DNA from: Saccharopolyspora phatthalungensis
Lineage (GTDB): Bacteria; Actinomycetota; Actinomycetes; Mycobacteriales; Pseudonocardiaceae
NCBI RefSeq assembly: GCF_014203395.1
Contig: NZ_JACHIW010000001.1
Location: 3,331,501 to 3,395,500, forward strand
Direction of reading: 5' to 3'
Length of the DNA stretch: 64,000 nt
Both the position numbers and the translations under genes were made by a program. The notes under the pieces were generated by a model. It did no database searches, was not told the DNA's origin, and worked only from the letters and a program-made list of their open reading frames with translations. This document shows, in pieces, positions 1 to 64,000 of this stretch. Each line of letters starts with the position of its first letter. Within the stretch, counting starts at the first letter, position 1.

Positions 1-64
1 AAGGGCCGCTAGCACCCTTCCGGGTCGAACCGGTGATCGAGCTCACGGGGTTTGACCTTCGGTT

Positions 65-245
65 GTGGGGCAGGGAAGGATACGGCCGCCGACAGTGCAG
101 GAACCCGGTGCGAATCCGGGGCGGTCCCGCCACTGTGACCGGGGAGTGGACCCCACTCGGTGCCACGGCTGCCAGCAGCTGGAAGGCCGGGGAACCCACG
201 TCGATCCGGGAGTCAGGACACTGCGCGTCGGCCCCGTGTCGCGCC
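65..245 (+). promoter_or_regulatory. Cobalamin riboswitch upstream of cobalt permease
   Basis: The leader before the permease gene carries the hallmark blocks of an adenosylcobalamin riboswitch: the GGTGCGAATCC-type segment near 109-119, the GCCACTGTGACC block near 129-140, and the B12-box-like end AGTCAGGACAC near 211-221. It lies about 60-230 bases before the ATG at 301. Riboswitches of this family normally shut down expression when adenosylcobalamin is plentiful, which fits repression of cobalt uptake. The exact 5' and 3' limits are estimated. Confidence 0.87.
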
Positions 246-300
246 GCGGCACGCGGACACCGAGCCCCTCGGGCGGGAAACCCAGGAGATCGGAGCTCCC

Positions 301-1356
301 ATGATTCGGGATCCCGAAGCAAGTCGGCCGCAGGCCGGTTGGGGCGCCACCGAGCGCCGGAAAGCAGCGATCGTGTTGGCCGCGGTCGGCGCGCTCCACT
401 TAGCGGGTTGGAGCGCCTACCTGCTGCAACAGGACGCATTCGGCACGGTAGGCGGGTTGGCCACCGCGGGCCTGACGGCTTACCTGCTCGGCCTGCGCCA
501 CGGATTCGACGCCGACCACGTCGCCGTGATCGACGACGCGACGCGGCTGCTGATGCAGCGCGGTCGACGCCCGGTGTCGACCGGCATGTGGTTCGCGCTC
601 GGCCACGCCAGCGTCGTGCTGTTCCTCGCGGTCGCGGTGGCCTTCATCGCCGGACCCGCCGCGCAGCACTGGGCCGAGGACACCGGGGTGCAGGTGGCCA
701 CGGTCGTGGACATCATCGTGATCGCCGTGCTGACCACGCTGGCCGTGCTCAACGCGCTGGTGCTGCGCGATGCCCTGCGGCTGCTGCGCCGCGCCCGCCG
801 CGGCGCGGTCGCGGAGGCGGAGGTCGAGCTCGTGCTGGGGCGGCGCGGCCTGCTCGCCCGGCTGCTGCGCGGGCGGATGCGGAGTGTCGGCCGGTCCTGG
901 CATCTGTTCGGCATCGGGCTGCTGTTCGGACTCGGCATGCAGACGGCCACCGAGATCACGGTGCTGGCCATGGTGTCCCCGGCCGACCAGCTCTCGGCCG
1001 TCGCGGTGCTGAGCCTGCCGCTGCTGTTCGCCGCCGGAATGTGCACAGTGGACAGTGTGGACGGCATGTTGATGTCCCGCGCCTACACGTGGTCGCTGGC
1101 GCGGCCCTTGCGGCGGCTGGCCGTCAACGTGACGACGACGGCACTGACCGTGGTGCTCGCCGGGGTCGTCGCGCTGGTCGTCCTGGCCGGGTTGCTCGGC
1201 GAGCTCGGTGTGCCCTACGTCGCGCCGGTCGCGTCCGTCGGCGACCACTTTGAGCTGCTCGGATATCTGACCCTGGCCGCCTTCATGGCAGTATGGGGCG
1301 GCGCCGCACTCTGGTGGAAGTTCGCCGCCCCCGGCGACGACGCGGAGCGTGCGTGA
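301..1356 (+). CDS. NicT/HoxN-type cobalt or nickel permease
   Basis: Integral membrane transporter of the HoxN/HupN/NixA family, about 351 residues. It shows the family signature RHGFDADHVAVIDDATR (H-x4-DH) in an early membrane segment, then LGHASVVLF and FGLGMQTATEI, with hydrophobic segments to the C-terminus. The ATG at 301 is chosen because it follows the riboswitch and lies next to a GGAG-like site; an upstream in-frame extension would translate the riboswitch. Its position under a cobalamin riboswitch next to corrin-ring genes suggests the substrate is Co2+ for B12 synthesis, though the family also includes Ni2+ permeases. Confidence 0.9.
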   Translation: MIRDPEASRPQAGWGATERRKAAIVLAAVGALHLAGWSAYLLQQDAFGTVGGLATAGLTAYLLGLRHGFDADHVAVIDDATRLLMQRGRRPVSTGMWFALGHASVVLFLAVAVAFIAGPAAQHWAEDTGVQVATVVDIIVIAVLTTLAVLNALVLRDALRLLRRARRGAVAEAEVELVLGRRGLLARLLRGRMRSVGRSWHLFGIGLLFGLGMQTATEITVLAMVSPADQLSAVAVLSLPLLFAAGMCTVDSVDGMLMSRAYTWSLARPLRRLAVNVTTTALTVVLAGVVALVVLAGLLGELGVPYVAPVASVGDHFELLGYLTLAAFMAVWGGAALWWKFAAPGDDAERA

Positions 1357-1503
1357 CCGGCGTCCGCCTGCTGTTCCGGGTGGCGCCTTGCGGTCAGGCC
1401 GGTGATCGTGAGCCACGACGAGGTGGCCTACCGCGTTGCTGCGCCCCTTGAGCAAGAGACCCCGGCGGGATCGCCGGGGCGAAGCCCGACACGGACTACG
1501 GAC

Positions 1504-2727
1504 ATGACCACGCACATTGAGAATCACTACTTCGCAGGGCTCGACCTCGCCGGGAAGCGGGTGGTTGTCGTCGGCGCGGGCACCGTCGCGCAACGCCGGG
1601 TCCCGCGGCTGATCAACTCCGGTGCGCTGGTCGATGTCATCGCACCGGAAGCAACCCCGGCCGTCGAGGCGATGGCCGAGGCCGGCGACTTGACCTGGCA
1701 CCGGCGCCGCTACGCCGCCGGCGATCTGGAGGGCGCTTGGTACGCCGTGGCGTGCGCGACCGGTGGCGAGGTGAACGCCGCCGTCGCGGCCGAGGCCGAA
1801 CAGCGCCGCATCTTCTGCGTTCGCGCCGACGACGCCTCCCAGGGGACCGCCGTCACCCCTGCCGTGGCCCAGCACGGCGGGCTGCTGCTCGGCGTGCTGG
1901 CGGGCGGCGACCACCGTCGTTCCGCCGCGGTTCGCGACGCACTCGTGGCGGCGCTGCGCACCGGTGCGGTCGACGAGCGGTCCGAGCCACCGGCGCCGGG
2001 CGTCGCGCTCGTGGGGGGCGGGCCGGGCGACCCCGACTTGATCACGGTCCGAGGTCGTCAGCTCCTGGGCCGCGCGGACGTGGTGATCACCGACCGCCTG
2101 GCGCCGCGCGAGCTGCTCGAAGAGCTCGGGCCGCACGTGGAGGTGGTGGACGCCTCGAAGATCCCGTACGGGCGAGCGGCCAATCAGGATGTCATCAACT
2201 CGCTGTTGATCGAACACGCCAAGGCCGGGAAGTTCGTGGTGCGCCTCAAGGGTGGCGATCCCTATCTGTTCGGACGCGGCTTCGAGGAGCTTTTGGCGTG
2301 CGTCGAGGCGGGGGTCGCGGTGACCGCGGTTCCCGGGATCACCAGTGCCTTCGCGGCCCCCGCCGCGGCCGACGTGCCGGTCACCCATCGCGGTGTGGCG
2401 CACGAGGTCGTGGTCGTGTCCGGGCACGTCGGGCCGCATGACGAGCAGTCGCTGGTGGATTGGCCGGCGCTGGGCCGGCTGCGCGGCACCCTGGTGCTGA
2501 TGATGGCGGTCAAGCGGATCGGGGAGTTCGCGGCCGTCCTGATGGAGCACGGCCGCGACCCGAAGTCGCCGGTCGCGGTCGTGCAGGAGGCCACCACGCG
2601 CAGTCAGCACACGCTGCGTACCACGCTCGGCGAGGTGGCCGAGGCCGTGCGCGACGCGGCGATCAAGCCGCCCGCGGTGATCGTCGTCGGCCCCGTGGCG
2701 GACCTCGCGCCGAAGTCACGTCCGTAG
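1504..2727 (+). CDS. cobA: CysG-like precorrin-2 dehydrogenase / uroporphyrinogen-III C-methyltransferase
   Basis: Predicted bifunctional enzyme of about 407 residues feeding uroporphyrinogen III into corrin or siroheme synthesis. The N-terminal ~150 residues hold a Rossmann NAD site (VVVVGAGTVAQRR) as in precorrin-2 dehydrogenase. The remainder is a tetrapyrrole methylase with VALVGGGPGDPDL, the VITDRL segment, the RLKGGDPYLFGRG loop and VPGITSAFA. The ATG at 1504 is preferred; the frame stays open upstream to a GTG at 1402, but those extra residues are not like the family. It is convergent with cobN, with a strong hairpin between them. Confidence 0.92.
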   Translation: MTTHIENHYFAGLDLAGKRVVVVGAGTVAQRRVPRLINSGALVDVIAPEATPAVEAMAEAGDLTWHRRRYAAGDLEGAWYAVACATGGEVNAAVAAEAEQRRIFCVRADDASQGTAVTPAVAQHGGLLLGVLAGGDHRRSAAVRDALVAALRTGAVDERSEPPAPGVALVGGGPGDPDLITVRGRQLLGRADVVITDRLAPRELLEELGPHVEVVDASKIPYGRAANQDVINSLLIEHAKAGKFVVRLKGGDPYLFGRGFEELLACVEAGVAVTAVPGITSAFAAPAAADVPVTHRGVAHEVVVVSGHVGPHDEQSLVDWPALGRLRGTLVLMMAVKRIGEFAAVLMEHGRDPKSPVAVVQEATTRSQHTLRTTLGEVAEAVRDAAIKPPAVIVVGPVADLAPKSRP

Positions 2728-2735
2728 TGACAGCC

Positions 2736-2764
2736 GCATCGCCGGGCGGTCAGCCCGGCGATGC
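2736..2764. terminator. Hairpin between convergent cobA and cobN
   Basis: A perfect 12-bp stem (arms 2736-2747 and 2753-2764) with a five-base loop lies just after the cobA stop, in the convergent gap before the cobN stop. There is no long T-run, as is common for actinobacterial terminators, so use in both directions is an inference. Confidence 0.55.
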
Positions 2765-2828
2765 CCGGTGCGGATCGGTCTCGCGAAGCACCGGCGGCGA
2801 CTCCTCGCGAAACCGCCTCGCCAGCGGG

Positions 2829-5800
2829 TCAGCGCTGGCCCGGCCCGTCCTCCAGATCGCCCTCGGTCTGCAGGTAGACCTCCTGCAGCGCCCGCAGGAC
2901 CTCGGGGTCCGGTTCCTGCCACAGTTGCCGGTCGGCGGCTTCGAGCAGCCGCTCGGTGATGCCGTGCAGCGCCCACGGGTTGGATTCGGTGAGGAACCGC
3001 TGGTTCTCCTCGTCCAGCACGTAGGTTTCGGCAAGCTTGTCGTACATCCAGTCGGCCACCACGCCGGTCGTCGCGTCGTAGCCGAACAGGTAGTCCACCG
3101 TCGCCGCGAGCTCGAACGCGCCCTTGTAGCCGTGGCGGCGCATTGCCGCCAGCCACCGGGGGTTGACGACACGGGCCCGGAACACCCGCGACGTCTCCTC
3201 GGTCAAGGACCGGGTGCGGATCGAGTCGGGCCGGGTGCTGTCGCCGATGTAGGCCGCCGGCGCCTTGCCGGTGAGCGCGCGGACCGTGGCGATCATGCCG
3301 CCGTGGTACTGGAAATAGTCGTCGGAGTCGGCGATGTCGTGCTCGCGGGTGTCGGTGTTCTTCGCTGCCACGGAGATCCGCTTGTAGGCGCTCTCCATAT
3401 CGGCGCGGGCCGGCTCTCCGTCGAGTTCGCGCCCGTAGGCGAAGCCGCCCCACACCGCGTACACCTCGGCCAGGTCGGCGTCGTCGCGCCAGTTCCGGCT
3501 GTCGATGAGCGGCAGGATCCCGGCGCCGTACGCACCGGGTTTGGAGCCGAAGATCCGCATGGTGGCGCGGCGCTCGTCGCCGTGTTCGGCGATGTCGGCC
3601 CGCGCGTGCGCGCGCACGAAGTTCTGCTCGTCCGGCTCGTCGAGGGCGGCGACCAGGCGCACGGCGTCGTCGAGCAGGGCGACTACGTGCGGGAAGGCGT
3701 CCCGGAAGAAGCCGCTGATGCGGACCGTGACGTCGATGCGGGGCCGGCCCAGCTCGTCGAGCGGGATCGGTTCCAACCCGTTGACCCGGCGCGACGCCTC
3801 GTCCCAGGTCGGCCGAACGCCAAGCAGCGCAAGCACTTCCGCGATGTCGTCGCCGGACGTGCGCATCGCGCTGGTGCCCCAGACCGACAGGCCGACCGAG
3901 CGGGGCCAGTCGCCGGTGTCGGCGCGGTAGCGTTCGAGCAGGGAGTCGGCGATCGCCCACCCCGTCTCCCAGGCCAGGCGGCTGGGCACGGCCTTGGGGT
4001 CGACGGAGTAGAAGTTGCGGCCGGTGGGCAGGACGTTGACCAGCCCGCGCAGCGGCGACCCGCTGGGACCGGCCGGAACGTAACCACCTTCGAGGGCGTG
4101 CAGCGTCGCGCTCATCTCGTCGGTCGTCGCGGCCAGTCGCGGCACCACCTCGGTCGCGGCGAATTCCAGCACCTGGACGACCGCGTCCTCGGCGTGGCCG
4201 AGCACCTCCCGGCAGACCTCCGGCGCCGAACCGGGGGTCCAGCCGCGGTCCTCCATCGCTTGGACCAGGGCGTGCGCGCGGGTCTCGATGTCGTCGACCT
4301 GCCCGCGAGCCGCACTGCCGTCTTCGTCGAGCCCGAGCGCTTCCCGCAATCCGGGCAGCGCGCCGCTCTGCCCGCTCCACATCTGGCGCGCGCGCAGCAT
4401 CGCAAGGACGAGGTTGACCCGGGCTTCGCTGGTCGGGGCATCGCCGAGCACGTGCAGGCCGTCGCGGATCTGGGCGTCCTTGACCTCGCACAACCACCCG
4501 TCGACGTGCAGCAGCATGTCGTCGAACTCCGCGTCGTGCGGCCGTTCTTCGAGCCCGAGATCGTGGTCGAGCTTGGCGGCCTGCATCAGCGTCCAGATCT
4601 GGCTGCGGATGGCGGGCAGCTTCGCCGGATCCATCGCGGCGATGTTGGCGTGTTCGTCGAGGAGCTGTTCCAGCCGGGCGATGTCGCCGTAGCTCTCCGC
4701 ACGGGCCATCGGCGGCACGAGGTGGTCGACCAGGGTGGCGTGCACCCGGCGTTTGGCCTGCGTGCCCTCGCCGGGGTCGTTGACCAAGAACGGGTAGATC
4801 AGCGGGAGATCGGCCAGCGCGGCGTCCGGGGCGCAGGAGGCGGACATGCCCGCCGTCTTCCCGGGCAGCCATTCGAGGTTGCCGTGCTTGCCCAGGTGCA
4901 CCATTGCGTGGGCGCCGAACTCGTCGATCAGCCAGCGGTAGGCCGCCAGGTAGTGGTGGCTCGGTGGCAGGTCCGGGTCGTGGTAGATCGCGATCGGGTT
5001 CTCGCCGAAACCGCGGGGCGGCTGCACCATGAGCACGACGTTGCCCGCTCGGATGGCGGCGAGGACGATCTCGCCGTCCGGGTCCTGGGAGCGGTCGACG
5101 AACAGCTCTCCTGGCGGCGGGCCCCAGTGCTGCTCGATCTCGGCGCGCAGGTCCTCGGGCAGCGTCGAGAACCAGCTCGCGTAGCGGGTAGCGGGGATGC
5201 GGATCGGGTTGCCGCTGAGCTGTTCCTCGGACAGCCAGTCGCGGTCCTGACCACCGGCGGCGATCAGCGCGTGGATCAGGGCGTCGCCGTCCTGGGCCGC
5301 GACGCCGGGCAGTGCGTCGGGGCCGTCTGCTGGGCCGATGTCGTAGCCGTGCTCCCGCAGCGCTCGCAGCAGGCGGACCGCGCTGACGGGGGTGTCCAGA
5401 CCGACCGCGTTGCCGATCCGGGAGTGCTTGGTCGGGTAGGCCGACAGCATCAGCGCCAGGCGCTTGTCCTGCGGTGGGACGTGCCGCAGCGTGGCGTGCC
5501 GGACCGCGATTCCGGCGACCCTGGCGGCCCGTTCCGGGTCGGCCACGTAGACGGGCAGCCCCTGAGAGTCGTTTTCCTTGAAGGAGAACGGCACGGTGAT
5601 CAGCCGGCCGTCGAACTCGGGCACCGCGACCTGGGTGGCCATGTCCAGCGGCGACAGGCCCTCGTCGTTTTCCTCCCAGGCGGCGCGGGTGCTGGTCAGG
5701 CACAGCCCCTGCAGGATCGGGATGTCGAGTTCGGCGAGCGCGCCGACGTCCCACGCCTCGTCGTCACCGCCGGCCGAAGCGGTGGCGGGCTTGGTGCCTC

Positions 5801-6443
5801 CCGCGGCGAGCACGGTGACGATCAGCGCGTCGGCGCGGCCCAGCTGCTCAAGCAGTTGGGGGTCGGGTGTCCGCAGGGACGCGCAGAACAGCGGCAGCGC
5901 TTGGCCCCCGGCGTCCTCGATCGCCTCGCACAGCGCGTGCGCGAACGCGGTGTTGCCAGCCATGTGGTGCGCGCGGTAGTAGAGCACCGCAACGGTCGGC
6001 CCTTCGTTGCGCCGGGGCGTCCGTTCCAGTGCGCCCCAGGTCGGGGTCTCTACCGGCGGCTCGAAGCCGTGTCCGGTGAGCAGAATCGTGTCGGACAGGA
6101 AGTGGTGCAGCTCCGCCAAGTTGTCCGGGCCGCCGTGGGCGAGGTAACGGTGCGCTTCGGCGCACACGCCGCCCGGCACGGTCGAACATTCCATCAGTTC
6201 GGCGTCCGGGGCCTGTTCACCACCGAGCACGACCACCGGGCGCGGGCCCGCGAGCAGTGCGTCCAGGCCCTCCTCCCAGGCTCGGAGGCCACCGAGCAGC
6301 CGGACGACGACGAGGTCCACGCCCTCCAGCAGCGGGGGCAGGTCGTCCGCGCCCAACCGTGCCGGGTTGCCGAGCCGGTACTCGGCGTCGGCGGCCCTCG
6401 CGCTGAGCAGATCTGTGTCCGAAGTGGACAGAAGTAGGATCAT
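2829..6443 (-). CDS. cobN: Cobaltochelatase large subunit CobN
   Basis: About 1,204 residues, the usual length for CobN. This is the large subunit of the ATP-dependent aerobic cobaltochelatase, which inserts Co2+ into hydrogenobyrinic acid a,c-diamide with CobS and CobT or their Mg-chelatase-like equivalents. The N-terminus MILLLSTSDTDLLSARAAD is typical, and family segments such as VHLGKHGNLEWLPGK and LSVWGTSAMRTSGDD are present. The ATG at 6443 is chosen because upstream sequence runs into a riboswitch. Partner subunits are not in this window. It is probably repressed by B12 through that riboswitch. Confidence 0.96.
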   Translation of the reverse strand: MILLLSTSDTDLLSARAADAEYRLGNPARLGADDLPPLLEGVDLVVVRLLGGLRAWEEGLDALLAGPRPVVVLGGEQAPDAELMECSTVPGGVCAEAHRYLAHGGPDNLAELHHFLSDTILLTGHGFEPPVETPTWGALERTPRRNEGPTVAVLYYRAHHMAGNTAFAHALCEAIEDAGGQALPLFCASLRTPDPQLLEQLGRADALIVTVLAAGGTKPATASAGGDDEAWDVGALAELDIPILQGLCLTSTRAAWEENDEGLSPLDMATQVAVPEFDGRLITVPFSFKENDSQGLPVYVADPERAARVAGIAVRHATLRHVPPQDKRLALMLSAYPTKHSRIGNAVGLDTPVSAVRLLRALREHGYDIGPADGPDALPGVAAQDGDALIHALIAAGGQDRDWLSEEQLSGNPIRIPATRYASWFSTLPEDLRAEIEQHWGPPPGELFVDRSQDPDGEIVLAAIRAGNVVLMVQPPRGFGENPIAIYHDPDLPPSHHYLAAYRWLIDEFGAHAMVHLGKHGNLEWLPGKTAGMSASCAPDAALADLPLIYPFLVNDPGEGTQAKRRVHATLVDHLVPPMARAESYGDIARLEQLLDEHANIAAMDPAKLPAIRSQIWTLMQAAKLDHDLGLEERPHDAEFDDMLLHVDGWLCEVKDAQIRDGLHVLGDAPTSEARVNLVLAMLRARQMWSGQSGALPGLREALGLDEDGSAARGQVDDIETRAHALVQAMEDRGWTPGSAPEVCREVLGHAEDAVVQVLEFAATEVVPRLAATTDEMSATLHALEGGYVPAGPSGSPLRGLVNVLPTGRNFYSVDPKAVPSRLAWETGWAIADSLLERYRADTGDWPRSVGLSVWGTSAMRTSGDDIAEVLALLGVRPTWDEASRRVNGLEPIPLDELGRPRIDVTVRISGFFRDAFPHVVALLDDAVRLVAALDEPDEQNFVRAHARADIAEHGDERRATMRIFGSKPGAYGAGILPLIDSRNWRDDADLAEVYAVWGGFAYGRELDGEPARADMESAYKRISVAAKNTDTREHDIADSDDYFQYHGGMIATVRALTGKAPAAYIGDSTRPDSIRTRSLTEETSRVFRARVVNPRWLAAMRRHGYKGAFELAATVDYLFGYDATTGVVADWMYDKLAETYVLDEENQRFLTESNPWALHGITERLLEAADRQLWQEPDPEVLRALQEVYLQTEGDLEDGPGQR

Positions 6444-6539
6444 GCGGGTCGCTCCTCGGCGTGGCGAGCTGCGTGGCTGGGCCTGGGCGCGCGTGCGCGG
6501 CGCATGACGGCACCTCTCTCGGGGTCCTCGCCCCGGTTC

Positions 6540-6740
6540 GTAGGTCGCGGCGACCGGAGTCTCCTGGCTCCCGGATCGATGCTCGCCCCGTCTTCCCATC
6601 CGGTCCGGATGGTGACCTCATGGAGTCCGCTCCCCGGTGACAGTGGCGGGACCGCGCCGGATTCGCACCGGCTTCCTCCGCTTGTCGCCGCTGAATGCTG
6701 CGACCACTCTCCGCAACGAAGTGATCTTTCGTCAAGTTCG
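6540..6740 (-). promoter_or_regulatory. Cobalamin riboswitch upstream of cobN
   Basis: Read on the minus strand, this leader contains the cobalamin-riboswitch blocks GGTGCGAATCC, CCCGCCACTGTCACCGGGGA and the B12-box-like GGGAGCCAGGAGACT, roughly 100-290 bases before the cobN start. It is a second copy distinct in sequence from the one at 65-245 but with the same block order. Limits are approximate. Confidence 0.87.
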
Positions 6741-6833
6741 CCAGGCATGATACGTGTCGCACCGCGCCAGACCTTCGCGCCAGGTCGCGCTTGGTTTGCG
6801 TCCGCAATTACCGGGGCCCGTAGTATCGGCCGG

Positions 6834-8078
6834 GTGTCACACAGAGCCAGACCGGAGCGGGATGCGTGTCCCGGCGCGCTGCGGGTGCACAAGGCAGCCG
6901 ATGGGGGGCTGGCACGGATCCGTGTTCCGGGGGGCGTGCTCACGCCGAGCCAGGTGCGGGCGCTGGCGGAGGTCGCGGCCCTCGGCGACGGCGGTGTGGA
7001 GCTCACCTCGCGGGCGAATGTGCAGGTGCGCGGCCTACCGGCGGGAGCGGAGCGGGAGCTCGCCGCGCGGCTTCGGGCCGCCGGGCTGTTGCCGTCGGCA
7101 ACGCACGAGCGGGTCCGCAACATCATCGGCTCTCCGTCTGCGGACGGCGGCGAGCTGATGGACGTGCGAGCGGTGGCGGGAAAACTCGATACAGCGCTGT
7201 GTGAGACACCGTCACTGGCCGTGCTACCCGGACGTTTTCTTTTCGCCGTCGATGACGGCCGGGCAGACGTGATCTCGCTCGGTGCCGATGTCGGACTGCT
7301 CGCCTTGCGCACCGACAGCGTGGCGCTGGTGCTCGCGGGCGTGGATTCCGGGGTGCGATCGACCCCGAGCCGGGCGGCCGCAGTCGCGATCGCCGCGGCG
7401 GAGGCGTTCCTGGCGGAAAAGACCGCGCAGGGTTGCTCGGCGTGGCGGCTGGCCGAGCTCGACGACGGAGTGCGACGGGTCACCGATCGGCTGGCCGCGA
7501 CATTGGGCGTCGTCCCGGCGCAGCCGCTCCCGGTGCCGTCGGCGCAGTTGGCCACGCATGCGCAGGTCGGCCAGACGCGCCGCCTCGACGGGACGGTCGC
7601 GGTGGTGGCCGGGGCACCACTGGGCCGCCTGTCGCGAGACCAGATGGATATCATCGGCGCAGCGTCCGACACCGCGGGCGAACTTCGCCTGACGCCTTGG
7701 CGGACCGTCGTCCTGCCCGGTTTGCGGCCGGACGAAGCCGGTCGGTGGATGTCGGACCTGGGCGCGCGAGGGCTGCTCGTAGATCCGTTCTCGGACGGTG
7801 TCGGGGTGACCGCGTGCACTGGTCGTCCCGGGTGCGCGAAAGCACGGGCCGATGTCCGCGAGGACGCCCGGCGCACGCTGCGAGCCCCGTCCGGCGGTGC
7901 GCTGCCGGTGCATTGGTCGGGTTGCGAGCGGCGCTGCGGCCGACCGCAGGGGCGCGTTGTGGAAGTACTCGCCACCGATGCCGGCTATGAGGTCGGTCTC
8001 GACGATGAGGCATGGATGTCGGAAGCCGATGCCGACCAGGTGTCCGCCGCGCTCGACGCGGCACGGAGGAATGTGTGA
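6834..8078 (+). CDS. cobG: Precorrin-3B synthase CobG
   Basis: Nitrite/sulfite-reductase-like enzyme, about 414 residues, that uses O2 to convert precorrin-3A to precorrin-3B in the aerobic corrin pathway. Two ferredoxin-like halves are visible. The C-terminal half holds the Fe-S/siroheme-type cysteine motif as CTGRPGC and, about 40 residues later, [13 protein letters not shown] start at 6834 is preferred because earlier in-frame codons lie inside the cobN riboswitch on the other strand. It opens a tightly packed cobG-cobH-cobIJ operon and overlaps cobH by four bases. Confidence 0.92.
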
Positions 8079-8737
8079 ACGAGAACAACGGGCCGTCCCG
8101 CTACCGCGGGGTGCCCGAATACATCCGGGAAGGAGCGGAGATCTATCGCCGCTCCTTCGCCACGATCCGTGCGGAAACCGACCTGGCCGGCCTGCCGCCG
8201 GAGGTGGCCGGCGTAGCGGTACGCATGATCCACGCCTGCGGCATGGTCGACCTGGTCGATGATCTCGCGTACTCGCGGGACGTGGTGATCAACGCGCGAG
8301 CCGCGCTCCGCGACGGAGCGCCGGTGCTGTGCGACGCCGCGATGGTCGCCGCCGGCGTGACCCGACGCCGCCTGCCCACCGACAACGCCGTGATCTGCAC
8401 GTTGTCCGACGAGCGCGTCCCGGGGCTGGCCCGCGAACTGGGGACGACGCGCAGCGCCGCGGCCTTGGAGCTGTGGCGCGACCGGTTAGCGGGCTCGGTC
8501 GTCGCGATCGGCAACGCGCCGACGGCACTGTTCCGGCTGCTGGAAATGATCGAGGACGGGGCCCCGAAACCCGCTGCGGTGCTGGGATTGCCCGTCGGAT
8601 TCATCGGCGCCGCGGAATCGAAGGAGGCGTTGGCGGCGCACCCGAGCGGCCTGGATCACTTGGTGGTGCACGGCCGCCGAGGCGGCAGCGCCATGGCGGT
8701 GGCCGCCATCAACGCGATCGCGAGCGAGGAAGAGTGA
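8075..8737 (+). CDS. cobH: Precorrin-8X methylmutase CobH
   Basis: About 220 residues, matching CobH/CbiC in length. It moves the C11 methyl group to C12, giving hydrogenobyrinic acid. The conserved histidine region [15 protein letters not shown] and the [13 protein letters not shown] segment are present. It starts at a GTG that overlaps the cobG stop (GTGA) and ends with a GTGA overlap into cobIJ, so the three genes are probably translationally coupled. Confidence 0.95.
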
Positions 8738-10254
8738 GCAGCAACGGCAAAGGCACGCTTTTCGGCGTGGGTCTCGGCCCCGGCGATCCGGAGCTGGTGA
8801 CGATCAAAGCCGCCCGGCTGATCGAACGAGCCGAGGTGATCGCATACCACAGCGCCCGCCACGGCAGGAGCATCGCGAGATCGGTCGCCGAGCCGTACCT
8901 GCGGCCGGGGCAGATCGAAGAAGCCCTCGTCTACCCGGTGACCACCGAGGACACCGACCACCCGGGCGGCTACCAGGGGGCCATCGACGAGTTCTACGCG
9001 GACTGCGCGGCCAGACTCGCCGTGCACCTCGACGCCGGGCGGGACGTGGTCCTGCTCGCCGAGGGCGACCCGCTTTTCTACGGGTCCTACATGCACATGC
9101 ACAAGCGATTGGCGGGCCGGTTCCGGGCCGAGGTCATCCCCGGTGTCACGTCCGTCAGCGGCGCCTCGGCGATGTTGGGGCTTCCGCTCGCGGAACGCGA
9201 CGAGGTCCTCACCGTGCTGCCGGGCACGCTCCCGCCGGACGCCCTGGCCGAACGACTGGCCGCCACCGATGCCGCCGCCGTGCTCAAGCTGGGCCGCACC
9301 TTCGAAGGCGTGCAGCACGCGTTCGAGAAGGCCGGGCGACTGGACGAGGCGTGGTACGTCGAGCGCGTGACCACGGATCGGCAGCGCCTCCGGCCGCTGG
9401 CGGAGGTCGATCCGGACTCGGTTCCCTACTTTTCGCTGGCACTGCTGCCCGGCCCGGCCGGCTCGGACCTCAGGGCCGACGCGTCCGGTGCGGCGGCAGC
9501 CGACGATGCGCAGCGGGGCGAGGTCGTCGTGGTCGGGCTCGGCCCCGCCGGGCGCGAGTGGATGACACCGGAAGCGCAAGCAGCGCTGTCCACGGCCGAC
9601 GATTTGGTCGGGTATGGCCCCTACCTCGCCCGGATTCCGGACAACCCGCGTCAGCGCAAGCACGCCTCCGACAACCGCGTCGAGGCCGAACGCGCGGAGT
9701 TCGCGCTGGATCTGGCCAGGCGCGGAGCCAAGGTCGCGGTGGTCTCCTCCGGCGATCCGGGTGTGTTCGCGATGGCCAGCGCGGTGCTGGAGGTCGCGGC
9801 GCAGCGCTCGGACGTACCGGTGCGGGTGCTGCCCGGCCTAACGGCGGCGCAGGCAGTGGCGAGCCGCGTCGGCGCGCCGCTGGGCCACGACTTCTGCGTG
9901 CTGTCGCTGTCCGACCGGCTCAAGCCGTGGGAGGTGATCGTCGAACGCCTGCGGGCCGCCGCGGCGGCAGACCTGGTCATGGCGATCTACAACCCCGCAT
10001 CGCGCAGCCGAACCTGGCAGGTCGCGGCCGCTCGGGACGCGGTCTTGGAGCACCGCTCGCCCGACACACCGGTGGTCATCGGGCGCGACGTCGGTGGCCC
10101 GGAGGAAAGCATCAAGGTGGTACGCCTGGCCGACCTCGACCAGTCCGACGTCGACATGCGGTGCCTGCTGCTGATCGGCTCGTCGACCACGCGGCTCGTC
10201 GGCGGCGCCGACGGGCGCGAGGTCGTGTTCACACCGAGGCGTTACCCCGCGTGA
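8734..10254 (+). CDS. cobIJ: Fused precorrin-2 C20- / precorrin-3B C17-methyltransferase CobIJ
   Basis: Single 506-residue protein with two SAM-dependent tetrapyrrole methylase domains. The first (about 1-245, [19 protein letters not shown]) corresponds to CobI, which methylates C20 of precorrin-2. The second (from about 265, [18 protein letters not shown], later [11 protein letters not shown]) corresponds to CobJ, which methylates C17 and contracts the ring. CobI-CobJ fusions are known from other actinobacteria. The start is a GTG overlapping the cobH stop; the 3' end overlaps cobK by 13 bases on the opposite strand. Confidence 0.94.
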
Positions 10255-10997
10255 TTTCCTCGGCACAGCACGGAATCGAGCCAGGCGATGGCGTCCGCGA
10301 CGGTCTCGGCCGAGGGCGCGGGAGGCTGCGGCGGTCGTTGGACCATCACCACCGGCAGCCGGAGTTCGCGGGCTGCGGTGAGCTTCGCGCTCGTCATCGC
10401 GCCGCCGCTGTTCTTGGTGACCACCACATCGATGTCGTGTTCCCGCAACAGGGCGAGTTCGTCGTGGACGGTGAACGGCCCGCGTGCGAGCAGCACCTCG
10501 GTGCGCCGCGGCAGCGGCGGTTCGGGCGGATCGACGGTCCGCACCAGGAACCGGAGGTCGAGCGCGGCGAAATGCGCGAGGCCCTGTCGGCCGGTGGTGA
10601 GGAAGATCCGTTCACCCAGCTCCGGCAGCAGGGCCGCCGCCTCCGCCAGGGACGGCACCGATCGCCAGTCGTCGCCGATACCTGGCTGCCAGGCGGGACG
10701 GCGCAGCACCAGGAGCGGGCACCCCGCCTGCTCCGCAGCCGCCACGGCGTTGTCGGTGATCGTCCGGGCGAACGGGTGGGTGGCGTCCACGACCGCGCCG
10801 ACCCGTTCGCGCCGAAGCCAGTCGGCCAGCCCGTCGGGGCCGCCGAAACCACCGACGCGCACCTCGCCCGGCGGCAGCTGCGGCTTGCGGACCCGACCGG
10901 CGAGGGAGGACGTGACGTGCAGGTCTGCCTGCTCGTCGAGCCGCTCGGCGAGTTTCCTGCCCTCGCTGGTACCACCGAGGATGAGCACCCGGGTCAT
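10242..10997 (-). CDS. cobK: Precorrin-6A reductase CobK
   Basis: NADPH-dependent reductase of the aerobic corrin pathway, 251 residues. The N-terminus MTRVLILGGTSEGRKLAE is the characteristic CobK/CbiJ nucleotide-binding start, and AVVDATHPFARTITDNA matches the family's THPFA motif. It is transcribed divergently from cbiD with only 50 bases between the two starts. Confidence 0.95.
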   Translation of the reverse strand: MTRVLILGGTSEGRKLAERLDEQADLHVTSSLAGRVRKPQLPPGEVRVGGFGGPDGLADWLRRERVGAVVDATHPFARTITDNAVAAAEQAGCPLLVLRRPAWQPGIGDDWRSVPSLAEAAALLPELGERIFLTTGRQGLAHFAALDLRFLVRTVDPPEPPLPRRTEVLLARGPFTVHDELALLREHDIDVVVTKNSGGAMTSAKLTAARELRLPVVMVQRPPQPPAPSAETVADAIAWLDSVLCRGNHAG

Positions 10998-11047
10998 CCC
11001 GCTCGCCTCGTTCTCGTTGCCAACCCCATGAGAAGCATTCTCCCGGT

Positions 11048-12136
11048 ATGAGCGGGCGAGGGGAGGGAACGGGCCTCCGGTACGGCTGGACCACCGGGGC
11101 CTGCGCCACGGCGTCGACGGCCGCCGCTTACACGGCGTTGCTGACCGGGACGTTCCCCGACCCCGTCGAGATCGTTCTGCCGAAGGGACACCGGCCGGCC
11201 TTCGCGCTTGCGCGCGAACGGCTGGGCGAGGGCTTCGCGACGGCCGGCGTGGTCAAGGACGCCGGCGATGATCCCGACGTGACGCACGGAGCTCTCGTGT
11301 CGGTCACGGTCAGCCACGCGGAACCGGGACAGGGGGTGCTGTTTCGCGCCGGGCCGGGCGTGGGTACCGTCACCAAGCCCGGCCTGCCGCTGCCGGTCGG
11401 TGAACCGGCGGTCAATCCCGTGCCGCGGCAGCTGATCCGTGACGTCATCGCGCGCGTCGCCGCCGAGCACGGCGGCAGTGGTGACCTCGTCGTCGAGGTG
11501 TCCGTCGACAACGGGGCGGAACTCGCCCGGCACACCTGGAACCCGCGCTTGGGGATCATCGGCGGACTGTCCATTTTGGGCACCACGGGCGTCGTCGTGC
11601 CGTACTCCTGCTCGGCGTGGATCGACAGCATCCGCCGTGGCGTCGACGTCGCACGCGCGGCAGGGCTCGACCACGTCGCCGGGTGCACCGGCAGCACCTC
11701 GGAGAGGGTGGTCACCGAGCTCTACGGCCTGCCCGAGGAAGCGTTGCTGGACATGGGAGATTTCGCCGGAGCGGTGCTGAAGTACCTGCGTCGGCACCCG
11801 GTTGCGCGGCTCACGATCGCGGGCGGCATCGGAAAGATTTCCAAGCTCGCCGACGGACACCTGGACCTGCATTCCAAGCGCTCCCAGGTCAATTTCGCCC
11901 TGCTCGCCAAGATCGTGGGTGATGCGGGCGGAGGCAGCGAACTGGCCGACCGGATCGGTGGTGCCAACACCGCGCTCGAAGCGCTGCAACTCTGCCTCGG
12001 TGCGGGCCTCCCGCTCGGCGATCTCATCGCCGAGCGGGCGCGTGAGATCTGCCGCGAAACCCTGCGCGGGGCACCGGTGTCGGTGGACGTCATCGTCATC
12101 GATCGTGCAGGCACCATCGTCGGCCGGACCGCCTAG
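11048..12136 (+). CDS. cbiD: CbiD-type C1-methyltransferase (precorrin-5B)
   Basis: 362 residues with the family hallmarks YGWTTGACATASTAAAY at the N-terminus, VDNGAELARHTWNPRLGIIGG mid-protein and the IAGGIGKISKLADG segment. CbiD methylates C1 in the anaerobic (cobalt-early) pathway. Here it accompanies aerobic-type CobG, CobK and CobL and probably replaces CobF, which is not seen. Its TAG stop forms part of the CTAG duplicated by the adjacent IS701-type insertion, so the coding sequence survives intact. Confidence 0.94.
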   Translation: MSGRGEGTGLRYGWTTGACATASTAAAYTALLTGTFPDPVEIVLPKGHRPAFALARERLGEGFATAGVVKDAGDDPDVTHGALVSVTVSHAEPGQGVLFRAGPGVGTVTKPGLPLPVGEPAVNPVPRQLIRDVIARVAAEHGGSGDLVVEVSVDNGAELARHTWNPRLGIIGGLSILGTTGVVVPYSCSAWIDSIRRGVDVARAAGLDHVAGCTGSTSERVVTELYGLPEEALLDMGDFAGAVLKYLRRHPVARLTIAGGIGKISKLADGHLDLHSKRSQVNFALLAKIVGDAGGGSELADRIGGANTALEALQLCLGAGLPLGDLIAERAREICRETLRGAPVSVDVIVIDRAGTIVGRTA

Positions 12137-13541
12137 TAGGACTTTGTTAGGTGGTCATGGTGGTTGCTGGTGGCAGGTGGGGCATCGGCCTGTCCAGGTG
12201 GCCAGCAGGACCTGGAGGGCGTGGAGGATCTTGTAGAGAGTCAGGCCGCCCCAGGTGCTTTTGGGCTGGTCAACCGGAGTTCGGTGAGGAACAGATGGGC
12301 GGCGGAGGTGAGGGTGACGTGGCGGTGCCAGCCGGTGAAGGAACGCCCTTCGAAGTGGGTGAGCCCGAGCCCGGTCTTGAGTTCCCGGTAGTCGTGTTCG
12401 ATGCGCCACCGGATCTTGGCCAGCCTCACCAGCTCACGCACCGGGGTGTCCTCGGGCAGGGTGGAGATCCAGTAGTCGGTGGGTTCGGGCTCGCGGGGCG
12501 GCCATTCGACCAGCAGCCAGCACACCGGCAGACTGCCGTCAGCCTCCCGGGGAATATCGCGGTTGGCCGGCCGCACCCGCAGGGCCAGGAACCGAGAGCG
12601 CATCGCAGCGGTGGGATTGCCCTGGGTTTTCTTGGTTCCCTGCCGCCAGGTCACCCACCGCAGGCCCGTGCGTCCGGCGGCGAGCACGAGATCCCGCAAC
12701 GTGGCGGGCGTGTCCTGGTAGCGGGGTGCGGGCCGCCGTCCCCGGCCGGAATACGACGCGGCCACCGGCTCGGCGTCTGCGGGATGAGCGGTGGCGGCCG
12801 CCTTGACGGCCATCACATACGGCAGTCCTCGTGCGCCCAGTTCGCACCGGAAGGTCGCGTTATCGCCGTAGCCGGCATCACCGACCACCACCGGCGGAAT
12901 GTGCCCCCAGGCGGCCAGTTCGTCGAGCATCTCCAACACCAGCCGCCACTTCGGGCGATACCCCTGATCCTCAGGAATGCCGCAACGTGCCCGCCGGGCG
13001 GCGATGCGTTCGGCCTCGGCGCCGGTCGCGCACTCATCATCCCAGCTCTGCGGGAGAAACAACCGCCAGTCCAGCGCGGCCGAACAGGCATCGGTGACCG
13101 CGTGCACGCTCACCGCGACCTGGCAGTTGGTGACCTTGCCCGCCGTGCCGGTGTACTGCCGGGCCACCCCCGGCGAGGCCTCGCCGTCCTTGAGATGCCC
13201 GGTGTCATCCAGCACGAACGCCTCCGGGCACACCACCTGCACCGCCCGCGCCGCCAACCGCCGCCGCACCACCGCATAATCCCACGTCGAGGACGTGATG
13301 AACTGCTGCAACCGCTGATGATCCACCCCCAACCGCTCGGCCATCGGCTGCATCGACTTACGCCGCCCGTCCAGCATCAGCCCCCGCAGATACAGCCCAC
13401 CATTCGCCCGCTGCTCACTACGGACGAACGACGTGAACACCTCACCCGCGAATTCCTCCAAACGGTCACGGACAGCGTCAAGCTCAGCCGGCAGCATCCC
13501 AAGATCATCCCACACGATGATCTACAAGTAACAAAGCCCTA
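12137..13541 (-). mobile_element. IS701-family insertion sequence, complete
   Basis: A 1,405-bp element bounded by near-perfect inverted ends (left TAGGACTTTGTTA at 12,137, right complement TAACAAAGCCCTA ending at 13,541; one mismatch). It is flanked by a 4-bp direct repeat CTAG at 12,133-12,136 and 13,542-13,545. A CTAG-type 4-bp target duplication is typical of the IS701 family. It carries one intact transposase gene on the minus strand, so it may still be active. Confidence 0.9.
12241..13515 (-). CDS. IS701-family transposase
   Basis: DDE transposase of about 424 residues. Acidic catalytic candidates are visible in order: FVLDDTGHLKDG, VVVGDAGYGDNATF and RWRIEHDYRELKTGLG. Its length is normal for the family and there is no internal frame break. 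It fills almost the whole element between the inverted ends. It mediates cut-and-paste mobility of its own element and has no link to cobalamin synthesis. Confidence 0.92.
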   Translation of the reverse strand: MWDDLGMLPAELDAVRDRLEEFAGEVFTSFVRSEQRANGGLYLRGLMLDGRRKSMQPMAERLGVDHQRLQQFITSSTWDYAVVRRRLAARAVQVVCPEAFVLDDTGHLKDGEASPGVARQYTGTAGKVTNCQVAVSVHAVTDACSAALDWRLFLPQSWDDECATGAEAERIAARRARCGIPEDQGYRPKWRLVLEMLDELAAWGHIPPVVVGDAGYGDNATFRCELGARGLPYVMAVKAAATAHPADAEPVAASYSGRGRRPAPRYQDTPATLRDLVLAAGRTGLRWVTWRQGTKKTQGNPTAAMRSRFLALRVRPANRDIPREADGSLPVCWLLVEWPPREPEPTDYWISTLPEDTPVRELVRLAKIRWRIEHDYRELKTGLGLTHFEGRSFTGWHRHVTLTSAAHLFLTELRLTSPKAPGAA

Positions 13542-13569
13542 CTAGCGCCAAGTCCGGGAAAGTTGGCGA

Positions 13570-13648
13570 TTTCGCGCGAAACGGGCTATGAAGCAGTGGC
13601 TGATCTCGCGGGACCTGCCGACTGATGGTCTTGATCAAAACAAACGCC
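13570..13648 (+). repeat. Left member of an inverted repeat bounding the accessory island
   Basis: These 79 bases match the reverse complement of 35,685-35,763 without gaps at 65 of 79 positions by hand count; the outermost 31 bases match at 29. Shared blocks include GGGCTATGAAGCAGTGG (13,583-13,599) and GATCAAAA (13,633-13,640). Both copies face inward at the edges of the DNA that separates cbiD from cobM, as terminal inverted repeats would. They could instead be copies of a dispersed 3'-flanking element. No target duplication was found next to them. Confidence 0.6.
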
Positions 13649-13658
13649 TTGAGGCGTT
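13634..13658 (-). terminator. Intrinsic terminator downstream of cas1
   Basis: On the minus strand a 6-bp stem AACGCC/GGCGTT is followed by TGTTTTGATC. It lies about 210 bases after the cas1 stop, partly inside the left inverted repeat. The short stem makes this moderate evidence. Confidence 0.45.
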
Positions 13659-13763
13659 GCTACGTACCGTAACGGGTGAAGCGAACAAGCGGCGTGATGC
13701 GCCCAGGGTGAGCAAGGCGCATGATGGGAACGCGGCGAATGACAGAGCGCATCACGTGGCGAT

Positions 13764-13800
13764 GCCCCCGCACCTTGGGTTGGGAAGCCGGTGCGGGGGC
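13764..13800. repeat. GC-rich hairpin after cas1
   Basis: Perfect 11-bp arms (GCCCCCGCACC and its complement) with a 15-base loop, about 70 bases beyond the cas1 stop. A similar hairpin (GCGATGCCC.. arms) occupies 35,591-35,622 at the same relative place inside the right inverted repeat. The two may be homologous parts of one longer element end. Terminator, RNA structure or protein-binding site are all possible. Confidence 0.5.
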
Positions 13801-13868
13801 CGCTGTTGCTCTAGTCTGTGTCGCTGTGGGCCGCTGGCCCGGCTACTAGCCCTAGCCGAGGCAGCGGC

Positions 13869-14972
13869 TTACGCCACGCCTACGCCGTTGAGCCAGCCTT
13901 CACGCTGGTTGGTGCCGGTAAGCCGGGTGGAGTCGGCTCGCTTCCAACCCTTCACGGTGCCGTTGATCAGTTTGCGGACGTGTTCGACGTGTTCGGCTAC
14001 GGCCCGGTGCCAGATCAACCGCTGTTCGGATAGCTCGCTGGTCAGTGGGCGCAGTACCCGGACCACGCCGGTGTCCTTTTCCACGAAGTCGGTCGGTTTG
14101 AAGGTGCGGTTTGCGATCAGGTGGGTCACGTAGGACTCGACCAATGGGCGGGCGACTTCGACGATGTCCAACGCCATCGATCGCATGTAGGTGTCGGAGT
14201 GGCATACACCCATGTTCGGGTCGACACCTTGCACGTAGCAAGCCAACACGGTTTCGGCTTTGGCGATTTCGTAGCAGTAGTTCAGCATCGCATTCACGGG
14301 ATTAATTGCGTTGCGGTTGGCGTTTTGTTTGGCGTTGGCGTTGTGGTTGAGTTCGCTGGTGCGTGAGTCGAAGATTCGCCAGTGATACGGCACTTGACCA
14401 TCGAATTGCAGCTCTAGCAGTCGCCATGAGTCGAAATATGCTCGCGCTTCTTCGGCTTCCACGGTGCGGCACTGCCGTTGGCTCGTGCAGGCGTTGAGTC
14501 TGTCGATCCAGGTGGCGGCGTCCCATTCCGGAATTACCTGCCGGTGTCCCTGGACCTTTTCGGCCAGAAGGTGTTTCGTGATCTTCAAACCGACAGAACG
14601 GGCGCACGCTTGCGCACGAAGCACTCTCGTGTCTGCCATCGATTGTGCCGAGGCATTCATCAATTCGCCTTCGGGGCTGATTACGACAAGGGAAATCGGG
14701 TCGGTGCGACGCTTACCGCCGGGTGTTACGCCTAGTCCGTGAATCCAGCTCATCGCGTCAATGGAAATGTGTCCGGTTTGGCCGATGACCACGATTCGCC
14801 GCACGTGGCGGTCCTTGCGGGCGATGGTGCGGGTGCGTCCGCGTCCGCACATGCCGTCTTTGATGACGAGTTCACCTTTTTTCACGGTGATGGAAATCCC
14901 GTGTCCGTCCACCACTACGACGGACGGGTCACGGGATTCGCGAGTGAATGTTTCGGTAATCGGTTCCGTCAT
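13869..14972 (-). CDS. cas1: Stand-alone Cas1 endonuclease/integrase
   Basis: About 367 residues. Cas1 integrates DNA ends as a metal-dependent nuclease/integrase. The N-terminal part (about 17-110) has the Cas1 strand-rich pattern VVVVDGHGISITVKKGEL and ISPEGELMNAS. The C-terminal helical domain holds the active-site set: Glu172 in VEAEEARAYF, His258 in GVDPNMGVCHSD and Asp269/Glu272 in SMALDIVEVARP, plus NPVNAMLNYCYEIAKAE. The ATG at 14,972 is preferred; 32 further in-frame residues upstream look non-coding. No cas2, other cas genes or CRISPR repeats occur in the window, so its role is probably not spacer acquisition for a local array. It is divergent from a small zinc-finger gene and lies just inside the left inverted repeat. 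Confidence 0.92.
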   Translation of the reverse strand: MTEPITETFTRESRDPSVVVVDGHGISITVKKGELVIKDGMCGRGRTRTIARKDRHVRRIVVIGQTGHISIDAMSWIHGLGVTPGGKRRTDPISLVVISPEGELMNASAQSMADTRVLRAQACARSVGLKITKHLLAEKVQGHRQVIPEWDAATWIDRLNACTSQRQCRTVEAEEARAYFDSWRLLELQFDGQVPYHWRIFDSRTSELNHNANAKQNANRNAINPVNAMLNYCYEIAKAETVLACYVQGVDPNMGVCHSDTYMRSMALDIVEVARPLVESYVTHLIANRTFKPTDFVEKDTGVVRVLRPLTSELSEQRLIWHRAVAEHVEHVRKLINGTVKGWKRADSTRLTGTNQREGWLNGVGVA

Positions 14973-15052
14973 GCATCCGATTTTAGTTGTCCGATGTCCA
15001 CGGTTGTGATGATCAGCGGATGCTGCGGATGATGCACTGAAAGGAAACATCC

Positions 15053-15271
15053 ATGTTAAAACGTGCACCCGCCGGAACCGTACGACTCCAATTCAAACGC
15101 TACCCGTTCAACAATGGACACGAATACCACGACCGCATCACAGGTCACATCCTATTCCGCGAACACACAAAATGGAAGTGTCGGCACTGCGATTTCCACG
15201 TTCCCGAACAGCGATACATGACGTGGCGAGCCATCATCGAAGATCACCGTAGACACAACGGCAAGACCTGA
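15053..15271 (+). CDS. Small putative C2H2-type zinc-finger protein
   Basis: A 72-residue basic protein with an AAGGA-like ribosome site placed well before the ATG. The second half has a CxxC pair (KCRHCDF) followed by EDHRRH, a plausible Cys2His2 zinc site. It is divergent from cas1 with 80 bases between starts, so the two may share regulation. Base use is AT-richer than the flanking cob genes, in keeping with acquired DNA. No specific family was recognised; a DNA-binding accessory role is only a guess. Confidence 0.6.
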   Translation: MLKRAPAGTVRLQFKRYPFNNGHEYHDRITGHILFREHTKWKCRHCDFHVPEQRYMTWRAIIEDHRRHNGKT

Positions 15272-15326
15272 TACCCTCACCGTGTCAGAGGGCGGTAAGC
15301 CAAGCCGACACATTCGAACCTCAGAC

Positions 15327-15368
15327 ACAGCGGTGCCCCGGTACGTCGGTTACCGGGGGCACCGCTGT
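15327..15368. terminator. Strong bidirectional hairpin terminator
   Basis: A long inverted repeat (arms beginning ACAGCGGTGCCCC) between the 3' ends of the convergent zinc-finger gene and the DUF397 gene. TTGTTTC follows on the plus strand. Its position between convergent stops supports use as a terminator. Confidence 0.65.
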
Positions 15369-15375
15369 TGTTTCG

Positions 15376-15549
15376 TCAGCGATCGAATCGGCCTGTCTTA
15401 ATGGCTCGAATGAACGCAGTCACGTCGACTTTCAGCGTCGGCCCCTTCGGGTCCTTGGAGTCTCGAAGCCGGTCTAAGGCGTTGGTCAACTCAACACAGT
15501 TGCCGTTAGGGTTGGAATAGCTTGACTTTCGCCAACGATGAGCGGTCAT
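15376..15549 (-). CDS. DUF397 protein
   Basis: A 57-residue protein beginning MTAHRWRKSSYSNPNGNCVE, the typical start of the actinobacterial DUF397 family, and containing RDSKDPKGPTL. It overlaps the stop of the upstream XRE regulator by four bases (ATGA). DUF397 genes nearly always follow an XRE-DUF5753 gene and some pairs influence development or secondary metabolism, but the molecular role is not settled. Confidence 0.85.
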   Translation of the reverse strand: MTAHRWRKSSYSNPNGNCVELTNALDRLRDSKDPKGPTLKVDVTAFIRAIKTGRFDR

Positions 15550-16397
15550 GGCGTCCTCTCCATTTCCTTTGCGATCTTTTCGATAAGTTCCGCAGAAGCG
15601 GCTGGATTTATCGCAATTTCGTGGAACTTATCCACGGCTTTCCTATATTCCGACACGTCATGTTCCGTGGGGACAAATGCGCCCGAACTGTAGTGCTCAA
15701 AGTGAACGACCGGCGGCGCGTCTGGAAAGTCGTAGAGCACAAACGGACCAGACCAACCCGGATGCCAGCCGACACGAAGCGGAACAACCCGTATCGAAAC
15801 GTTCGGGCGACTGCTCATTTTTACCAAGTGTAGAAGCTGGTTTACCATGACATTCGGTGATCCAATAGGCTCATGTAGAACTGCCTCGCTGATGAGGCCA
15901 TTAAAATGCACCGGATCATTACGGGTTATGACCTCACTTCTACCAATACGAACCATGACCCGTAGATCAATGTCCTTGTGGTCAAGTCCACTAGCTTGCA
16001 TTATTGCGCGGCTATAGTCTGGCGTCTGTAGCAAACCCGGGACTACCATCGGAGTCCATTCGGTAATTGCGGACGCCGAACGTTCGCATTCGACCGCACC
16101 GGCGAGCTGCTGCGGAATTCCGTTCATTCCGACAGTAAGCCAGTTTGGCTCGTCCACGTTTCGGGCTAGGTCGAGTATTCTTTCCCGTTCGTCGGCTGAC
16201 ACGCGAATAGCTGCGAGAATCATTGCGACTTGTTCAACGTTGGGTACCCGATGGCCATTTTCCCAGTGTGAGAGCTGGGTGTTCGAGAGTGAGAGCTGCC
16301 GTGCTAGTTCGCGCTGCCCTACTCCGCTAGCCATACGTGCCTCGCGGAGAGCTGCCGATAGTGCCCTTGCACGTGGCGTACCTGCGATAGCAGCCAT
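15546..16397 (-). CDS. XRE-family regulator with DUF5753 domain
   Basis: About 283 residues. A helix-turn-helix lies near residues 10-65 (LREARMASGVGQRELARQLS, then LSHWENGHRVP). The rest is a DUF5753-type domain (TEWTPMVVPGLLQTPDYSRA, PNVSIRVVPLRVGWHP). The ATG at 16,397 is preferred over an earlier in-frame ATG because it begins just before the HTH. It pairs with the DUF397 gene and is likely an island-borne or developmental regulator. Confidence 0.88.
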   Translation of the reverse strand: MAAIAGTPRARALSAALREARMASGVGQRELARQLSLSNTQLSHWENGHRVPNVEQVAMILAAIRVSADERERILDLARNVDEPNWLTVGMNGIPQQLAGAVECERSASAITEWTPMVVPGLLQTPDYSRAIMQASGLDHKDIDLRVMVRIGRSEVITRNDPVHFNGLISEAVLHEPIGSPNVMVNQLLHLVKMSSRPNVSIRVVPLRVGWHPGWSGPFVLYDFPDAPPVVHFEHYSSGAFVPTEHDVSEYRKAVDKFHEIAINPAASAELIEKIAKEMERTP

Positions 16398-16522
16398 GCA
16401 ACACATCCTATCGAGTGGTCCGGAAGAGACGGTCACCCGATTAGATCCCTGCACGGTATGCGCAATCAGAGGCTAGTTGCGTCATCAGCCGCAGGTTCGC
16501 AAACGTACGCGTAGGAGGGGTT

Positions 16523-16828
16523 ATGCAAAGTGGCGACATCGTGCCAGTACCGCCAAACGACGCCGAGAGCGGCCCCCAGACGGACGGTGACGAGCCGCTG
16601 CTGCCGTGCAACCAGCCTGCGCCCGTCCGGCGCTACTCGGAACAGTCACACCTGACACTGCTGCTCCGGCAGGCCGAGCACGCTATCAGGGACGCTTGCG
16701 ACAGCCTGATCCACAGCCGTTGCACGGATACAGAGCTGCACGACCTTGCCCACGGCCTTGAGATCGTCGCGGGTGGCGTCAGGGGCTATCTGGACACAAA
16801 GGATTCCACTGGTTCTTTTCCATCCTGA
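16523..16828 (+). CDS. Hypothetical protein, 3' end altered by IS
   Basis: A 101-residue protein preceded by a good ribosome site (GGAGGGG). It contains QSHLTLLLRQAEHAIRDACD and HDLAHGLEIVAGGVRGYLDT, a helical pattern seen in small proteins next to XRE-DUF397 pairs. The final residues and stop codon fall in the terminal sequence of the adjacent IS5-type element, so the original C-terminus is probably lost. No function can be assigned. Confidence 0.5.
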   Translation: MQSGDIVPVPPNDAESGPQTDGDEPLLPCNQPAPVRRYSEQSHLTLLLRQAEHAIRDACDSLIHSRCTDTELHDLAHGLEIVAGGVRGYLDTKDSTGSFPS

Positions 16829-17850
16829 TCTTGGCTGGTCAGGGGGTGTGGACGCGGGTGGTGGAGGTGTGGGTGGCCTGGTCAAGGGCATGATCGTTTC
16901 TGTTGATCATCTGACACCGGACGGGGACTCGGAAGCAGCGTGATCATGATCATGTTGCGGGAAGAGAAGACGAACGCCCTCGGCGGGTTTGAATGGTTCG
17001 TGACAACACAATCGAGCCCCGCCGAGGGCGCAGAGCCCATTATGTATCAGGTCCGGCTTCCGCTGTCGAGGACCACGATCGATTCCGTCGCCTCGCTGAT
17101 CACCGCCCACTGCAAGAAGATCGGCTCCCGCCGGCGCAAAGTCACTCCGGGCAGGCAGGCGGTCATCGTGCTTGCCGTGCTGCGTCACGATCAGCGGCTG
17201 CTGGATATGGCCGGGGGCAACGCCGTATCGGCCTCCACGATCAGCAGGTGGGTCGCCGAGGTCATCGACCTGCTGGCCGCCTGCGCCCCCCGCCTGGACC
17301 GGGTGCCGGCCAAAGCCACCCGCGCCGGAGCGGACATGGTGTTGCTGGACGGCACCCTGGTGCGCACCCAGCGCCGCAGCGGCCGTGACAACCGACGAAA
17401 CTACAGCGGTAAACACAAAGCCCACGGCCTGCTGTTTCTCGCCCTCACCGACGCCTGCGGCAACCTGCTGTGGATCTCCGCGGCCGCACCCGGCCGGGCC
17501 TCGGAGATCACCACCTCCCGCCGCAACAAGCTCACCACGAAACTCCGCGAGCACGGCCTGGGCGCCGTGGCCGACCTCGGGTTCACCGGACTGGAAGACG
17601 ACCCCGACGACCCGGTCATCATCACCGGCCGCCGCGCCGCCCGCTGCCACCCGATCACCGACGCCCAGAAGCAGGCCAACCAGCTCCTCGCCCGCGAACG
17701 CGCCGCCTGCGAACACGCCTTCGCCGACCTGAAGAACTGGCGCATCCTCACCCGGCTGCGCATGCACACCCGCAACGCCACCCGCCTGCTGCGAGCACTG
17801 CTGGTGCTGACCAACCTGGAAATCACCCGCTGACGAACAACCACGATCGC
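16806..17850 (+). mobile_element. IS5-family element, copy 1
   Basis: Starts at the terminal motif TTTTCCATCCTGATCT shared by three other copies in the window. The subterminal region holds CATCTGACACC and a GATCATGATC palindrome, followed by an intact transposase gene. The right end is unclear because a degenerate inverted copy abuts it at about 17,836. Confidence 0.6.
16940..17833 (+). CDS. IS5-family (DDE_4-type) transposase, intact
   Basis: Up to 297 residues. An N-terminal helix-turn-helix region (RHDQRLLDMAGGNAVSASTI) is followed by the DDE catalytic set: LLDGTLVRT, VADLGFTGL and RERAACEHAFADLKNW. This is the only copy here with all three acidic residues. The true start could be this ATG or the internal one at 17,041 (MYQVRLPLS); upstream residues such as GGFEWFVTTQ are conserved in the other copies. 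Confidence 0.85.
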   Translation: MIMIMLREEKTNALGGFEWFVTTQSSPAEGAEPIMYQVRLPLSRTTIDSVASLITAHCKKIGSRRRKVTPGRQAVIVLAVLRHDQRLLDMAGGNAVSASTISRWVAEVIDLLAACAPRLDRVPAKATRAGADMVLLDGTLVRTQRRSGRDNRRNYSGKHKAHGLLFLALTDACGNLLWISAAAPGRASEITTSRRNKLTTKLREHGLGAVADLGFTGLEDDPDDPVIITGRRAARCHPITDAQKQANQLLARERAACEHAFADLKNWRILTRLRMHTRNATRLLRALLVLTNLEITR

Positions 17851-18273
17851 GGAACCCGACACGGCGTCGCCCCCCGGCCATGCCCGGCAAGCGTCGGGCG
17901 TGACGCAGCACGGCCGGCGCGATGACCGCCTGCACGCCCGGGGGTGGCTTCGCGCCGGCGGGAGCCGATTTCCTTGCGCCAGACCGGAGATCACGTCGCT
18001 GACGGCGTGCGGGTGGAGACCGGCGGCAGGCCCCGGTACATAATGCGCGCTGCGCCCCCGGCGAGGTTTCTTTGTGTTGTCACGAACCCATCCGAACCCG
18101 CCGAGGGCTACCCTATTTCGTTTTCCCCGGCCGTGATCGCGATCACGCTGCCGTGGGCCGGGGGGACGGTGTCAGCTGATCACCCTTGATGATCATGACT
18201 CTGACCAGCCCACTCACACCTCGCCGCCCACGTCCACCCCACCTGACCTGCAAAGATCAGGATGGAAAACGCT
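17836..18273 (-). pseudogene. Degenerate 5' part of IS5-family transposase, copy 2
   Basis: On the minus strand the terminal motif AGATCAGGATGGAAAA (18,254-18,269 read on plus) and subterminal sequence lead into a frame-broken stretch matching roughly the first 80 transposase residues of copy 1, ending near its GNAVSAS segment. Several frameshifts are present. It abuts the 3' end of copy 1 in inverted orientation. Confidence 0.7.
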
Positions 18274-18303
18274 CAATGGAAATCGGCGTGCCGATTTCCA
18301 TTG
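18274..18303. repeat. Palindrome, family member 1
   Basis: A perfect 14-bp inverted repeat with a 2-base centre (arm CAATGGAAATCGGC). Related palindromes occur at 33,679-33,708 and 58,591-58,627. Here it sits where the ends of two IS5-type copies face each other. Confidence 0.75.
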
Positions 18304-18783
18304 ATCATCTGACACCGCCCCCACGGCCCACGGCAGGGTGATCATGATCACGGCCGGGGAAGACGAAAAAGGTGGCCCCCGGCGGGTTCGATTGGTTCGT
18401 GACAACACAAAAACCTCGCGGCGCAGCACCCATTATGTACCAGGTCCAGCTGCCGGTCTCCACCCGCACGCTTCAGGTCGTCAGTGACCTGGTTTCCGCT
18501 CGCCGCAAGAAGATCGGCTCCCGCTGGCGCAAGGCACCCCCGGGTAAGCAGGCGATCATCGCGCTGGCGGTGCTGCGTCACGACCAGCGGCTGCTGGACA
18601 TGGCCGGCGGCAACGGCGTCTCGGCCTCCACGATCCGCCGGTGGGTCCTGGAAGTCATCGACCTGCTGGCCGCCCGCGCCCCCCGCCTGGACCGCGTGCT
18701 GGCCACCACCGTCCGCACCGGGGGCGAGGTGGTCCTGGCCGAACCTGGCCGTCGTGCATCACCCCCGCCGGCAAAAACCTCCG
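18304..18783 (+). pseudogene. Truncated IS5-family transposase, copy 3
   Basis: The coding part begins at 18,372 (MAPGGFDWFVTTQ) and resembles copy 1 through RAPRLDRVLA, then loses similarity just where the first catalytic Asp should be and runs into the group II intron fragment. The catalytic residues are missing, so it is inactive. Confidence 0.8.
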
Positions 18784-19188
18784 CAGGTCACCGGGCCGGG
18801 GAGGGCCTCCCCAGTTCCCGCCGCCACTATCTGAACGTTCCGCGCCCCATACGCCGGGCAGTCCCTCACGGCTGCAATCCAGGAACTACACCGCTTCCAT
18901 GGCCTTCACCCCGATTCCGAAGGGCTCGGCACCCCCTGCCACCACCCTCACGGGCGGCATGAGTAACGACGCCGCAGGCTTCGCTTCACGCTACCGACCG
19001 CTCAGTCGCTCCCCCTACAAGGGCTTTCGACACTGGGCTTCGACACCGCAGGTTTCCCCACGACACCGCCAGTCTGCTACCGGGCCTCCTGGCAACTACC
19101 CGGACCGGACTCACACCGGCAAGCGACGACGAGCTGACAACAGAACATCAACCTCCTACACGGTCAACCCCCTGTCTGCTGGGCGCAC
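18784..19188 (-). mobile_element. Group II intron 5' fragment, copy 1
   Basis: Read on the minus strand it starts GTGCGCCCAG, the consensus 5' end of bacterial group II introns, and continues for 405 bases of structured domain-I-like sequence. There is no reverse transcriptase ORF and no recognisable domain V. The same 405 bases occur at 33,719-34,123. The 5' exon side reads ..CCATTGAGCGTTTTC, matching the terminal region of the neighbouring IS5-type elements. Confidence 0.75.
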
Positions 19189-19214
19189 CGAAAACGCTCA
19201 ATGAAATCGCCGCC

Positions 19215-19530
19215 CCCCAGCGTCCGCCCCCAGGAAGTCGACCGTGGCGAGGTAGCAGCCCTCGTGGTCGTGCACTGGAAGACCGTGACCCCGGCCGGCA
19301 CGATCTTCAGCTCATTCACCACTCCCAGCTCACCCAACCTGCGGTGGAAGGCCACGCAGCCGGAGGCCGGGGTGAGCTCGTCCTCCGTGCCGACCCGGCT
19401 GAACACCGGCGGACACGACGAATCCATATAGGACATTGGTGAGGCGACGGACACCGCTCAGGTCCGAGAAACTCCTCGACCATCTCACCAATAGCCGGGA
19501 CCCCGAGGCCGATCACCGGAGCGCAGGATT
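19215..19530 (-). pseudogene. Alpha/beta-hydrolase C-terminal remnant
   Basis: The minus strand encodes MVEEFLGPE, then SCPPVFSRVGTEDELTP and LGVVNELKIVPAG, as in the C-terminal half of lipase/acetyl-esterase-type hydrolases. The expected end (VHDHEGCYLATVDFLG) is present but in another frame, so at least one frameshift has occurred. The N-terminal catalytic part is absent. Confidence 0.65.
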
Positions 19531-19542
19531 GCACACAAGCCA

Positions 19543-19586
19543 CAAAAAGCCCGCTGACCTGCGCTTATGCGCCCGGTCAGCGGGCT
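19543..19586 (-). terminator. Strong intrinsic terminator
   Basis: Perfect 12-bp stem AGCCCGCTGACC/GGTCAGCGGGCT with a TTTTTGTGG run on the minus strand. It directly follows a tRNA-3'-end-like sequence on that strand, as terminators do after tRNA genes. Confidence 0.8.
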
Positions 19587-19613
19587 CCTCCGGCTGTCGG
19601 GATTCGAACGCTC
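19587..19613 (-). other. tRNA 3'-end-like fragment, possible attachment-site remnant
   Basis: The minus strand reads GTTCGAATCCCGACAGCCGG, resembling the T-loop and acceptor 3' part of a tRNA, followed at once by a terminator. The matching 5' half of a tRNA is absent, and the T-stem does not pair with the bases upstream. Integrative elements often leave such a tRNA tail as an att site, but no integrase gene is seen nearby. From 19,614 to 19,853 I see nothing else. Confidence 0.4.
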
Positions 19614-19853
19614 GCCCCTCGACCCCAGTCAGGTCCTAAGAGGACAGCCGCTGGCGGAAACATCGAAACCGCTGGGAAACGCATCCGTTCGCAGCAGTCA
19701 CACAGCTTCACGCCAGTACGGCACCTCGCCCGTTCCGAGCGACCCTCAAGATGATTGAGGTTTCCGAAAAATCTCGCCACCCGCACACAGCGGTGACGAA
19801 AAGCCATCACATTCGGCAGCGGCATCTGGGGGCATAGGCGGCAAGCCCGCAGC

Positions 19854-20282
19854 TCACGAGAACCGGCTGACGAACCGCTTCTGCCAGGGGGTTTCCACCG
19901 CACGTTTCGAGTAGTTCTCGCGGACGTATGCAACGGCTTCGTGGTTGGGCACACCATCAAGCGCGACCAGACAGGCCAGCGCCGTGCCGGTACGTCCGAA
20001 CCCACCACCGCAGGCGATCTCGACCCGCTCGGTCTTCGCTCGCTCCAACAACTCACGCAGCGCCTCGGCGAAACCGGCGCGATCGGTTGGCAGCCAGAAA
20101 TCCGGCCAACGCAGCCAGCGGCTTTCCCAATCAACCTGCGGTGGCCGACGCCCACGCAAGTACAGGCCAAACTCAGGCTTCGGGCCGGGTGGGAGGTCGT
20201 TGCGCAGCCCACGCCCGCGAACAAGACGTTCGGATGGCAAGCGGAGCACTCCCGCCGTAGTGGGGTCCCAAGTGGCATTCAT
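19854..20282 (-). CDS. Tyrosine/dual-specificity phosphatase-like protein
   Basis: A 142-residue protein with the cysteine phosphatase loop C-x5-R as ACGGGFGRTGTALAC near residue 90 and an upstream WPDFWLPTD segment that may supply the general acid. It overlaps the P450 stop by four bases (ATGA), so it is the last gene of the minus-strand operon of the terpenoid cluster. Substrates of this fold range from phosphoproteins to small phosphates; in this setting it might remove phosphate from a pathway intermediate (inference). Confidence 0.7.
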   Translation of the reverse strand: MNATWDPTTAGVLRLPSERLVRGRGLRNDLPPGPKPEFGLYLRGRRPPQVDWESRWLRWPDFWLPTDRAGFAEALRELLERAKTERVEIACGGGFGRTGTALACLVALDGVPNHEAVAYVRENYSKRAVETPWQKRFVSRFS

Positions 20283-21541
20283 CGTTCGAGATTATCCTTC
20301 CCGCGATCACTTAGCAGAGTCGACCTACCACGAAGCGTAACCGGTAGTGTTACCAGCTGTCTCATGCCTGGCACGGAAGCCCATCTCGGATCACCCACCA
20401 AGGCCACGTCGGGGAAGCGATTGAACAAGGAGCGCAAGGCCACCTCGCACTCCTGCCTCGCCAGCAGTGCCCCAAGGCAGTGATGCGGCCCAACGCCGAA
20501 ACCGATGTTGTTCTTCTGCGGGCGCGTCACGTCGAACCGCTCTGGGTCGTCGAATACGCGCGGATCGCGATTCGCCGAGACGAGAATGGTCTGCACGGCT
20601 TCGCCTCGCCGAATCAGCTGCCCGCCGACCACTACGTCCGCGGCGGCGTAGCGCAGCTGCGTGATCAGGATCGAAGCTGACCAACGCACGAGCTCCTGAA
20701 CCGCGCTCGTCCACCGGCTAGGGTCTTCCCGCAAGAGCGATAACTGCTCGGGGTGTGTGAGCAGCGCCTGAACGCCATTGCCAATCAGATGGGCGGTGGT
20801 CTCGTGACCTGCCGTCGCCAGCGACAGGATCATCGTTACCAGCTCGACTTCAGAGAGCCGGTCCCCGCTTTCATCGCGAGCCCCGAGCAGTTCGGTGACC
20901 AGGTCGTCGGCGGGTTCGGCACGGCGCGACCGCACCAGGCGGTGGGTGTAAGCGACCAGCTCCCGAGCCGCTTCGCCTTTGGATTCCGGCGTAATAGAGG
21001 TGAGTGCGGAACCCGCGCTGCGCCACAGCTCCCGGTCCCGCTCGGGCACGCCGACCAGCTCACAAATCACTGTGATCGGCAGGGGGTAGGCGAACTCCGG
21101 GATCAGATCCGGCGTGTCGTCGAGCCCGTCGAGCAGGCCGGCGGCGATGGCCGCTACCCGCGGACGCATCGCCTGCACCCGTTTGCCGGTAAATGCCCGC
21201 GATACCAGTCTGCGCAGCCGGGCGTGGTGCACGCCGTCGAGGTCCAGCACCGATTCGGTGATGTACGGCAGCAGTTCGGCCGGGATGTCGAGCATCACCA
21301 GCATTCGTTCCCGGTTCTCGTTAACATTGAGCCCCGGAACCGACGCAGGATTGTTCACGAATCGCGGGTCACCGAGCACGGCGCGCACCTCGTCGTGCCG
21401 GCTGACGTACCAGGCGGGAGCGCCCTCGGCGGTTCTCCCGCGCACTACCGGTGCCTGTTCACGCAGCTGGTTGAAACCGCCATATGGGTCGGCCACGAGT
21501 TCCGGATCGAGAATGCTGGGTCCGGCGGGAGTTGTGGTCAT
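20279..21541 (-). CDS. Cytochrome P450 monooxygenase
   Basis: A 420-residue bacterial class I P450. The I-helix has ATAGHETTAHL (about 243-252), the K-helix ExxR is Glu283-Arg286, and the heme loop is FGVGPHHCLGALLAR with Cys355 as ligand. It probably hydroxylates or epoxidises the terpenoid skeleton. No dedicated ferredoxin or reductase gene lies in the cluster, so redox partners must come from elsewhere. Confidence 0.95.
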   Translation of the reverse strand: MTTTPAGPSILDPELVADPYGGFNQLREQAPVVRGRTAEGAPAWYVSRHDEVRAVLGDPRFVNNPASVPGLNVNENRERMLVMLDIPAELLPYITESVLDLDGVHHARLRRLVSRAFTGKRVQAMRPRVAAIAAGLLDGLDDTPDLIPEFAYPLPITVICELVGVPERDRELWRSAGSALTSITPESKGEAARELVAYTHRLVRSRRAEPADDLVTELLGARDESGDRLSEVELVTMILSLATAGHETTAHLIGNGVQALLTHPEQLSLLREDPSRWTSAVQELVRWSASILITQLRYAAADVVVGGQLIRRGEAVQTILVSANRDPRVFDDPERFDVTRPQKNNIGFGVGPHHCLGALLARQECEVALRSLFNRFPDVALVGDPRWASVPGMRQLVTLPVTLRGRSTLLSDRGKDNLER

Positions 21542-21556
21542 GACTTCTCCAGACTT

Positions 21557-21877
21557 TCAGTGGGAGCCGGTCAGGTTGAGCGTCACGACACCTCCGATGA
21601 TCAGCAGGACTCCGGCGGCCTTTGCCGCGGTGAGTGGCTCCTTCATCGCGACGATCCCGACGATGCAGACTGCTGCGGTTCCGACGCCCGACCAGACCGC
21701 GTACGCGACGCTGACTTCGAGCTTCTTGAGCGCCAGGGCGAGCAGTGCGAACGACGTCAGGTAGCCGACCGCCACAACCACGCTCGGCAGCGGCTTGCTA
21801 AAACCATGACTCAGCTTCAACGCGGTAGTAGCGACCACCTCCGCAGCGATGGCGCCGAGCAAGAGCACCCATACCAT
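21557..21877 (-). CDS. Small multidrug resistance (SMR) transporter
   Basis: A 106-residue, four-helix membrane protein beginning MVWVLLLGAIAAEVVATTALKL, with the conserved membrane Glu in the first helix (AIAAEV) used for proton-coupled drug export, and YAVWSGVGTAAV in the third helix region. In this operon it may export the product or an intermediate. Its stop lies 15 bases before the P450 start. Confidence 0.9.
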   Translation of the reverse strand: MVWVLLLGAIAAEVVATTALKLSHGFSKPLPSVVVAVGYLTSFALLALALKKLEVSVAYAVWSGVGTAAVCIVGIVAMKEPLTAAKAAGVLLIIGGVVTLNLTGSH

Positions 21878-21881
21878 GCGT

Positions 21882-22604
21882 TCAGAACCTCCGCCACGGT
21901 GACAGCCCCTGCTGCCTGATTCGCTGGTGCAGCAATCCGATGTAGACGATGTCGACGATGAAGACCACCAGGTACAGGAGGTTGATCAACGGTGTCAGCG
22001 GGTACTCGCTGTGGGTAACCGAGCCCGCCAGGAAGGACCACAGGCTCTCCGGTACCGGTTGCGTCTGGCTGGTGGTTACCGTGAGCGCGGTGGCAATCCA
22101 GGCGAAAAGGGTGCCCAACCACTTCCCCACCGCGATGTACATCGACTGTCCCGCAATGCTGTCCCGCCGCAGGAACATCGCGACGAACAGGATCGACATC
22201 ATGAAGTTGATACCGAAACCGGTGTATTCACCGAGCGGGTCATTGAACTCCAGGAATGCCAGGTACACCACGGGAAAGGCGATGGCGATCGCGACGACCA
22301 CGATGAGCCTGAAGTACTTGCGAACCAGCGGCGCAGCGAAGTCCTTGGCGCCGTACTTGAACACCTGCCAGGCGATGACCAAGTCAATGAAGAAGCAAGG
22401 TATGCTTAATATGTGAATGTGGTCGGCCAACGGATCGAGGATGAATCCGTAGATCGACTCCCACGACAGGTTGGCAGCCAGCGCAGCCACCGGCATACCG
22501 AACGATCCATCTTGGAACCCGCGGTAAATGATCCCAAGGTAGGCGATAGCCCAGAAAACCACGCAGAGCACGCCGGCGGCGATCACTATTGTCGGGTCGG
22601 TCAA
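21882..22604 (-). CDS. Pyr4-type integral-membrane terpene cyclase
   Basis: A 240-residue protein with about seven predicted membrane segments. It matches the Pyr4/PaxB membrane cyclase pattern: GFQDGSFGMP, then ANLSWESIYG with Glu49, and late FIVDIVYIG with Asp218. Fungal Pyr4 uses an equivalent Glu/Asp pair to protonate an epoxide or alkene and cyclise a prenyl chain. Bacterial relatives occur in meroterpenoid and diterpenoid clusters. It overlaps the stop of the upstream gene by four bases. Assignment rests on motif and topology rather than overall similarity. Confidence 0.75.
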   Translation of the reverse strand: MTDPTIVIAAGVLCVVFWAIAYLGIIYRGFQDGSFGMPVAALAANLSWESIYGFILDPLADHIHILSIPCFFIDLVIAWQVFKYGAKDFAAPLVRKYFRLIVVVAIAIAFPVVYLAFLEFNDPLGEYTGFGINFMMSILFVAMFLRRDSIAGQSMYIAVGKWLGTLFAWIATALTVTTSQTQPVPESLWSFLAGSVTHSEYPLTPLINLLYLVVFIVDIVYIGLLHQRIRQQGLSPWRRF

Positions 22605-23428
22605 GGCACCTCCGTCCAGATTGGAGAGAGATACCCGTCCTGCGGCAGAGGCGCGGGAATCGCGCTGGTCAGCTTGCCGTAGCGCTTCGCGCAGAGCGAC
22701 GCCAGCTTCATCTGCCGGGCACGCGGAAATCGTTCGAGCTCGGCGCGGAACATCGCTTCATAGCGCTCGATCTCGGCCCGCATGCGCGTGGGCGCTTCAG
22801 CGCCGTAGAGCTTGACGAATACCGCGTAGGTGTTGAACTTCTTGTCCACGAGGTCACGCGGGTAGTGCGCGAGGTCGTTCGCGAGGTCGGCCAGCACCTC
22901 GACCGGCCACAGCAACCGGAGCAAGTGGTCGTCCACGGGTTGGCGCAGGAGCGCAAAAACCATGCCGTGCAACAGGCGCACGTCGGACGGCCGCAGCTCG
23001 GCCAACCGCATAGCCTCAGCGTGCCCCAGCACTCCGTTCGAAGTGACCCGGTTCTCGATGCGGACGTACTGCTCGGCGGCCTCGATCTGCTTCGCCACCG
23101 CGTCGTTGTAGGCCCGCATTCGGCGCAGGAGCGCGACGAACTTCGCCTTGTATTCGTGCAGCGCGACGTAGTCCTGGTTCCGCGCGGTATCTAGATCGAC
23201 GGCGCGCGCCCCCTCGGTGATGGCGTCGACCTGGTACACCAAATGCTCGATCAGCAGCAGCGGCAACGCGCAGCGGAGGCGCTGCGCGACTGTCAGTCCG
23301 TTCGCCGGGAAGTACAACGCCAAGACGTAGTCGCCAAATATGCGGAAGGCTTTACTGGAGACCACGCACGACGCCTGGAGCCTGCTGCGCAGCACACTCA
23401 CGGCAGACGTCAACGCGGACCCGCTCAC
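22601..23428 (-). CDS. Unrecognised helical protein, possible class I terpene-synthase-like
   Basis: 275 residues, mostly helical, no membrane segments. Two acidic patches could bind Mg-diphosphate: YQVDAITEG (Asp68, Glu72) and ANDLAHYPRD (Asn184-Asp192). The latter resembles the NSE/DTE motif N-D-x-x-S-x3-E of class I terpene synthases, with His and Asp replacing Ser and Glu. The spacing (about 116 residues) is shorter than usual and no DDxxD is present. It is first in the operon with the membrane cyclase. It could be a new prenyl-diphosphate-processing enzyme or an unrelated protein. The GTG start is uncertain; an internal GTG at residue 22 is possible. Confidence 0.5.
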   Translation of the reverse strand: MSGSALTSAVSVLRSRLQASCVVSSKAFRIFGDYVLALYFPANGLTVAQRLRCALPLLLIEHLVYQVDAITEGARAVDLDTARNQDYVALHEYKAKFVALLRRMRAYNDAVAKQIEAAEQYVRIENRVTSNGVLGHAEAMRLAELRPSDVRLLHGMVFALLRQPVDDHLLRLLWPVEVLADLANDLAHYPRDLVDKKFNTYAVFVKLYGAEAPTRMRAEIERYEAMFRAELERFPRARQMKLASLCAKRYGKLTSAIPAPLPQDGYLSPIWTEVP

Positions 23429-23821
23429 GACTTTGCCGCAACCAGGGAAGAATCAAAGGAATAGCGCACAGCAACCGCCCAAATCACGAGAACAGCGTCG
23501 GCACGCAGATTTATTACACATGACCGACCTGGAACCCCCTTCCATTACGATCAATACGGCGCCAGCATACTACGCGATCATGACGGCGCGCTACGGAAAT
23601 ATGCGACAGCTTTAAGTTCACCCAATTGCCCCAAGGTGGGACTCTCGACCCCGTGGCCGGACAAAAGAGTCACGAGAACCTTTACGCTCGCCTGCGCGCG
23701 AGCCAACTGGTTATAGGCGAACCCCGGTTGCGCTCCTACCCAAACGGAGCATTGCTGATGCTGACCATCCGGTGGTAATTTCCAGGTCCCAGGGGAATAG
23801 ATCCGTTGGGGGACGTGAACA
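23429..23821. promoter_or_regulatory. Divergent promoter region of the terpenoid cluster
   Basis: 393 bases between the two divergent operons, AT-richer than either side around 23,450-23,610. Both operons must be driven from here. No confident -35/-10 pair, operator or hairpin was picked out. Short open frames in it lack ribosome sites and are not called. Confidence 0.5.
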
Positions 23822-24721
23822 GTGGGCACCGTTGCAGAATTTGACCTGTCAGCCTATCTGATTTCCAAAGCGGCTCTTATCACAGCAGAGCTGGAGCAGG
23901 CCGTTCCGGTCGGCTACCCGACAACTGTCTTCGAATCCATGCGCTATTCGCTGCTCTCCGGCGGCAAGCGCCTCCGGCCCGCTTTGTGCCTTGCGAGTTG
24001 CGATATCGTCGGCGGCGACCCGAGCGCCGCGATGCCCACTGCGTGCGGTCTTGAGATGCTGCACACCGCCTCGCTGATCCATGATGATCTACCGGCGATG
24101 GACAACGACGACTACCGGCGCGGAAAACCCTCCAATCACAAGGTTTTTGGCGATGGCATAGCCGTGCTCACCGGTGATGCGCTCTGGTCTTACGCGCTGG
24201 AGTTCATTCTCCTCAACACGCGGCAAGTACCGGCCGAGCGGCTGCTGCGGGTGCTGCACACGTTGATCAATCGTGTCGGAGTCGATGGCTTGGTGGGCGG
24301 CCAGGTAGTCGACATCCAGCACGAGGGCATCGAGGAAATCGACTTGCCAACAGTCGACTACATCCATGCGCACAAGACCGGTTCGATGATCGATGCGGCC
24401 GTGGTGACCGGCGCGATCATCGGCGGAGCAAGCGAGGACGTGATCGCTCGGATGTCGCGCTATGCCCGCAAGATCGGGATCGCTTTTCAGATCATCGACG
24501 ATGTCCTCGACGGCACGGCCAGCCAACAGCAGCTGGGAAAGACACCGAACAAAGACGAGCGGGCGCACAAGGCCACCTATCCCCGGCTCGTCGGCATCGC
24601 CGAGTCTACCCGCAGGGCACGAGAGCTGGTGGACTCGGCCAAAAAGGAGCTCGATTCGTTCGGCGATCGCGCGACCCTGCTCTTGGCGATAGCCGACCAC
24701 ATCTGTACGCGGAAGAGTTGA
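23822..24721 (+). CDS. Polyprenyl diphosphate synthase, probably GGPP synthase
   Basis: 299 residues. It has the first Asp-rich motif in HDDLPAMDNDDYRRGKPSNH and the second in FQIIDDVLD. Condenses IPP with an allylic diphosphate. The first motif has the two-residue insertion (DDxxxxD) and a small Ala at the fifth position before it (HTASLIHDD), where farnesyl synthases have an aromatic residue. This favours geranylgeranyl diphosphate as product. First gene of the plus-strand operon, it supplies the precursor for the cyclase. GTG start; GGGGGAC upstream. Confidence 0.92.
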   Translation: MGTVAEFDLSAYLISKAALITAELEQAVPVGYPTTVFESMRYSLLSGGKRLRPALCLASCDIVGGDPSAAMPTACGLEMLHTASLIHDDLPAMDNDDYRRGKPSNHKVFGDGIAVLTGDALWSYALEFILLNTRQVPAERLLRVLHTLINRVGVDGLVGGQVVDIQHEGIEEIDLPTVDYIHAHKTGSMIDAAVVTGAIIGGASEDVIARMSRYARKIGIAFQIIDDVLDGTASQQQLGKTPNKDERAHKATYPRLVGIAESTRRARELVDSAKKELDSFGDRATLLLAIADHICTRKS

Positions 24722-24723
24722 TC

Positions 24724-25836
24724 ATGACGAGGGAGCAGCAGGAGACCCAGGTCGAGCGGGGTCAGCGCACGGCGCTGCCGCTTAGTCCCAACGGCCTCAA
24801 TCTCGCCGCCAGTTGGTATGTTGCGCTGGCCTCGCACGAACTGCGCCGCAAGCCAAAACCGCTCACGCTGTTCGGCTTGCCCCTAGTGGCCTGGCGCGAC
24901 CAGGTGGGCAATCCCGTCATCATGCCGCGGTTCTGCCCGCACATGGGAGCGAGCCTTGCGCTGGGCGAAGTCGTCGACGGGATGCTGCGCTGCCCCTTCC
25001 ACAAGTGGGGATTTGACGCGTCGGGGTCGTGTGCGTCGATTCCGGGGGTGGATAAGATTCCGCCGACCGCGCGTCTATCACCATATCCGGTCAACGAGCG
25101 CTACGGACATATCTGGGTTTGGTACGGCAGCGCCGAACCGATGTTCCCGCTGCCAGATTTTCGCGCGCTGGAGGACGACCGCGACGCCTATGTCGGCTTT
25201 CGGTTCAATGATCGCACCGACGGGACAGTGCGCCAGCTGCTGGAGAACGGCATCGACTACTTCCATTTCATGGCTTTGCACGGGATGAACATGGACCCGG
25301 TCCGCTTCAAACTGCTGCACGATCCAGTTGACGCGGCGGACAACGGCCGCCCGATCTCCCGCGAGGCATGGTTCGGCGTATGGCTCGAGGGCTCGCTCAA
25401 GATCTGGAAGCCGTGGCAGAACCCGACCGGATGGGTGCACAACGTGGTGACCACCTTCAACGAAGGCACGACCTTCCAACTCCTCGTCGACGGCTGGCCG
25501 GGTGGGCAGCGATTTACGACCTACATCGACGGCCAAGAAATGTCGAAGGTGCTGATGGGGACGACTCCGACCGCACCATACCGAACAGCCCAGCGCGGGT
25601 GGGCCGGAGTGCGAAAGACCAACAAGCATTGGAAGACGTTCCTCCGCCTCTTGCTTTTCTACGCGCAGAACCGCGGCGGCACGAGGCAGGACATCCCGAT
25701 CTACAACACCTCCGCGACCGGCCGTCCCGCTACCTACATCAAATATGACAGCGCCTTGATCAAGTGGCGGCGCTACTACCAGTCGTGGGTGGACCACGCA
25801 CAGCCCGCACGGCAGCGCGCAGGTGAGTGCACATGA
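24724..25836 (+). CDS. Rieske oxygenase 1
   Basis: 370 residues. The N-terminal Rieske [2Fe-2S] domain has Cys71-Pro-His73 and Cys90-Pro-Phe-His93. The catalytic domain has the mononuclear iron pattern ENGIDYFHFMALHG (His181, His186). The pattern resembles sterol- and ring-hydroxylating monooxygenases of the KshA/Neverland type, so a polycyclic terpenoid is a plausible substrate. ATG lies two bases after the GGPP synthase stop. A reductase partner is not in the cluster. Confidence 0.88.
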   Translation: MTREQQETQVERGQRTALPLSPNGLNLAASWYVALASHELRRKPKPLTLFGLPLVAWRDQVGNPVIMPRFCPHMGASLALGEVVDGMLRCPFHKWGFDASGSCASIPGVDKIPPTARLSPYPVNERYGHIWVWYGSAEPMFPLPDFRALEDDRDAYVGFRFNDRTDGTVRQLLENGIDYFHFMALHGMNMDPVRFKLLHDPVDAADNGRPISREAWFGVWLEGSLKIWKPWQNPTGWVHNVVTTFNEGTTFQLLVDGWPGGQRFTTYIDGQEMSKVLMGTTPTAPYRTAQRGWAGVRKTNKHWKTFLRLLLFYAQNRGGTRQDIPIYNTSATGRPATYIKYDSALIKWRRYYQSWVDHAQPARQRAGECT

Positions 25837-26894
25837 GGGCCGGAATCGTCGCCGGAGAGCAGGATCCGTCCCTGCGAATGGGCTTGGCCGCAGGATGGTA
25901 CGTGGCGTTGCGCGCTACGGAATTGGGCCGCAAACCTCGCGCTCTTGAGTTGTTCGGCCGTCATCTGGTGGCCTGGCGCGGCTCCGAGGGACGGGCGGTG
26001 GTGATGCCTCGGTATTGCCCGCACCTGAGCGCTGATCTAGCATTGGGCACGGTGGTTGACGGCGCCCTCCGGTGCCCATTCCACCACTGGCGGTTCGCGA
26101 CCGAAGGCACCTGCGTCGAAATCCCCGGCGTGAAACGCATTCCGCCGGCGGCGAGCCGCAGGCCGTATCCGGTAGTCGAGCGCTACGGGCTGATCTGGGT
26201 CTGGTACGGCGGCGCCGTAGCGGATTACTCACTCGCCGATGTGCCCGCGCTAGAGGCCGACCGAGAGAAGTACTGGATCTATCCCTTCCGCAACGCCACG
26301 CCGGCGCCGCCTCGGCGGATACTTGAGAACGCATTCGACAATTACCACTTCATGACACTGCACGGCGTGCGATCCAACGAACCCCTCGAATTGCGGATGC
26401 TGCGTCGCCCGACGGAGGCGGCCGAAAATGGTCCGCCGATTGCAGTCGATGCGTGGCTTGGCGCCTTGCTTCAGTCACATGACCTCCTCCTGCCCAAAGC
26501 ACTGACCGCGATGGGCATCAACGGCAAGCAGTTCAGCTTGTTGGTGGACGGTTGGCCTGGTGGGCAACGGCTCACCTTTTACCTCGATGGCGAAGTGGTT
26601 GCGAAGGAACTGCTCGGTATCACACCGATCGCCGCTGGCCGCACCATCTTCCAGGGTTGGTCGCTGGTGCGCCGGACCGGCAGCAAGCTCCGCGACGTGG
26701 GCGCGTACTTGATGTACCGCGGGCAGCACTGGCTCGGCACCCGCGAGGACCTGAAGATCTACCGCAACGCCGAGGTCACCGGCGAAGGAATCCCGGTCCT
26801 ATACGACCAGAGCGTGCTGAAGTTCCGCAGGCACTACCAAGAGTGGGTAGCACGGGCTGAGCGTGCCGAGCGAACGGAGTCGTTGAGCTCATGA
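25833..26894 (+). CDS. Rieske oxygenase 2
   Basis: 353 residues, paralogous to the genes on both sides. Rieske ligands lie in YCPHLSADLAL and LRCPFHHWRF; the iron site lies in ENAFDNYHFMTLHG. Starts at an ATGA overlap with oxygenase 1. All metal ligands are kept, so it should be active. Probably acts on a different position or oxidation state of the same skeleton than its neighbours (inference). Confidence 0.88.
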   Translation: MRAGIVAGEQDPSLRMGLAAGWYVALRATELGRKPRALELFGRHLVAWRGSEGRAVVMPRYCPHLSADLALGTVVDGALRCPFHHWRFATEGTCVEIPGVKRIPPAASRRPYPVVERYGLIWVWYGGAVADYSLADVPALEADREKYWIYPFRNATPAPPRRILENAFDNYHFMTLHGVRSNEPLELRMLRRPTEAAENGPPIAVDAWLGALLQSHDLLLPKALTAMGINGKQFSLLVDGWPGGQRLTFYLDGEVVAKELLGITPIAAGRTIFQGWSLVRRTGSKLRDVGAYLMYRGQHWLGTREDLKIYRNAEVTGEGIPVLYDQSVLKFRRHYQEWVARAERAERTESLSS

Positions 26895-27931
26895 GCGCTA
26901 ACACCATCGCCTCGACGAGCTACACGCGGTCGTCGTCCACACTCGCCGCGAGCTGGTACATCGCGCTTCCGTCCGCCAAGCTCAAGCGAAAACCGCTGGC
27001 GGTGCGGCTGTTCGGCAGGCAGTTGGTCGCCTGGCGCGACTACGACGGCCGTCCGGTACTGATGGCGCGGCAGTGCCCGCACATGGGAGCGAGCCTGAGC
27101 GACGGCGACGTCATCGGCGGGCTGCTGCGTTGCCCGTTCCATCATTGGAAATTCGATGGAACAGGGGCCTGCGCCGAGATCCCCGGCGTGCGGCGGATCC
27201 CAGCCACCGCAACTCTGCGCTGCTACCCTGCGATCGAACGCGCGGGCTATGTGTGGGCCTGGTATGGCAGTGCTGAGCCGATGTTTCCGCTGCCGGAGCT
27301 ACCGGCCTTCAGCAAGCGTTTTCTCGGCTTCCGGCTCGCCGACGTGACCGGTGCGACCGTGCGCCGGATCATGGAGAACACCTTTGACCCCGACCATCTT
27401 GTTGCACTGCACGGCTTGGAGGTCGGCGGGCCGCTCGGCTTCCGCATGCTCAGCGACCAGGACGAAGTGCGCCACCACGGGGCACCCATCGACCCAGGCG
27501 CTTGGCTGGGCGCCGAACTGACCTGGCCCGGGTACGTGGGATGGCTGGGCACCATCACGCGCTTCCTCGGCACCAACGCCGAGCGATTCTCGCTGCTGGT
27601 GGACAGCTGGCCGACCGGGCAGCGCGTCTCCTACTTCGCCGACGGCGTGCTTCAGTACCGACTGCTTCTCTCGGCGACACCGATCGGGCCGAACCGGACT
27701 GTCCAGCACATCGCAGTCACGGCCGCCCGCACCGGACGGTTCCTATCCGACCTGCGGCGCTACCTGGCCAACCGGTTAGAGATCACTTTCGCGTCCAATC
27801 AGGACCTGCCGATCTTCAACACCATCGAGCCTGGCGACCGCCACGGCATCTACCTCGACCGCGACCGTGCCGTACTGCGTTACCGCAAGCATTACCAGGG
27901 TTGGGTGGACAAGGTGGCCGACGATGCGTGA
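26891..27931 (+). CDS. Rieske oxygenase 3
   Basis: 346 residues, third tandem paralog. Rieske ligands are in QCPHMGASLSD and LRCPFHHWKF; the iron site is ENTFDPDHLVALHG. ATGA overlap with oxygenase 2, and its own end overlaps the dikinase start by eight bases, so translation of the whole block is likely coupled. Confidence 0.88.
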   Translation: MSANTIASTSYTRSSSTLAASWYIALPSAKLKRKPLAVRLFGRQLVAWRDYDGRPVLMARQCPHMGASLSDGDVIGGLLRCPFHHWKFDGTGACAEIPGVRRIPATATLRCYPAIERAGYVWAWYGSAEPMFPLPELPAFSKRFLGFRLADVTGATVRRIMENTFDPDHLVALHGLEVGGPLGFRMLSDQDEVRHHGAPIDPGAWLGAELTWPGYVGWLGTITRFLGTNAERFSLLVDSWPTGQRVSYFADGVLQYRLLLSATPIGPNRTVQHIAVTAARTGRFLSDLRRYLANRLEITFASNQDLPIFNTIEPGDRHGIYLDRDRAVLRYRKHYQGWVDKVADDA

Positions 27932-30431
27932 TGTCGTGATGTTGCGCGATCTGCGGGCGGATGATGCCGCCGCGGCGGGTCCGAAGGCGGCGAATCTCGG
28001 CGAACTGATCTCGTTGGGTGCGCCCGTCCCGGACGGCTTCTGCCTGATGACATCGGTGTACGACACCCTGATCGCGCCGAAGCTGGCCGCGCAAGTGGAG
28101 CGGCTTGCCGCCGCCGTGGAGGCTGGGCAATCCCTCGAACCGGTCACACAGGCGCTGCGGGATTCCGTCGAAGCGGTCGAGCTTCCCGACGGGTTGTTGG
28201 CTGAGTTGGAAGAGGCGTTCCGCGCCGTGTGCCCAGCGCGGGGCGCGGTCGCGGTCAGGTCGTCGGGCACGTCGGAGGACTCCGCGACCACCAGCTTCGC
28301 CGGCCAGTACCGCACCGAGCTCGCCCTGCGCTCGTTCGACGACATGATGGTCGCGGTGAAGCGGTGTTGGGCGTCGCTGTGGGAATCGCACGCCATCCGC
28401 TATCGCGAGCGGCAGGGCATCGCGCACACCGCAGCGAGCATGGCGGTAGTCGTGCAGGCCGTGGCGCACGCCGAAGCCGCAGGCGTGATGTTCACCGCGG
28501 GACCGGCCGACGGGCACCTGATGATCGAGTCGAGCTGGGGGCTGGGGGAAGCTGTGGTGAGCGGATTGGTCACCCCCGACCGGTTTAGCGTTTCCCGCCC
28601 GGAAATCCGGGTAGCGGATGTCACGCTGGGCAGCAAGGAGTGGATGGTCGTTCCGGCGCCAGATGGCGGCACGGCCGTCGCCGAAGTTCCTGTCGACGAG
28701 CGGGCAAGAGCATCGCTCACCCGCGCCCAAGCAGCAGAGCTGGCCCGGCTCGGCCTACGAGTGGAGGAGCACTTCGGCAGCTCCCAAGACATTGAATGGG
28801 CTATCGCGGACGGAAAGATCGCTCTCCTCCAGGCGCGTCCGCTCACCCACCACAGTCCGGCGACCTCGGTCGCCTGGGAGAGTCCGATCGATGGCGCCTG
28901 GTGGGCGCGGATCAGCATCTGTGACTCGTGGCTGCCCGAACCGTTATCGCCGCTATTCGCCACCACCCTCTTCCCGCACCTGGTGAAGAGATGGCTTGAG
29001 AACTGGGCCGGCCCGGAGGCAGAGCAGCTGACCAACCCGCTGCTGCCCAAGCCAATGGCCGGCACCATCAACGGGTTCGGCTACCTGCGCCTTGACTACC
29101 CGATGAACCGATACCCGCTGCGCACGCTCAAACTAGCGCTGCGGTGCTACCGATACCATCTCGGGTTTCTTGGTAAACGCTGGCGCACCGAGATTCTGCC
29201 CCGGCACATCGACCGGCTAACGGCGATGCGTGCACTCGACCTGACTCAGCTGAACACCGGCGAACTGTTGGCGCTGATCGACGAGGCGCAGGACCTCAGC
29301 GCACGCTACTGGGCGATCCTAGGCGGCCTCGCCTGGTATTGGAACGGTGGCGAGTGGCTGCTGGACAGGACATATGCGGGCCTCACCGCGCCAGCCGCCC
29401 GCACTGGTGTCGCGATCCCACACTACGGTGTGCTGTTGCAGGGTTACGCCACCAAGACCTCGGACGCCGACTCCGCGCTGCACCACCTGGCGCGATCTGA
29501 ACACGACTTCCCCGCAACACGATTCGCCGATGTGCTCGCCGAGTACGGGCACCAAGTGTTCCACCTCGACTTCGTCGAACCTACGCCAGCGGAAGATCCG
29601 TCGATGCTCGTCAAGACCATCGATGGCTACCGCGACGGCCGGTTGCAGGCCCCGCGCGAGCGGCTGCGCGGACTGGCGAAACGCCGGGAACAAGCCGAAG
29701 CGGAGCTGTTCTCGGCGTTGTGCGGAGCACCAGTGCGCCGGGCGCTCCTCCGCGCGCTAATGCGCTGGAACCGCCGCTACGCGCAAGTTCGCGACCGGGC
29801 GCTGTTCTACTTCACCCTGGGTTGGCCGACGATCCGCCGCTCCTACCTCGAACTGGGCAGACGGCTGGTCGCGGCAGGCGCGCTGGGCTTCGAAGAGGAC
29901 GTGTTCTACCTGACCTCCGACGAACTGTTGGGCGATCTGCAGTCAGACGCGCCAGCTCGACGCCACGAGGTGGTGCGCCAGCGGCGAGCGCTGCGCGAAA
30001 AGCAGAAGCTCCTCAGCCCGGTACCGCAGGTGCCGGAGTCGAAGCGCCTTTTCATGGGCGGACTGGACGTCACCGCGGTGGCGCTGCTCGGGCAGCAGAC
30101 CAAACGGGCCAATCGCGGCTCAGGCATCAGCGGGTCACCGGTCAGCCCTGGCCGGGTCACCGCGCCGGCCCGGCACATCACCTCGGTGCGTGCCTTCGAC
30201 AAGCTTGAAGCTGGCGATGTGCTGGTCGCGTCGTATATCACGCCGGCGTGGTCGCCACTGCTCGCCATCGCCGGCGGCGTGGTGACCGACGCCGGTGGCG
30301 CGCTCTCGCACGGTTCGATCGTGGCCCGGGAATACGGGATACCCGCCGTGATGGGAACCAACAACGCGACAAAACTGATTCAGGATGGCCAGATCGTCAC
30401 CGTGGACGGCGACTGCGGGCTGGTGTACTGA
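27924..30431 (+). CDS. PEP-synthase / rifampicin-phosphotransferase-like dikinase
   Basis: About 835 residues. The N-terminal ATP-grasp nucleotide-binding part has GPKAANLGELI and VRSSGTSEDSATTSFAGQY. The C-terminal swivelling phosphohistidine domain has GGALSHGSIVAREYGIPAVMG with the catalytic His. Enzymes of this fold transfer the beta-phosphate of ATP through His to pyruvate, or to a drug hydroxyl as in rifampicin phosphotransferase. The PEP-binding TIM-barrel of true PEP synthase is replaced by a central region of about 400 residues, favouring a dedicated small-molecule phosphotransferase. It could phosphorylate the terpenoid for biosynthesis or self-protection. Confidence 0.85.
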   Translation: MRDVVMLRDLRADDAAAAGPKAANLGELISLGAPVPDGFCLMTSVYDTLIAPKLAAQVERLAAAVEAGQSLEPVTQALRDSVEAVELPDGLLAELEEAFRAVCPARGAVAVRSSGTSEDSATTSFAGQYRTELALRSFDDMMVAVKRCWASLWESHAIRYRERQGIAHTAASMAVVVQAVAHAEAAGVMFTAGPADGHLMIESSWGLGEAVVSGLVTPDRFSVSRPEIRVADVTLGSKEWMVVPAPDGGTAVAEVPVDERARASLTRAQAAELARLGLRVEEHFGSSQDIEWAIADGKIALLQARPLTHHSPATSVAWESPIDGAWWARISICDSWLPEPLSPLFATTLFPHLVKRWLENWAGPEAEQLTNPLLPKPMAGTINGFGYLRLDYPMNRYPLRTLKLALRCYRYHLGFLGKRWRTEILPRHIDRLTAMRALDLTQLNTGELLALIDEAQDLSARYWAILGGLAWYWNGGEWLLDRTYAGLTAPAARTGVAIPHYGVLLQGYATKTSDADSALHHLARSEHDFPATRFADVLAEYGHQVFHLDFVEPTPAEDPSMLVKTIDGYRDGRLQAPRERLRGLAKRREQAEAELFSALCGAPVRRALLRALMRWNRRYAQVRDRALFYFTLGWPTIRRSYLELGRRLVAAGALGFEEDVFYLTSDELLGDLQSDAPARRHEVVRQRRALREKQKLLSPVPQVPESKRLFMGGLDVTAVALLGQQTKRANRGSGISGSPVSPGRVTAPARHITSVRAFDKLEAGDVLVASYITPAWSPLLAIAGGVVTDAGGALSHGSIVAREYGIPAVMGTNNATKLIQDGQIVTVDGDCGLVY

Positions 30432-30446
30432 GGAAAGGAGCCGACC

Positions 30447-31016
30447 GTGACCACTGTCAGTCTGGCCGAGTGGACCCCTGGCCTCGACGACGCGATCACT
30501 TTGGGTGAGGCTTACGACGCGATGCCGGGTGACGACGCGTCAGCGATCCCGTGGTACGTCCGGCTACTGGAAAACCCGTGGAGCCCACTAGCGCTGCCCG
30601 GTGCGATCGACCTGTTCGGCCACGACTGCGTGCACATTCTGCTGGGCCGTGGCGCACTTCCCTCGGACGAGGCGTTCGTGCTGGGCGTGACTATGGGCGC
30701 CAGCGGTCGGCTGAAACCGTGGCAGCAGGTGCTGTACGCGCTTGCCACCCAGCATCTGTACCGCGCTCCGTTCCGGTTCACCCGCAGCGACCTGGTGATC
30801 TACGACATGGCTGCCGAGTACGGGCGGAATTCCAAGATCAAGTCGCTGCACCACGTGCCGTGGCCCGAATTGCGGGACCGCCCGCTCGGGGACATCCGCG
30901 CATCGCTGGGCGTGGACGCCACCGAGCTGATGACCGTTTACCAGACCGAGCGGGCCATGTGGCCGGACAGCCGGGCTGCCCAGCGGTTGCCGAGTCACGC
31001 GCCGCGCCCGTACTGA
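30447..31016 (+). CDS. Coq4-like protein
   Basis: 189 residues carrying the exact Coq4 metal motif HDxxHx11E: His59-Asp60, His63 and Glu75 in FGHDCVHILLGRGALPSDEA. Coq4 acts in ubiquinone synthesis, where it has been linked to removal and oxidation of the ring carboxyl position. Actinobacteria normally make menaquinone, and no other Coq gene is here, so this copy is probably repurposed for tailoring in the terpenoid pathway. It overlaps the next start by one base. Confidence 0.75.
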   Translation: MTTVSLAEWTPGLDDAITLGEAYDAMPGDDASAIPWYVRLLENPWSPLALPGAIDLFGHDCVHILLGRGALPSDEAFVLGVTMGASGRLKPWQQVLYALATQHLYRAPFRFTRSDLVIYDMAAEYGRNSKIKSLHHVPWPELRDRPLGDIRASLGVDATELMTVYQTERAMWPDSRAAQRLPSHAPRPY

Positions 31017-31999
31017 TGGAAGCTGGACCCTCAGTAGTCAAAGCCCGGCTAGGCATAGCGTTTCGGCTGTTGTGCGTGGTCGCCACGGTCGCGGCGCTGT
31101 GGTGGTTCCTGCACGGTCTCGACCTCCAGGCATTAGCCGACACGTTCCAGCGGGCCGAGCTGTGGCCACTGCTGGTAGGAGTGCTGCTCAATTTCCTCGG
31201 CCACCTGGTCCGGGCGCAGGCTTGGCAAGTCATGCTCGGGCCGCGCCATCCCATCCCTTACCCCAGGCTGCTGCGCTACGAGCTGGCCGCTCAGGCGGCC
31301 TCCGCGATCAGCCCAGCCCGCGCCGGCGAAGTGCTGCGATTCTGGCTGCTCAAGCAGGACGATGTGCCGGCGGGGGTCACAGGTGCACTCATCGTGCTGA
31401 AGAAGGTGCTCGGCGGCGTGGGATTGGTCATTCTTGCAGTCAGCGCGCCGTGGTTCCTCCCGGGTCTACCCGGCTGGATGACCGGTTTCGTCACGGCCTT
31501 CACCGCCTTCATGTTCCTACAACTCGTCGTGTTGCTCGTCGTCGCACACCGCGCCGGGAAAGCTCGCCTACCGAAATACCTTCGCAGCGTAGTAGCCGGG
31601 ATGTACTTCCTGCGCGACCGGAAACGCATGCCTTTCGCGCTCGGCCTGATGCTCATCGGAGAGATGACCGACGCCGCCGCGGTAGCGGTCGTACTGCTGG
31701 CGCTGAATCTGCACCTCCCGGTCGCGGCGACCTTGCTGACCCTGTTCTTGATCGATTTTTCGAACATGCTGCCGGTGGCGCCCGGTCACGTGGGAACGTT
31801 CGAAGTCGGAGCGCTTTACGCGATGGACCTGATGCACGTGTCCCGAGACAGTGCCCTCGCGTTTGCCCTGCTGTTCCACGCACAGCAGGTGCTGCCCCAA
31901 ATCGTCACCGGGCTCCCCCTCGAATTGAAGCTGCTGGCCAGCAGGAGGGCTGGCTCGGCGCTTGACGCACCGTCTGCCGAATCCGCGACGAGGGACTAA
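31016..31999 (+). CDS. UPF0104 / LPG-synthase-TM-like membrane protein
   Basis: 327 residues with about eight hydrophobic helices, of the YbhN/UPF0104 type related to the flippase part of lysylphosphatidylglycerol synthase (ALWWFLHGLDLQALADTF at the start, SPARAGEVLRFWLL, MLPVAPGHVGTFEVG near the end). Members are seen near lipid and terpenoid genes. It could move the lipophilic product or precursor across the membrane (inference). Last gene of the operon. Confidence 0.75.
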   Translation: MEAGPSVVKARLGIAFRLLCVVATVAALWWFLHGLDLQALADTFQRAELWPLLVGVLLNFLGHLVRAQAWQVMLGPRHPIPYPRLLRYELAAQAASAISPARAGEVLRFWLLKQDDVPAGVTGALIVLKKVLGGVGLVILAVSAPWFLPGLPGWMTGFVTAFTAFMFLQLVVLLVVAHRAGKARLPKYLRSVVAGMYFLRDRKRMPFALGLMLIGEMTDAAAVAVVLLALNLHLPVAATLLTLFLIDFSNMLPVAPGHVGTFEVGALYAMDLMHVSRDSALAFALLFHAQQVLPQIVTGLPLELKLLASRRAGSALDAPSAESATRD

Positions 32000-32319
32000 T
32001 CACCGATCCTGGTTGTCGTAGCGCAGCTGCCGCAGCCCAAAACCCGCGATTCCGAACATGATTTGACATCGGTTCTCGCTTTGGCCAACGAGTGACCTAT
32101 GTGGACATCGGCGTTGCACGCCCGCAAAGTCAGCCGATCCTGCACGCGCCCGACAACGAGATCAACAGCTATTCAATCGCACACCCGATCAAGACCCAAG
32201 CACGTCGCTGGACCAAACTTAGTAACCTCCAAGGGCACCACAGTAGAGCTCTTTTTCCGACCGCAGCAGCGGACCCCAGCACAGTCCACCATCACCGCAA
32301 CAACTTTTTCAGGTCGAAG
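32000..32319. other. Intergenic stretch with nothing recognised
   Basis: 320 bases after the terpenoid operon. Short open frames exist on both strands, but none has a ribosome site or a recognisable motif, and no clear terminator was found. Confidence 0.4.
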
Positions 32320-32892
32320 TTAGTTTGGTGTGACGACGCGTCGGACGCTGTCGCGGAGCAGGGTTCGGCGCTGTTCGTGCATTTCCGGGGGCTCTTGATC
32401 GGTGGCGGCGTAGACGTTGCTGACCGGTGACCATGCCATGGACATCGCGATCACCACGGCCATCAGGTCGAACGGGTCCCCGGCCCGGACGGTGCCCGCG
32501 GCTTGCGCATCGGCGATGGCGCGCAGTTTTACGTCGTCGAGACGATCGGCATCGTCGACGAGGTGACCGGCCGGGCGTCGTTCGAGGCGTGCCCAGGTGG
32601 CCAGCCGGATGAGGTCCGGGCGGCGGAGGTATTCGTCGTACAAACGCACGGCCCAGTCCGCGAGATCGGTGGAGTCGATCGGGACGACGGTCATGATCCG
32701 TTCCAGGGAGCCGAAGAAAATCGCGTCGAACAACCCTTCCTTGCTACCGAAATAGCCGTAGAGCTGAGCCTTGTTGGTGCGGGCCGCGGCCACGATGCGT
32801 TCGACGCGCGCCCCGGCGATCCCGTGCTCGGCGAACTCCCGCGTTGCCACGTCCAGGATGCGCTGCCGCGTCGCGGCGCCACGCGAGGTCAC
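32320..32892 (-). CDS. TetR-family regulator
   Basis: 190 residues. A TetR N-terminal helix-turn-helix (ATRQRILDVATREFAEHG, then NKAQLYGYFGSKEGLFDAI) is followed by a C-terminal ligand domain. A GTG start at 32,892 is used. Its 5' end abuts a truncated alcohol dehydrogenase on the other strand, so its own promoter may be altered. It might regulate the lost neighbour rather than the terpenoid cluster. Confidence 0.85.
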   Translation of the reverse strand: MTSRGAATRQRILDVATREFAEHGIAGARVERIVAAARTNKAQLYGYFGSKEGLFDAIFFGSLERIMTVVPIDSTDLADWAVRLYDEYLRRPDLIRLATWARLERRPAGHLVDDADRLDDVKLRAIADAQAAGTVRAGDPFDLMAVVIAMSMAWSPVSNVYAATDQEPPEMHEQRRTLLRDSVRRVVTPN

Positions 32893-33592
32893 CTACAGCG
32901 GCACCGACCGCCACGACGGATCCACCACGCTGGGCGGCTACTCCCGCGAGTACATCGTCCACGACCAGTTCACCTACCCGCTGCCCACCGGACTCGATCC
33001 CGCAGCCGCGGCCCCTCTCTTGTGCGCGGGGATCACCGTCTGGGAACCACTCCAGGCACTTGGTGTCGGCCCTGGTAGCCGTGTCGCGGTGGCCGGACTC
33101 GGCGGTCTCGGACACCTAGCGGTCAAACTCGCCGTCGCACTCGGCGCCGACACCACGGTCATCAGTCGATCGACCGACAAAACCAATGACGCCCGCCGCC
33201 TCGGCGCTCACGACCTGATCGTGTCCACGGACGAACGGCAGATGACCGCATCCCGGAACCGGTTCGACGTCGTCATCGACACCATAGCCGTCCCGCACGA
33301 CATCGACCCCTACCTGCGGCTCGTCGCCCTGGACGGAACGCTCAGCCACCTCGGGCACCTTGGCCCGGTCACGGTGCAGACCACCGACCTGCTCGTCGGG
33401 CGAAAGAAACTCAGCTCCGCGGGCAGCGGCGGCCGACCCGCGACCACCGCCATGCTCGAGTTCTGCGCCAAGCACAACGTCACCGCCGACGTCGAACTCG
33501 TCCCCTCCAAGCACATCAACGAAACCCTCGAACGCCTGGAGCGCAACGACGTTCGCTACCGCTTCGTGCTGGACATGTCCGACCTGTCGTAA
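32884..33592 (+). pseudogene. N-terminally truncated zinc alcohol dehydrogenase
   Basis: Encodes the C-terminal two-thirds of an MDR alcohol dehydrogenase of the YahK/cinnamyl-alcohol type: TLGGYSREYIVHDQF, then the Rossmann site VAGLGGLGHLAVKLAVALG, ending VRYRFVLDMSDL. The first ~110 residues, with the catalytic zinc ligands, are missing, and the frame begins against the TetR start. A deletion has joined the two. Confidence 0.8.
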
Positions 33593-33678
33593 ACCGCACC
33601 ACGAACGAGCGTGGCTAGGGCGATGAGTGCTTGGGACGAGCGGTGGTCGAGGGGCCTGGCTTTCGGGTTTGGCGGTTT

Positions 33679-33708
33679 CAATGGAAATCAACGCGCTGAT
33701 TTCCATTG
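33679..33708. repeat. Palindrome, family member 2
   Basis: Perfect 12-bp arms CAATGGAAATCA/TGATTTCCATTG around ACGCGC, followed by GAGCGTTTTTC and then the group II intron fragment. The hairpin plus T-run looks like an intrinsic terminator, the type of site favoured by group IIC introns. Confidence 0.75.
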
Positions 33709-33718
33709 AGCGTTTTTC

Positions 33719-34123
33719 GTGCGCCCAGCAGACAGGGGGTTGACCGTGTAGGTGGTTGATGTTCTGTTGTCAGCTCGTCGTCGCTTGCCGGTGTGAGTCC
33801 GGTCCGGGTAGTTGCCAGGAGGCCCGGTAGCAGACTGGCGGTGTCGTGGGGAAACCTGCGGTGTCGAAGCCCAGTGTCGAAAGCCCTTGTAGGGGGAGCG
33901 ACTGAGCGGTCGGTAGCGTGAAGCGAAGCCTGCGGCGTCGTTACTCATGCCGCCCGTGAGGGTGGTGGCAGGGGGTGCCGAGCCCTTCGGAATCGGGGTG
34001 AAGGCCATGGAAGCGGTGTAGTTCCTGGATTGCAGCCGTGAGGGACTGCCCGGCGTATGGGGCGCGGAACGTTCAGATAGTGGCGGCGGGAACTGGGGAG
34101 GCCCTCCCCGGCCCGGTGACCTG
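33719..34123 (+). mobile_element. Group II intron 5' fragment, copy 2
   Basis: Begins GTGCGCCCAG after a hairpin and T-run, and extends 405 bases, ending at GGTGACCTG. Nearly identical to the fragment at 18,784-19,188 and cut at the same base. It lacks the reverse transcriptase and domains V-VI, so it cannot splice or move on its own. It continues directly into the 3'-truncated transposase copy 4. Confidence 0.77.
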
Positions 34124-34698
34124 TGGAGTGTGGTGGTGAGCTTGTTGCGGCGTGAGGTGGTGATTTCCGAGGCGCGGCCGGGTGCGGCTGCGGAGATCCA
34201 CAGTAGGTTGCCGTGGGCGTCGGTGAGGGCGAGAAACAGCAGGCCGTGGGTTTTGTGTTTACCGCTGTAGTTTCGTCGGTTGTCACGGCCGCTGCGGCGC
34301 TGGGTGCGCACGAGGGTGCCGTCCAGCAACATCATGTCCGCTCCGGCGCGGGTGGCTTTGGCCAGCACGCGGTCCAGGCGGGGGGCGCGGGCGGCCAGCA
34401 GGTCGATGACCTCGGCGACCCACCTGCTGATCGTGGAGGCCGATACGGCGTTGCCCCCGGCCATGTCCAGCAGCCGCTGGTCGTGACGCAGCACGGCCAG
34501 CACGATGACCGCCTGCCTGCCCGGAGTGACTTTGCGCCAGCGGGAGCCGATCTTCTTGCAGTGGGCGGTGATCAGCGAGGCGACGGAGTCGATCGTGGTC
34601 CTCGACAGCGGAAGCCGGACCTGATACATAATGGGCTCTGCGCCCTCGGCGGGGCTCGATTGTGTTGTCACGAACCATTCAAACCCGCCGAGGGCCAC
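34124..34698 (-). pseudogene. 3'-truncated IS5-family transposase, copy 4
   Basis: Minus strand, starting MALGGFEWFVTTQSSPAEG and closely matching copy 1 through the first catalytic Asp (LLDGTLVRTQ) to RRNKLTT, where the intron fragment begins. The second Asp and the Glu are lost, so it is inactive. Confidence 0.85.
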
Positions 34699-34856
34699 CT
34701 TTTTCGTCTTCTCCGGCCGTGATCATGATCACATGCCGTGGACCGCGGGGACGGTGTCAGATGATCAATCTCGATGATCACGACTCTGACCAGCCCACTC
34801 ACACCTGACCACCCACGTCCATGCCTCCTGATCTGCGAAGATCAGGATGGAAAAAG
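34699..34856 (-). mobile_element. Terminal region of IS5-family copy 4
   Basis: Contains the subterminal palindrome GTGATCATGATCAC (34,721-34,734), GGTGTCAGATGATC and the terminal motif AGATCAGGATGGAAAA (about 34,839-34,854), matching the ends of copies 1-3. Confidence 0.7.
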
Positions 34857-35137
34857 CTCACTGGGGGCACGCAGTGACCGCAGCGTTCCTATTCGCACCA
34901 GCGCCCGAGACAGAAGGGGACGCCGGACCGCCAGGGGGCCGGGTGGTCTGGACTGACCATCTGGGGTTCACGCACGAACGCAAGCCCGGCACCATCGCGA
35001 CGTCGCGATGCGGGCTCAACATGGGCATATCCAACGAACCGCCGTGCGCCCGCCCCTGCCGCAAATGCCTTGATGAGGCGTTGCAGGAAGAGTCTCCGCC
35101 CGACGTGGACAGCGGACGCCATAGGCGCATCGCCTAA
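34847..35137 (+). CDS. Hypothetical protein with CxxC pair
   Basis: A 96-residue open frame whose first codon lies in the IS terminal motif, so the native start may be different, for example the GTG at 34,874 or one lost to the insertion. It holds VVWTDHLGFTHERKPGT and PCARPCRKCLDEAL with four cysteines that could bind metal. No family recognised. Confidence 0.4.
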   Translation: MEKAHWGHAVTAAFLFAPAPETEGDAGPPGGRVVWTDHLGFTHERKPGTIATSRCGLNMGISNEPPCARPCRKCLDEALQEESPPDVDSGRHRRIA

Positions 35138-35291
35138 CCCCAGACACGGCCCGGTGCTGCGTCTGCTCCAACCGGAGCGGCCCCCCGGCCCGGCACCGGT
35201 CCGTCGCGGCCGGTTGGCGTCCTTCCCTCACCCTTGGCGTCAACCGGCCGCTTCCAATTCAATCGCGAGACTTGGAGAAATAGCCAAAGTA

Positions 35292-35729
35292 ATGACCGAT
35301 CGGGTGGACGGCGTGAAGCACGGATCGCACGCGGCGTATAAAAAGTATGGTTGTAGATGCACTAAATGTTCTACGTGTATGTCGGCATATCGCAAAGCTT
35401 TGATGCAAAAGAGGCGGCAAACTCCAATACCTAGCGATAAACATGGAACCGCCACCGGGTACCACTATGGTTGTCGTTGTTCTCGCTGCTCAGAGGCCCG
35501 ACGGGATTACATGAGAGAGCAGAAAGCGAAACTTCGACTCAAGCCTGCGACGGCGTGCGAGAGCACGTCGCAAAGCTTGACCACGACGCAGCGATGCCCC
35601 GCACCCACGGTGCGGGCATCGCCACACCAACGACCCTGTACCCACCAGCCGCATCAGCGGTTACTGTCCGTACAGACGGATCGGGGCGTTTATTTTGATC
35701 ATGGTCATCAGGTGGCAGGGGCCGCGTGA
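35292..35729 (+). CDS. Duplicated HG..GCRCxxC zinc-motif protein, phage/ICE type
   Basis: Residues about 5-70 carry two copies of a metal-binding-like motif: KHGSHAAYKKYGCRCTKC and KHGTATGYHYGCRCSRC, each followed by a basic helix (AYRKALMQKRR; DYMREQKAKLRLK). Such small proteins are common in actinophages and integrative elements. Beyond about residue 95 the frame runs through a hairpin (35,591-35,622) and the right inverted repeat, so the C-terminal third is probably read-through and the natural stop may have been lost. AT-rich codon use supports recent acquisition. Confidence 0.65.
   Translation: MTDRVDGVKHGSHAAYKKYGCRCTKCSTCMSAYRKALMQKRRQTPIPSDKHGTATGYHYGCRCSRCSEARRDYMREQKAKLRLKPATACESTSQSLTTTQRCPAPTVRASPHQRPCTHQPHQRLLSVQTDRGVYFDHGHQVAGAA
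35591..35622. repeat. GC-rich hairpin at right island end
   Basis: Inverted repeat with arms GCGATGCCC-GCACC and its near-complement, inside the right edge. Counterpart of the hairpin at 13,764-13,800. Confidence 0.5.
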
Positions 35730-35763
35730 AGGGCCACTGCTTCATAGCCCATTTCGTGCGAAA
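35685..35763 (-). repeat. Right member of the inverted repeat bounding the island
   Basis: Reverse complement of this stretch aligns without gaps to 13,570-13,648 (65/79 by hand count; 29/31 at the outer end). Contains CCACTGCTTCATAGCCC (35,734-35,750). Lies about 35 bases from the 3'-flanking repeat next to cobM, so it is close to the junction with the cob locus. Confidence 0.6.
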
Positions 35764-35798
35764 CCGGCGGTCCCGCCGAGGCACTAGCGACGGATCGA

Positions 35799-36011
35799 GC
35801 TTGGGTCTGTTTTATAAGCGGCGTAAGCCGCTTGCGGTGTGGGACTCGGCTTGCACCGCCGCGGGTTCTCAGACGTTGCCTGGCGAGGACAGCCCCAGCG
35901 CCGTGTATTGGGCATACATGAGTCGGGGATCGGCGGAGCCCAGGCGGCGACGGTAACTCCCGCAGGGGGGCCGCCACCCGCACCGCTAAGCAAACCACTT
36001 TCGAAACACTC
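35799..36011 (-). repeat. Dispersed ~215-bp 3'-flanking repeat, copy A
   Basis: Begins at the cobM stop (TGAGTGTTTC) and reads away from it on the minus strand. It closely matches 50,002-50,227, which follows another gene's stop in the same relative orientation. Inner landmarks are TGCGGGAGTTACCGTCGCC, CCAATACACGGCGCTGGGG and a hairpin AAGCGGC-GTAA-GCCGCTT (35,816-35,833). Confidence 0.8.
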
Positions 36012-36756
36012 ACAAATCGCGGCAGCGGGCAGCGGAGTATAGGTGGCTGTCCGGAAATTCGGAGGCCGTCAGCACCTTGCCCACCACGACGACGGCGGTT
36101 CGCACGATGCCCGCGGCGCGCACGTGCTCGGCGATGTCGGAAAGCGTTGCGCGCAGGATGATCTCGTCCGCCCGGCTCGCGTTCGCTACCACGGCCACGG
36201 GGCAATCCGCACCGTAGTTAGGCACGAGCTCCTTGACGAGCTCCTCGATGCGGTTGACCGCCAGGTGCAGCACCATGGTCGCCCGGCTGCGTCCGAGCGT
36301 GGCGAGGTCCTCGTGCTCAGGCATGGGCGTCGCGCGTGCGGAAGTGCGGGTGAGCACCACGGTCTGACCGACGCCCGGCACGGTGAACTCGCGGTTCAGC
36401 GAGGCCGCCGCGGCCGCGAATGCCGGGACACCCGGCACCATTTCGTAGGGCACCCCGGCGGCGTCGAGGCGGCGCATCTGCTCGGCGACGGCGCTGAACA
36501 CCGACGGGTCTCCGGAATGCAGTCGCGCCACATCGAGTCCGGCTTCGTGCGCGGCCAGCATTTCGGCGAGGATCTCGTCCAAGGTCAGCTTTGCCGTGTC
36601 CACCAGTTTGGCGCCGTTCGGGCAGTGCTCCAGCAGCTCCTCCGGCACCAGGCTTCCCGCGTACAGGCACACCGGCGACGAGGCGACGACATCGCGGCCC
36701 CGCACGGTGATCAGGTCCGCGGCCCCGGGCCCGGCACCCACGAAACGAACCGTCAT
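36010..36756 (-). CDS. cobM: Precorrin-4 C11-methyltransferase CobM
   Basis: About 248 residues of the tetrapyrrole methylase fold: MTVRFVGAGPGAADLITVRG at the N-terminus, LHSGDPSVFSAVAEQ and the VPGVPAFAAAAASL loop. Methylates C11 of precorrin-4. The ATG at 36,756 overlaps the cobL stop (ATGA), so the pair is coupled. Its stop touches the dispersed repeat, and it is separated from the other cob genes by the accessory island. Confidence 0.95.
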   Translation of the reverse strand: MTVRFVGAGPGAADLITVRGRDVVASSPVCLYAGSLVPEELLEHCPNGAKLVDTAKLTLDEILAEMLAAHEAGLDVARLHSGDPSVFSAVAEQMRRLDAAGVPYEMVPGVPAFAAAAASLNREFTVPGVGQTVVLTRTSARATPMPEHEDLATLGRSRATMVLHLAVNRIEELVKELVPNYGADCPVAVVANASRADEIILRATLSDIAEHVRAAGIVRTAVVVVGKVLTASEFPDSHLYSAARCRDL

Positions 36757-37979
36757 GGCTTGCGCACCGCCCACTGCGTCACCGGCATCGCGGGCCGCCA
36801 GCCGGTGTAGCCGCCGATCGGCGCCGCGCGTTCCACCGAGATCCGGACCAGTTCACCGCCGAGGCGGCTGTACCACTCGGCCACCAGTACCTCCAACTCC
36901 AATGTGACCGCGTTGACCACCAGCCGACCACCTCGTCGCAAAGCGGCCCAGCACGCTTCTAGCACACCCGGTGCGGTCCCACCGCCACCGACGAAGATCG
37001 CGTCGGGCTCGTCCAGCCCGTCCAGCGCGCGCGGCGCGGCTTCGGTGACGATCCGGAGGCCGGGGACGCCCAGCGCACTCGCGTTCGTCGCGATGCGCCG
37101 CGCCCGGTCATCGCGGTGCTCGATCGCGATCGCCCGGCAGGACGGATCACTGCGCATCCACTCGATCGCGATGCTACCGGCCCCGGCACCGACGTCCCAC
37201 AACAGCTGTCCGGGGGAGGGAGCCAGCCGCGCCAGCGTGATCGCGCGCACGTCGCGCTTGGTGAGCTGCCCGTCGTGCTCGAAGGCGTCGTCCGGCAAAC
37301 CCGGTGTGCTCGGCAGGTGCATCGCGTCGGGAGCCGCGCGGCACTCAAGCGCGATCACGTTGAGCGGGTTCACGACTTCCTGGTCCCACTCGTCGGCAGT
37401 GGAGCTGATCCGCCCTTCCTGCACACCGCCGAGCTCGGTGAGCACTGTCATGCTGCTCGGCCCGTAACCGCGCGCCCGCAGCAGCGCGGCCACGTCGTTG
37501 GGAGTGGTGCCGTCGGAACTGAGGACCAGCAGCCGGTTTCCCGGCTGCACCCGGGTGTGCAGCAGTTCTACCGGTCTGCCCACCAGGCTCACGACCGTGG
37601 TCTCCTGCAGCGGCCAGCCCATCCGAGCGCACGCCAGCGACAGCGATGACGGATGCGGCGTGATCCGCACGCGATCCGGGCCCAGCAGCTTCACCAACGT
37701 CGCGCCGATTCCGTAGTACATCGGGTCGCCACTGGCCAGCACGCAGATCGACCGGTCGGCGTGCTCGGCGAGCAGACCCGGCAACGCCGGAAGCATCGGC
37801 GTGGGCCAGGTCACCCGCTGTCCGCTCGCTTCGGGTACGAGGTCGAGCTGCCGCGAGCTGCCGAACAGCACCTCCGCGGAGTCCACGATGTTCCGGGCGT
37901 GCGGGGACATGCTCGCCACTCCGTCGGCCCCGATGCCCACGACGTAGACGAGCCGCGGCTTCTCCTGGTGAACGGTCAC
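36753..37979 (-). CDS. cobL: Precorrin-6B C5,15-methyltransferase (decarboxylating) CobL
   Basis: A 408-residue fusion. The N-terminal CbiE-like tetrapyrrole methylase (about 1-200, VVGIGADGVASMSPHARNIV) is joined to a C-terminal CbiT-like class I methyltransferase (LLWDVGAGAGSIAIEWMRS). It methylates C5 and C15 and removes the C12 acetate carboxyl. Length is normal for CobL. Probably co-transcribed with cobM. Confidence 0.96.
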   Translation of the reverse strand: MTVHQEKPRLVYVVGIGADGVASMSPHARNIVDSAEVLFGSSRQLDLVPEASGQRVTWPTPMLPALPGLLAEHADRSICVLASGDPMYYGIGATLVKLLGPDRVRITPHPSSLSLACARMGWPLQETTVVSLVGRPVELLHTRVQPGNRLLVLSSDGTTPNDVAALLRARGYGPSSMTVLTELGGVQEGRISSTADEWDQEVVNPLNVIALECRAAPDAMHLPSTPGLPDDAFEHDGQLTKRDVRAITLARLAPSPGQLLWDVGAGAGSIAIEWMRSDPSCRAIAIEHRDDRARRIATNASALGVPGLRIVTEAAPRALDGLDEPDAIFVGGGGTAPGVLEACWAALRRGGRLVVNAVTLELEVLVAEWYSRLGGELVRISVERAAPIGGYTGWRPAMPVTQWAVRKP

Positions 37980-38002
37980 CGCACCACTTCACCACGTCGC
38001 CG

Positions 38003-38410
38003 CTAGACCGTGCCGAGGGCCTTCGTCACGGAGATCTCGATCACCACGCGGGATGGGTTCGGGCGGGGCTTTTTGTAGCGCTGCTCGTACCGGCGCTCCG
38101 CGTCGGCTACCGCCGCGGGGTCGGCCCGCACCACGGCCCGGCCCTGCAGGGTGGACCAGCGCCGCCCGTCGACCTGGCAGACCGCGACGGGCGCGCCCTC
38201 CCGCCCGGCCGCGATGATCTGGCGCACCTTGTGCGAGGTGCTTGAGGAAATCACGCGCGCCGTGGCCGCCTCGATGTCGAGGGTCACCCCGACCGGGACC
38301 ACGTGCGGTGTTCCGTCCCGGCGCACCGTGGTCAGCGTGCTCAGGTGCCGTTCCTGCCAGAACCGCCGGAACCCCTCGCTCACGTCGTCAAGAGCGGACT
38401 CCTGGCTCAC
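38003..38410 (-). CDS. PNPOx-like F420/FMN-binding protein
   Basis: A 135-residue split-barrel protein (RRFWQERHLSTLTTVRRDG, TPHVVPVGVTLD, VDGRRWSTLQGRAVV). Actinobacterial relatives such as Rv1155 bind F420 or FMN and reduce small molecules. Substrate unknown. Sits just upstream of cobL on the same strand, with a 23-base gap, so it may belong to the cobLM transcript. Confidence 0.75.
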   Translation of the reverse strand: MSQESALDDVSEGFRRFWQERHLSTLTTVRRDGTPHVVPVGVTLDIEAATARVISSSTSHKVRQIIAAGREGAPVAVCQVDGRRWSTLQGRAVVRADPAAVADAERRYEQRYKKPRPNPSRVVIEISVTKALGTV

Positions 38411-38497
38411 CGCGTTTCCGCCTCCTCGGGATCGTTCGCACAGGTTGCCCCATCGTCCACGAGCCCCCGCAGGTACGCGCAGCCGGCGCCGGGTTGG

Positions 38498-40096
38498 TCA
38501 CACCTGGCCGCGTCGCGCTCGATCGTTGCGAGCGCCGTGACCTCGCCTGGCACCGCGTCCAGACGGCCCGTGCGCGCTGCGACCACCGCGATCTCCGTGG
38601 GCGCTTTCCGCGCCCCGATCGCGCTCGGCGTCGCGACCCCGTCGCCCCTGACCACCGTGATCGCGCTCCGCTCGGCCCGGCCTGCGGCCGGCCCTGGGCT
38701 CACCGGCCTCGCGTTCGGCGCGGCCCGACCGCTTCGTGCCTCGCGGCGGTTCTCCTTGCTTAGCACCGCGATTACGCGGTGTCTCGCCCCGCTTCGGTTC
38801 GACGATCGCGACACCCGTGGGTTCGCGGGCGCCGGTCAGGCGTGCTAGTTCGGCGTCGTCCGGGCCCACCGTCGTGGTCGTGGCCGTGACCCCGGCCTGG
38901 TTCGCCATGGTGCGGAACGCCTGCTTCTGGTCCTCGGTGACCAGCGTGACGACGGTGCCCGTCGCCCCGGCGCGGGCCGTGCGGCCCGCTCGGTGCAGGT
39001 AGTCCTTGGGGTCGGCCGGCGGCTCGACGTGCACCACGAGGCTCACGTCGTCGACGTGGATGCCGCGCGCGGCCACGTTGGTCGCCACCAGCGTCTCGGT
39101 CTGGCCGGTCTTGAACTCGTCGAGTATCCGGGTTCGCGCGTTCTGGGCCTTGCCGCCGTGCAGCGCCCCGGCCCGGATCCCGGCCGCGCGCAGCTTCTTC
39201 GCGAGCCGGTCGGCGTGGTGCTTGGTGCGAACGAACATGATCGTGCGTCCCTCGCGGGCCGCGATCCGGGCCAGCACGGCCTGTTTCGCCGCCGCGGACA
39301 CCAGGAGTTGGTGGTGCTCCATGCTGTCCACGCTGGCCGCCGGGGGCGCGAGCGAATGCACCACCGGGTTGGTCATGTAGCGCTCGACGAGCTTGTCGAC
39401 GTCGCCGTCCAGCGTCGCGGAGAACAGCAGGCGCTGGCCGTCGGAGGGCACCAGGTCGAGCAATTCGCGCACCTGCGGCAGAAAGCCCATGTCGGCCATC
39501 TGGTCGGCCTCGTCGAGCGCGGTGCGCTCCACATCGGACAGAACGCAGGTGCCCTGGCGCACGTGGTCGGCCAGTCGGCCGGGAGTCGCCACGAGCACGT
39601 CGACGCCGCGGCGCAGCGTATCGGCCTGCCGGGTGAACGACGTGCCGCCGACGACCTCCCGCACGTAGAGCCCGAGCGCCTTGGCCAGCGGTTTGAGCGC
39701 GTCCGTGACCTGCGTGGCCAGCTCGCGAGTGGGCACCAGCACCAGCCCGCGCGGACGCAGCGGGCGGGCACTGCCCTGCTGCATCGCCAGCAGCGGCAGG
39801 CCGAAGGCGAGCGTCTTGCCGGAGCCGGTCTGGCCCCGCCCCAGCACGTCCTGACCGGTCAACGCATCCGGAATGGTGGCTGCCTGGATCGGGAACGCCT
39901 CAACCATCCCGTTGGCGGCCAAGGCGCGCACCAGCCGTTCGGGCAGCCCGAGTTGGTCGAAGGGCGCCGGATCGACGGCCGTGACGCCGACCTCGTCGAA
40001 CAGGCTCCGCTTCGGGGCCGGCGGCTGGGATCGCGGGCGGCGCCGACGGGGGCGTCGGGACGAGCGCGCGGGCGTGGCGGACGAACTTGATGGCAC
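38498..40096 (-). CDS. DEAD-box RNA helicase
   Basis: About 532 residues. Contains GQTGSGKT (motif I), PTRELA, TPGRLADH, LDEADQM (DEAD), LFSATL and HRAGRTARAG (motif VI). The C-terminal ~90 residues are an Arg/Gly/Glu-rich low-complexity tail, and the N-terminus is basic, both usual for RNA-binding helicases of this group. A GTG start at 40,096 is chosen because GGGAGTC lies just upstream; the frame continues about 64 codons further without family similarity. Likely acts in RNA unfolding or ribosome assembly. Confidence 0.92.
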   Translation of the reverse strand: MPSSSSATPARSSRRPRRRRPRSQPPAPKRSLFDEVGVTAVDPAPFDQLGLPERLVRALAANGMVEAFPIQAATIPDALTGQDVLGRGQTGSGKTLAFGLPLLAMQQGSARPLRPRGLVLVPTRELATQVTDALKPLAKALGLYVREVVGGTSFTRQADTLRRGVDVLVATPGRLADHVRQGTCVLSDVERTALDEADQMADMGFLPQVRELLDLVPSDGQRLLFSATLDGDVDKLVERYMTNPVVHSLAPPAASVDSMEHHQLLVSAAAKQAVLARIAAREGRTIMFVRTKHHADRLAKKLRAAGIRAGALHGGKAQNARTRILDEFKTGQTETLVATNVAARGIHVDDVSLVVHVEPPADPKDYLHRAGRTARAGATGTVVTLVTEDQKQAFRTMANQAGVTATTTTVGPDDAELARLTGAREPTGVAIVEPKRGETPRNRGAKQGEPPRGTKRSGRAEREAGEPRAGRRPGRAERDHGGQGRRGRDAERDRGAESAHGDRGGRSAHGPSGRGARRGHGARNDRARRGQV

Positions 40097-40321
40097 GAGG
40101 AGACTCCCGGAAGTCGGCACGTCACGGGGAGGCTTCGCGGGGGACCGCGCGCGATCGCAAGGACGAGCCCGGCGCATCGGCGCCGATAGGTGGATTTCGA
40201 GTCCGTCGACTCGGGTGGGGCCGGTGGTTCTCCCGGCCGGTTCGGCGCCGAGTCTAGCCGATCGAGCGCGGTCGCCGAGGGCTGGCATGTGCCTTCGCCG
40301 GCCCCGGCGCTGAGATCGCGA

Positions 40322-41284
40322 TCACATCAGATTTGCGGCGGTGGCAAGGAGAACCGCGAGCTCGTCCGGGTCGGTCCGGTGCTCGTCGGCGCCCCGGGCA
40401 CGAAACCAGCCGGTGATGTTGGCTGCGTCACGTCGCAGGTAAGCCAAGCCCCGCGGATTCGCCACGAGGTCAACCGCTTGCGGCAGGTCGATCAACAGCA
40501 GCCGGCCGTCGTGCACCAACACGTTGTAAGCGGACAGGTCGCCGTGGGTGAAACCCTGGCCCGCCAGTGCCACGAGCGCATTGACGAGTTGCAACCAGAG
40601 GTCGTCGAGCTCGTCGGGCGTTGGCCGCAACGCCGCCAGGCGCGGGGCCGCCGTTCCGTCGGCGGCGCCCAAGAATTCCAGCAGCACCTCGGTGCCGATG
40701 CGTTGCACGGGATAGGGCACCGGCGCACCGGCCGCCCACAGCGAGGAGAGGACGGCGAACTCCGCCACCGCCCACTGCTCGGCGATCACGCCGCGGCCGA
40801 ACGAGCTGCGCTGCCGCATCGCCCGCATCTCCCGGGACTTGCGCATCCGCCGCCCCTCCAGGTATCCGGCGTCGCGGTGGAACATCCGGTGGTCCAGGTC
40901 CCGGTACCGCTTCGCCGCGAGCAGGCAGGAGTCGCCGCCGGGCACCGACCGGCGCAGCACGTGCACGTCGGCTTCCTTGCCGGTCTTCAGGACTCCCAGC
41001 TCGTGGTCGACCGCGGCCAGCTCGGTCACCAGCCAGGGCGGGTGCGGCCTGGGGCCGCGCTCCCCGGAGTCCCATGTGGACCAGCGGTCGGCGTCGTTGG
41101 GCAGCGGTCGTGGTTCCGGCTCGTCGCGCAGCGCGGCGAGCCGTTCGCGTTCTTCTTCGGTGAGCCGGCCGCGCCGCAGCGGCTCGTCGTCGAACCGGCG
41201 CCGTTTCGGCCGCGTTTGTTTGCGGTTCTTGGCCGGCTTCGTGGTGCGGATGAAATCCGGGTCGTACTCGTCGTATGCAGACAA
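40322..41284 (-). CDS. RIO-type serine protein kinase
   Basis: 320 residues. Kinase core with TGKEADVHVL, the invariant Lys in LLAAKRYRD, the catalytic loop FTHGDLSAYNVLV and the metal motif LLLIDLPQAVD, which is the RIO1 pattern. The N-terminal ~80 residues are charged and probably disordered. RIO kinases are linked to ribosome maturation; the bacterial role is little known. Preceded by about 200 bases without a gene on either strand. Confidence 0.9.
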   Translation of the reverse strand: MSAYDEYDPDFIRTTKPAKNRKQTRPKRRRFDDEPLRRGRLTEEERERLAALRDEPEPRPLPNDADRWSTWDSGERGPRPHPPWLVTELAAVDHELGVLKTGKEADVHVLRRSVPGGDSCLLAAKRYRDLDHRMFHRDAGYLEGRRMRKSREMRAMRQRSSFGRGVIAEQWAVAEFAVLSSLWAAGAPVPYPVQRIGTEVLLEFLGAADGTAAPRLAALRPTPDELDDLWLQLVNALVALAGQGFTHGDLSAYNVLVHDGRLLLIDLPQAVDLVANPRGLAYLRRDAANITGWFRARGADEHRTDPDELAVLLATAANLM

Positions 41285-41491
41285 GATCGAGTGCTCCTCA
41301 AGCGGGTCCTCCGCCCGAGCACCGGTGTTTCAGCGCACGCGTGACGGAGGGATGTGGGTTCGGGTGCTCTCGCGCGGACTGAACACGCGCACATCCGTGG
41401 CAACGGTCATCACGGCGAACCTCCCTCCTTGTGCTTTCCGAGAGTGTCGGCGATCAACGTCGGCGGCCGCAACCGATTTTTCGGCCGGGAA

Positions 41492-42235
41492 TCAGGCCTT
41501 GACGACGACGCAGAGCTCGCGGGCGCCCTCGCGCTCGACCTGTAGGCCAGCGTCGCTGGCGACGTCGAGGACGTCCTCGATCGTGGTGGGTTCGTCGCGG
41601 GACACGGCCAGCGCCCGGGCCAGCTTCCCCTTGTGCGACTTGTTGTGGTGGCTGACGACTTTGCGCTTGCCGGTCGTATCTTCGGACAGCACGCGAACCT
41701 CGACGGCCTCGGGTACCTTGGCCAGCGCCGCGTACGCGCCCGACCGCAGGTCGACCACCAGGTCGTCGGCATCGGCGAGCATCGGCTCCAGCACCGGGCG
41801 CCACACGCTGCGCAGTGTCCCGAGACCGGGCAGCGAATTGCCCCCGGAAAGGCGATAGGCCGGAATCGCATCGTTGCCGCGGACCAGCCCGAACAGTGCG
41901 GAAGCGACGGCCAGCCGGGCATCGGCCTGCGTTCGCTCGGTCGCCGGCAGAGACCGGACATCGAGTGCGTCGTAGAGCACCCCGGTGTAGCGCTCTAGCG
42001 CCGGTGCGGTGGGAGAGTCCCAGAGCTCGGCGTTGCGCTCGACCTCTGCCACCTGGCGCTCCGACAGCCCCAGCGCTAGCAGGCTGGCGGGCACATCATC
42101 GGCCAAAGTGGACAGTTCGTCGATCAGCTTCCGCCTGGTGGGCGTCAATTCCGGGTGGGACAGGGCGTCCAGATCCAACGGCGCGCCGGCGCCGCCGACC
42201 GCCTTGGTCTCCGAAGGGGGAAGCAGGACCAACAC
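41492..42235 (-). CDS. yaaA: YaaA (UPF0246) peroxide-stress protein
   Basis: About 247 residues starting VLVLLPPSETKAVGG, the typical YaaA N-terminus, with YTGVLYDALD and VVSHHNKSHKGKLARAL. E. coli YaaA lowers free iron and binds DNA under peroxide stress. GTG start at 42,235 is chosen to match family length. Confidence 0.88.
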   Translation of the reverse strand: MLVLLPPSETKAVGGAGAPLDLDALSHPELTPTRRKLIDELSTLADDVPASLLALGLSERQVAEVERNAELWDSPTAPALERYTGVLYDALDVRSLPATERTQADARLAVASALFGLVRGNDAIPAYRLSGGNSLPGLGTLRSVWRPVLEPMLADADDLVVDLRSGAYAALAKVPEAVEVRVLSEDTTGKRKVVSHHNKSHKGKLARALAVSRDEPTTIEDVLDVASDAGLQVEREGARELCVVVKA

Positions 42236-42563
42236 CCCGCCAGGGTAAGCGGCCCGCGCGGACTCGCCTGCGGCGGCATGCCGCTCGCCGGCGGAATCAG
42301 GCGGAGGAAGACGTTGCCGGTCGATGGGTGCGGGACGCTGTTTGGATCTCACACGGATTAGAGGCAGAAGCCCCTCGTTCAGATACGGCAGGCGGTTAAT
42401 CTGTGGGTAAGCCCCTCGATCTGTGGATAAATTTCATGGATTTCAATTGAAGTCGGCATGCCCGGCGGCCGCTGGGCGGTGCGGGTAATCCGCTGGTGTT
42501 GACCCCGGGGTGGGTCGCTACCCTGCCGGTTAACGAATCAGGCCGGATGAGGAGCTAGTAGCC

Positions 42564-44309
42564 GTGATCACGAGGATGTCGACGTTGTTCCTGCGTACCC
42601 TGCGCGAGGATCCGGCCGACGCCGAGGTGCCGAGCCACAAGCTGCTCGTCCGCGCCGGCTACGTCCGCCGGATCGCGCCGGGCATCTACTCGTGGCTGCC
42701 GCTGGGGCTGCGGGTGCTGCGCAAGATCGAGGAGATCGTGCGCGAGGAGATGAACGCGATCGGCGCGCAGGAGATCCACTTCCCCGCGCTGTTGCCCAAG
42801 GAGCCCTACGAGGCGACCAACCGCTGGACCGAGTACGGCCCGAACCTGTTCCGGTTGAAGGACCGCAAGGGCGGCGACTACCTGCTTGGCCCGACGCACG
42901 AGGAACTGTTCGCACTGACCGTCAAGGGCGAGTACAGCTCCTACAAGGACTACCCGGTCATGCTGTACCAGATCCAGACCAAGTACCGGGACGAGGAGCG
43001 GCCCCGCGCCGGCATCCTGCGCGGGCGCGAGTTCGTCATGAAGGACTCCTACTCCTTCGACCTGGACGACGAGGGGCTGGCCGCGTCCTACCGACTGCAC
43101 CGCGACGCCTACATCCGCATCTTCGATCGGGTCGGCCTGCGCTACGTGATCGTCGCGGCCACCTCCGGCGCGATGGGCGGCTCGGCGTCCGAGGAGTTCC
43201 TTGCCGAGAGCGAGACCGGTGAGGACACCTTCGTCCGCAGCACCGAGTCGGGCTTCGCCGCCAACGTCGAGGCCGTGATCACCCCCGCGCCGCCCGCCGA
43301 GCCGGTCGAGGGCAAGCCTGCCGCCGAGGTCCACCACACGCCGAACACGCCGACCATCGAGACCCTGGTCGACTTCCTCAACGCCAACACCGACCGCAAG
43401 TTCACCGCGGCCGACACGCTAAAGAACGTGCTGGTCAAGACCCGGCAGCCCGGTGCGCAGGACTGGGAGCTGCTGGCGATCGGCGTGCCGGGGGACCGCG
43501 AGGTCGACATGAAGCGGCTGGAGGCATCGCTGGAGCCCGCCGAGGTCGCGCTGCTGGACGAGGCGGACTTCGCCGCCAACCCGTTCCTGGTCAAGGGCTA
43601 CATCGGTCCGAAGGCGTTGCAGGACAACGGGGTTCGTTTCCTCGTCGACCCGCGCGTGGTGACCGGGACGGCGTGGGTCACCGGCGCCGACAAGACCGAC
43701 CACCACGTGGTGGACCTGCTGTGCGGCCGGGACTTCACCCCGGATGGCACCGTCGAGGCCGCCGAGGTCCGCGCGGGCGACCCGTCGCCGGACGGTCGCG
43801 GGACCCTGGTCGCCGCGCGCGGCATCGAGATCGGGCACATCTTCCAGCTCGGCCGCAAGTACGCGGACGCGTTCTCGCTGGACGCGCTCGGCCAGGACGG
43901 CAAGCCGAAGCGGATCACCATGGGCTCCTACGGCGTTGGTGTGTCGCGGCTGGTCGCCGCGGTCGCCGAGCAGAGCCACGACGACCTCGGCCTGATGTGG
44001 CCGCGCGAGATCGCGCCCGCCGACGTGCACGTGGTGATCGCGGGCAAGGACGAGAGCATCCGGGAGCGCGGCGAAGCCATCGCGGCCGAGCTCGACGCGG
44101 CGGGCGTGCAGGTGATCCTGGACGACCGGACGGTGTCTCCCGGCGTGAAGTTCGCCGACGCCGAACTGCTCGGGGTGCCGACGATCCTGGTGGTGGGCAA
44201 GGGCCTGACCAAGGGCGTCGTCGAGGTCCGTGACCGGCTTTCCGGCGACCGCGAGGAGATCGAGGTCGACAACGCCGTGGCGCACGTCATCGCCGCCGTG
44301 CGCGGCTGA
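42564..44309 (+). CDS. proS: Prolyl-tRNA synthetase
   Basis: 581 residues, bacterial-type ProRS. The class II catalytic core has the motif 2 area [19 protein letters not shown] and [10 protein letters not shown] YbaK-like editing insertion spans about residues 240-400, and the anticodon-binding domain is at the C-terminus. Charges tRNA-Pro and clears mischarged alanine. GTG start at 42,564 with GGAG upstream; ATG at 42,573 is an alternative. Confidence 0.97.
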
Positions 44310-44343
44310 GGACGCGGATCCACCGCAGCAGCAAGGTTTCACC

Positions 44344-44376
44344 GGCCCCAGGAGCGCTTCCCGGCGTCCTGGGGCC
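44344..44376. terminator. Hairpin between proS and the HAD gene
   Basis: Perfect 10-bp stem GGCCCCAGGA/TCCTGGGGCC with a 13-base loop in the gap between convergent genes. Confidence 0.65.
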
Positions 44377-44400
44377 CGAAGGCTTGGGGCGCTCCTGAGC

Positions 44401-45087
44401 TCAGGACAGCGCGGTGAGCACGGCGTCGGTGTCGGCGAGGTTCGGCAGGACCGCGTGAGCACCGGCGGCGCGGAGGTCGTCTTCGCTGTTGCTGCCGGTG
44501 GCGACGCCGACCGCGACGGCGCCGAAGCGCAGCGCGCCCGCGATGTCGTGCGGTGTGTCACCGATGACCACGACGGAGTCGGGGGAGATCGTGGTGCCGT
44601 GGCGGTCGGTGGTCTTGGCGACCGAGTCCGCGATCAGGTCGTGGCGGTGCACCGAGGCGGCGCCGAAGCCACCGATCTCGAAGTCGATGTGGTGGTGCAG
44701 GTCGAAGGACTCGAGCTTGTGGAAGGCGACCTCCGCGAGGTTCCCGGTCACCAGCGTCTGGGTGAAGCCCGGGGCCGCCGTCAGCGCCGTCAGCGCCCGC
44801 GCCGCTCCCGGCAGCGCGCTGCCGCGCTGCGACAGCTCATCGCGAGTCTCGGCGACAGCGCTGGTCAGCGCGGCGAACATGGCCGCGATGGTGGGCTCGT
44901 CGGGCGTGCTGTCGTGGATCTCCAGCACTTCGGTGGTGATCGCCAGCTCCGTCCGCCCGGCCGTGTCCGGCATGCGCCGCAGCGTCTTGCCGGTCACGTC
45001 GGCGAGCGCCTTGCGGTACCAACGGGCGCCGAACCCCCGGGCGTCGACGAGGGTCAGGTCGATGTCCCACAGCACGAGTCGCGTCAC
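44401..45087 (-). CDS. HAD-family hydrolase
   Basis: About 228 residues. Motif I is LWDIDLTLVD (Asp-x-Asp), motif II LVTGN and motif IV VVVIGDTPHDIAGA. The helical cap after motif I suggests a phosphoglycolate-phosphatase-like enzyme, but the substrate cannot be inferred. GTG start at 45,087. Confidence 0.85.
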   Translation of the reverse strand: MTRLVLWDIDLTLVDARGFGARWYRKALADVTGKTLRRMPDTAGRTELAITTEVLEIHDSTPDEPTIAAMFAALTSAVAETRDELSQRGSALPGAARALTALTAAPGFTQTLVTGNLAEVAFHKLESFDLHHHIDFEIGGFGAASVHRHDLIADSVAKTTDRHGTTISPDSVVVIGDTPHDIAGALRFGAVAVGVATGSNSEDDLRAAGAHAVLPNLADTDAVLTALS

Positions 45088-45136
45088 CGCATCATCCTGC
45101 CAGCCTGCGGGGTGTCCGCGCCGAACCCGGTGCGGG

Positions 45137-45781
45137 TCATGGACACCTGCGGGCTCGGAGGACGGCATCGCGCCTGGTGATCTCTTGGCCGTTGTGGTCG
45201 GTGTCCCGTCGAGTTCTGGTCTCGGCGACGGCGATGTCCCACCGGTCGGGATCGAGGCCGGCCGCGACCTCCTCGGCGGTGAAGTAGACCTCTTGTGCCG
45301 CGGCGTGCGATCCGGTGGCCTGCTGATTTGGCGGGTGGTGGCCGATGATCAGCAGCGTGCCGCCCGGCGCGACCGCTGCGGCCAGCCGACGAAATAGCGC
45401 GTCGCGCGATGCCGGGAGGTGCACGTAGTGCGTGGAGACCAGGTCGAAGTGTTCTTCGGCCGGTGTCCAGCTGCTCAGATCGGCCAATACCCAGTCGATC
45501 CGGTTCGTGATCTCGGTGCCGAGGACTTCGGCGTGCTCGCGCGCGTGGCGCAGCGCGCTGGTGGCGATGTCCACCGCCGTGACCTGCCAGCCGCGCGAGG
45601 CGAGCCAGACGGCGTCGACTCCGTGGCCGCAGCCCGCGTCCAGCGCCGTGCCGGGCGCAAGGTCCCCGGCCTCGGCCACCAGATGTGGATTGGGGCCCCT
45701 GCCCCGGAGTGCGGCGGCATGGTCGCGGTAAGCCTCTTCCCAACGCTTTTCCCAGAATTCCTTGCCGAATTCTTCGGGCAC
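45137..45781 (-). CDS. SAM-dependent methyltransferase
   Basis: 214-residue class I methyltransferase with the SAM motif ALDAGCGHGVDAVWLASRG, an acidic VTAVDIA strand end and VLADLSSW. N-terminus FGKEFWEKRWEEAYRD resembles small-molecule methyltransferases of the thiopurine/tellurite-resistance group. Probably co-transcribed with the downstream HAD gene and the upstream flavoprotein. Confidence 0.85.
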   Translation of the reverse strand: MPEEFGKEFWEKRWEEAYRDHAAALRGRGPNPHLVAEAGDLAPGTALDAGCGHGVDAVWLASRGWQVTAVDIATSALRHAREHAEVLGTEITNRIDWVLADLSSWTPAEEHFDLVSTHYVHLPASRDALFRRLAAAVAPGGTLLIIGHHPPNQQATGSHAAAQEVYFTAEEVAAGLDPDRWDIAVAETRTRRDTDHNGQEITRRDAVLRARRCP

Positions 45782-45817
45782 AACGGTTCCTTTTCGTGGG
45801 GGTACCTTTCCGTGGCT

Positions 45818-46837
45818 TCACAGGCCGTGGCGTCGCTCGCCCGTGACCCGTTCACAGATCCGTGCTTCGGACTCGGCCGAGAACGGGCCCCGGTGGGCAT
45901 CGACCGCCCGCTGGGTGTCCGTGGCGACCAGGTCTGCGTTGATCTGGGCTGCCGCGGCGGCGCCCGCGGCCGCGGCGGCACCGACCTGGGCGGTCAGATC
46001 GGTGACGTTGCCCGCGACCCATACGCCGGGCACTTCGGTGCGGCCGGTCGCGTCGGAGGGGATGTATTGACCGACCCCCGATGGATGTTGCGCCGGTCGC
46101 AGCCCGAGCGTCGCGAGGAAGTCAGCGCGCGCCGTCATCCGGGGCGAGACAGCCAGCGCTGCGCGCCCGACGACCGTGCCGTCGCTGAGTCGCACGCCGA
46201 CGAGGCGGTCCTCGACGACTTCCAGGGACGCCACTTCGCCCGAGACCACGGCGATGCCGCGGGCGGCCAGTTTTTCCGCGTCCTCGTCGGTTGGTGGCGG
46301 CATGGTGTGGGTGAAGAACGTGACATCGGCGCTCCACTGGCGAAACAGCAATGCCTGGTGCACCGACAGTGGCCCGCTGGCCAGCACGCCGACGGCCTGG
46401 TCACGGACCTCCCAGCCATGACAGTACGGACAATGCAGCACATCCCGGCCCCACCGCGCCCGCAGGCCCGGTATGTCCGGCAGCTCGTCCACCAGCCCGG
46501 TGGTCACCAGCAATCGGCGCGCCCGGACCACTCGGCCGTCGGCCAGCGCCACCGCGAAGCCGTTGTCCGCACCAGTCAAGGTGGCGACCTGAGCGGGCAC
46601 TACGTGGCCGCCGTAGCCACGGACTTCCGCCCGACCGCGCGCCAGCAACTCGGTCGGCGGCATCCCGTCCAGGGCCAGTAACCCGTGCACTCCGGCGGCG
46701 GGGATGTTGCGCGGGGCGCCCGCGTCGATCACCACCACCGATCGCCGGGCCCGAGCCAGCATCAACGCTGCGCTCAATCCAGCGGCGCCACCGCCGACCA
46801 CGACGACGTCATAGTCGTTCCGTAACTGTTCGGTCAC
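45818..46837 (-). CDS. Thioredoxin-reductase-like FAD flavoprotein
   Basis: About 339 residues. FAD site VVVVGGGAAGLSAALMLARA, redox pair HCPYCHGWE (CxxC) and the terminal FAD motif VPGVWVAGNVTD. Length and motifs match the low-molecular-weight thioredoxin reductase group, here probably a stand-alone oxidoreductase. GTG at 46,837 is chosen because GGAGGT precedes it. Divergent from an XRE-cupin regulator, which probably controls it. Confidence 0.88.
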   Translation of the reverse strand: MTEQLRNDYDVVVVGGGAAGLSAALMLARARRSVVVIDAGAPRNIPAAGVHGLLALDGMPPTELLARGRAEVRGYGGHVVPAQVATLTGADNGFAVALADGRVVRARRLLVTTGLVDELPDIPGLRARWGRDVLHCPYCHGWEVRDQAVGVLASGPLSVHQALLFRQWSADVTFFTHTMPPPTDEDAEKLAARGIAVVSGEVASLEVVEDRLVGVRLSDGTVVGRAALAVSPRMTARADFLATLGLRPAQHPSGVGQYIPSDATGRTEVPGVWVAGNVTDLTAQVGAAAAAGAAAAAQINADLVATDTQRAVDAHRGPFSAESEARICERVTGERRHGL

Positions 46838-46916
46838 CACGACCACCTCCGCGACAACCATGCGAGCGCGGCAAGCGCGAGTGCAAACCTTATTGCCGAT
46901 CTGGCAAGCTAGTGGC

Positions 46917-47519
46917 GTGGCAGACGACCTTGATCAAGCGCTCCGAGCGGTTGGGCCCCGGCTACGCGCCCTGCGCCGACGGCGCGAAACTACGCTCGCG
47001 GAGTTATCGGCGGCCACCGGCATTTCGGTGAGCACCCTGTCCCGGCTGGAGTCCGGTGCCCGCCGCCCGACCCTGGAACAACTGCTCCCGCTGGCCCGGG
47101 CCCACGGCGTCACGCTCGACGAACTCGTCGACGCCCCGCCCACCGGAGACCCGCGCATTCACCTGCGCCCGGTCACCGGCTGGGGCATGACCATCGTGCC
47201 CCTGACTCGCCGCGCCGGTGGCATCCAGGCGTACAAGCTCGTGATCCCGGCAAGCACCCGCGCAAGGAAGCCCGACCCGCAGACCCACGAGGGCTATGAG
47301 TGGCTCTATGTCCTCAACGGTCGGCTGCGGCTCGTCCTCGGCGAACACGACCTGGTGCTCTCGCCCGGCGAAGCCGCCGAATTCGACACCCGCGTACCGC
47401 ACTGGTTCAGCGCCGCCGACGCCGAACCGGTCGAATTTCTCAGCCTCTTCGGCAAGCAGGGCGAACGCGCACACCTGCGCGCCCGCTCCAAGCCCAAACG
47501 CCAACCCGGCGAGCAATAA
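46917..47519 (+). CDS. XRE-cupin transcriptional regulator
   Basis: About 200 residues. HTH near residues 10-65 (TLAELSAATGISVSTLSRLE) and a C-terminal cupin barrel (HEGYEWLYVLNGRLRLVLGE, LSPGEAAEFDTRVPHWF). A GTG at 46,917 is used. The short gap to the divergent flavoprotein gene implies a shared operator. Confidence 0.9.
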   Translation: MADDLDQALRAVGPRLRALRRRRETTLAELSAATGISVSTLSRLESGARRPTLEQLLPLARAHGVTLDELVDAPPTGDPRIHLRPVTGWGMTIVPLTRRAGGIQAYKLVIPASTRARKPDPQTHEGYEWLYVLNGRLRLVLGEHDLVLSPGEAAEFDTRVPHWFSAADAEPVEFLSLFGKQGERAHLRARSKPKRQPGEQ

Positions 47520-47610
47520 CTCCCAGCGCGCGCCACTGGTGCCGAGGGGCAGTCACAAAGCGTGCGTACCGACGACGTTGCGCGCAAGATCCTCCGGCGC
47601 GCCCCCGAGT

Positions 47611-48021
47611 TCAGCCTGGTAGGAAGCTCAAGCGGACCCGGCGGACCGGATTGTCCACGTTGGTGTCCACCAGGCACACCGACTGCCAGGTGCCTAACGC
47701 CGGCTCGCCGCCCAGCACCGGGATCGACGCGTAGGGCGGCACGAACGCGGGCAGCACGTGGTCCCTGCCGTGGCCCGGCGAACCGTGCCGGTGTCGCCAG
47801 CGGCCGTCCGCGGGCAGCAGATCCCGCAGCGCGGCGAGCAGATCGTCGTCGCTGCCCGCGCCCGTCTCGATGATCGCCAGCCCGGCAGTCGCGTGCGGTA
47901 CCCAGACGTTGAGCAGCCCGTCCTTAGCCCCGGCCGAGCGCAGGAAGCGGTCGCACTCCGCGCCCAGGTCATAGACGACCTCCGTGGATCCGGTCCGGAC
48001 CTCGATTTCCTCGCTGTGCAT
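47611..48021 (-). CDS. YjbQ/UPF0047 family protein
   Basis: About 136 residues with NVWVPHATAGLAIIETG and the DLLPADGRWRH region typical of the UPF0047 fold, then LGTWQSVCLVDTN. Some members have weak thiamine-phosphate synthase activity; the native role is unclear. ATG at 48,021 matches family length. Confidence 0.85.
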   Translation of the reverse strand: MHSEEIEVRTGSTEVVYDLGAECDRFLRSAGAKDGLLNVWVPHATAGLAIIETGAGSDDDLLAALRDLLPADGRWRHRHGSPGHGRDHVLPAFVPPYASIPVLGGEPALGTWQSVCLVDTNVDNPVRRVRLSFLPG

Positions 48022-48074
48022 GCGGTCAACCGTAGCCGTACCGGGACCCGCTCGACCGGTGCGAGGATGTGGGC

Positions 48075-49100
48075 ATGCGAGAGGCATTCGGTGCGAGTTT
48101 CGACGTCCCGGACGGATATCTGAACACCGCGAGCATCGGTGTCCCACCCGCGGCCGCGGCCCGCGCGGTCGCGGAATCGGTGGCGCGCTGGGGAAGCGGC
48201 CTCGACCGGCCGGAGAACTTCGATCCCGCGGTGGTCACCGCACGGGCATCTTTCGCCCGGCTGATCGGCACCACGGCGGATCGGGTGGCGATCGGATCCA
48301 CCGCCTCCCAACTCATCGGCCTGGTCGCGGCGAGCCTGCCGGCGGGGACCCGCGTGCTGGTCGCCGGGAACGAGTTCACCAGCGTCGTGTTCCCGTTCGC
48401 CGCGCAGCGGGATCGCGGCGTGCGGGTGGCCGAAGTGGAACTGGCCGAGATCGCCGAGCACGCTGCGGACTACGACGTGGTCGCGGTCAGCGTCGTGCAG
48501 TCCAGCGACGGCCGCATCGTCGATCTCGACGCCCTGCGGCGGGTCGTCGCCACGCGCTCGACGCGGGTGCTGCTCGACGTGACGCAAGCGGTCGGCTGGC
48601 TGCCGTTGCAGGTCGACTGGGCCGACTGGGTCGTCGCTTCGGGCTACAAGTGGTTGCTGTCGCCGCGCGGCGCCGCCTGGCTGGCCGTCCACCCTGATGC
48701 GCCCGAGATCCGGCCCAGCAGCGCGAACTGGTACGCGGGCCCGGACCCGTGGAGCACCGTTTACGGCTTGCCGCTGCGGCTTGCCGACGGCGCCCGTGCG
48801 CTCGACCTCTCGCCGACGTGGCTGGCGCAAGTCGGAGCGGCTGCGGCGATGGACTGGCTGGCCGGGCTCGACATGACCGCCGTCGCCGAGCACTGCGTCG
48901 GGTTGGCCGACGAGTTCCGGGCGGCGCTGGACCTGCCCGCCGCGGGCTCGGCGATCGTCTCGGTGCAGGTGCCGGACGCCGTGTCGAAGCTCACCGCGGC
49001 CGGGCTCACCTGTGCCGCGTGGGCGGGCAAGGCCCGGCTGTCATTCCACCTGTACAACACCGGTGCCGATGTCGAACGTGCGGTGCGTGCGCTGCGATGA
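48075..49100 (+). CDS. Class V aminotransferase-fold PLP enzyme
   Basis: About 341 residues. Residues YLNTASIGVPP at the start are typical of this fold, the PLP lysine lies in VASGYKWLLSPRG, and VLLDVTQAVGWLPL supplies the cofactor Asp. Could be a cysteine desulfurase-like or kynureninase-like lyase; substrate not evident. Confidence 0.85.
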   Translation: MREAFGASFDVPDGYLNTASIGVPPAAAARAVAESVARWGSGLDRPENFDPAVVTARASFARLIGTTADRVAIGSTASQLIGLVAASLPAGTRVLVAGNEFTSVVFPFAAQRDRGVRVAEVELAEIAEHAADYDVVAVSVVQSSDGRIVDLDALRRVVATRSTRVLLDVTQAVGWLPLQVDWADWVVASGYKWLLSPRGAAWLAVHPDAPEIRPSSANWYAGPDPWSTVYGLPLRLADGARALDLSPTWLAQVGAAAAMDWLAGLDMTAVAEHCVGLADEFRAALDLPAAGSAIVSVQVPDAVSKLTAAGLTCAAWAGKARLSFHLYNTGADVERAVRALR

Positions 49101-49179
49101 CGGTCAGGGGTGTCCATCTCGTAATCCGCGACCGCTACGGTTGTTGCTCGTGCCGGACCGACGAGGTGAGCCCGAAGAG

Positions 49180-49995
49180 ATGACGGGAGCACAGCCCAAC
49201 GCGCAGCGCGAAACCACGCCGCTGCGCCGCGACAACTCGCGGATCAGCCCGGATCGCGCGCCGGCGACGCCCGGCTCGCAAGAAGCGACCCGGCCCGCCT
49301 TCGCCCCGCCGCCACTGCGCGACGCGCCGCCACTGCGCGACGCGCCGCCACTGCACGACGCACCGCCTCCGCGGGTGCGCCAGCCGACGAGCCCGCAGGC
49401 CCCGGTGTCGCAACTGCGTCGCGTCACGCCGACCGGTTGGCTGCTGCGCGGGGTCGTGCTGTTCGTGATCTCGGTGTTATCCGGGGTGCTCTGGCTGATG
49501 CTGAAGCCGGCGGACAAGGAGGACGCCGCGCCGCCGGACTTGCCGCGCTACACGTTCACCCCGATCCGCAGGGAAGAAGCGTTCCAGGGCTGCCAGAACG
49601 TTTCCACGGATTCGATCAAGGGTTTCTTCGCGAAGCAGGAGTGCGAGCACCTCACGCGAGCGCTCTACCGCACCAAGCTGCCCGACGGCACCGAGGTGTT
49701 GACCTCGCTGGTCACCGTCCTGATGCCGAATGCGGCCAGCGCGCAGCAGCTCAACGACCTGACTACCCGGGACGGCACCGGCAACATCCGGGACCTCGTG
49801 GACGACGAACGCGACGGCACCGAGAACATGCCCAGGCTGGACGACGACGCCTACGCCTCCGGGGGACAGGACCGGCTGGTGGTGATCGGCGACTCGGCCT
49901 ACATCAACAAGTCCACGCCGAAGAGCGACCCGGCGCTGCTCGACGTCACCAGGGAAGCCCTCAAACTCGGCTGGCCCCAAGACCAAACGCCCTGA
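49180..49995 (+). CDS. Single-pass membrane protein with Pro-rich N-terminus
   Basis: About 271 residues. The cytoplasmic N-terminal part is Pro/Arg-rich and includes a tandem repeat PPLRDAPPLRDAPPLHDAPP. One membrane helix follows (WLLRGVVLFVISVLSGVLWLM is its span, about residues 87-107). The outer domain has two conserved-looking cysteines (GCQNVS, KQECEH). No function recognised. GTG at 49,150 is an alternative start. Its stop is followed at once by the dispersed repeat. Confidence 0.7.
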   Translation: MTGAQPNAQRETTPLRRDNSRISPDRAPATPGSQEATRPAFAPPPLRDAPPLRDAPPLHDAPPPRVRQPTSPQAPVSQLRRVTPTGWLLRGVVLFVISVLSGVLWLMLKPADKEDAAPPDLPRYTFTPIRREEAFQGCQNVSTDSIKGFFAKQECEHLTRALYRTKLPDGTEVLTSLVTVLMPNAASAQQLNDLTTRDGTGNIRDLVDDERDGTENMPRLDDDAYASGGQDRLVVIGDSAYINKSTPKSDPALLDVTREALKLGWPQDQTP

Positions 49996-50001
49996 CCAAG
50001 A

Positions 50002-50227
50002 GAGTGTTTCAAAGGTGGTTTGCGTGGCGGTGCGGTAGCGGCCCCCTGCGGGAGTTACCGTCGCCGCCTGATCTCCGGGATCCCCGACTTATGTATGGCC
50101 CAATACACGGCGCTGGGGCTGTCCTCGCCAGGCGACGTCTGAGCCGTTTGGGACCCTGTTGGGGCGGCGGTGCAGGCTGAGTCCCACACCGCAAGCGGCT
50201 TACGCCGCTGATTAGACAGACCCAAGC
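50002..50227 (+). repeat. Dispersed ~215-bp 3'-flanking repeat, copy B
   Basis: Starts GAGTGTTTC seven bases after the stop of the membrane protein gene and ends CAGACCCAAGC. Matches copy A (35,799-36,011) over its whole length apart from one ~15-base difference, with the hairpin AGCGGC-TTAC-GCCGCT at 50,194-50,209. Confidence 0.8.
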
Positions 50228-50285
50228 GCCGGCAGGGTTGGCTGCAAAATGAGCATTGGCCCAAGGGCCCGTGCCGACTCGGAGA

Positions 50286-50732
50286 TCAGGGTTGGCCGGG
50301 GAAGGGTTGGGCGGCCGGCTGCCGATCGATGGTGAGCCGCCAGCGGGTGGCCCGGGTGGCCGCGGTGGTGAGGCCGTCGAGAGCGGTGCCGCGCAGCGCG
50401 GGGTCCTCGCAGTTCTCCAGCACCGACCGCCAACCGATCGCGCAGTCGTTCTCCGCCTTCACCAACAGTTCGATTGCCGATTTCTGGTCGCCTACCGGCT
50501 CCCCGACGTCGTACGCCGGCTGCGCCGGCGGGGGCGTCTGCGCCGCGTCGCGGAGCGCCTGCTCCGCGGTGTCGCGCAACCTCCGGTGCTGCGTCATCGC
50601 GTCGTTGATCGCGGCGTGCACGCGTGCTTCTCCCGCGAACGCATTCGCCAGGCCGTACACCCACACGGCCGCGTGCTCCGCGCCCAACGCGCTGCGCAGC
50701 GCCTTGCCCGCTTCTTCGGAAAGCTCCGTCAC
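50286..50732 (-). CDS. DUF4439 ferritin-like domain protein
   Basis: About 148 residues, helical, with LGAEHAAVWVYGLANAFAG near the start, HAAINDAMTQHRRLRD and the AYDVGEPV segment, as in the ferritin-like DUF4439 family of actinobacteria. GTG start overlaps the stop of the upstream lipoprotein gene by four bases. Function unknown. Confidence 0.8.
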   Translation of the reverse strand: MTELSEEAGKALRSALGAEHAAVWVYGLANAFAGEARVHAAINDAMTQHRRLRDTAEQALRDAAQTPPPAQPAYDVGEPVGDQKSAIELLVKAENDCAIGWRSVLENCEDPALRGTALDGLTTAATRATRWRLTIDRQPAAQPFPGQP

Positions 50733-51220
50733 TTCAGCACCTCCCGCAGACTCGCGCAGCTCGCCGAAACCGATCCGAGCAGTCCCGCCCGGTAGGCCGA
50801 CAGCCCGGGTACCAGCTGCGCCGCCTGGTTCTGCGCCCCGGTCAGCGCATCCCGCAGCGCCTTCGCCGCCGCGTCCGCCGAACCCGGGGCCTGCTGAGGC
50901 GCCGCATCGGGCACCGACGGCGGATCTTCTGGATCGCGCGGAGCGACCCGGTCGATCTCCCGCTGCATCGCGTCGGCGTGCGCGGCCCGCGCGGTGGCGA
51001 TCTCGTTGGCAGCCTCGGCCAGCTCCGAATGCGCGTGCGCGACCGCCTTCGCCAGCTGGGCGTCGGACTTCGCTGCCGCCGCCAGCGCCACCAACGGATC
51101 GGGCTCGTCCGGCGCCGGGCTGCACGCCGTGGTCAATGCGGCGGCCACCGGAACCGCCGCGAACAGTCGCAGCAAGCTCCGCCGGCCCAGCGCCGACCTG
51201 GCTCGCGAGGGGGAATCCAC
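50729..51220 (-). CDS. Putative lipoprotein, possible Tat substrate
   Basis: 163 residues. Twin-arginine start LGRRSLLRLFAAVPVAAA leads to a lipobox LTTAC near residue 33, then an Ala-rich, helical secreted part. Paired with the DUF4439 gene, a common actinobacterial arrangement next to rimP. No enzymatic motif. From 51,221 to 51,481 no gene is seen. Confidence 0.8.
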   Translation of the reverse strand: MDSPSRARSALGRRSLLRLFAAVPVAAALTTACSPAPDEPDPLVALAAAAKSDAQLAKAVAHAHSELAEAANEIATARAAHADAMQREIDRVAPRDPEDPPSVPDAAPQQAPGSADAAAKALRDALTGAQNQAAQLVPGLSAYRAGLLGSVSASCASLREVLK

Positions 51221-51481
51221 GTCGGCCTATCCTGCCAGGCGATCATCGCGGCGAACGCCCCGGCACCGCCCTTGTGATCCGCCGGGCCGCGGGCACGATC
51301 CGCCGATCGTAGGTCCACGCCGCGCTCGGATGCGGGGGGACGCGATACGCTGGGCGACCGCGGTCAGTCCCGGGTAGCAACGGTCGTGGAAGTCCCGCGG
51401 GCCGACCCGGCCGGGAAACCTCTGGTGCCGCCGCATTGCCAGGTCTGAACAGACCCCGATCAGAACTTAGGGAGTGCCAAC

Positions 51482-52039
51482 GTGTCCAGCCCGCCGCGCG
51501 GTGCGATCACCGCGCAGCTGGAGCCCGTCGTAGCCCAGGCCGTGGCTCGAACGGGCTTCGACCTGGAGGAGTTCGACGTGCAGCAGGCCGGCCGCCGCCG
51601 GCTGATCAAGGTCGTCATCGACTCCGACGACGGGGTCGGGCTCGACGAGATCTCCGACGTCAGTCGCGCGGTGTCGGAGGTGCTGGACGCGCACGAGCAC
51701 GTCCTGGCCGGCTCCTACACGCTGGAGGTCACCTCGCCGGGCGTGGACCGGCCGCTGACCCGGGTGCGGCACTGGCGGCGGGCCCGCTACCGGCTGGTCA
51801 AGATCCGGTTCGCCGGCGGCGAGAAGTTGGTGGTTCGGGTCGGGGAAGCCGATGATGAAGGTGTCACGGTGCTGGTCGGTGGGGAATTGCGCCGAGTGGC
51901 TTACCGTGATGTCGAACGCGCGGTGGTCGAGGTGGAATTCCAGCAGCCACCGGCGGAGGATTTGGTCAAGCTGGAGCGGGCTGCGAGCGGCGTTTCCCAA
52001 GCGGGGGACGACCGGGAAGACACGGAGGAGTCGAGGTGA
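51482..52039 (+). CDS. rimP: Ribosome maturation factor RimP
   Basis: 185 residues with [42 protein letters not shown] and [15 protein letters not shown], all family hallmarks. Needed for 30S subunit maturation. GTG start with GGGAG before it; GTGA overlap with nusA. Confidence 0.95.
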
Positions 52040-53106
52040 ACGTCGACATCGCGGCGCTGCGGGCGATAGAACGCGACAAGGACATACCGTTCGAGACGGT
52101 CCTGGAAGCGATCGAATCGGCACTGCTCACCGCATACCGCCACACCGAGGGGCACCAGCCGCACGCGCGGGTGGAGGTGGACCGCAAGACGGGTGTCGTG
52201 CGGGTCATCGCGCACACCCTGGCCGCCGACGGCAACGTGCAGGAGGAATGGGACGACACCCCGGAGGGCTTCGGGCGCATCGCGGCGACCACCGCGCGGC
52301 AGGTCATCCTGCAGCGGCTGCGCGACGCCGAGCACGAGCGGACCTTCGGCGAGTTCTCCGCCAAGGAGGGCGAGATCCTCGGCGGCGTCATTCAGCGCGA
52401 CGCGCGGGCCAACTCGCGCGGCATGGTCATCGTGCAGGTCGGGGACAGCGAAGGCGTGATCCCGGCCGCCGAGCAGGTGCCGGGCGAGAACTACGAGCAC
52501 GGCACCCGGATTAAGTGTTACGTCGTCGGCGTTTCACGAAGCGCGCGTGGACCGCAGATCACGCTCTCGCGCACCCACCCGAACCTGGTGCGGCGGCTGT
52601 TCGCGCTGGAGGTGCCGGAGATCGCCGACGGCACCGTGGAGATCCCGGCGGTGGCGCGGGAGGCCGGGCATCGCTCCAAGATCGCGGTGCGTTCGGCGGT
52701 CAGCGGCGTCAACGCCAAGGGCGCCTGCATCGGGCCAATGGGCTCGCGGGTGCGCAACGTGATGAGCGAGCTGGGCGGCGAGAAGATCGACATCATCGAC
52801 TTCTCGGACGACCCGGCGACCTTCGTCGGCAATGCGTTGTCGCCGGCCAAGGTGGTGTCGGTCGAGGTCGTCGACGAACGCACCAAGACCGCGCGGGTGG
52901 TCGTGCCGGACTTCCAGCTCTCGCTGGCGATCGGCAAGGAAGGCCAGAACGCCCGGCTGGCGGCGCGGCTTACCGGTTGGCGGATCGACATCCGCAGCGA
53001 TGCCGACCCCGGTTCGCCCACGACCGCGGCGGGCCAGCCGCCGGCGCAGGCGACCGGCCTCGACCCCGCGGTGGAGGGTCTGCCGACCGTGGGTTCGGCC
53101 GAGTGA
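52036..53106 (+). CDS. nusA: Transcription termination/antitermination factor NusA
   Basis: 356 residues, the actinobacterial length without the C-terminal acidic repeats of E. coli NusA. N-terminal RNA polymerase-binding part, S1 domain ([18 protein letters not shown]) and two KH domains ([38 protein letters not shown]). GTG start overlapping rimP. Confidence 0.96.
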
Positions 53107-53165
53107 CGTCGTCGGGTTAGAATCAGAGGAGGTTCGACGCGAGGAGAGCGACAATCCACACACGT

Positions 53166-53534
53166 GTGTCCGGCGAGCTCGGCGAAAGCCGTGGGCCGGT
53201 GCGTACTTGCGTGGGGTGTCGTGCCCGGACGTCATCCTCTGAGCTGCTGCGTGTGGTGGCTGAGGTCGCTCGGGTGGGTCCCGTCGTTGTTCCCGATCCA
53301 CGACGTCGGCAACCGGGCCGGGGCGCATGGCTGCATCCGGATCCGGGATGTCTTCGTCTGGCCGAGCGGCGTCGGGCGTTTCCGCGTGCACTGCGTGCAC
53401 CGGGAGCCCTGGACACCTCAGCCGTGCAGGCCCACTTGAGTGCCGGGCAACCGCGGCCGGTGGCTCACGACATGACCGACGCGGGATCCGTCCCGCGCCA
53501 GGCAACTGAAGGAAAGCAGGTCGACCCGTCATGA
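53166..53534 (+). CDS. ylxR: YlxR (DUF448) RNA-binding protein
   Basis: 122 residues beginning with the family signature RTCVGCRARTSSSELLRVV and ending the core with a GRGAWLHPDPGCL segment. Lies between nusA and infB as in most bacteria. The C-terminal ~35 residues beyond the core are poorly conserved. Confidence 0.9.
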   Translation: MSGELGESRGPVRTCVGCRARTSSSELLRVVAEVARVGPVVVPDPRRRQPGRGAWLHPDPGCLRLAERRRAFPRALRAPGALDTSAVQAHLSAGQPRPVAHDMTDAGSVPRQATEGKQVDPS

Positions 53535-53626
53535 ATCAGCCGTGAAGCTGAAGCCATGAACGCGCATCGGCGATAGGACGAGGTCGAGCGGGACTGCCGC
53601 CCGGCCTCACCCAGATGAGGAGAGCA

Positions 53627-56566
53627 GTGGCAGGCAAGGCCCGCGTACATGAGCTCGCCAAAGAGCTCGGTGTTACCAGCAAGGAAGTACTGAACAAGCT
53701 CGCCGAGCAGGGCGAGTACGTGAAGTCTGCGTCCTCCACCGTGGAAGCCCCGGTGGCCCGCAGGCTGCGCGACGCGCTCGCCAAACCCTCGGCGTCGAAG
53801 AAGAGCGACGGCGGCGGCAAGCCCGCTCCGGCGGAACCCAGGCCCCCTCGCGCCGAAGCGGCGGCGCCGAAGCCTGGTCCGAAGCCCGGTCCGCGCTCCG
53901 AGGGGCCGGCCGGTGAGCGTCCCAAGCCCGGCCCCAAGCCTGGACCGAAGCCCGGTCCCAAGCCTGAGCCGGAGGTCAAGCCCGCCGAGCGGGCGCCGGC
54001 CGCCAAGGCCGAGTCCCGGCCGGCGCCAGGCCTCAAGCCCGGTCCCAAGCCGGGCCCGAAGCAGGGTGGCGACGGCGATGCGGGCGTGGTCCCGCCCCGT
54101 CCGAAGGCGCCCAAGCCGGGTCCGCGGCAGCCGCGCGTCGGCAACAACCCGTTCGGCGTCGGCAGCGGAGCGCCGCAGCAGCGGCCGCAGCGGCCGGGCC
54201 CGGGTGGCCGCCAGGGCGGCGGGCAGGGCCCCGGTCGCCAGCACGGTGGCGGTCACGGTGGCCAGCGGCAGGGCGGCGGTCAGGGTGCCGGCACGGCACC
54301 GGCCGCGGGCAACGCGCCGCGTGGTGACGGTGGCTCGCGGCCGAACCCGGGCATGATGCCGCCGCGCCCGAACCCCGGCATGATGCCGCCCCGTCCACCG
54401 CGCGGCGGTGGCGGTCCCGGCGGTGGCCGTGGCGGCGGTGGCCGTGGCGGACCGGGTGGCGGCGGCGGTCGTCCCGGCGGTGGCGGCGGTGGTGGCCGTC
54501 CCGGCGGCGGTGGCGGCGGCTTCCGCGGCGGTGGTGGCGGCGGTGGCGGTGCGCCGAGCGGCGCCCCGGCCGGTGGTGGCGGCGGTTTCCGCGGTCGTCC
54601 TGGCGGCGGTGGCCGTCCGGGTGGCCCCGGTGGTCGCGGCGGCGCGGCCGGTGCCTTCGGTCGCCCCGGCGGTCCGGCCAAGCGCGGTCGCAAGTCGAAG
54701 CGGCAGAAGCGCCAGGAATACATGGAGAACATGCAGGCGCCGTCGGTCGGCGGCGTCCGCCTCCCGCGCGGTAGTGGCGAAGTCGTGCGCCTGCGCCGCG
54801 GAGCTTCGCTGACCGACTTCGCCGAGAAGATCAACGCCAACCCGGCCTCGCTGGTGCAGGCGATGTTCCACCTCGGTGAGATGGTCACCGCGACCCAGTC
54901 CGTCTCCGACGAGGTGCTGGAGCTCCTCGGTCAGGAGATGAACTACAAGATCGAGATGGTCAGTCCGGAGGACGAGGACCGGGAGCTGCTGGAGTCGTTC
55001 GACATCAGCTACGGCGACCCGGGCAGCTCCGAGGACGAGCTGGCGGCGCGCCCGCCGGTGGTGACCGTGATGGGTCACGTCGACCACGGTAAGACGCGAC
55101 TGCTGGACACGATCCGCAAGACGAACGTGCAGGCCGGCGAGGCCGGGGGCATCACCCAGCACATCGGTGCCTACCAGGTCGTCACCAGTCTGGAAGACGT
55201 CAACCGGCCGATCACGTTCATCGACACCCCGGGTCACGAGGCGTTCACCGCGATGCGTGCCCGTGGTGCTAAGTCGACCGACATCGCCGTGCTGGTGGTG
55301 GCCGCCGACGACGGCGTCATGCCGCAGACGGTGGAGGCGATCAACCACGCCCAGGCGGCCGGGGTGCCGATCGTCGTCGCGGTCAACAAGATCGACGTCG
55401 AGGGTGCGAACCCGGACAAGATCCGCCAGCAGCTGACCGAGTACAACCTGGTCGCCGAGGAGTACGGCGGCGAGACCATGTTCGTCGACATCTCGGCCAA
55501 GCAGGGCACCAACATCGACAGCCTGCTGGAGGCGATCCTGCTCACCGCGGACGCCACGCTGGACCTGCGGGCCAACCCGAACATGCCCGCCCAGGGTGTG
55601 GCGATCGAGGCCCACCTGGACCGCGGTCGCGGTCCGGTCGCCACGGTGCTGGTGCAGCGCGGCACGTTGCGGGTCGGCGACTCGGTGGTGGCCGGCGATG
55701 CCTACGGTCGCGTCCGCCGGATGATCAACGAGAACGACGAGGACGTCCCGGAGGCGCTGCCGTCGCGGCCGGTGCAGGTCATCGGCTTCACCTCGGTGCC
55801 GGGCGCGGGCGACACCTTCCTGGTGGTCGACGAGGACCGGGTGGCTCGGCAGATCGCCGACCGCCGCGGGGCTCGCATCCGGGAGGCGCAGAACGCGGCC
55901 AAGCGCAAGCGGGTCAGCCTCGAGGACCTGGACAAGGTGCTCAAGGAGACCAACCAGCTCAACCTGATCATCAAGGGCGACAACTCGGGTACCGTCGAGG
56001 CGCTCGAAGAGTCCCTGATGAAGATCGAGGTTGGCGACGAGGTCGAGCTGCGGGTGATCCACCGCGGCGTCGGTGGCATCAACGAGTCCGACATCAACCT
56101 CGCCACCGCGGAGAACACCATCGTGCTGGGCTTCAACGTCCGGGCCGAGGGCAAGGCGGCCGAGGTCGCCAACCGCGAGGGCGTGGAGATCCGGTACTAC
56201 TCGGTGATCTACCGCGCCATCGAGGACATCGAGCAGGCCCTCAAGGGCATGCTCAAGCCCGAGTTCGAGGAAGTCGAGCTGGGCAAGGCCGAGGTCCGCG
56301 AGGTCTTCCGGTCTTCCCGGGTCGGCACCATCGCGGGTTGCATGGTCACCGAAGGCATCATCAAGCGCAACGCCAAGGCGCGTCTGCTGCGGGACAACGT
56401 GGTGGTCGCCGAGAACCTCAGCATCAACTCGCTGAAGCGGTTCAAGGACGACGCGACCGAGGTCCGCGACGGCTTCGAATGCGGTCTGACCCTGGGGTCG
56501 TACAACGACATCAAGGTCGGCGACGTCATCGAGCCTTACGAGATGCGCGAGAAGCCGCGCAACTGA
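53627..56566 (+). CDS. infB: Translation initiation factor IF-2
   Basis: About 979 residues. N-terminal IF2_N motif ([20 protein letters not shown]), a ~330-residue linker very rich in Pro-Gly-Pro-Lys and then Gly/Arg repeats, and the GTPase core with [16 protein letters not shown] (G1), DTPGHEAF (G3) and NKID (G4). Brings initiator tRNA to the 30S subunit. GTG at 53,627 is chosen because GAGGAG lies in the right place; an ATG four codons earlier lacks a site. Confidence 0.97.
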
Positions 56567-56574
56567 GCCGGTAC

Positions 56575-56610
56575 TGCGCAGGGGGTCGTCACTCGACGGC
56601 CCCCTGCGCA
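56575..56610 (+). terminator. Hairpin after infB
   Basis: 11-bp arms TGCGCAGGGGG/CCCCCTGCGCA with a ~14-base loop just after the infB stop, without a T-run. Confidence 0.55.
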
Positions 56611-56637
56611 GCGGTTCGCTCCTGCGATGAGGAACAC

Positions 56638-56931
56638 ATGTACGTCGGTGTGCTCGAACTGGACGTTCTGCTCGGTGATGTCCACTCCCTGAAGCAGAAG
56701 CGCGGTGTCGTGCGGCCCGTGGTGGCCGAACTGCGGAAGCGCTTCGAGGTGGCCGTCGCCGAAGCCGGGAATCAGGATTTGTACCGCCGCGCGCTGTTCG
56801 GCATCGCGGCGGTCTCCGGCGACGCCGCGCACGTGCGCGAAGTGCTGGACGCGTGCGAGCGGTTGGTCGCCGCACGCCCCGAACTCGAATTGCTTTCGGC
56901 CCGGCAACGCATGCTCGGGCCGGAGGACTGA
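56638..56931 (+). CDS. DUF503 family protein
   Basis: 97 residues starting MYVGVLELDVLLGDVHSLKQKR, the standard DUF503 (YlxP-like) start, and found between infB and rbfA as in many Gram-positives. Small ferredoxin-like fold, role unknown but linked by position to ribosome assembly. Confidence 0.9.
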   Translation: MYVGVLELDVLLGDVHSLKQKRGVVRPVVAELRKRFEVAVAEAGNQDLYRRALFGIAAVSGDAAHVREVLDACERLVAARPELELLSARQRMLGPED

Positions 56932-56955
56932 ACTTTCTCCCGAAGGAGGTGCGCC

Positions 56956-57456
56956 GTGGCTGATACGGCGCGCGCCCGCAGACTCGCCAAGCGCATCGCC
57001 CAGATCGTGGCATCCGGGCTGGAGTACGAGGTGAAGGACCCGAGGCTGGCTTTGGTGACGATCACCGACGCACGGGTCACCCCCGATCTGCGGGACGCCA
57101 CTGTGTACTACACCGTATTCGGCGACGACGCCGATTACGCCTCCACCGCCGCCGCCCTGGCGAGCGCGACGGGGGTGCTGCGATCCCGCGTCGGCCAGCA
57201 GACCGGCGTCCGGTTCACCCCGACGCTGACCTTCATCGCCGACACCGTGCCGGACAACGCGCGGCGGATGGAGGAACTGCTGGCCAAGGCGAAGGAAGCC
57301 GACGAGGAGGTGGCCCGGTTGGCTTCCGGGGCGATGCCGGCCGGGGACGCCGATCCGTACCGCACCAGCACCGACGATGACGACCTTGCCACCGACGGTG
57401 CGGAGGTCGAGCCTTTTTCCGACGCCGATGTGCGTCGTGGGCCACAGAGTGGTTGA
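56956..57456 (+). CDS. rbfA: Ribosome-binding factor A
   Basis: 166 residues with [24 protein letters not shown] and [25 protein letters not shown]. Assists 16S rRNA 5'-end maturation. GTG start with GGAGGTG upstream; the acidic C-terminal tail is an actinobacterial feature. Confidence 0.95.
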
Positions 57457-57527
57457 GTCGCAACCCAGCATCAGGTGCGTTAGGCATCGGTGGTCGCAAC
57501 GACCATCGATGCCGTGGAGGTGAACCT

Positions 57528-58574
57528 GTGCGCGGGCAATCCGATATCGGCCGCCCCGGCGGCGGTCCTTCGACCGCCGTCGATCCGGTCGAACTAGCGG
57601 TGGCCGAGGCCGCTCGCAAGCTGTCCGAGGCCTCGGACGTGACGCTGTTCGCGCATATCAACCCGGACGCCGACGCGCTCGGTAGCGCACTCGCGCTGGG
57701 GCGGGCGCTGCGGCGGCGGGGCTGCACGGTGCGGGTGTCGTTCGGAAAGCCGGAGCAGCCGCCGTTCTCGCTGCGCGACCTGGACGGCGACGGGCTGGTG
57801 GTCCCCGCGGACGAGGTGCCTGCCGCTCCGCCCACGCTCGTCGTCTGCGACACCGGGAGTCTGCAGCGGCTCGGCAAGCTCGCCGACCGGGTCGCCGCGA
57901 CGATCGCCGCGGGTGGCGATGTCATCGTGATCGACCACCACGTGTCCAACACGCGCTACGGCACGCTGCACGTGGTCGACGAGCACGCCGAGGCGACCGT
58001 GATGATCGTGCTCCGGTTGCTGGACGAGCTCGGCGAGGAACTCGACTTGCCCATGGCGCGGTGCCTCTACGCGGGCTTGGTCACCGATACCCGTTCTTTC
58101 CGGCACGCCAGCGCGTGGACGCATCGGGTGGCGGCGCGGCTGCTGGAGGCCGGGGTGGACCCGGAGGCGACCACCCGGCCGTTGCTGGACACGCACCCGT
58201 TCGACTGGATGAACATGCTGTCCCGGGTGCTCAGCGAGGCGCGGTTAGAGCCGGACGCGGCGCGGGGGCTCGGCTTGGTGCACGCGACGGTCCGGCTGGC
58301 ACATTCCGATGGCCTGCGCAGCGAGGACGTGGACAGCGTCATCGACGTGGTGCGCACGACCAGCGAGGCGGAGGTGGCGGCGGTGCTCAAGGAGACCGCG
58401 CCGAAGCACTGGTCCGTTTCGCTGCGTGCCGACAGCCGGTTGGACGTCGGCCGCGCAGCGGCCGCATGCGGCGGTGGCGGGCACCGACTCGCCTCCGGTT
58501 TCACGGCCCAGGGCTCGGCGGAAGACATCATCGCGGCGCTGCGCAAGGCTCTCGACGAGGCGCCCCTGCTCTGA
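57528..58574 (+). CDS. nrnA: DHH-family phosphoesterase NrnA (oligoribonuclease/pAp phosphatase)
   Basis: About 348 residues. Metal motifs FAHINPDADALGS, VVCDTGS and VIVIDHHVSN (DHH), with a C-terminal DHHA1 domain GGGGHRLASGF. Degrades nanoRNAs and 3'-phosphoadenosine 5'-phosphate. GTG at 57,528 follows GGAGG. Confidence 0.93.
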   Translation: MRGQSDIGRPGGGPSTAVDPVELAVAEAARKLSEASDVTLFAHINPDADALGSALALGRALRRRGCTVRVSFGKPEQPPFSLRDLDGDGLVVPADEVPAAPPTLVVCDTGSLQRLGKLADRVAATIAAGGDVIVIDHHVSNTRYGTLHVVDEHAEATVMIVLRLLDELGEELDLPMARCLYAGLVTDTRSFRHASAWTHRVAARLLEAGVDPEATTRPLLDTHPFDWMNMLSRVLSEARLEPDAARGLGLVHATVRLAHSDGLRSEDVDSVIDVVRTTSEAEVAAVLKETAPKHWSVSLRADSRLDVGRAAAACGGGGHRLASGFTAQGSAEDIIAALRKALDEAPLL

Positions 58575-58581
58575 TGGCGAT

Positions 58582-59151
58582 TCAAGGCGATTTCAATTGG
58601 AAATCAGCGCCCTGGTTTCCATTGAAATCGCGGCGTCGGGCACGGAAGGCCGCGACGTGCATGCGGTTGGCGCAGCGCGGGCTGCAGAAGCGCTTGGCCT
58701 GGTTCGTCGAGGTGTCCAGGAAGTAGGTGTGGCAGCCCTCGGCGCCGCAGCACCCCCAGCGCGTGGTGCCGTGCTGGACGACGCCCTGCGCTAGGCCCCA
58801 CGCCGCCGCGGCGGCGACTTCGTCGACCGCAGGTGCGTCCGGCCCCGCCACGTGGACGTGCCAGTTCGGGGTGCCCTCGCGGCCGCCGTGCCCGGACAGC
58901 CGGGGTCGCGGCGGATGCGCCGACAACAGCGTGTTGATCTCGGCCAACACGGTTTCGCCGTCGTCGGCCACCATCGCATCCAGCGCCCGGCGCAGCCCGG
59001 CGGTCACGCCGTGCAGCACCGGTAGGTCGTGCTCGTGCAACCGGTCGGCCCACCACGGCTCGTCATGGAGCGCGGCGCGCACCGCGTCCAGGGTGCTCAG
59101 GTCGGCGTTGGCGAGCCGGAGCGCCACGGCTGCGTAATCAGCGTTATCCAT
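58582..59151 (-). CDS. ABATE/CGNR zinc-finger protein
   Basis: 189 residues. N-terminal ABATE-like domain and C-terminal CGNR-type zinc finger with CGAEGCHTYFLD and RFCSPRCANRMHVAAFRAR (four Cys). Likely a transcriptional regulator. The last ~15 residues (DFNGNQGADFQLKSP) are encoded by the palindromic repeat at 58,591-58,627, which has supplied a new C-terminus and stop. Confidence 0.85.
   Translation of the reverse strand: MDNADYAAVALRLANADLSTLDAVRAALHDEPWWADRLHEHDLPVLHGVTAGLRRALDAMVADDGETVLAEINTLLSAHPPRPRLSGHGGREGTPNWHVHVAGPDAPAVDEVAAAAAWGLAQGVVQHGTTRWGCCGAEGCHTYFLDTSTNQAKRFCSPRCANRMHVAAFRARRRDFNGNQGADFQLKSP
58591..58627. repeat. Palindrome, family member 3
   Basis: Imperfect inverted repeat TTTCAATTGGAAATCAG / CTGGTTTCCATTGAAA between convergent nrnA and CGNR genes. 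Related to palindromes at 18,274 and 33,679. Confidence 0.75.
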
Positions 59152-59220
59152 TTGCGCTCCTTACCGGTACCCTGACGTGTCAGGGGCGGACCCATCAGTC
59201 GCAGCTTACCGGGAGGCAAG

Positions 59221-60546
59221 GTGTCCGATCCGGGGGAACGCGTATCGCCGCGTCGAGTGCTGGCGCTCGCGGTGCCCGCGCTCGGCGTGCTGGCCGCCGA
59301 ACCGCTGTACGTGCTCGTCGACACCGCAGTGGTCGGGCACCTCGGAGCGGTGCCGCTGGCCGGGCTCGCGCTAGGCGGGACGCTGTTCACGCTGGTGTCG
59401 AGCCAATTGACCTTCCTGACCTACGGCACCACGGCGCGCACCGCGCGGCTGCACGGTGCCGGACGCCGCAAGGACGCCGTCGCCGAGGGTGTGCAGGCGA
59501 CCTGGCTGGGGATCGGCGTCGGCGTGGGGCTCCTGCTGCTGGCGCAGCTGCTCGCGGTCCCGATCGCGGAACTGCTGGCCGGTCCCGGCCCGATCGCCGA
59601 CGCGGCCGCGACCTGGCTGCGAATCGCGTTGCTCGGGGCGCCGATGGTGCTGATCACCATGGTCGGCAACGGCTGGATGCGCGGCGTGCAGGACACCGCT
59701 CGACCGCTCCGGTATGTGGTGGTCGGCAACGGCATTTCCGCGGTGCTATGCCCGCTGTTCGTCTACCCGTTCGGCTGGGGCCTGGAGGGTTCGGCGATTG
59801 CGAACCTGATCGGCCAGACGATCGCCGCCGTGCTGTTCGTGCGGGCGCTGGTCGCCGAACGGGTGCCGCTGAAACCGGAGCCGGCGAAGATGCGCGCCCA
59901 GCTCGGTCTCGGGCGCGACCTCGTGCTGCGCACGCTCGCGTTCCAGGCGTGCTTCCTGTCGGCAACGTCGGTGGCGGCCCGGACCGGTGCGGAGGCCGCG
60001 GCCGCGCACCAGGTTGTCTGGCAGTTGTGGTCGTTCCTGGCGCTGGTGCTCGATTCGCTGGCGATCGCGGCGCAGTCGTTGGTCGGCGCGGCGCTCGGTG
60101 CGGGTTCGGCTCCGCGCGCCAAGGGGATCGCCCGGCAAGTCACCTGGTACGGCTTGGTGTTCGGCATCGTGCTCGGGCTGGTGTTCGCGGCGCTTTCGAG
60201 CCCGCTGCCCGCGTTGTTCACCACCGACGGCGCGGTGCTGTCGGAGGTCCCGCACGCCTGGTGGTTCTTCGTCCTCCTACAGCCGGTGGCGGGCGTGGTT
60301 TTCGCGCTCGACGGGGTTTTCCTGGGGGCCGGCGACGCCGCTTACCTGCGGACCGCGACGTTGCTGAGCGCGGCCATCGGCTACCTGCCGCTGATCTGGC
60401 TGGCGCTGGCGTTCGGTTGGGGGCTGGCCGGGATCTGGACCGGGCTGAGCTTGTTCATGGTCCTGCGCCTGATCACGCTGTTGCTGCGGGCCCGCTCCGG
60501 CCGCTGGGCCGTCGTCGGCGCCACACGGGCAGCCGCCATGGCGTAG
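59221..60546 (+). CDS. MATE-family efflux transporter (DinF-like)
   Basis: 441 residues with about twelve membrane helices. Starts LALAVPALGVLAAEPLYVLVDTAVVGHLG as in DinF/NorM-type cation-coupled exporters, and repeats the pattern in the second half. Substrate unknown. GTG start with GGAGGC upstream. Confidence 0.92.
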   Translation: MSDPGERVSPRRVLALAVPALGVLAAEPLYVLVDTAVVGHLGAVPLAGLALGGTLFTLVSSQLTFLTYGTTARTARLHGAGRRKDAVAEGVQATWLGIGVGVGLLLLAQLLAVPIAELLAGPGPIADAAATWLRIALLGAPMVLITMVGNGWMRGVQDTARPLRYVVVGNGISAVLCPLFVYPFGWGLEGSAIANLIGQTIAAVLFVRALVAERVPLKPEPAKMRAQLGLGRDLVLRTLAFQACFLSATSVAARTGAEAAAAHQVVWQLWSFLALVLDSLAIAAQSLVGAALGAGSAPRAKGIARQVTWYGLVFGIVLGLVFAALSSPLPALFTTDGAVLSEVPHAWWFFVLLQPVAGVVFALDGVFLGAGDAAYLRTATLLSAAIGYLPLIWLALAFGWGLAGIWTGLSLFMVLRLITLLLRARSGRWAVVGATRAAAMA

Positions 60547-60656
60547 GCGGCGGCTCGCCGAGCGCTCGTGCGGCTGCGATCGCGTGGTCAGCGCTGTGGC
60601 ATGGCGAGCGCACCCTAGCGACGCCGGTCGGGCCGGGTCGGGGATGATGGTGCGTC

Positions 60657-61565
60657 GTGTCCGAGCACTCCCGTAAAAGCCGCCCCACCGTTCCGCCCGG
60701 CCTGCTGGTGATCGACAAACCGGCGGGGATGACCTCGCACGACGTCGTGTCCCGGGTCCGCCGCATCATGGGCACCCGCCGGGTCGGGCACGCCGGAACG
60801 CTGGACCCGATGGCCACCGGCGTGCTGGTGCTGGGCCTGGAGCGCGCCACCAAGCTGCTCGGTCACCTGGCCCTGGACACCAAGGCATACCTGGCCACGA
60901 TCCGACTGGGCGCCGCCACCACCACCGATGACGCCGAAGGCGACGTCGTATCCACTGTGGATGCTTCCACAGTGGACGAAGGTGCGGTCCGGGCCGGGAT
61001 TTCGGCGCTGACCGGCGACATCCAGCAGGTGCCGAGCGCGGTCAGCGCGGTCAAGATCAACGGTCGGCGCGCCTACGAGCTAGCGCGCTCCGGCGAGAGC
61101 GTCGAGCTCGCGGCGCGGCCCGTCACCGTCTCGCGCTTCGACGTGCTGGCGTTGCGCCGCACCGAGCGCACCACCGAGCTGGACGTGCTGGTCGAGTGCT
61201 CGTCGGGGACCTACGTGCGCGCGCTGGCCCGGGATCTGGGCGCCGGGCTCGGTGTCGGCGGGCATCTCGGCGAGCTGCGCCGGACGCGGGTCGGCCCCTT
61301 CGGTCTCGTCACCGCGCGGACCCTGCAGCAGCTGGAAGCGGAGCCCGGGCTTTCGATGGATCTCGATCAGGCGGTCGAGGCGGCCTTTCCGCGCCGCAAC
61401 GTCGACGCGACGGTAGCCCGCGCCCTCTCGCACGGGCAGGTCGTGCCGGCGGCCGGTGTCGAAGGCACCTACGGGATGTTCGACCCGGACGGCAAGGCGG
61501 TCGCCCTCGTCCGCGACCGTGGCCGGACCGCGAAACCGGTGTTGGTGATCATTCCGGCGAACTGA
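60657..61565 (+). CDS. truB: tRNA pseudouridine-55 synthase TruB
   Basis: 302 residues. Catalytic Asp in VGHAGTLDPMATGVL, with GLLVIDKPAGMTSHDVV before it and the SSGTYVRALARDLG motif. Makes pseudouridine 55 in the T-loop of tRNAs. GTG start. Confidence 0.96.
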   Translation: MSEHSRKSRPTVPPGLLVIDKPAGMTSHDVVSRVRRIMGTRRVGHAGTLDPMATGVLVLGLERATKLLGHLALDTKAYLATIRLGAATTTDDAEGDVVSTVDASTVDEGAVRAGISALTGDIQQVPSAVSAVKINGRRAYELARSGESVELAARPVTVSRFDVLALRRTERTTELDVLVECSSGTYVRALARDLGAGLGVGGHLGELRRTRVGPFGLVTARTLQQLEAEPGLSMDLDQAVEAAFPRRNVDATVARALSHGQVVPAAGVEGTYGMFDPDGKAVALVRDRGRTAKPVLVIIPAN

Positions 61566-61706
61566 CCGACGTCTCGCCGGGTAGCCGGAGATCGCGCGCG
61601 TGTGAGCTCGCTCGCAGGTCCGGCCCACTCGCCCGGGTCGGGTGATCCACGGCACGGGGCGGTGGCGTTCCGGCTACCTGGTGGCGGCGCAGTAGGCTTC
61701 CTGGTC

Positions 61707-62693
61707 GTGCAGCGATGGCGTGGTTTGGAGCAGATCCCCGGCGGCTGGGGCCGGTGCGTGGTGACCATCGGCGTCTTCGACGGCGTGCATCGGGGGCATC
61801 AACAGCTGATCACGCACGCGGTGCAGCAAGCGCGCCGCCGCAACGTCCCCTGTGTGCTGATGACCTTCGACCCGCACCCGTCCGAGGTGGTGCGCCCGGG
61901 TAGTCATCCGGCGCAGCTGACCACCCTGCGGCGCCGCGCCGAGCTGGCCGAACAGCTCGGCGTCGAGGTGTTCTGCGTGCTGCCGTTCACCCGAGAGGTC
62001 TCGCGCCTGCCGGCCGAGGAGTTCGTGCACGAGATGCTGGTGGAGCGGCTGCACGCGGCGGAGATCGTGGTCGGCGAGAACTTCACCTTCGGCCACAAGG
62101 CGGCGGGCAACATCGAGCTGCTGGCCAAGCTCGGCGAGCGGTTCGGCTTCGAGGTCGAATCCGATTCGCTGGTCTCCGGGCCGGTGCGGCGGGCCGACGA
62201 CGCGGCGGACACTTCGGTGACGTTCTCGTCGACCTACATCCGCTCCTGCATCGACGCCGGCGACGTCGTCGCCGCGGCCTCGGCTCTGGGCCGCTATCAC
62301 CGGCTGGAGGGCATCGTGGTGCGCGGCGCCGGACGCGGCGGCAAGGAGCTCGGCTTCCCGACCGCGAACCTGTCCACCCCGCCGCACGCGGCGATCCCCG
62401 CCGACGGCGTCTACGCGGCCTGGTTCACGCACCGCCGACGCGGCTCGGGGCAGCCGACGCGGACCCTGCCCGCGGCGGTGTCGGTGGGCAGCAACCCGAC
62501 CTTCTCCGGCACCGAGCGCACCGTCGAGGCCTACGTGCTGGACATCGATGCCGACTTCTACGGCGAGCACGTCGAACTGGACTTCGTGCAGCGGCTGCGG
62601 TCCATGGAGCGCTTCGACACCGTCGATGCGTTGATTGAGCAAATGCACCAGGACGTCGCCGAAACTCGGCGAATTCTGAATGCGGACGGGTGA
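61707..62693 (+). CDS. ribF: Bifunctional riboflavin kinase / FAD synthetase RibF
   Basis: About 328 residues. N-terminal FMN adenylyltransferase with TIGVFDGVHRGHQQLI and the ENFTFGHKAAG region; C-terminal flavokinase with RGGKELGFPTANLS and GSNPTFSGTERTVEAYVLD. Makes FMN and FAD. GTG at 61,707 chosen by family length. Confidence 0.96.
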   Translation: MQRWRGLEQIPGGWGRCVVTIGVFDGVHRGHQQLITHAVQQARRRNVPCVLMTFDPHPSEVVRPGSHPAQLTTLRRRAELAEQLGVEVFCVLPFTREVSRLPAEEFVHEMLVERLHAAEIVVGENFTFGHKAAGNIELLAKLGERFGFEVESDSLVSGPVRRADDAADTSVTFSSTYIRSCIDAGDVVAAASALGRYHRLEGIVVRGAGRGGKELGFPTANLSTPPHAAIPADGVYAAWFTHRRRGSGQPTRTLPAAVSVGSNPTFSGTERTVEAYVLDIDADFYGEHVELDFVQRLRSMERFDTVDALIEQMHQDVAETRRILNADG

Positions 62694-62863
62694 AACCAGA
62701 CATGTCGGCATTCCGAACGGAGCAACCGCGTCCGCTGCCCGGCGCATCGCGATCGGAACGGATTTCGGATTCCCGCCCGAATCCCGCCGGTGCCCTGGCA
62801 GTATTCAAGGCCGGACCAGCAGCCGTGCGCGGTCGGGCCGACGCCGACATGGGGGGAGCGAAG

Positions 62864-63352
62864 GTGACGGAGAGCAGCAACGTCCAGCGGAACCTGGCGC
62901 TGCAACGGCAGTGGTACGGCGAGCCGCTCGGGGACCGGGTGCGTCGCCTGGTCGTTGCGTTCCGCATCTCGCAGGCCCAGCTCGCCGAGGTGCTGGGGAT
63001 CAGCGCACCGATGCTCAGCCAGGTGATGAGCGGGCGCCGCGCCAAGATCGGCAACCCCTCGGTGCTGGCCCGGCTGGTGATGCTGGAGCGCAAGGTGCTC
63101 GTCCCCGGTGTCGCGGCGGGCGAATCGGATGCGATCAAGCAGGCGTTGGAGGACGTCCGGCACTCGCGCCCGTCGGTGGGGCGGGACAATCTGCCGGTCA
63201 TGCAGGTCGCCAACGGCGAGGAAGCGGCCTGGCCGGTGTTGCGCGAGGTGGCCAAGCCCAGCGAACTTGAGTCGGCGGCGTCGCTGCTCGAAGGCCGCTA
63301 CCCGGCGCTGGCGCAGCTGCTCCGCCGAGCCGCCAACGGCGAACCCGACTGA
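62864..63352 (+). CDS. Helix-turn-helix DNA-binding protein
   Basis: About 162 residues with an XRE-like HTH at about 25-65 (FRISQAQLAEVLGISAPMLS, then QVMSGRRAKIGNP). The rest is helical without known ligand domain. GTG at 62,864 chosen because GGGGGAGCGAAG precedes it; the frame is open further upstream. Follows ribF on the same strand. Confidence 0.75.
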   Translation: MTESSNVQRNLALQRQWYGEPLGDRVRRLVVAFRISQAQLAEVLGISAPMLSQVMSGRRAKIGNPSVLARLVMLERKVLVPGVAAGESDAIKQALEDVRHSRPSVGRDNLPVMQVANGEEAAWPVLREVAKPSELESAASLLEGRYPALAQLLRRAANGEPD

Positions 63353-63463
63353 CAACTGGAAACGCGTTTCGCCGAGTCGGCGAGCGTGCGTATGTTGGGT
63401 CCGGAGCCGTCTGTGGGCGTTAACAGCCAAAGGCGTTCACGGGTCCCGACCCAGGGGGAAGGA

Positions 63464-64000
63464 ATGCGCCTGTTCACCGCGTTGTGGCCCGCGGAGGAGG
63501 CGGTGCGGCATCTGGCATCGGCGGTGGACCGGCTCGATCCGGGCCGGGTGGCAGAGGCCACTGCCGGGTTGCGCAAATTCCGCTTCACCCCCGCGCGGCG
63601 CTGGCACCTGACGCTGTGCTTCCACGGCGACGACGCCGATCAGCAGCGCGTGACCGACCGGCTCGACCGCCGCGTCGCCCGGCTGCGGGAGACCGACCCG
63701 GTCCCGCCGCGCCTCCGGCTGGCCGGCGCGGGGATTTTCCGCGGCGTGTTGTGGGTCGGCGTCGAGCCTGAGACCGACTCCGACGAAGCCGCGCTGCGGG
63801 CGCTGGTGCGCGCGGCCGGTGGCGATCCGCGCGGTTACGCAGCGCATCTCACCATCGCCAGGTGGGCCGCCGGGCGCGGCGACCGGGAGTTGCTGCCCGG
63901 CCTGTTCGCCGGCTACGCCGGCCCGTGGTGGCGGCCGCGCGAACTCGCCGTCGTGGCCAGTGACCTGCAAGAAGGCGCCCGCGGGTACCGGACGGTGCAC
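63464..64000 (+). CDS. thpR: RNA 2',3'-cyclic phosphodiesterase (2'-5' RNA ligase family), partial
   Basis: 179 residues visible; continues past the window edge. Starts MRLFTALWPAEEAVRHLASAV after GGGGGAAGGA. Both HxT catalytic motifs are present as WHLTLCF and AHLTIAR, the hallmark of the 2H phosphoesterase superfamily. Acts on 2',3'-cyclic phosphate RNA ends. Confidence 0.85.
   Translation, partial: MRLFTALWPAEEAVRHLASAVDRLDPGRVAEATAGLRKFRFTPARRWHLTLCFHGDDADQQRVTDRLDRRVARLRETDPVPPRLRLAGAGIFRGVLWVGVEPETDSDEAALRALVRAAGGDPRGYAAHLTIARWAAGRGDRELLPGLFAGYAGPWWRPRELAVVASDLQEGARGYRTVH

Follow-up and report, generated by a model that had tools for sequence, protein, structure and literature searches.

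The segment at positions 13583–35750 of the window (the whole 64,000-nucleotide stretch of DNA analysed) very probably descends, by internal deletion, from a tectivirus-like provirus encoding Cas1, and is itself non-viral. A Cas1 casposase probably put it in at a dispersed palindromic repeat with a 14-bp duplication, and a terpenoid cluster arrived in it as an IS-bounded block. The initial annotation had proposed a distinct Cas1-linked element. Its core of Cas1, terminal inverted repeats (TIRs) and casposon affinity held up, but the element is a provirus derivative rather than a stand-alone new kind.

The annotated edges were a 79-base inverted repeat. Positions 13570–13648 and the reverse complement of 35685–35763 are indeed identical at 65/79 positions (29/31 at the outer end), against a maximum of 41/79 in 50 mononucleotide shuffles of both 1-kb neighbourhoods, and a repeat search extended the inverted repeat to 117 nt at 77%. 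The repeat is real, but its outer 13 bases are host target. No target duplication had been recognized earlier; however, a 14-bp duplication with a single mismatch is present at 13569–13582 and 35751–35764, and it sets the element at 13583–35750. Counted from the GGG end, the two ends are 76.2% identical over 101 nt (blastn E 1.9e-18), and their initial 18 nt are the same. The element therefore carries both the terminal inverted repeats and the target duplication listed for casposons (Krupovic 2014), and the target is near-palindromic. Hairpins lie inward of both repeats, as annotated.

13569–13582 (+): left target-duplication copy, ATTTCGCGCGAAAC, 13/14 identical to 35751–35764 and flush with the GGG end
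13583–13683 (+): left TIR, cas1 side, beginning GGGCTATGAAGCAGTGGC, sharing 76.2% over 101 nt with the right end
13755–13805 (+): left subterminal hairpin, −34.5 kcal/mol
35588–35636 (+): right subterminal hairpin, −26.6 kcal/mol
35650–35750 (−): right TIR, beginning GGGCTATGAAGCAGTGGC when read inward
35751–35764 (+): right target-duplication copy, ATTTCGTGCGAAAC, 14 bp

The left TIR is 96% identical to the cas1-side end of a 1.6-kb element elsewhere in the genome (L007, between recG and pyc), and the outer 66 nt of the right TIR are 94% identical to its opposite end. The two elements share left and right end types, but have different sites and different duplications. These observations bear on a reading in which the repeats would be solo relics with no connection to each other, flanking an IS-built island, and no single element would exist. 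Single ends do occur in this genome, several IS copies lie inside and the ends are 76% alike. Nevertheless, we consider this reading improbable: the 14-bp duplication is flush with both ends, both end types are paired again in the 1.6-kb element, the DNA and genes of the right part follow the order of a relative (G072, below), and 10 of 11 relatives have cbiD and cobM, the genes that flank the element, no more than 1.5 kb apart.

Just inside the left end lies the cas1 gene, which has a Pfam match and an unbroken, conserved frame, and whose catalytic residues are intact as first annotated (E172, H258, D269 and E272 are invariant in nine aligned sequences).

13869–14972 (−): cas1, casposase-like, 367 aa, Pfam Cas_Cas1 E 9.4e-25

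Its product is 71% identical in amino acids to the Cas1 of G072 (dN 0.23, dS 1.21, with synonymous sites near saturation). The M. mazei casposase is its best match both among PDB profiles (135.7 bits; runner-up 118.4) and among PDB folds (E 2.4e-15). The element thus encodes a stand-alone casposase-type cas1 as described for casposons by Krupovic 2014. No CRISPR-like array was seen among the 20 of 35 direct-repeat families listed for 13300–36100, and PADLOC returned only Cas1 and HTH-type matches. Four Pfam Cas1 matches in the genome, including the window cas1 and that of another element, L032, might speak for a solo Cas1 that the host retains for repair or CRISPR adaptation, with no link to mobility. 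We regard this as extremely unlikely, as the window element, G072 and G021 have cas1 immediately inward of inverted repeats, L032 has it between such repeats, the copy in relative G007 is shortened and frame-disrupted, and the affinity, in profile and fold alike, is to a casposase.

The origin of the element is suggested by comparison with G072, a 16.0-kb element without visible damage on a contig named S. erythraea. It encodes Cas1, a 959-aa PolB, a packaging ATPase and a capsid protein of tectivirus type (best E 5e-16; 58% identical to an S. noursei protein); the same four are encoded by G147. The G072 PolB matches Pfam DNA_pol_B_2 with E 6.9e-6, 0.2 bits below the cut-off, and the two PolB frames of L032 at 51% and 43%. 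A hairpin resembling that of the window was seen by eye at both G072 ends. Window positions 13816–15019 correspond to G072 element positions 188–1397, and 15020–15465 to 13594–14039, a colinear arrangement from which 12.2 kb is missing. PolB, capsid and ATPase gave no tblastn match in the window at E 1e-3. The earlier statement that no PolB gene is present was thus confirmed, with neither the G072 nor the L032 PolBs matched in the window, and the family B DNA polymerase listed for casposons is lacking there. With no match to the tectivirus-type capsid and ATPase either, the window element does not itself qualify as a Cas1-encoding tectivirus-like provirus, but it shows the colinearity expected of a descendant. 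Judged from these alignments, it is very probably an internally deleted derivative of such a provirus, akin to casposon family 3.

15019/15020: junction of the 12.2-kb internal deletion, G072 element positions 1398–13593 missing
15546–16454 (−): HTH + DUF5753 regulator, matching in position a regulator of the G072 element's right part
16523–16828 (+): 101-aa protein, 3' end truncated by the IS block, homologue of a G072 98-aa protein
16816–34854: IS-bounded block with the terpenoid cluster, outer IS ends being inverted copies
20279–31999: terpenoid-type cluster, comprising the following nine entries
20279–21541 (−): P450
21557–21877 (−): SMR
21882–22604 (−): Pyr4-type membrane terpene cyclase
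22601–23428 (−): unknown 275-aa protein
23822–24721 (+): polyprenyl synthase
24718–27931 (+): three Rieske oxygenases
27867–30431 (+): PPDK/PEP-synthase-like protein
30447–31016 (+): unknown 189-aa protein
within 30551–31999 (+): LPG-synthase-TM protein
34847–35137 (+): 96-aa ORF in the element's right part, sharing 77% over 70 aa with a copy adjoining the decayed cas1 of relative G007
35292–35606 (+): 105-aa protein, Cys motifs of zinc type seen by eye, matching phage HNH families in part

The regulator is 31% identical in amino acids to that of G072, which is weak alone, and similar regulators occur elsewhere in the fetched loci. The 101-aa protein matches the 98-aa protein beside the G072 regulator at 37% over 79 aa (E 2.8e-13). 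At the right end, a phage-type zinc-motif gene had been annotated; the Cys motifs can be seen by eye, but the phage match of the 105-aa protein is partial (phrog_4234, E 1.3e-6), and the protein has no Pfam match. A further relic in the same genome holds a copy that shares 76% with it over 86 aa. An Rfam scan of 13000–36500 found group II intron pieces and nothing else.

The natural-product cluster had been annotated as possible cargo of a Cas1 element. It does lie inside the element, but within the IS-bounded block that makes up most of the interior, hence Cas1 might at most be able to mobilize the cluster. The repeat search found IS copies of this block (I1, 571 nt, 96%; I2, 428 nt, 99%; and I14), a Pfam DDE match lies within it at 16940–17833, and no target duplication was seen by eye at 16815/34855, outside the inverted IS copies. 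Could the whole 22 kb, cluster included, have been moved by Cas1 in one step as true casposon cargo? The ends and the duplication bracket the entire block, and the Pyr4-type cyclase has no match in 20 other listed genomes of the genus. By contrast, inverted IS copies bound the cluster and the 101-aa gene is cut, as might be expected if an IS event came later or separately, and the other four two-ended elements measure 1.6–16.0 kb. We find a one-step move rather unlikely and favour the reading that the cluster came into the element's right part as a block bounded by ISs.

Five two-ended elements were compared from three genomes: the window element, L032 and L007 from the window genome and one each, G072 and G021, from two relatives. 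All five begin GGGNTA. A direct repeat of exactly 14 bp flanks each (13, 13, 14, 14 and 13 matches), whereas lengths of 8–13 or 15–20 gave 0–9 matches. Direct exceeded inverted matches in L007 (13 vs 9), G072 (14 vs 10) and G021 (13 vs 3); the difference is less clear-cut in the window element (13 vs 11) and L032 (14 vs 12), and, because the targets share a palindrome, the inverted comparison of the window duplication is already 11/14 and 1/20 non-cognate pairs reaches 13/14, which weakens the case for the window duplication with its one mismatch. End-to-end TIR identity is 76% in the window element, 81% in L007 and 97–100% in L032, G021 and G072. L032 is a 15.0-kb casposon with PolB, split over two frames, Cas1 and 98% TIRs. 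The 1.6-kb element has both ends and a duplication, with only the last 29 cas1 codons left; in this it is like miniature inverted-repeat elements (MITEs), except that its parent integrase is Cas1 and not a DDE transposase. Whether pairs of the repeat bracket cas1 had been raised initially; a second paired copy exists, but single copies also occur (C2:1601568 and C1:3883713). Two lone copies in the window genome lie on the palindromic target and two more are worn and off target. No second end was found for the remaining repeat copies, no left end for an S. spinosa element and neither end for an Actinocrispum element. In control searches, the G072 and G021 pairs were recovered (G021 with one extra weak match), and the negative control gave 0.

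An IS with a Pfam DDE_5 match (12241–13515) occupies the gap between cbiD and the element, beyond the element's left end, and L007 has a DDE_5 fragment immediately within its own left end. The transposase of this IS might have made the repeats and the duplication, with Cas1 as a passenger. We do not favour this IS as repeat maker and keep it as a very improbable rival: one copy is external and the other internal to the left end, inspection by eye recognized none at the ends of G072, G021 and L032, where cas1 lies inside, and the 14-bp duplications and GGGATA starts match those of archaeal casposons. The M. mazei casposon TIR begins GGGATA (PMC10359463), duplications are 14 bp in M. mazei and 14–15 bp in A. 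boonei (PMC6977970), and the casposon median is 15 bp (PMC4046053). We prefer the casposon-type reading because relatives share the GGG motif and the 14-bp duplications, casposases are the best matches, and a relative encodes PolB.

The genome holds 189 exact ATTTCNNNNGAAAT sites, versus 1 for the reversed control. Its three two-ended elements and two single ends abut a site of this type with 0–1 mismatches, but G072 (7 mismatches) and G021 (3), of 10 fixed letters, do not use the palindrome. The split of the cobalamin locus was borne out by the cbiD–cobM comparison, which covered 11 of 21 other genomes, the other 10 cbiD matches being only 43–46% identical. The palindrome lies between the two genes in 6 of these 11 relatives, but the exactly matching empty site that had been suggested was found in none. 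recG and pyc are at most 1.5 kb apart in 17/21 relatives; only 1/21 has the palindrome (≤1 mismatch) in that interval or in the examined part of it, hence this site gives no empty-site proof for the 1.6-kb element. Integration was probably into a dispersed palindromic repeat, by a casposase.

A profile search of genome contigs with a five-Cas1 alignment found two loci. Surveys gave matches in at least 3/397 genomes of the order and at least 2/394 of the class, own genome included; these are lower bounds since three candidates were scored per genome. Viral contigs gave no match to the window Cas1, nor did phage records to the G072 PolB. A metagenomic Cas1 alignment matched one viral contig, where a 273-aa Cas1 frame adjoins a serine recombinase; we rejected it as not comparable.

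As described in PMC5894146 and PMC4046053, Cas1-encoding Toil-like tectivirus proviruses of Streptomyces noursei and S. albulus (StrAlb-C1, casposon family 3) combine Cas1, PolB, capsid and ATPase in an actinomycete, as do G072 and G147. The window copy differs in lacking PolB, capsid and ATPase and in having the IS-bounded terpenoid cluster. Kinship to these family 3 elements is by description (PMC5894146), the S. noursei protein matching the G072 capsid being the sole sequence compared. The casposons of Methanosarcina mazei and Aciduliprofundum boonei resemble the window element in their Cas1 integrase, GGGATA TIR (M. mazei) and duplications of 14 bp (14–15 bp in A. boonei), but they prefer tRNA 3' ends, whereas most targets here are dispersed palindromic repeats, and again the window copy lacks PolB.

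We propose that Cas1 acted as a casposase, attaching both GGG-initial ends, one per strand, to a dispersed palindromic host repeat with core ATTTCNNNNGAAAT. The joins would have been staggered by 14 bp, and gap repair would then have copied the 14 bp; the terpenoid cluster would have entered the element's right part with its bounding ISs. We infer that Cas1 performed the integration and that the element could still move; the 12.2-kb deletion may have come before or after this insertion. More tentatively, Saccharopolyspora casposases may form a site-specific system that reads dispersed palindromic repeats, duplicates a 14-bp core per insertion much as CRISPR repeats are duplicated, and also mobilizes deleted derivatives, one with an 18-kb terpenoid cluster and still movable; we hold this broader view to be doubtful.

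CRISPR adaptation is thought to derive from casposons. To our knowledge, descriptions of bacterial casposons are few, and little is known of their targets. As far as we searched, palindromic-repeat targeting, internally deleted derivatives and biosynthetic cargo are new. The present genome carries several Cas1-linked insertions on dispersed palindromic repeats, with a 14-bp duplication in each of its three two-ended elements, and so provides a bacterial system in which to test how the duplication of such repeats by a Cas1 integrase arose. Internally deleted casposon derivatives are documented, and one casposon locus now houses a natural-product cluster. Relative to the literature found, the hosts of Cas1-encoding tectivirus-like proviruses are extended to Saccharopolyspora and Actinocrispum.

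The 79-base inverted repeat that the initial annotation had placed at the edges of an island between cbiD and cobM was recovered at the same coordinates (13570-35763) and with the same hand count (65 of 79 positions identical, 29 of 31 at the outer end). After 50 mononucleotide shuffles, the best 79-mer match was 41/79; a chance origin of the repeat is therefore excluded. The outer stretch of the repeat belongs to the host, and the element proper begins and ends with GGGCTATGAAGCAGTGGC, at 13583 and 35750 (22,168 bp). On its two sides stand ATTTCGCGCGAAAC and ATTTCGTGCGAAAC, which form a 14-bp direct repeat differing at one position; the earlier statement that no target duplication is seen was wrong. 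For five elements with both ends known, namely the window element, two others from the same genome (L007 and L032) and one each from the relatives G072 and G021, we compared n bases to the left with n bases to the right (n = 8 to 20). At n = 14, the matches numbered 13, 13, 14, 14, and 13, and every other n gave 0–9. Twenty non-cognate left/right pairs, used as a control at n = 14, gave 3–13 matches (one pair of 13, one of 12). Elements that share a common target palindrome are expected to match, which weakens any single case of duplication; the targets of G072 and G021, however, differ from that palindrome (7 and 3 mismatches), yet their duplications are 14/14 and 13/14. All ten ends begin with GGG, followed by CTA, TTA, or ATA. 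According to passages of two reports on Methanosarcina mazei, the casposon repeat there starts with GGGATATAGG (PMC10359463), and the casposase makes 14-bp duplications (PMC6977970). The window locus is a real, Cas1-linked, casposon-type insertion.

The initial annotation had also proposed searching for further pairs of the repeat around cas1 genes. A left-end query found six places in the window's own genome, and a right-end query gave nine matches. Two of the six are the ends of the window element itself, two lie 1.6 kb apart between recG and pyc as another inverted pair (L007), and two are single ends (C2:1601568 and C1:3883713); the right-end query added two worn copies (C2:2101827 and C2:1237685). 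A second pair does enclose a cas1 remnant, and the repeat also occurs singly. L007 is flanked by CTTTCCCTTGAAAT and ATTTCCCTTGAAAT, retains only the last 29 codons of cas1, and holds a DUF397 protein and, just inside its left end, a DDE_5 transposase fragment (L007:2929-3936), which stops at the inside edge of the left terminal repeat. The ends of the window element and of L007 fall into two types, one on the cas1 side and one on the other side, and are paired alike, counterparts being 96% identical over 238 nt and 94% over 66 nt. Judged by these sequences, this is what one element copied at two sites should look like. We also noted at locus L008 that a LeuC/aconitase-like gene (identified by eye) has its 3' end present twice (4107-4522 and 7183-7718), once on each side of a worn relic of the element.

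The target palindrome, ATTTCNNNNGAAAT, has 189 exact copies in the 8.54-Mb genome, compared with one for the same letters reversed (control). Many of the places listed are pairs 24 bp apart that make a larger hairpin; an imperfect pair lies at 58587-58631 of the window. The palindrome adjoins, with 0–2 mismatches, the three two-ended elements and two single ends of this genome, both ends in the relative G007, and the end in S. spinosa. The two worn copies have no adjoining palindrome, and the G072 and G021 elements are not on it, the G072 site itself being a near-palindrome. Between cbiD and cobM, target-like palindromes were found in 6 of 11 close relatives, and the two genes are at most 1.5 kb apart in 10 of the 11, so the window site is one where the target is usual. 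At recG-pyc, that test was negative (1/21). A simple scan of 35200-36100 found no T-run terminator in that stretch.

Fuller relatives showed what the window element lacks. The contig carrying the G072 element is named S. erythraea, but genome taxonomy assigns it to a different genus within the same family. The two ends of this element (16,026 bp) are identical over 176 bp, and its 14-bp duplication is perfect. A comparable gene set lies within one 11-kb stretch of Actinocrispum wychmicini, where no terminal repeats were found:

L040+L041 joined, 15210-31235: G072 element with Cas1, PolB, capsid, and ATPase, without visible damage
L042:4209-15511: A. wychmicini homologues of the G072 ATPase (58%), capsid (53%), PolB (44%), and Cas1 (32%)

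The G072 Cas1 is 71% identical to that of the window; its PolB is unbroken (959 aa; DNA_pol_B_2, E 6.9e-6, slightly under the Pfam cut-off), and its packaging ATPase matches phrog_2666 (E 1.9e-23). A 391-aa protein resembles gene products that 14 phage records (three being RefSeq duplicates) label major capsid or coat protein, at 24–26% identity and with E values down to 5e-16; the records include Rhodococcus phages P19 and Toil, Streptomyces phages such as WheeHeim, and Microbacterium phages. In S. hattusasensis, one contig of 8,742,384 bp encodes both a Cas1 that shares 84% identity with the window's and a protein that shares 92% with the G072 capsid, although a common element was not seen.

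Alignment of the window with the G072 element gives matches at positions 1-58 and 188-1397 (cas1) of the latter, a jump at window 15019/15020 to 13594-14039, and a further match at 15698-15778 near the right end. The 12,196 bp of the G072 element that are absent include nearly all of PolB (1347-4226), the capsid gene (8674-9849), and the ATPase gene (10055-10765), none of which had a tblastn match anywhere in the window; the earlier remark was that no PolB gene is seen. L007 derives from a similar parent by a different internal deletion. The window element is best interpreted as derived, by internal deletion, from a Cas1-encoding tectivirus-like provirus. Its cas1, described earlier as having intact catalytic residues, has an unbroken frame, and E172, H258, D269, and E272 are invariant in all nine aligned sequences. 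Between the window and G072 genes, dN/dS is about 0.19 (0.23/1.21), with dS near saturation. The three best PDB matches of an AlphaFold2 model (mean pLDDT 75.4, nine-sequence alignment) were casposase chains, and a profile search agreed. The G007 cas1 homologue is shortened and frame-disrupted.

A second lineage resides in the same genome:

L032:1863-16860 (G000:C1 about 4435862-4450859): L032 element, 14,998 bp

Its Cas1 is 37% identical to the window Cas1, its inverted repeats are 98% identical over 220 bp, and its duplication is perfect (ATTTCCATTGAAAT). PolB is split over two frames, the first matching Pfam DNA_pol_B_2 (E 4.8e-8), with motifs DFTSMYP and DTDS recognized by eye; HTH proteins, a JmjC protein, and a DDE transposase are also present. 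We noted a C-terminal DUF4096 (IS4/5-type) match in this Cas1 and a weak APH match in the element. In G021, of the same genus, the element measures 7,432 bp, its cas1 is in two frames, its ends are 97% identical over 208 bp, and its flanks are AGTTCAGGCAAAAC and AGTTCAGGCAAGAC. S. spinosa NRRL 18395 (G020) encodes a Cas1 and has one end beginning in the same way.

Most of the window element is a block (16816-34854) with inverted IS copies at its edges, which cuts the element's 101-aa gene; without it, the element would be 4.1 kb. The inner edges of the block share a 428-bp inverted copy containing group II intron 5' domains:

18986-19122 (−) and 33785-33921 (+): two inverted copies of the 5' part of a group II intron (RF02003, 95.2 bits), one on the inner edge of each IS copy flanking the cluster
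20279-31999: terpenoid-type cluster, a Pyr4-type membrane cyclase paired with three Rieske oxygenases and a PPDK-like enzyme

The cluster further encodes a P450, an SMR transporter, and a polyprenyl synthase; a 275-aa protein (22601-23428) had no Pfam, NCBIfam, or PADLOC match. Among the 20 other genus genomes listed, a set without G007, the cyclase was unmatched at E 1e-20; eight other family genomes have matches of 35–40% identity (9/294 searched, own included). No target duplication was seen around the block, and movement of the 22-kb form by Cas1 is possible.

In the family sample, 5 of 297 genomes encode a Cas1 relative at E ≤ 1e-15, and only six proteins (among 2,232 candidates scored) matched the window Cas1 at E ≤ 1e-10 in a 5.8-billion-protein database, own included in both. 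A nine-relative profile matched 2,679 proteins at E ≤ 1e-12 among 7,999 scored, a number that may include CRISPR Cas1. Most of the 120 matches listed measure about 500–520 aa and derive from jgi, ena, and lgn sources, taken to be largely metagenomes; a large group of casposase-like Cas1 proteins of about 510 aa is seen among them.

Searches found no casposon literature mentioning a biosynthetic gene cluster or Saccharopolyspora; where 'non-autonomous' stands beside casposon, passages of one such paper concern TnpB transposons. Targets of the Streptomyces proviruses, earlier named casposon family 3, may be described in the 2016 casposon survey (PMC4779613) or its supplements, outside the literature covered. 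The proposal of a distinct Cas1-linked element with a cluster as cargo holds for the Cas1-linked, casposon-type insertion and not for the novelty of its basic kind; what is new, within the literature covered, is the target, the derivatives, and the biosynthetic guest. Passages of a 2018 report name Streptomyces noursei and S. albulus as hosts of the only Cas1-encoding tectivirus-like viruses then known (PMC5894146). The relatives described above extend the range of such proviruses to Saccharopolyspora and, as judged from gene content, to Actinocrispum.
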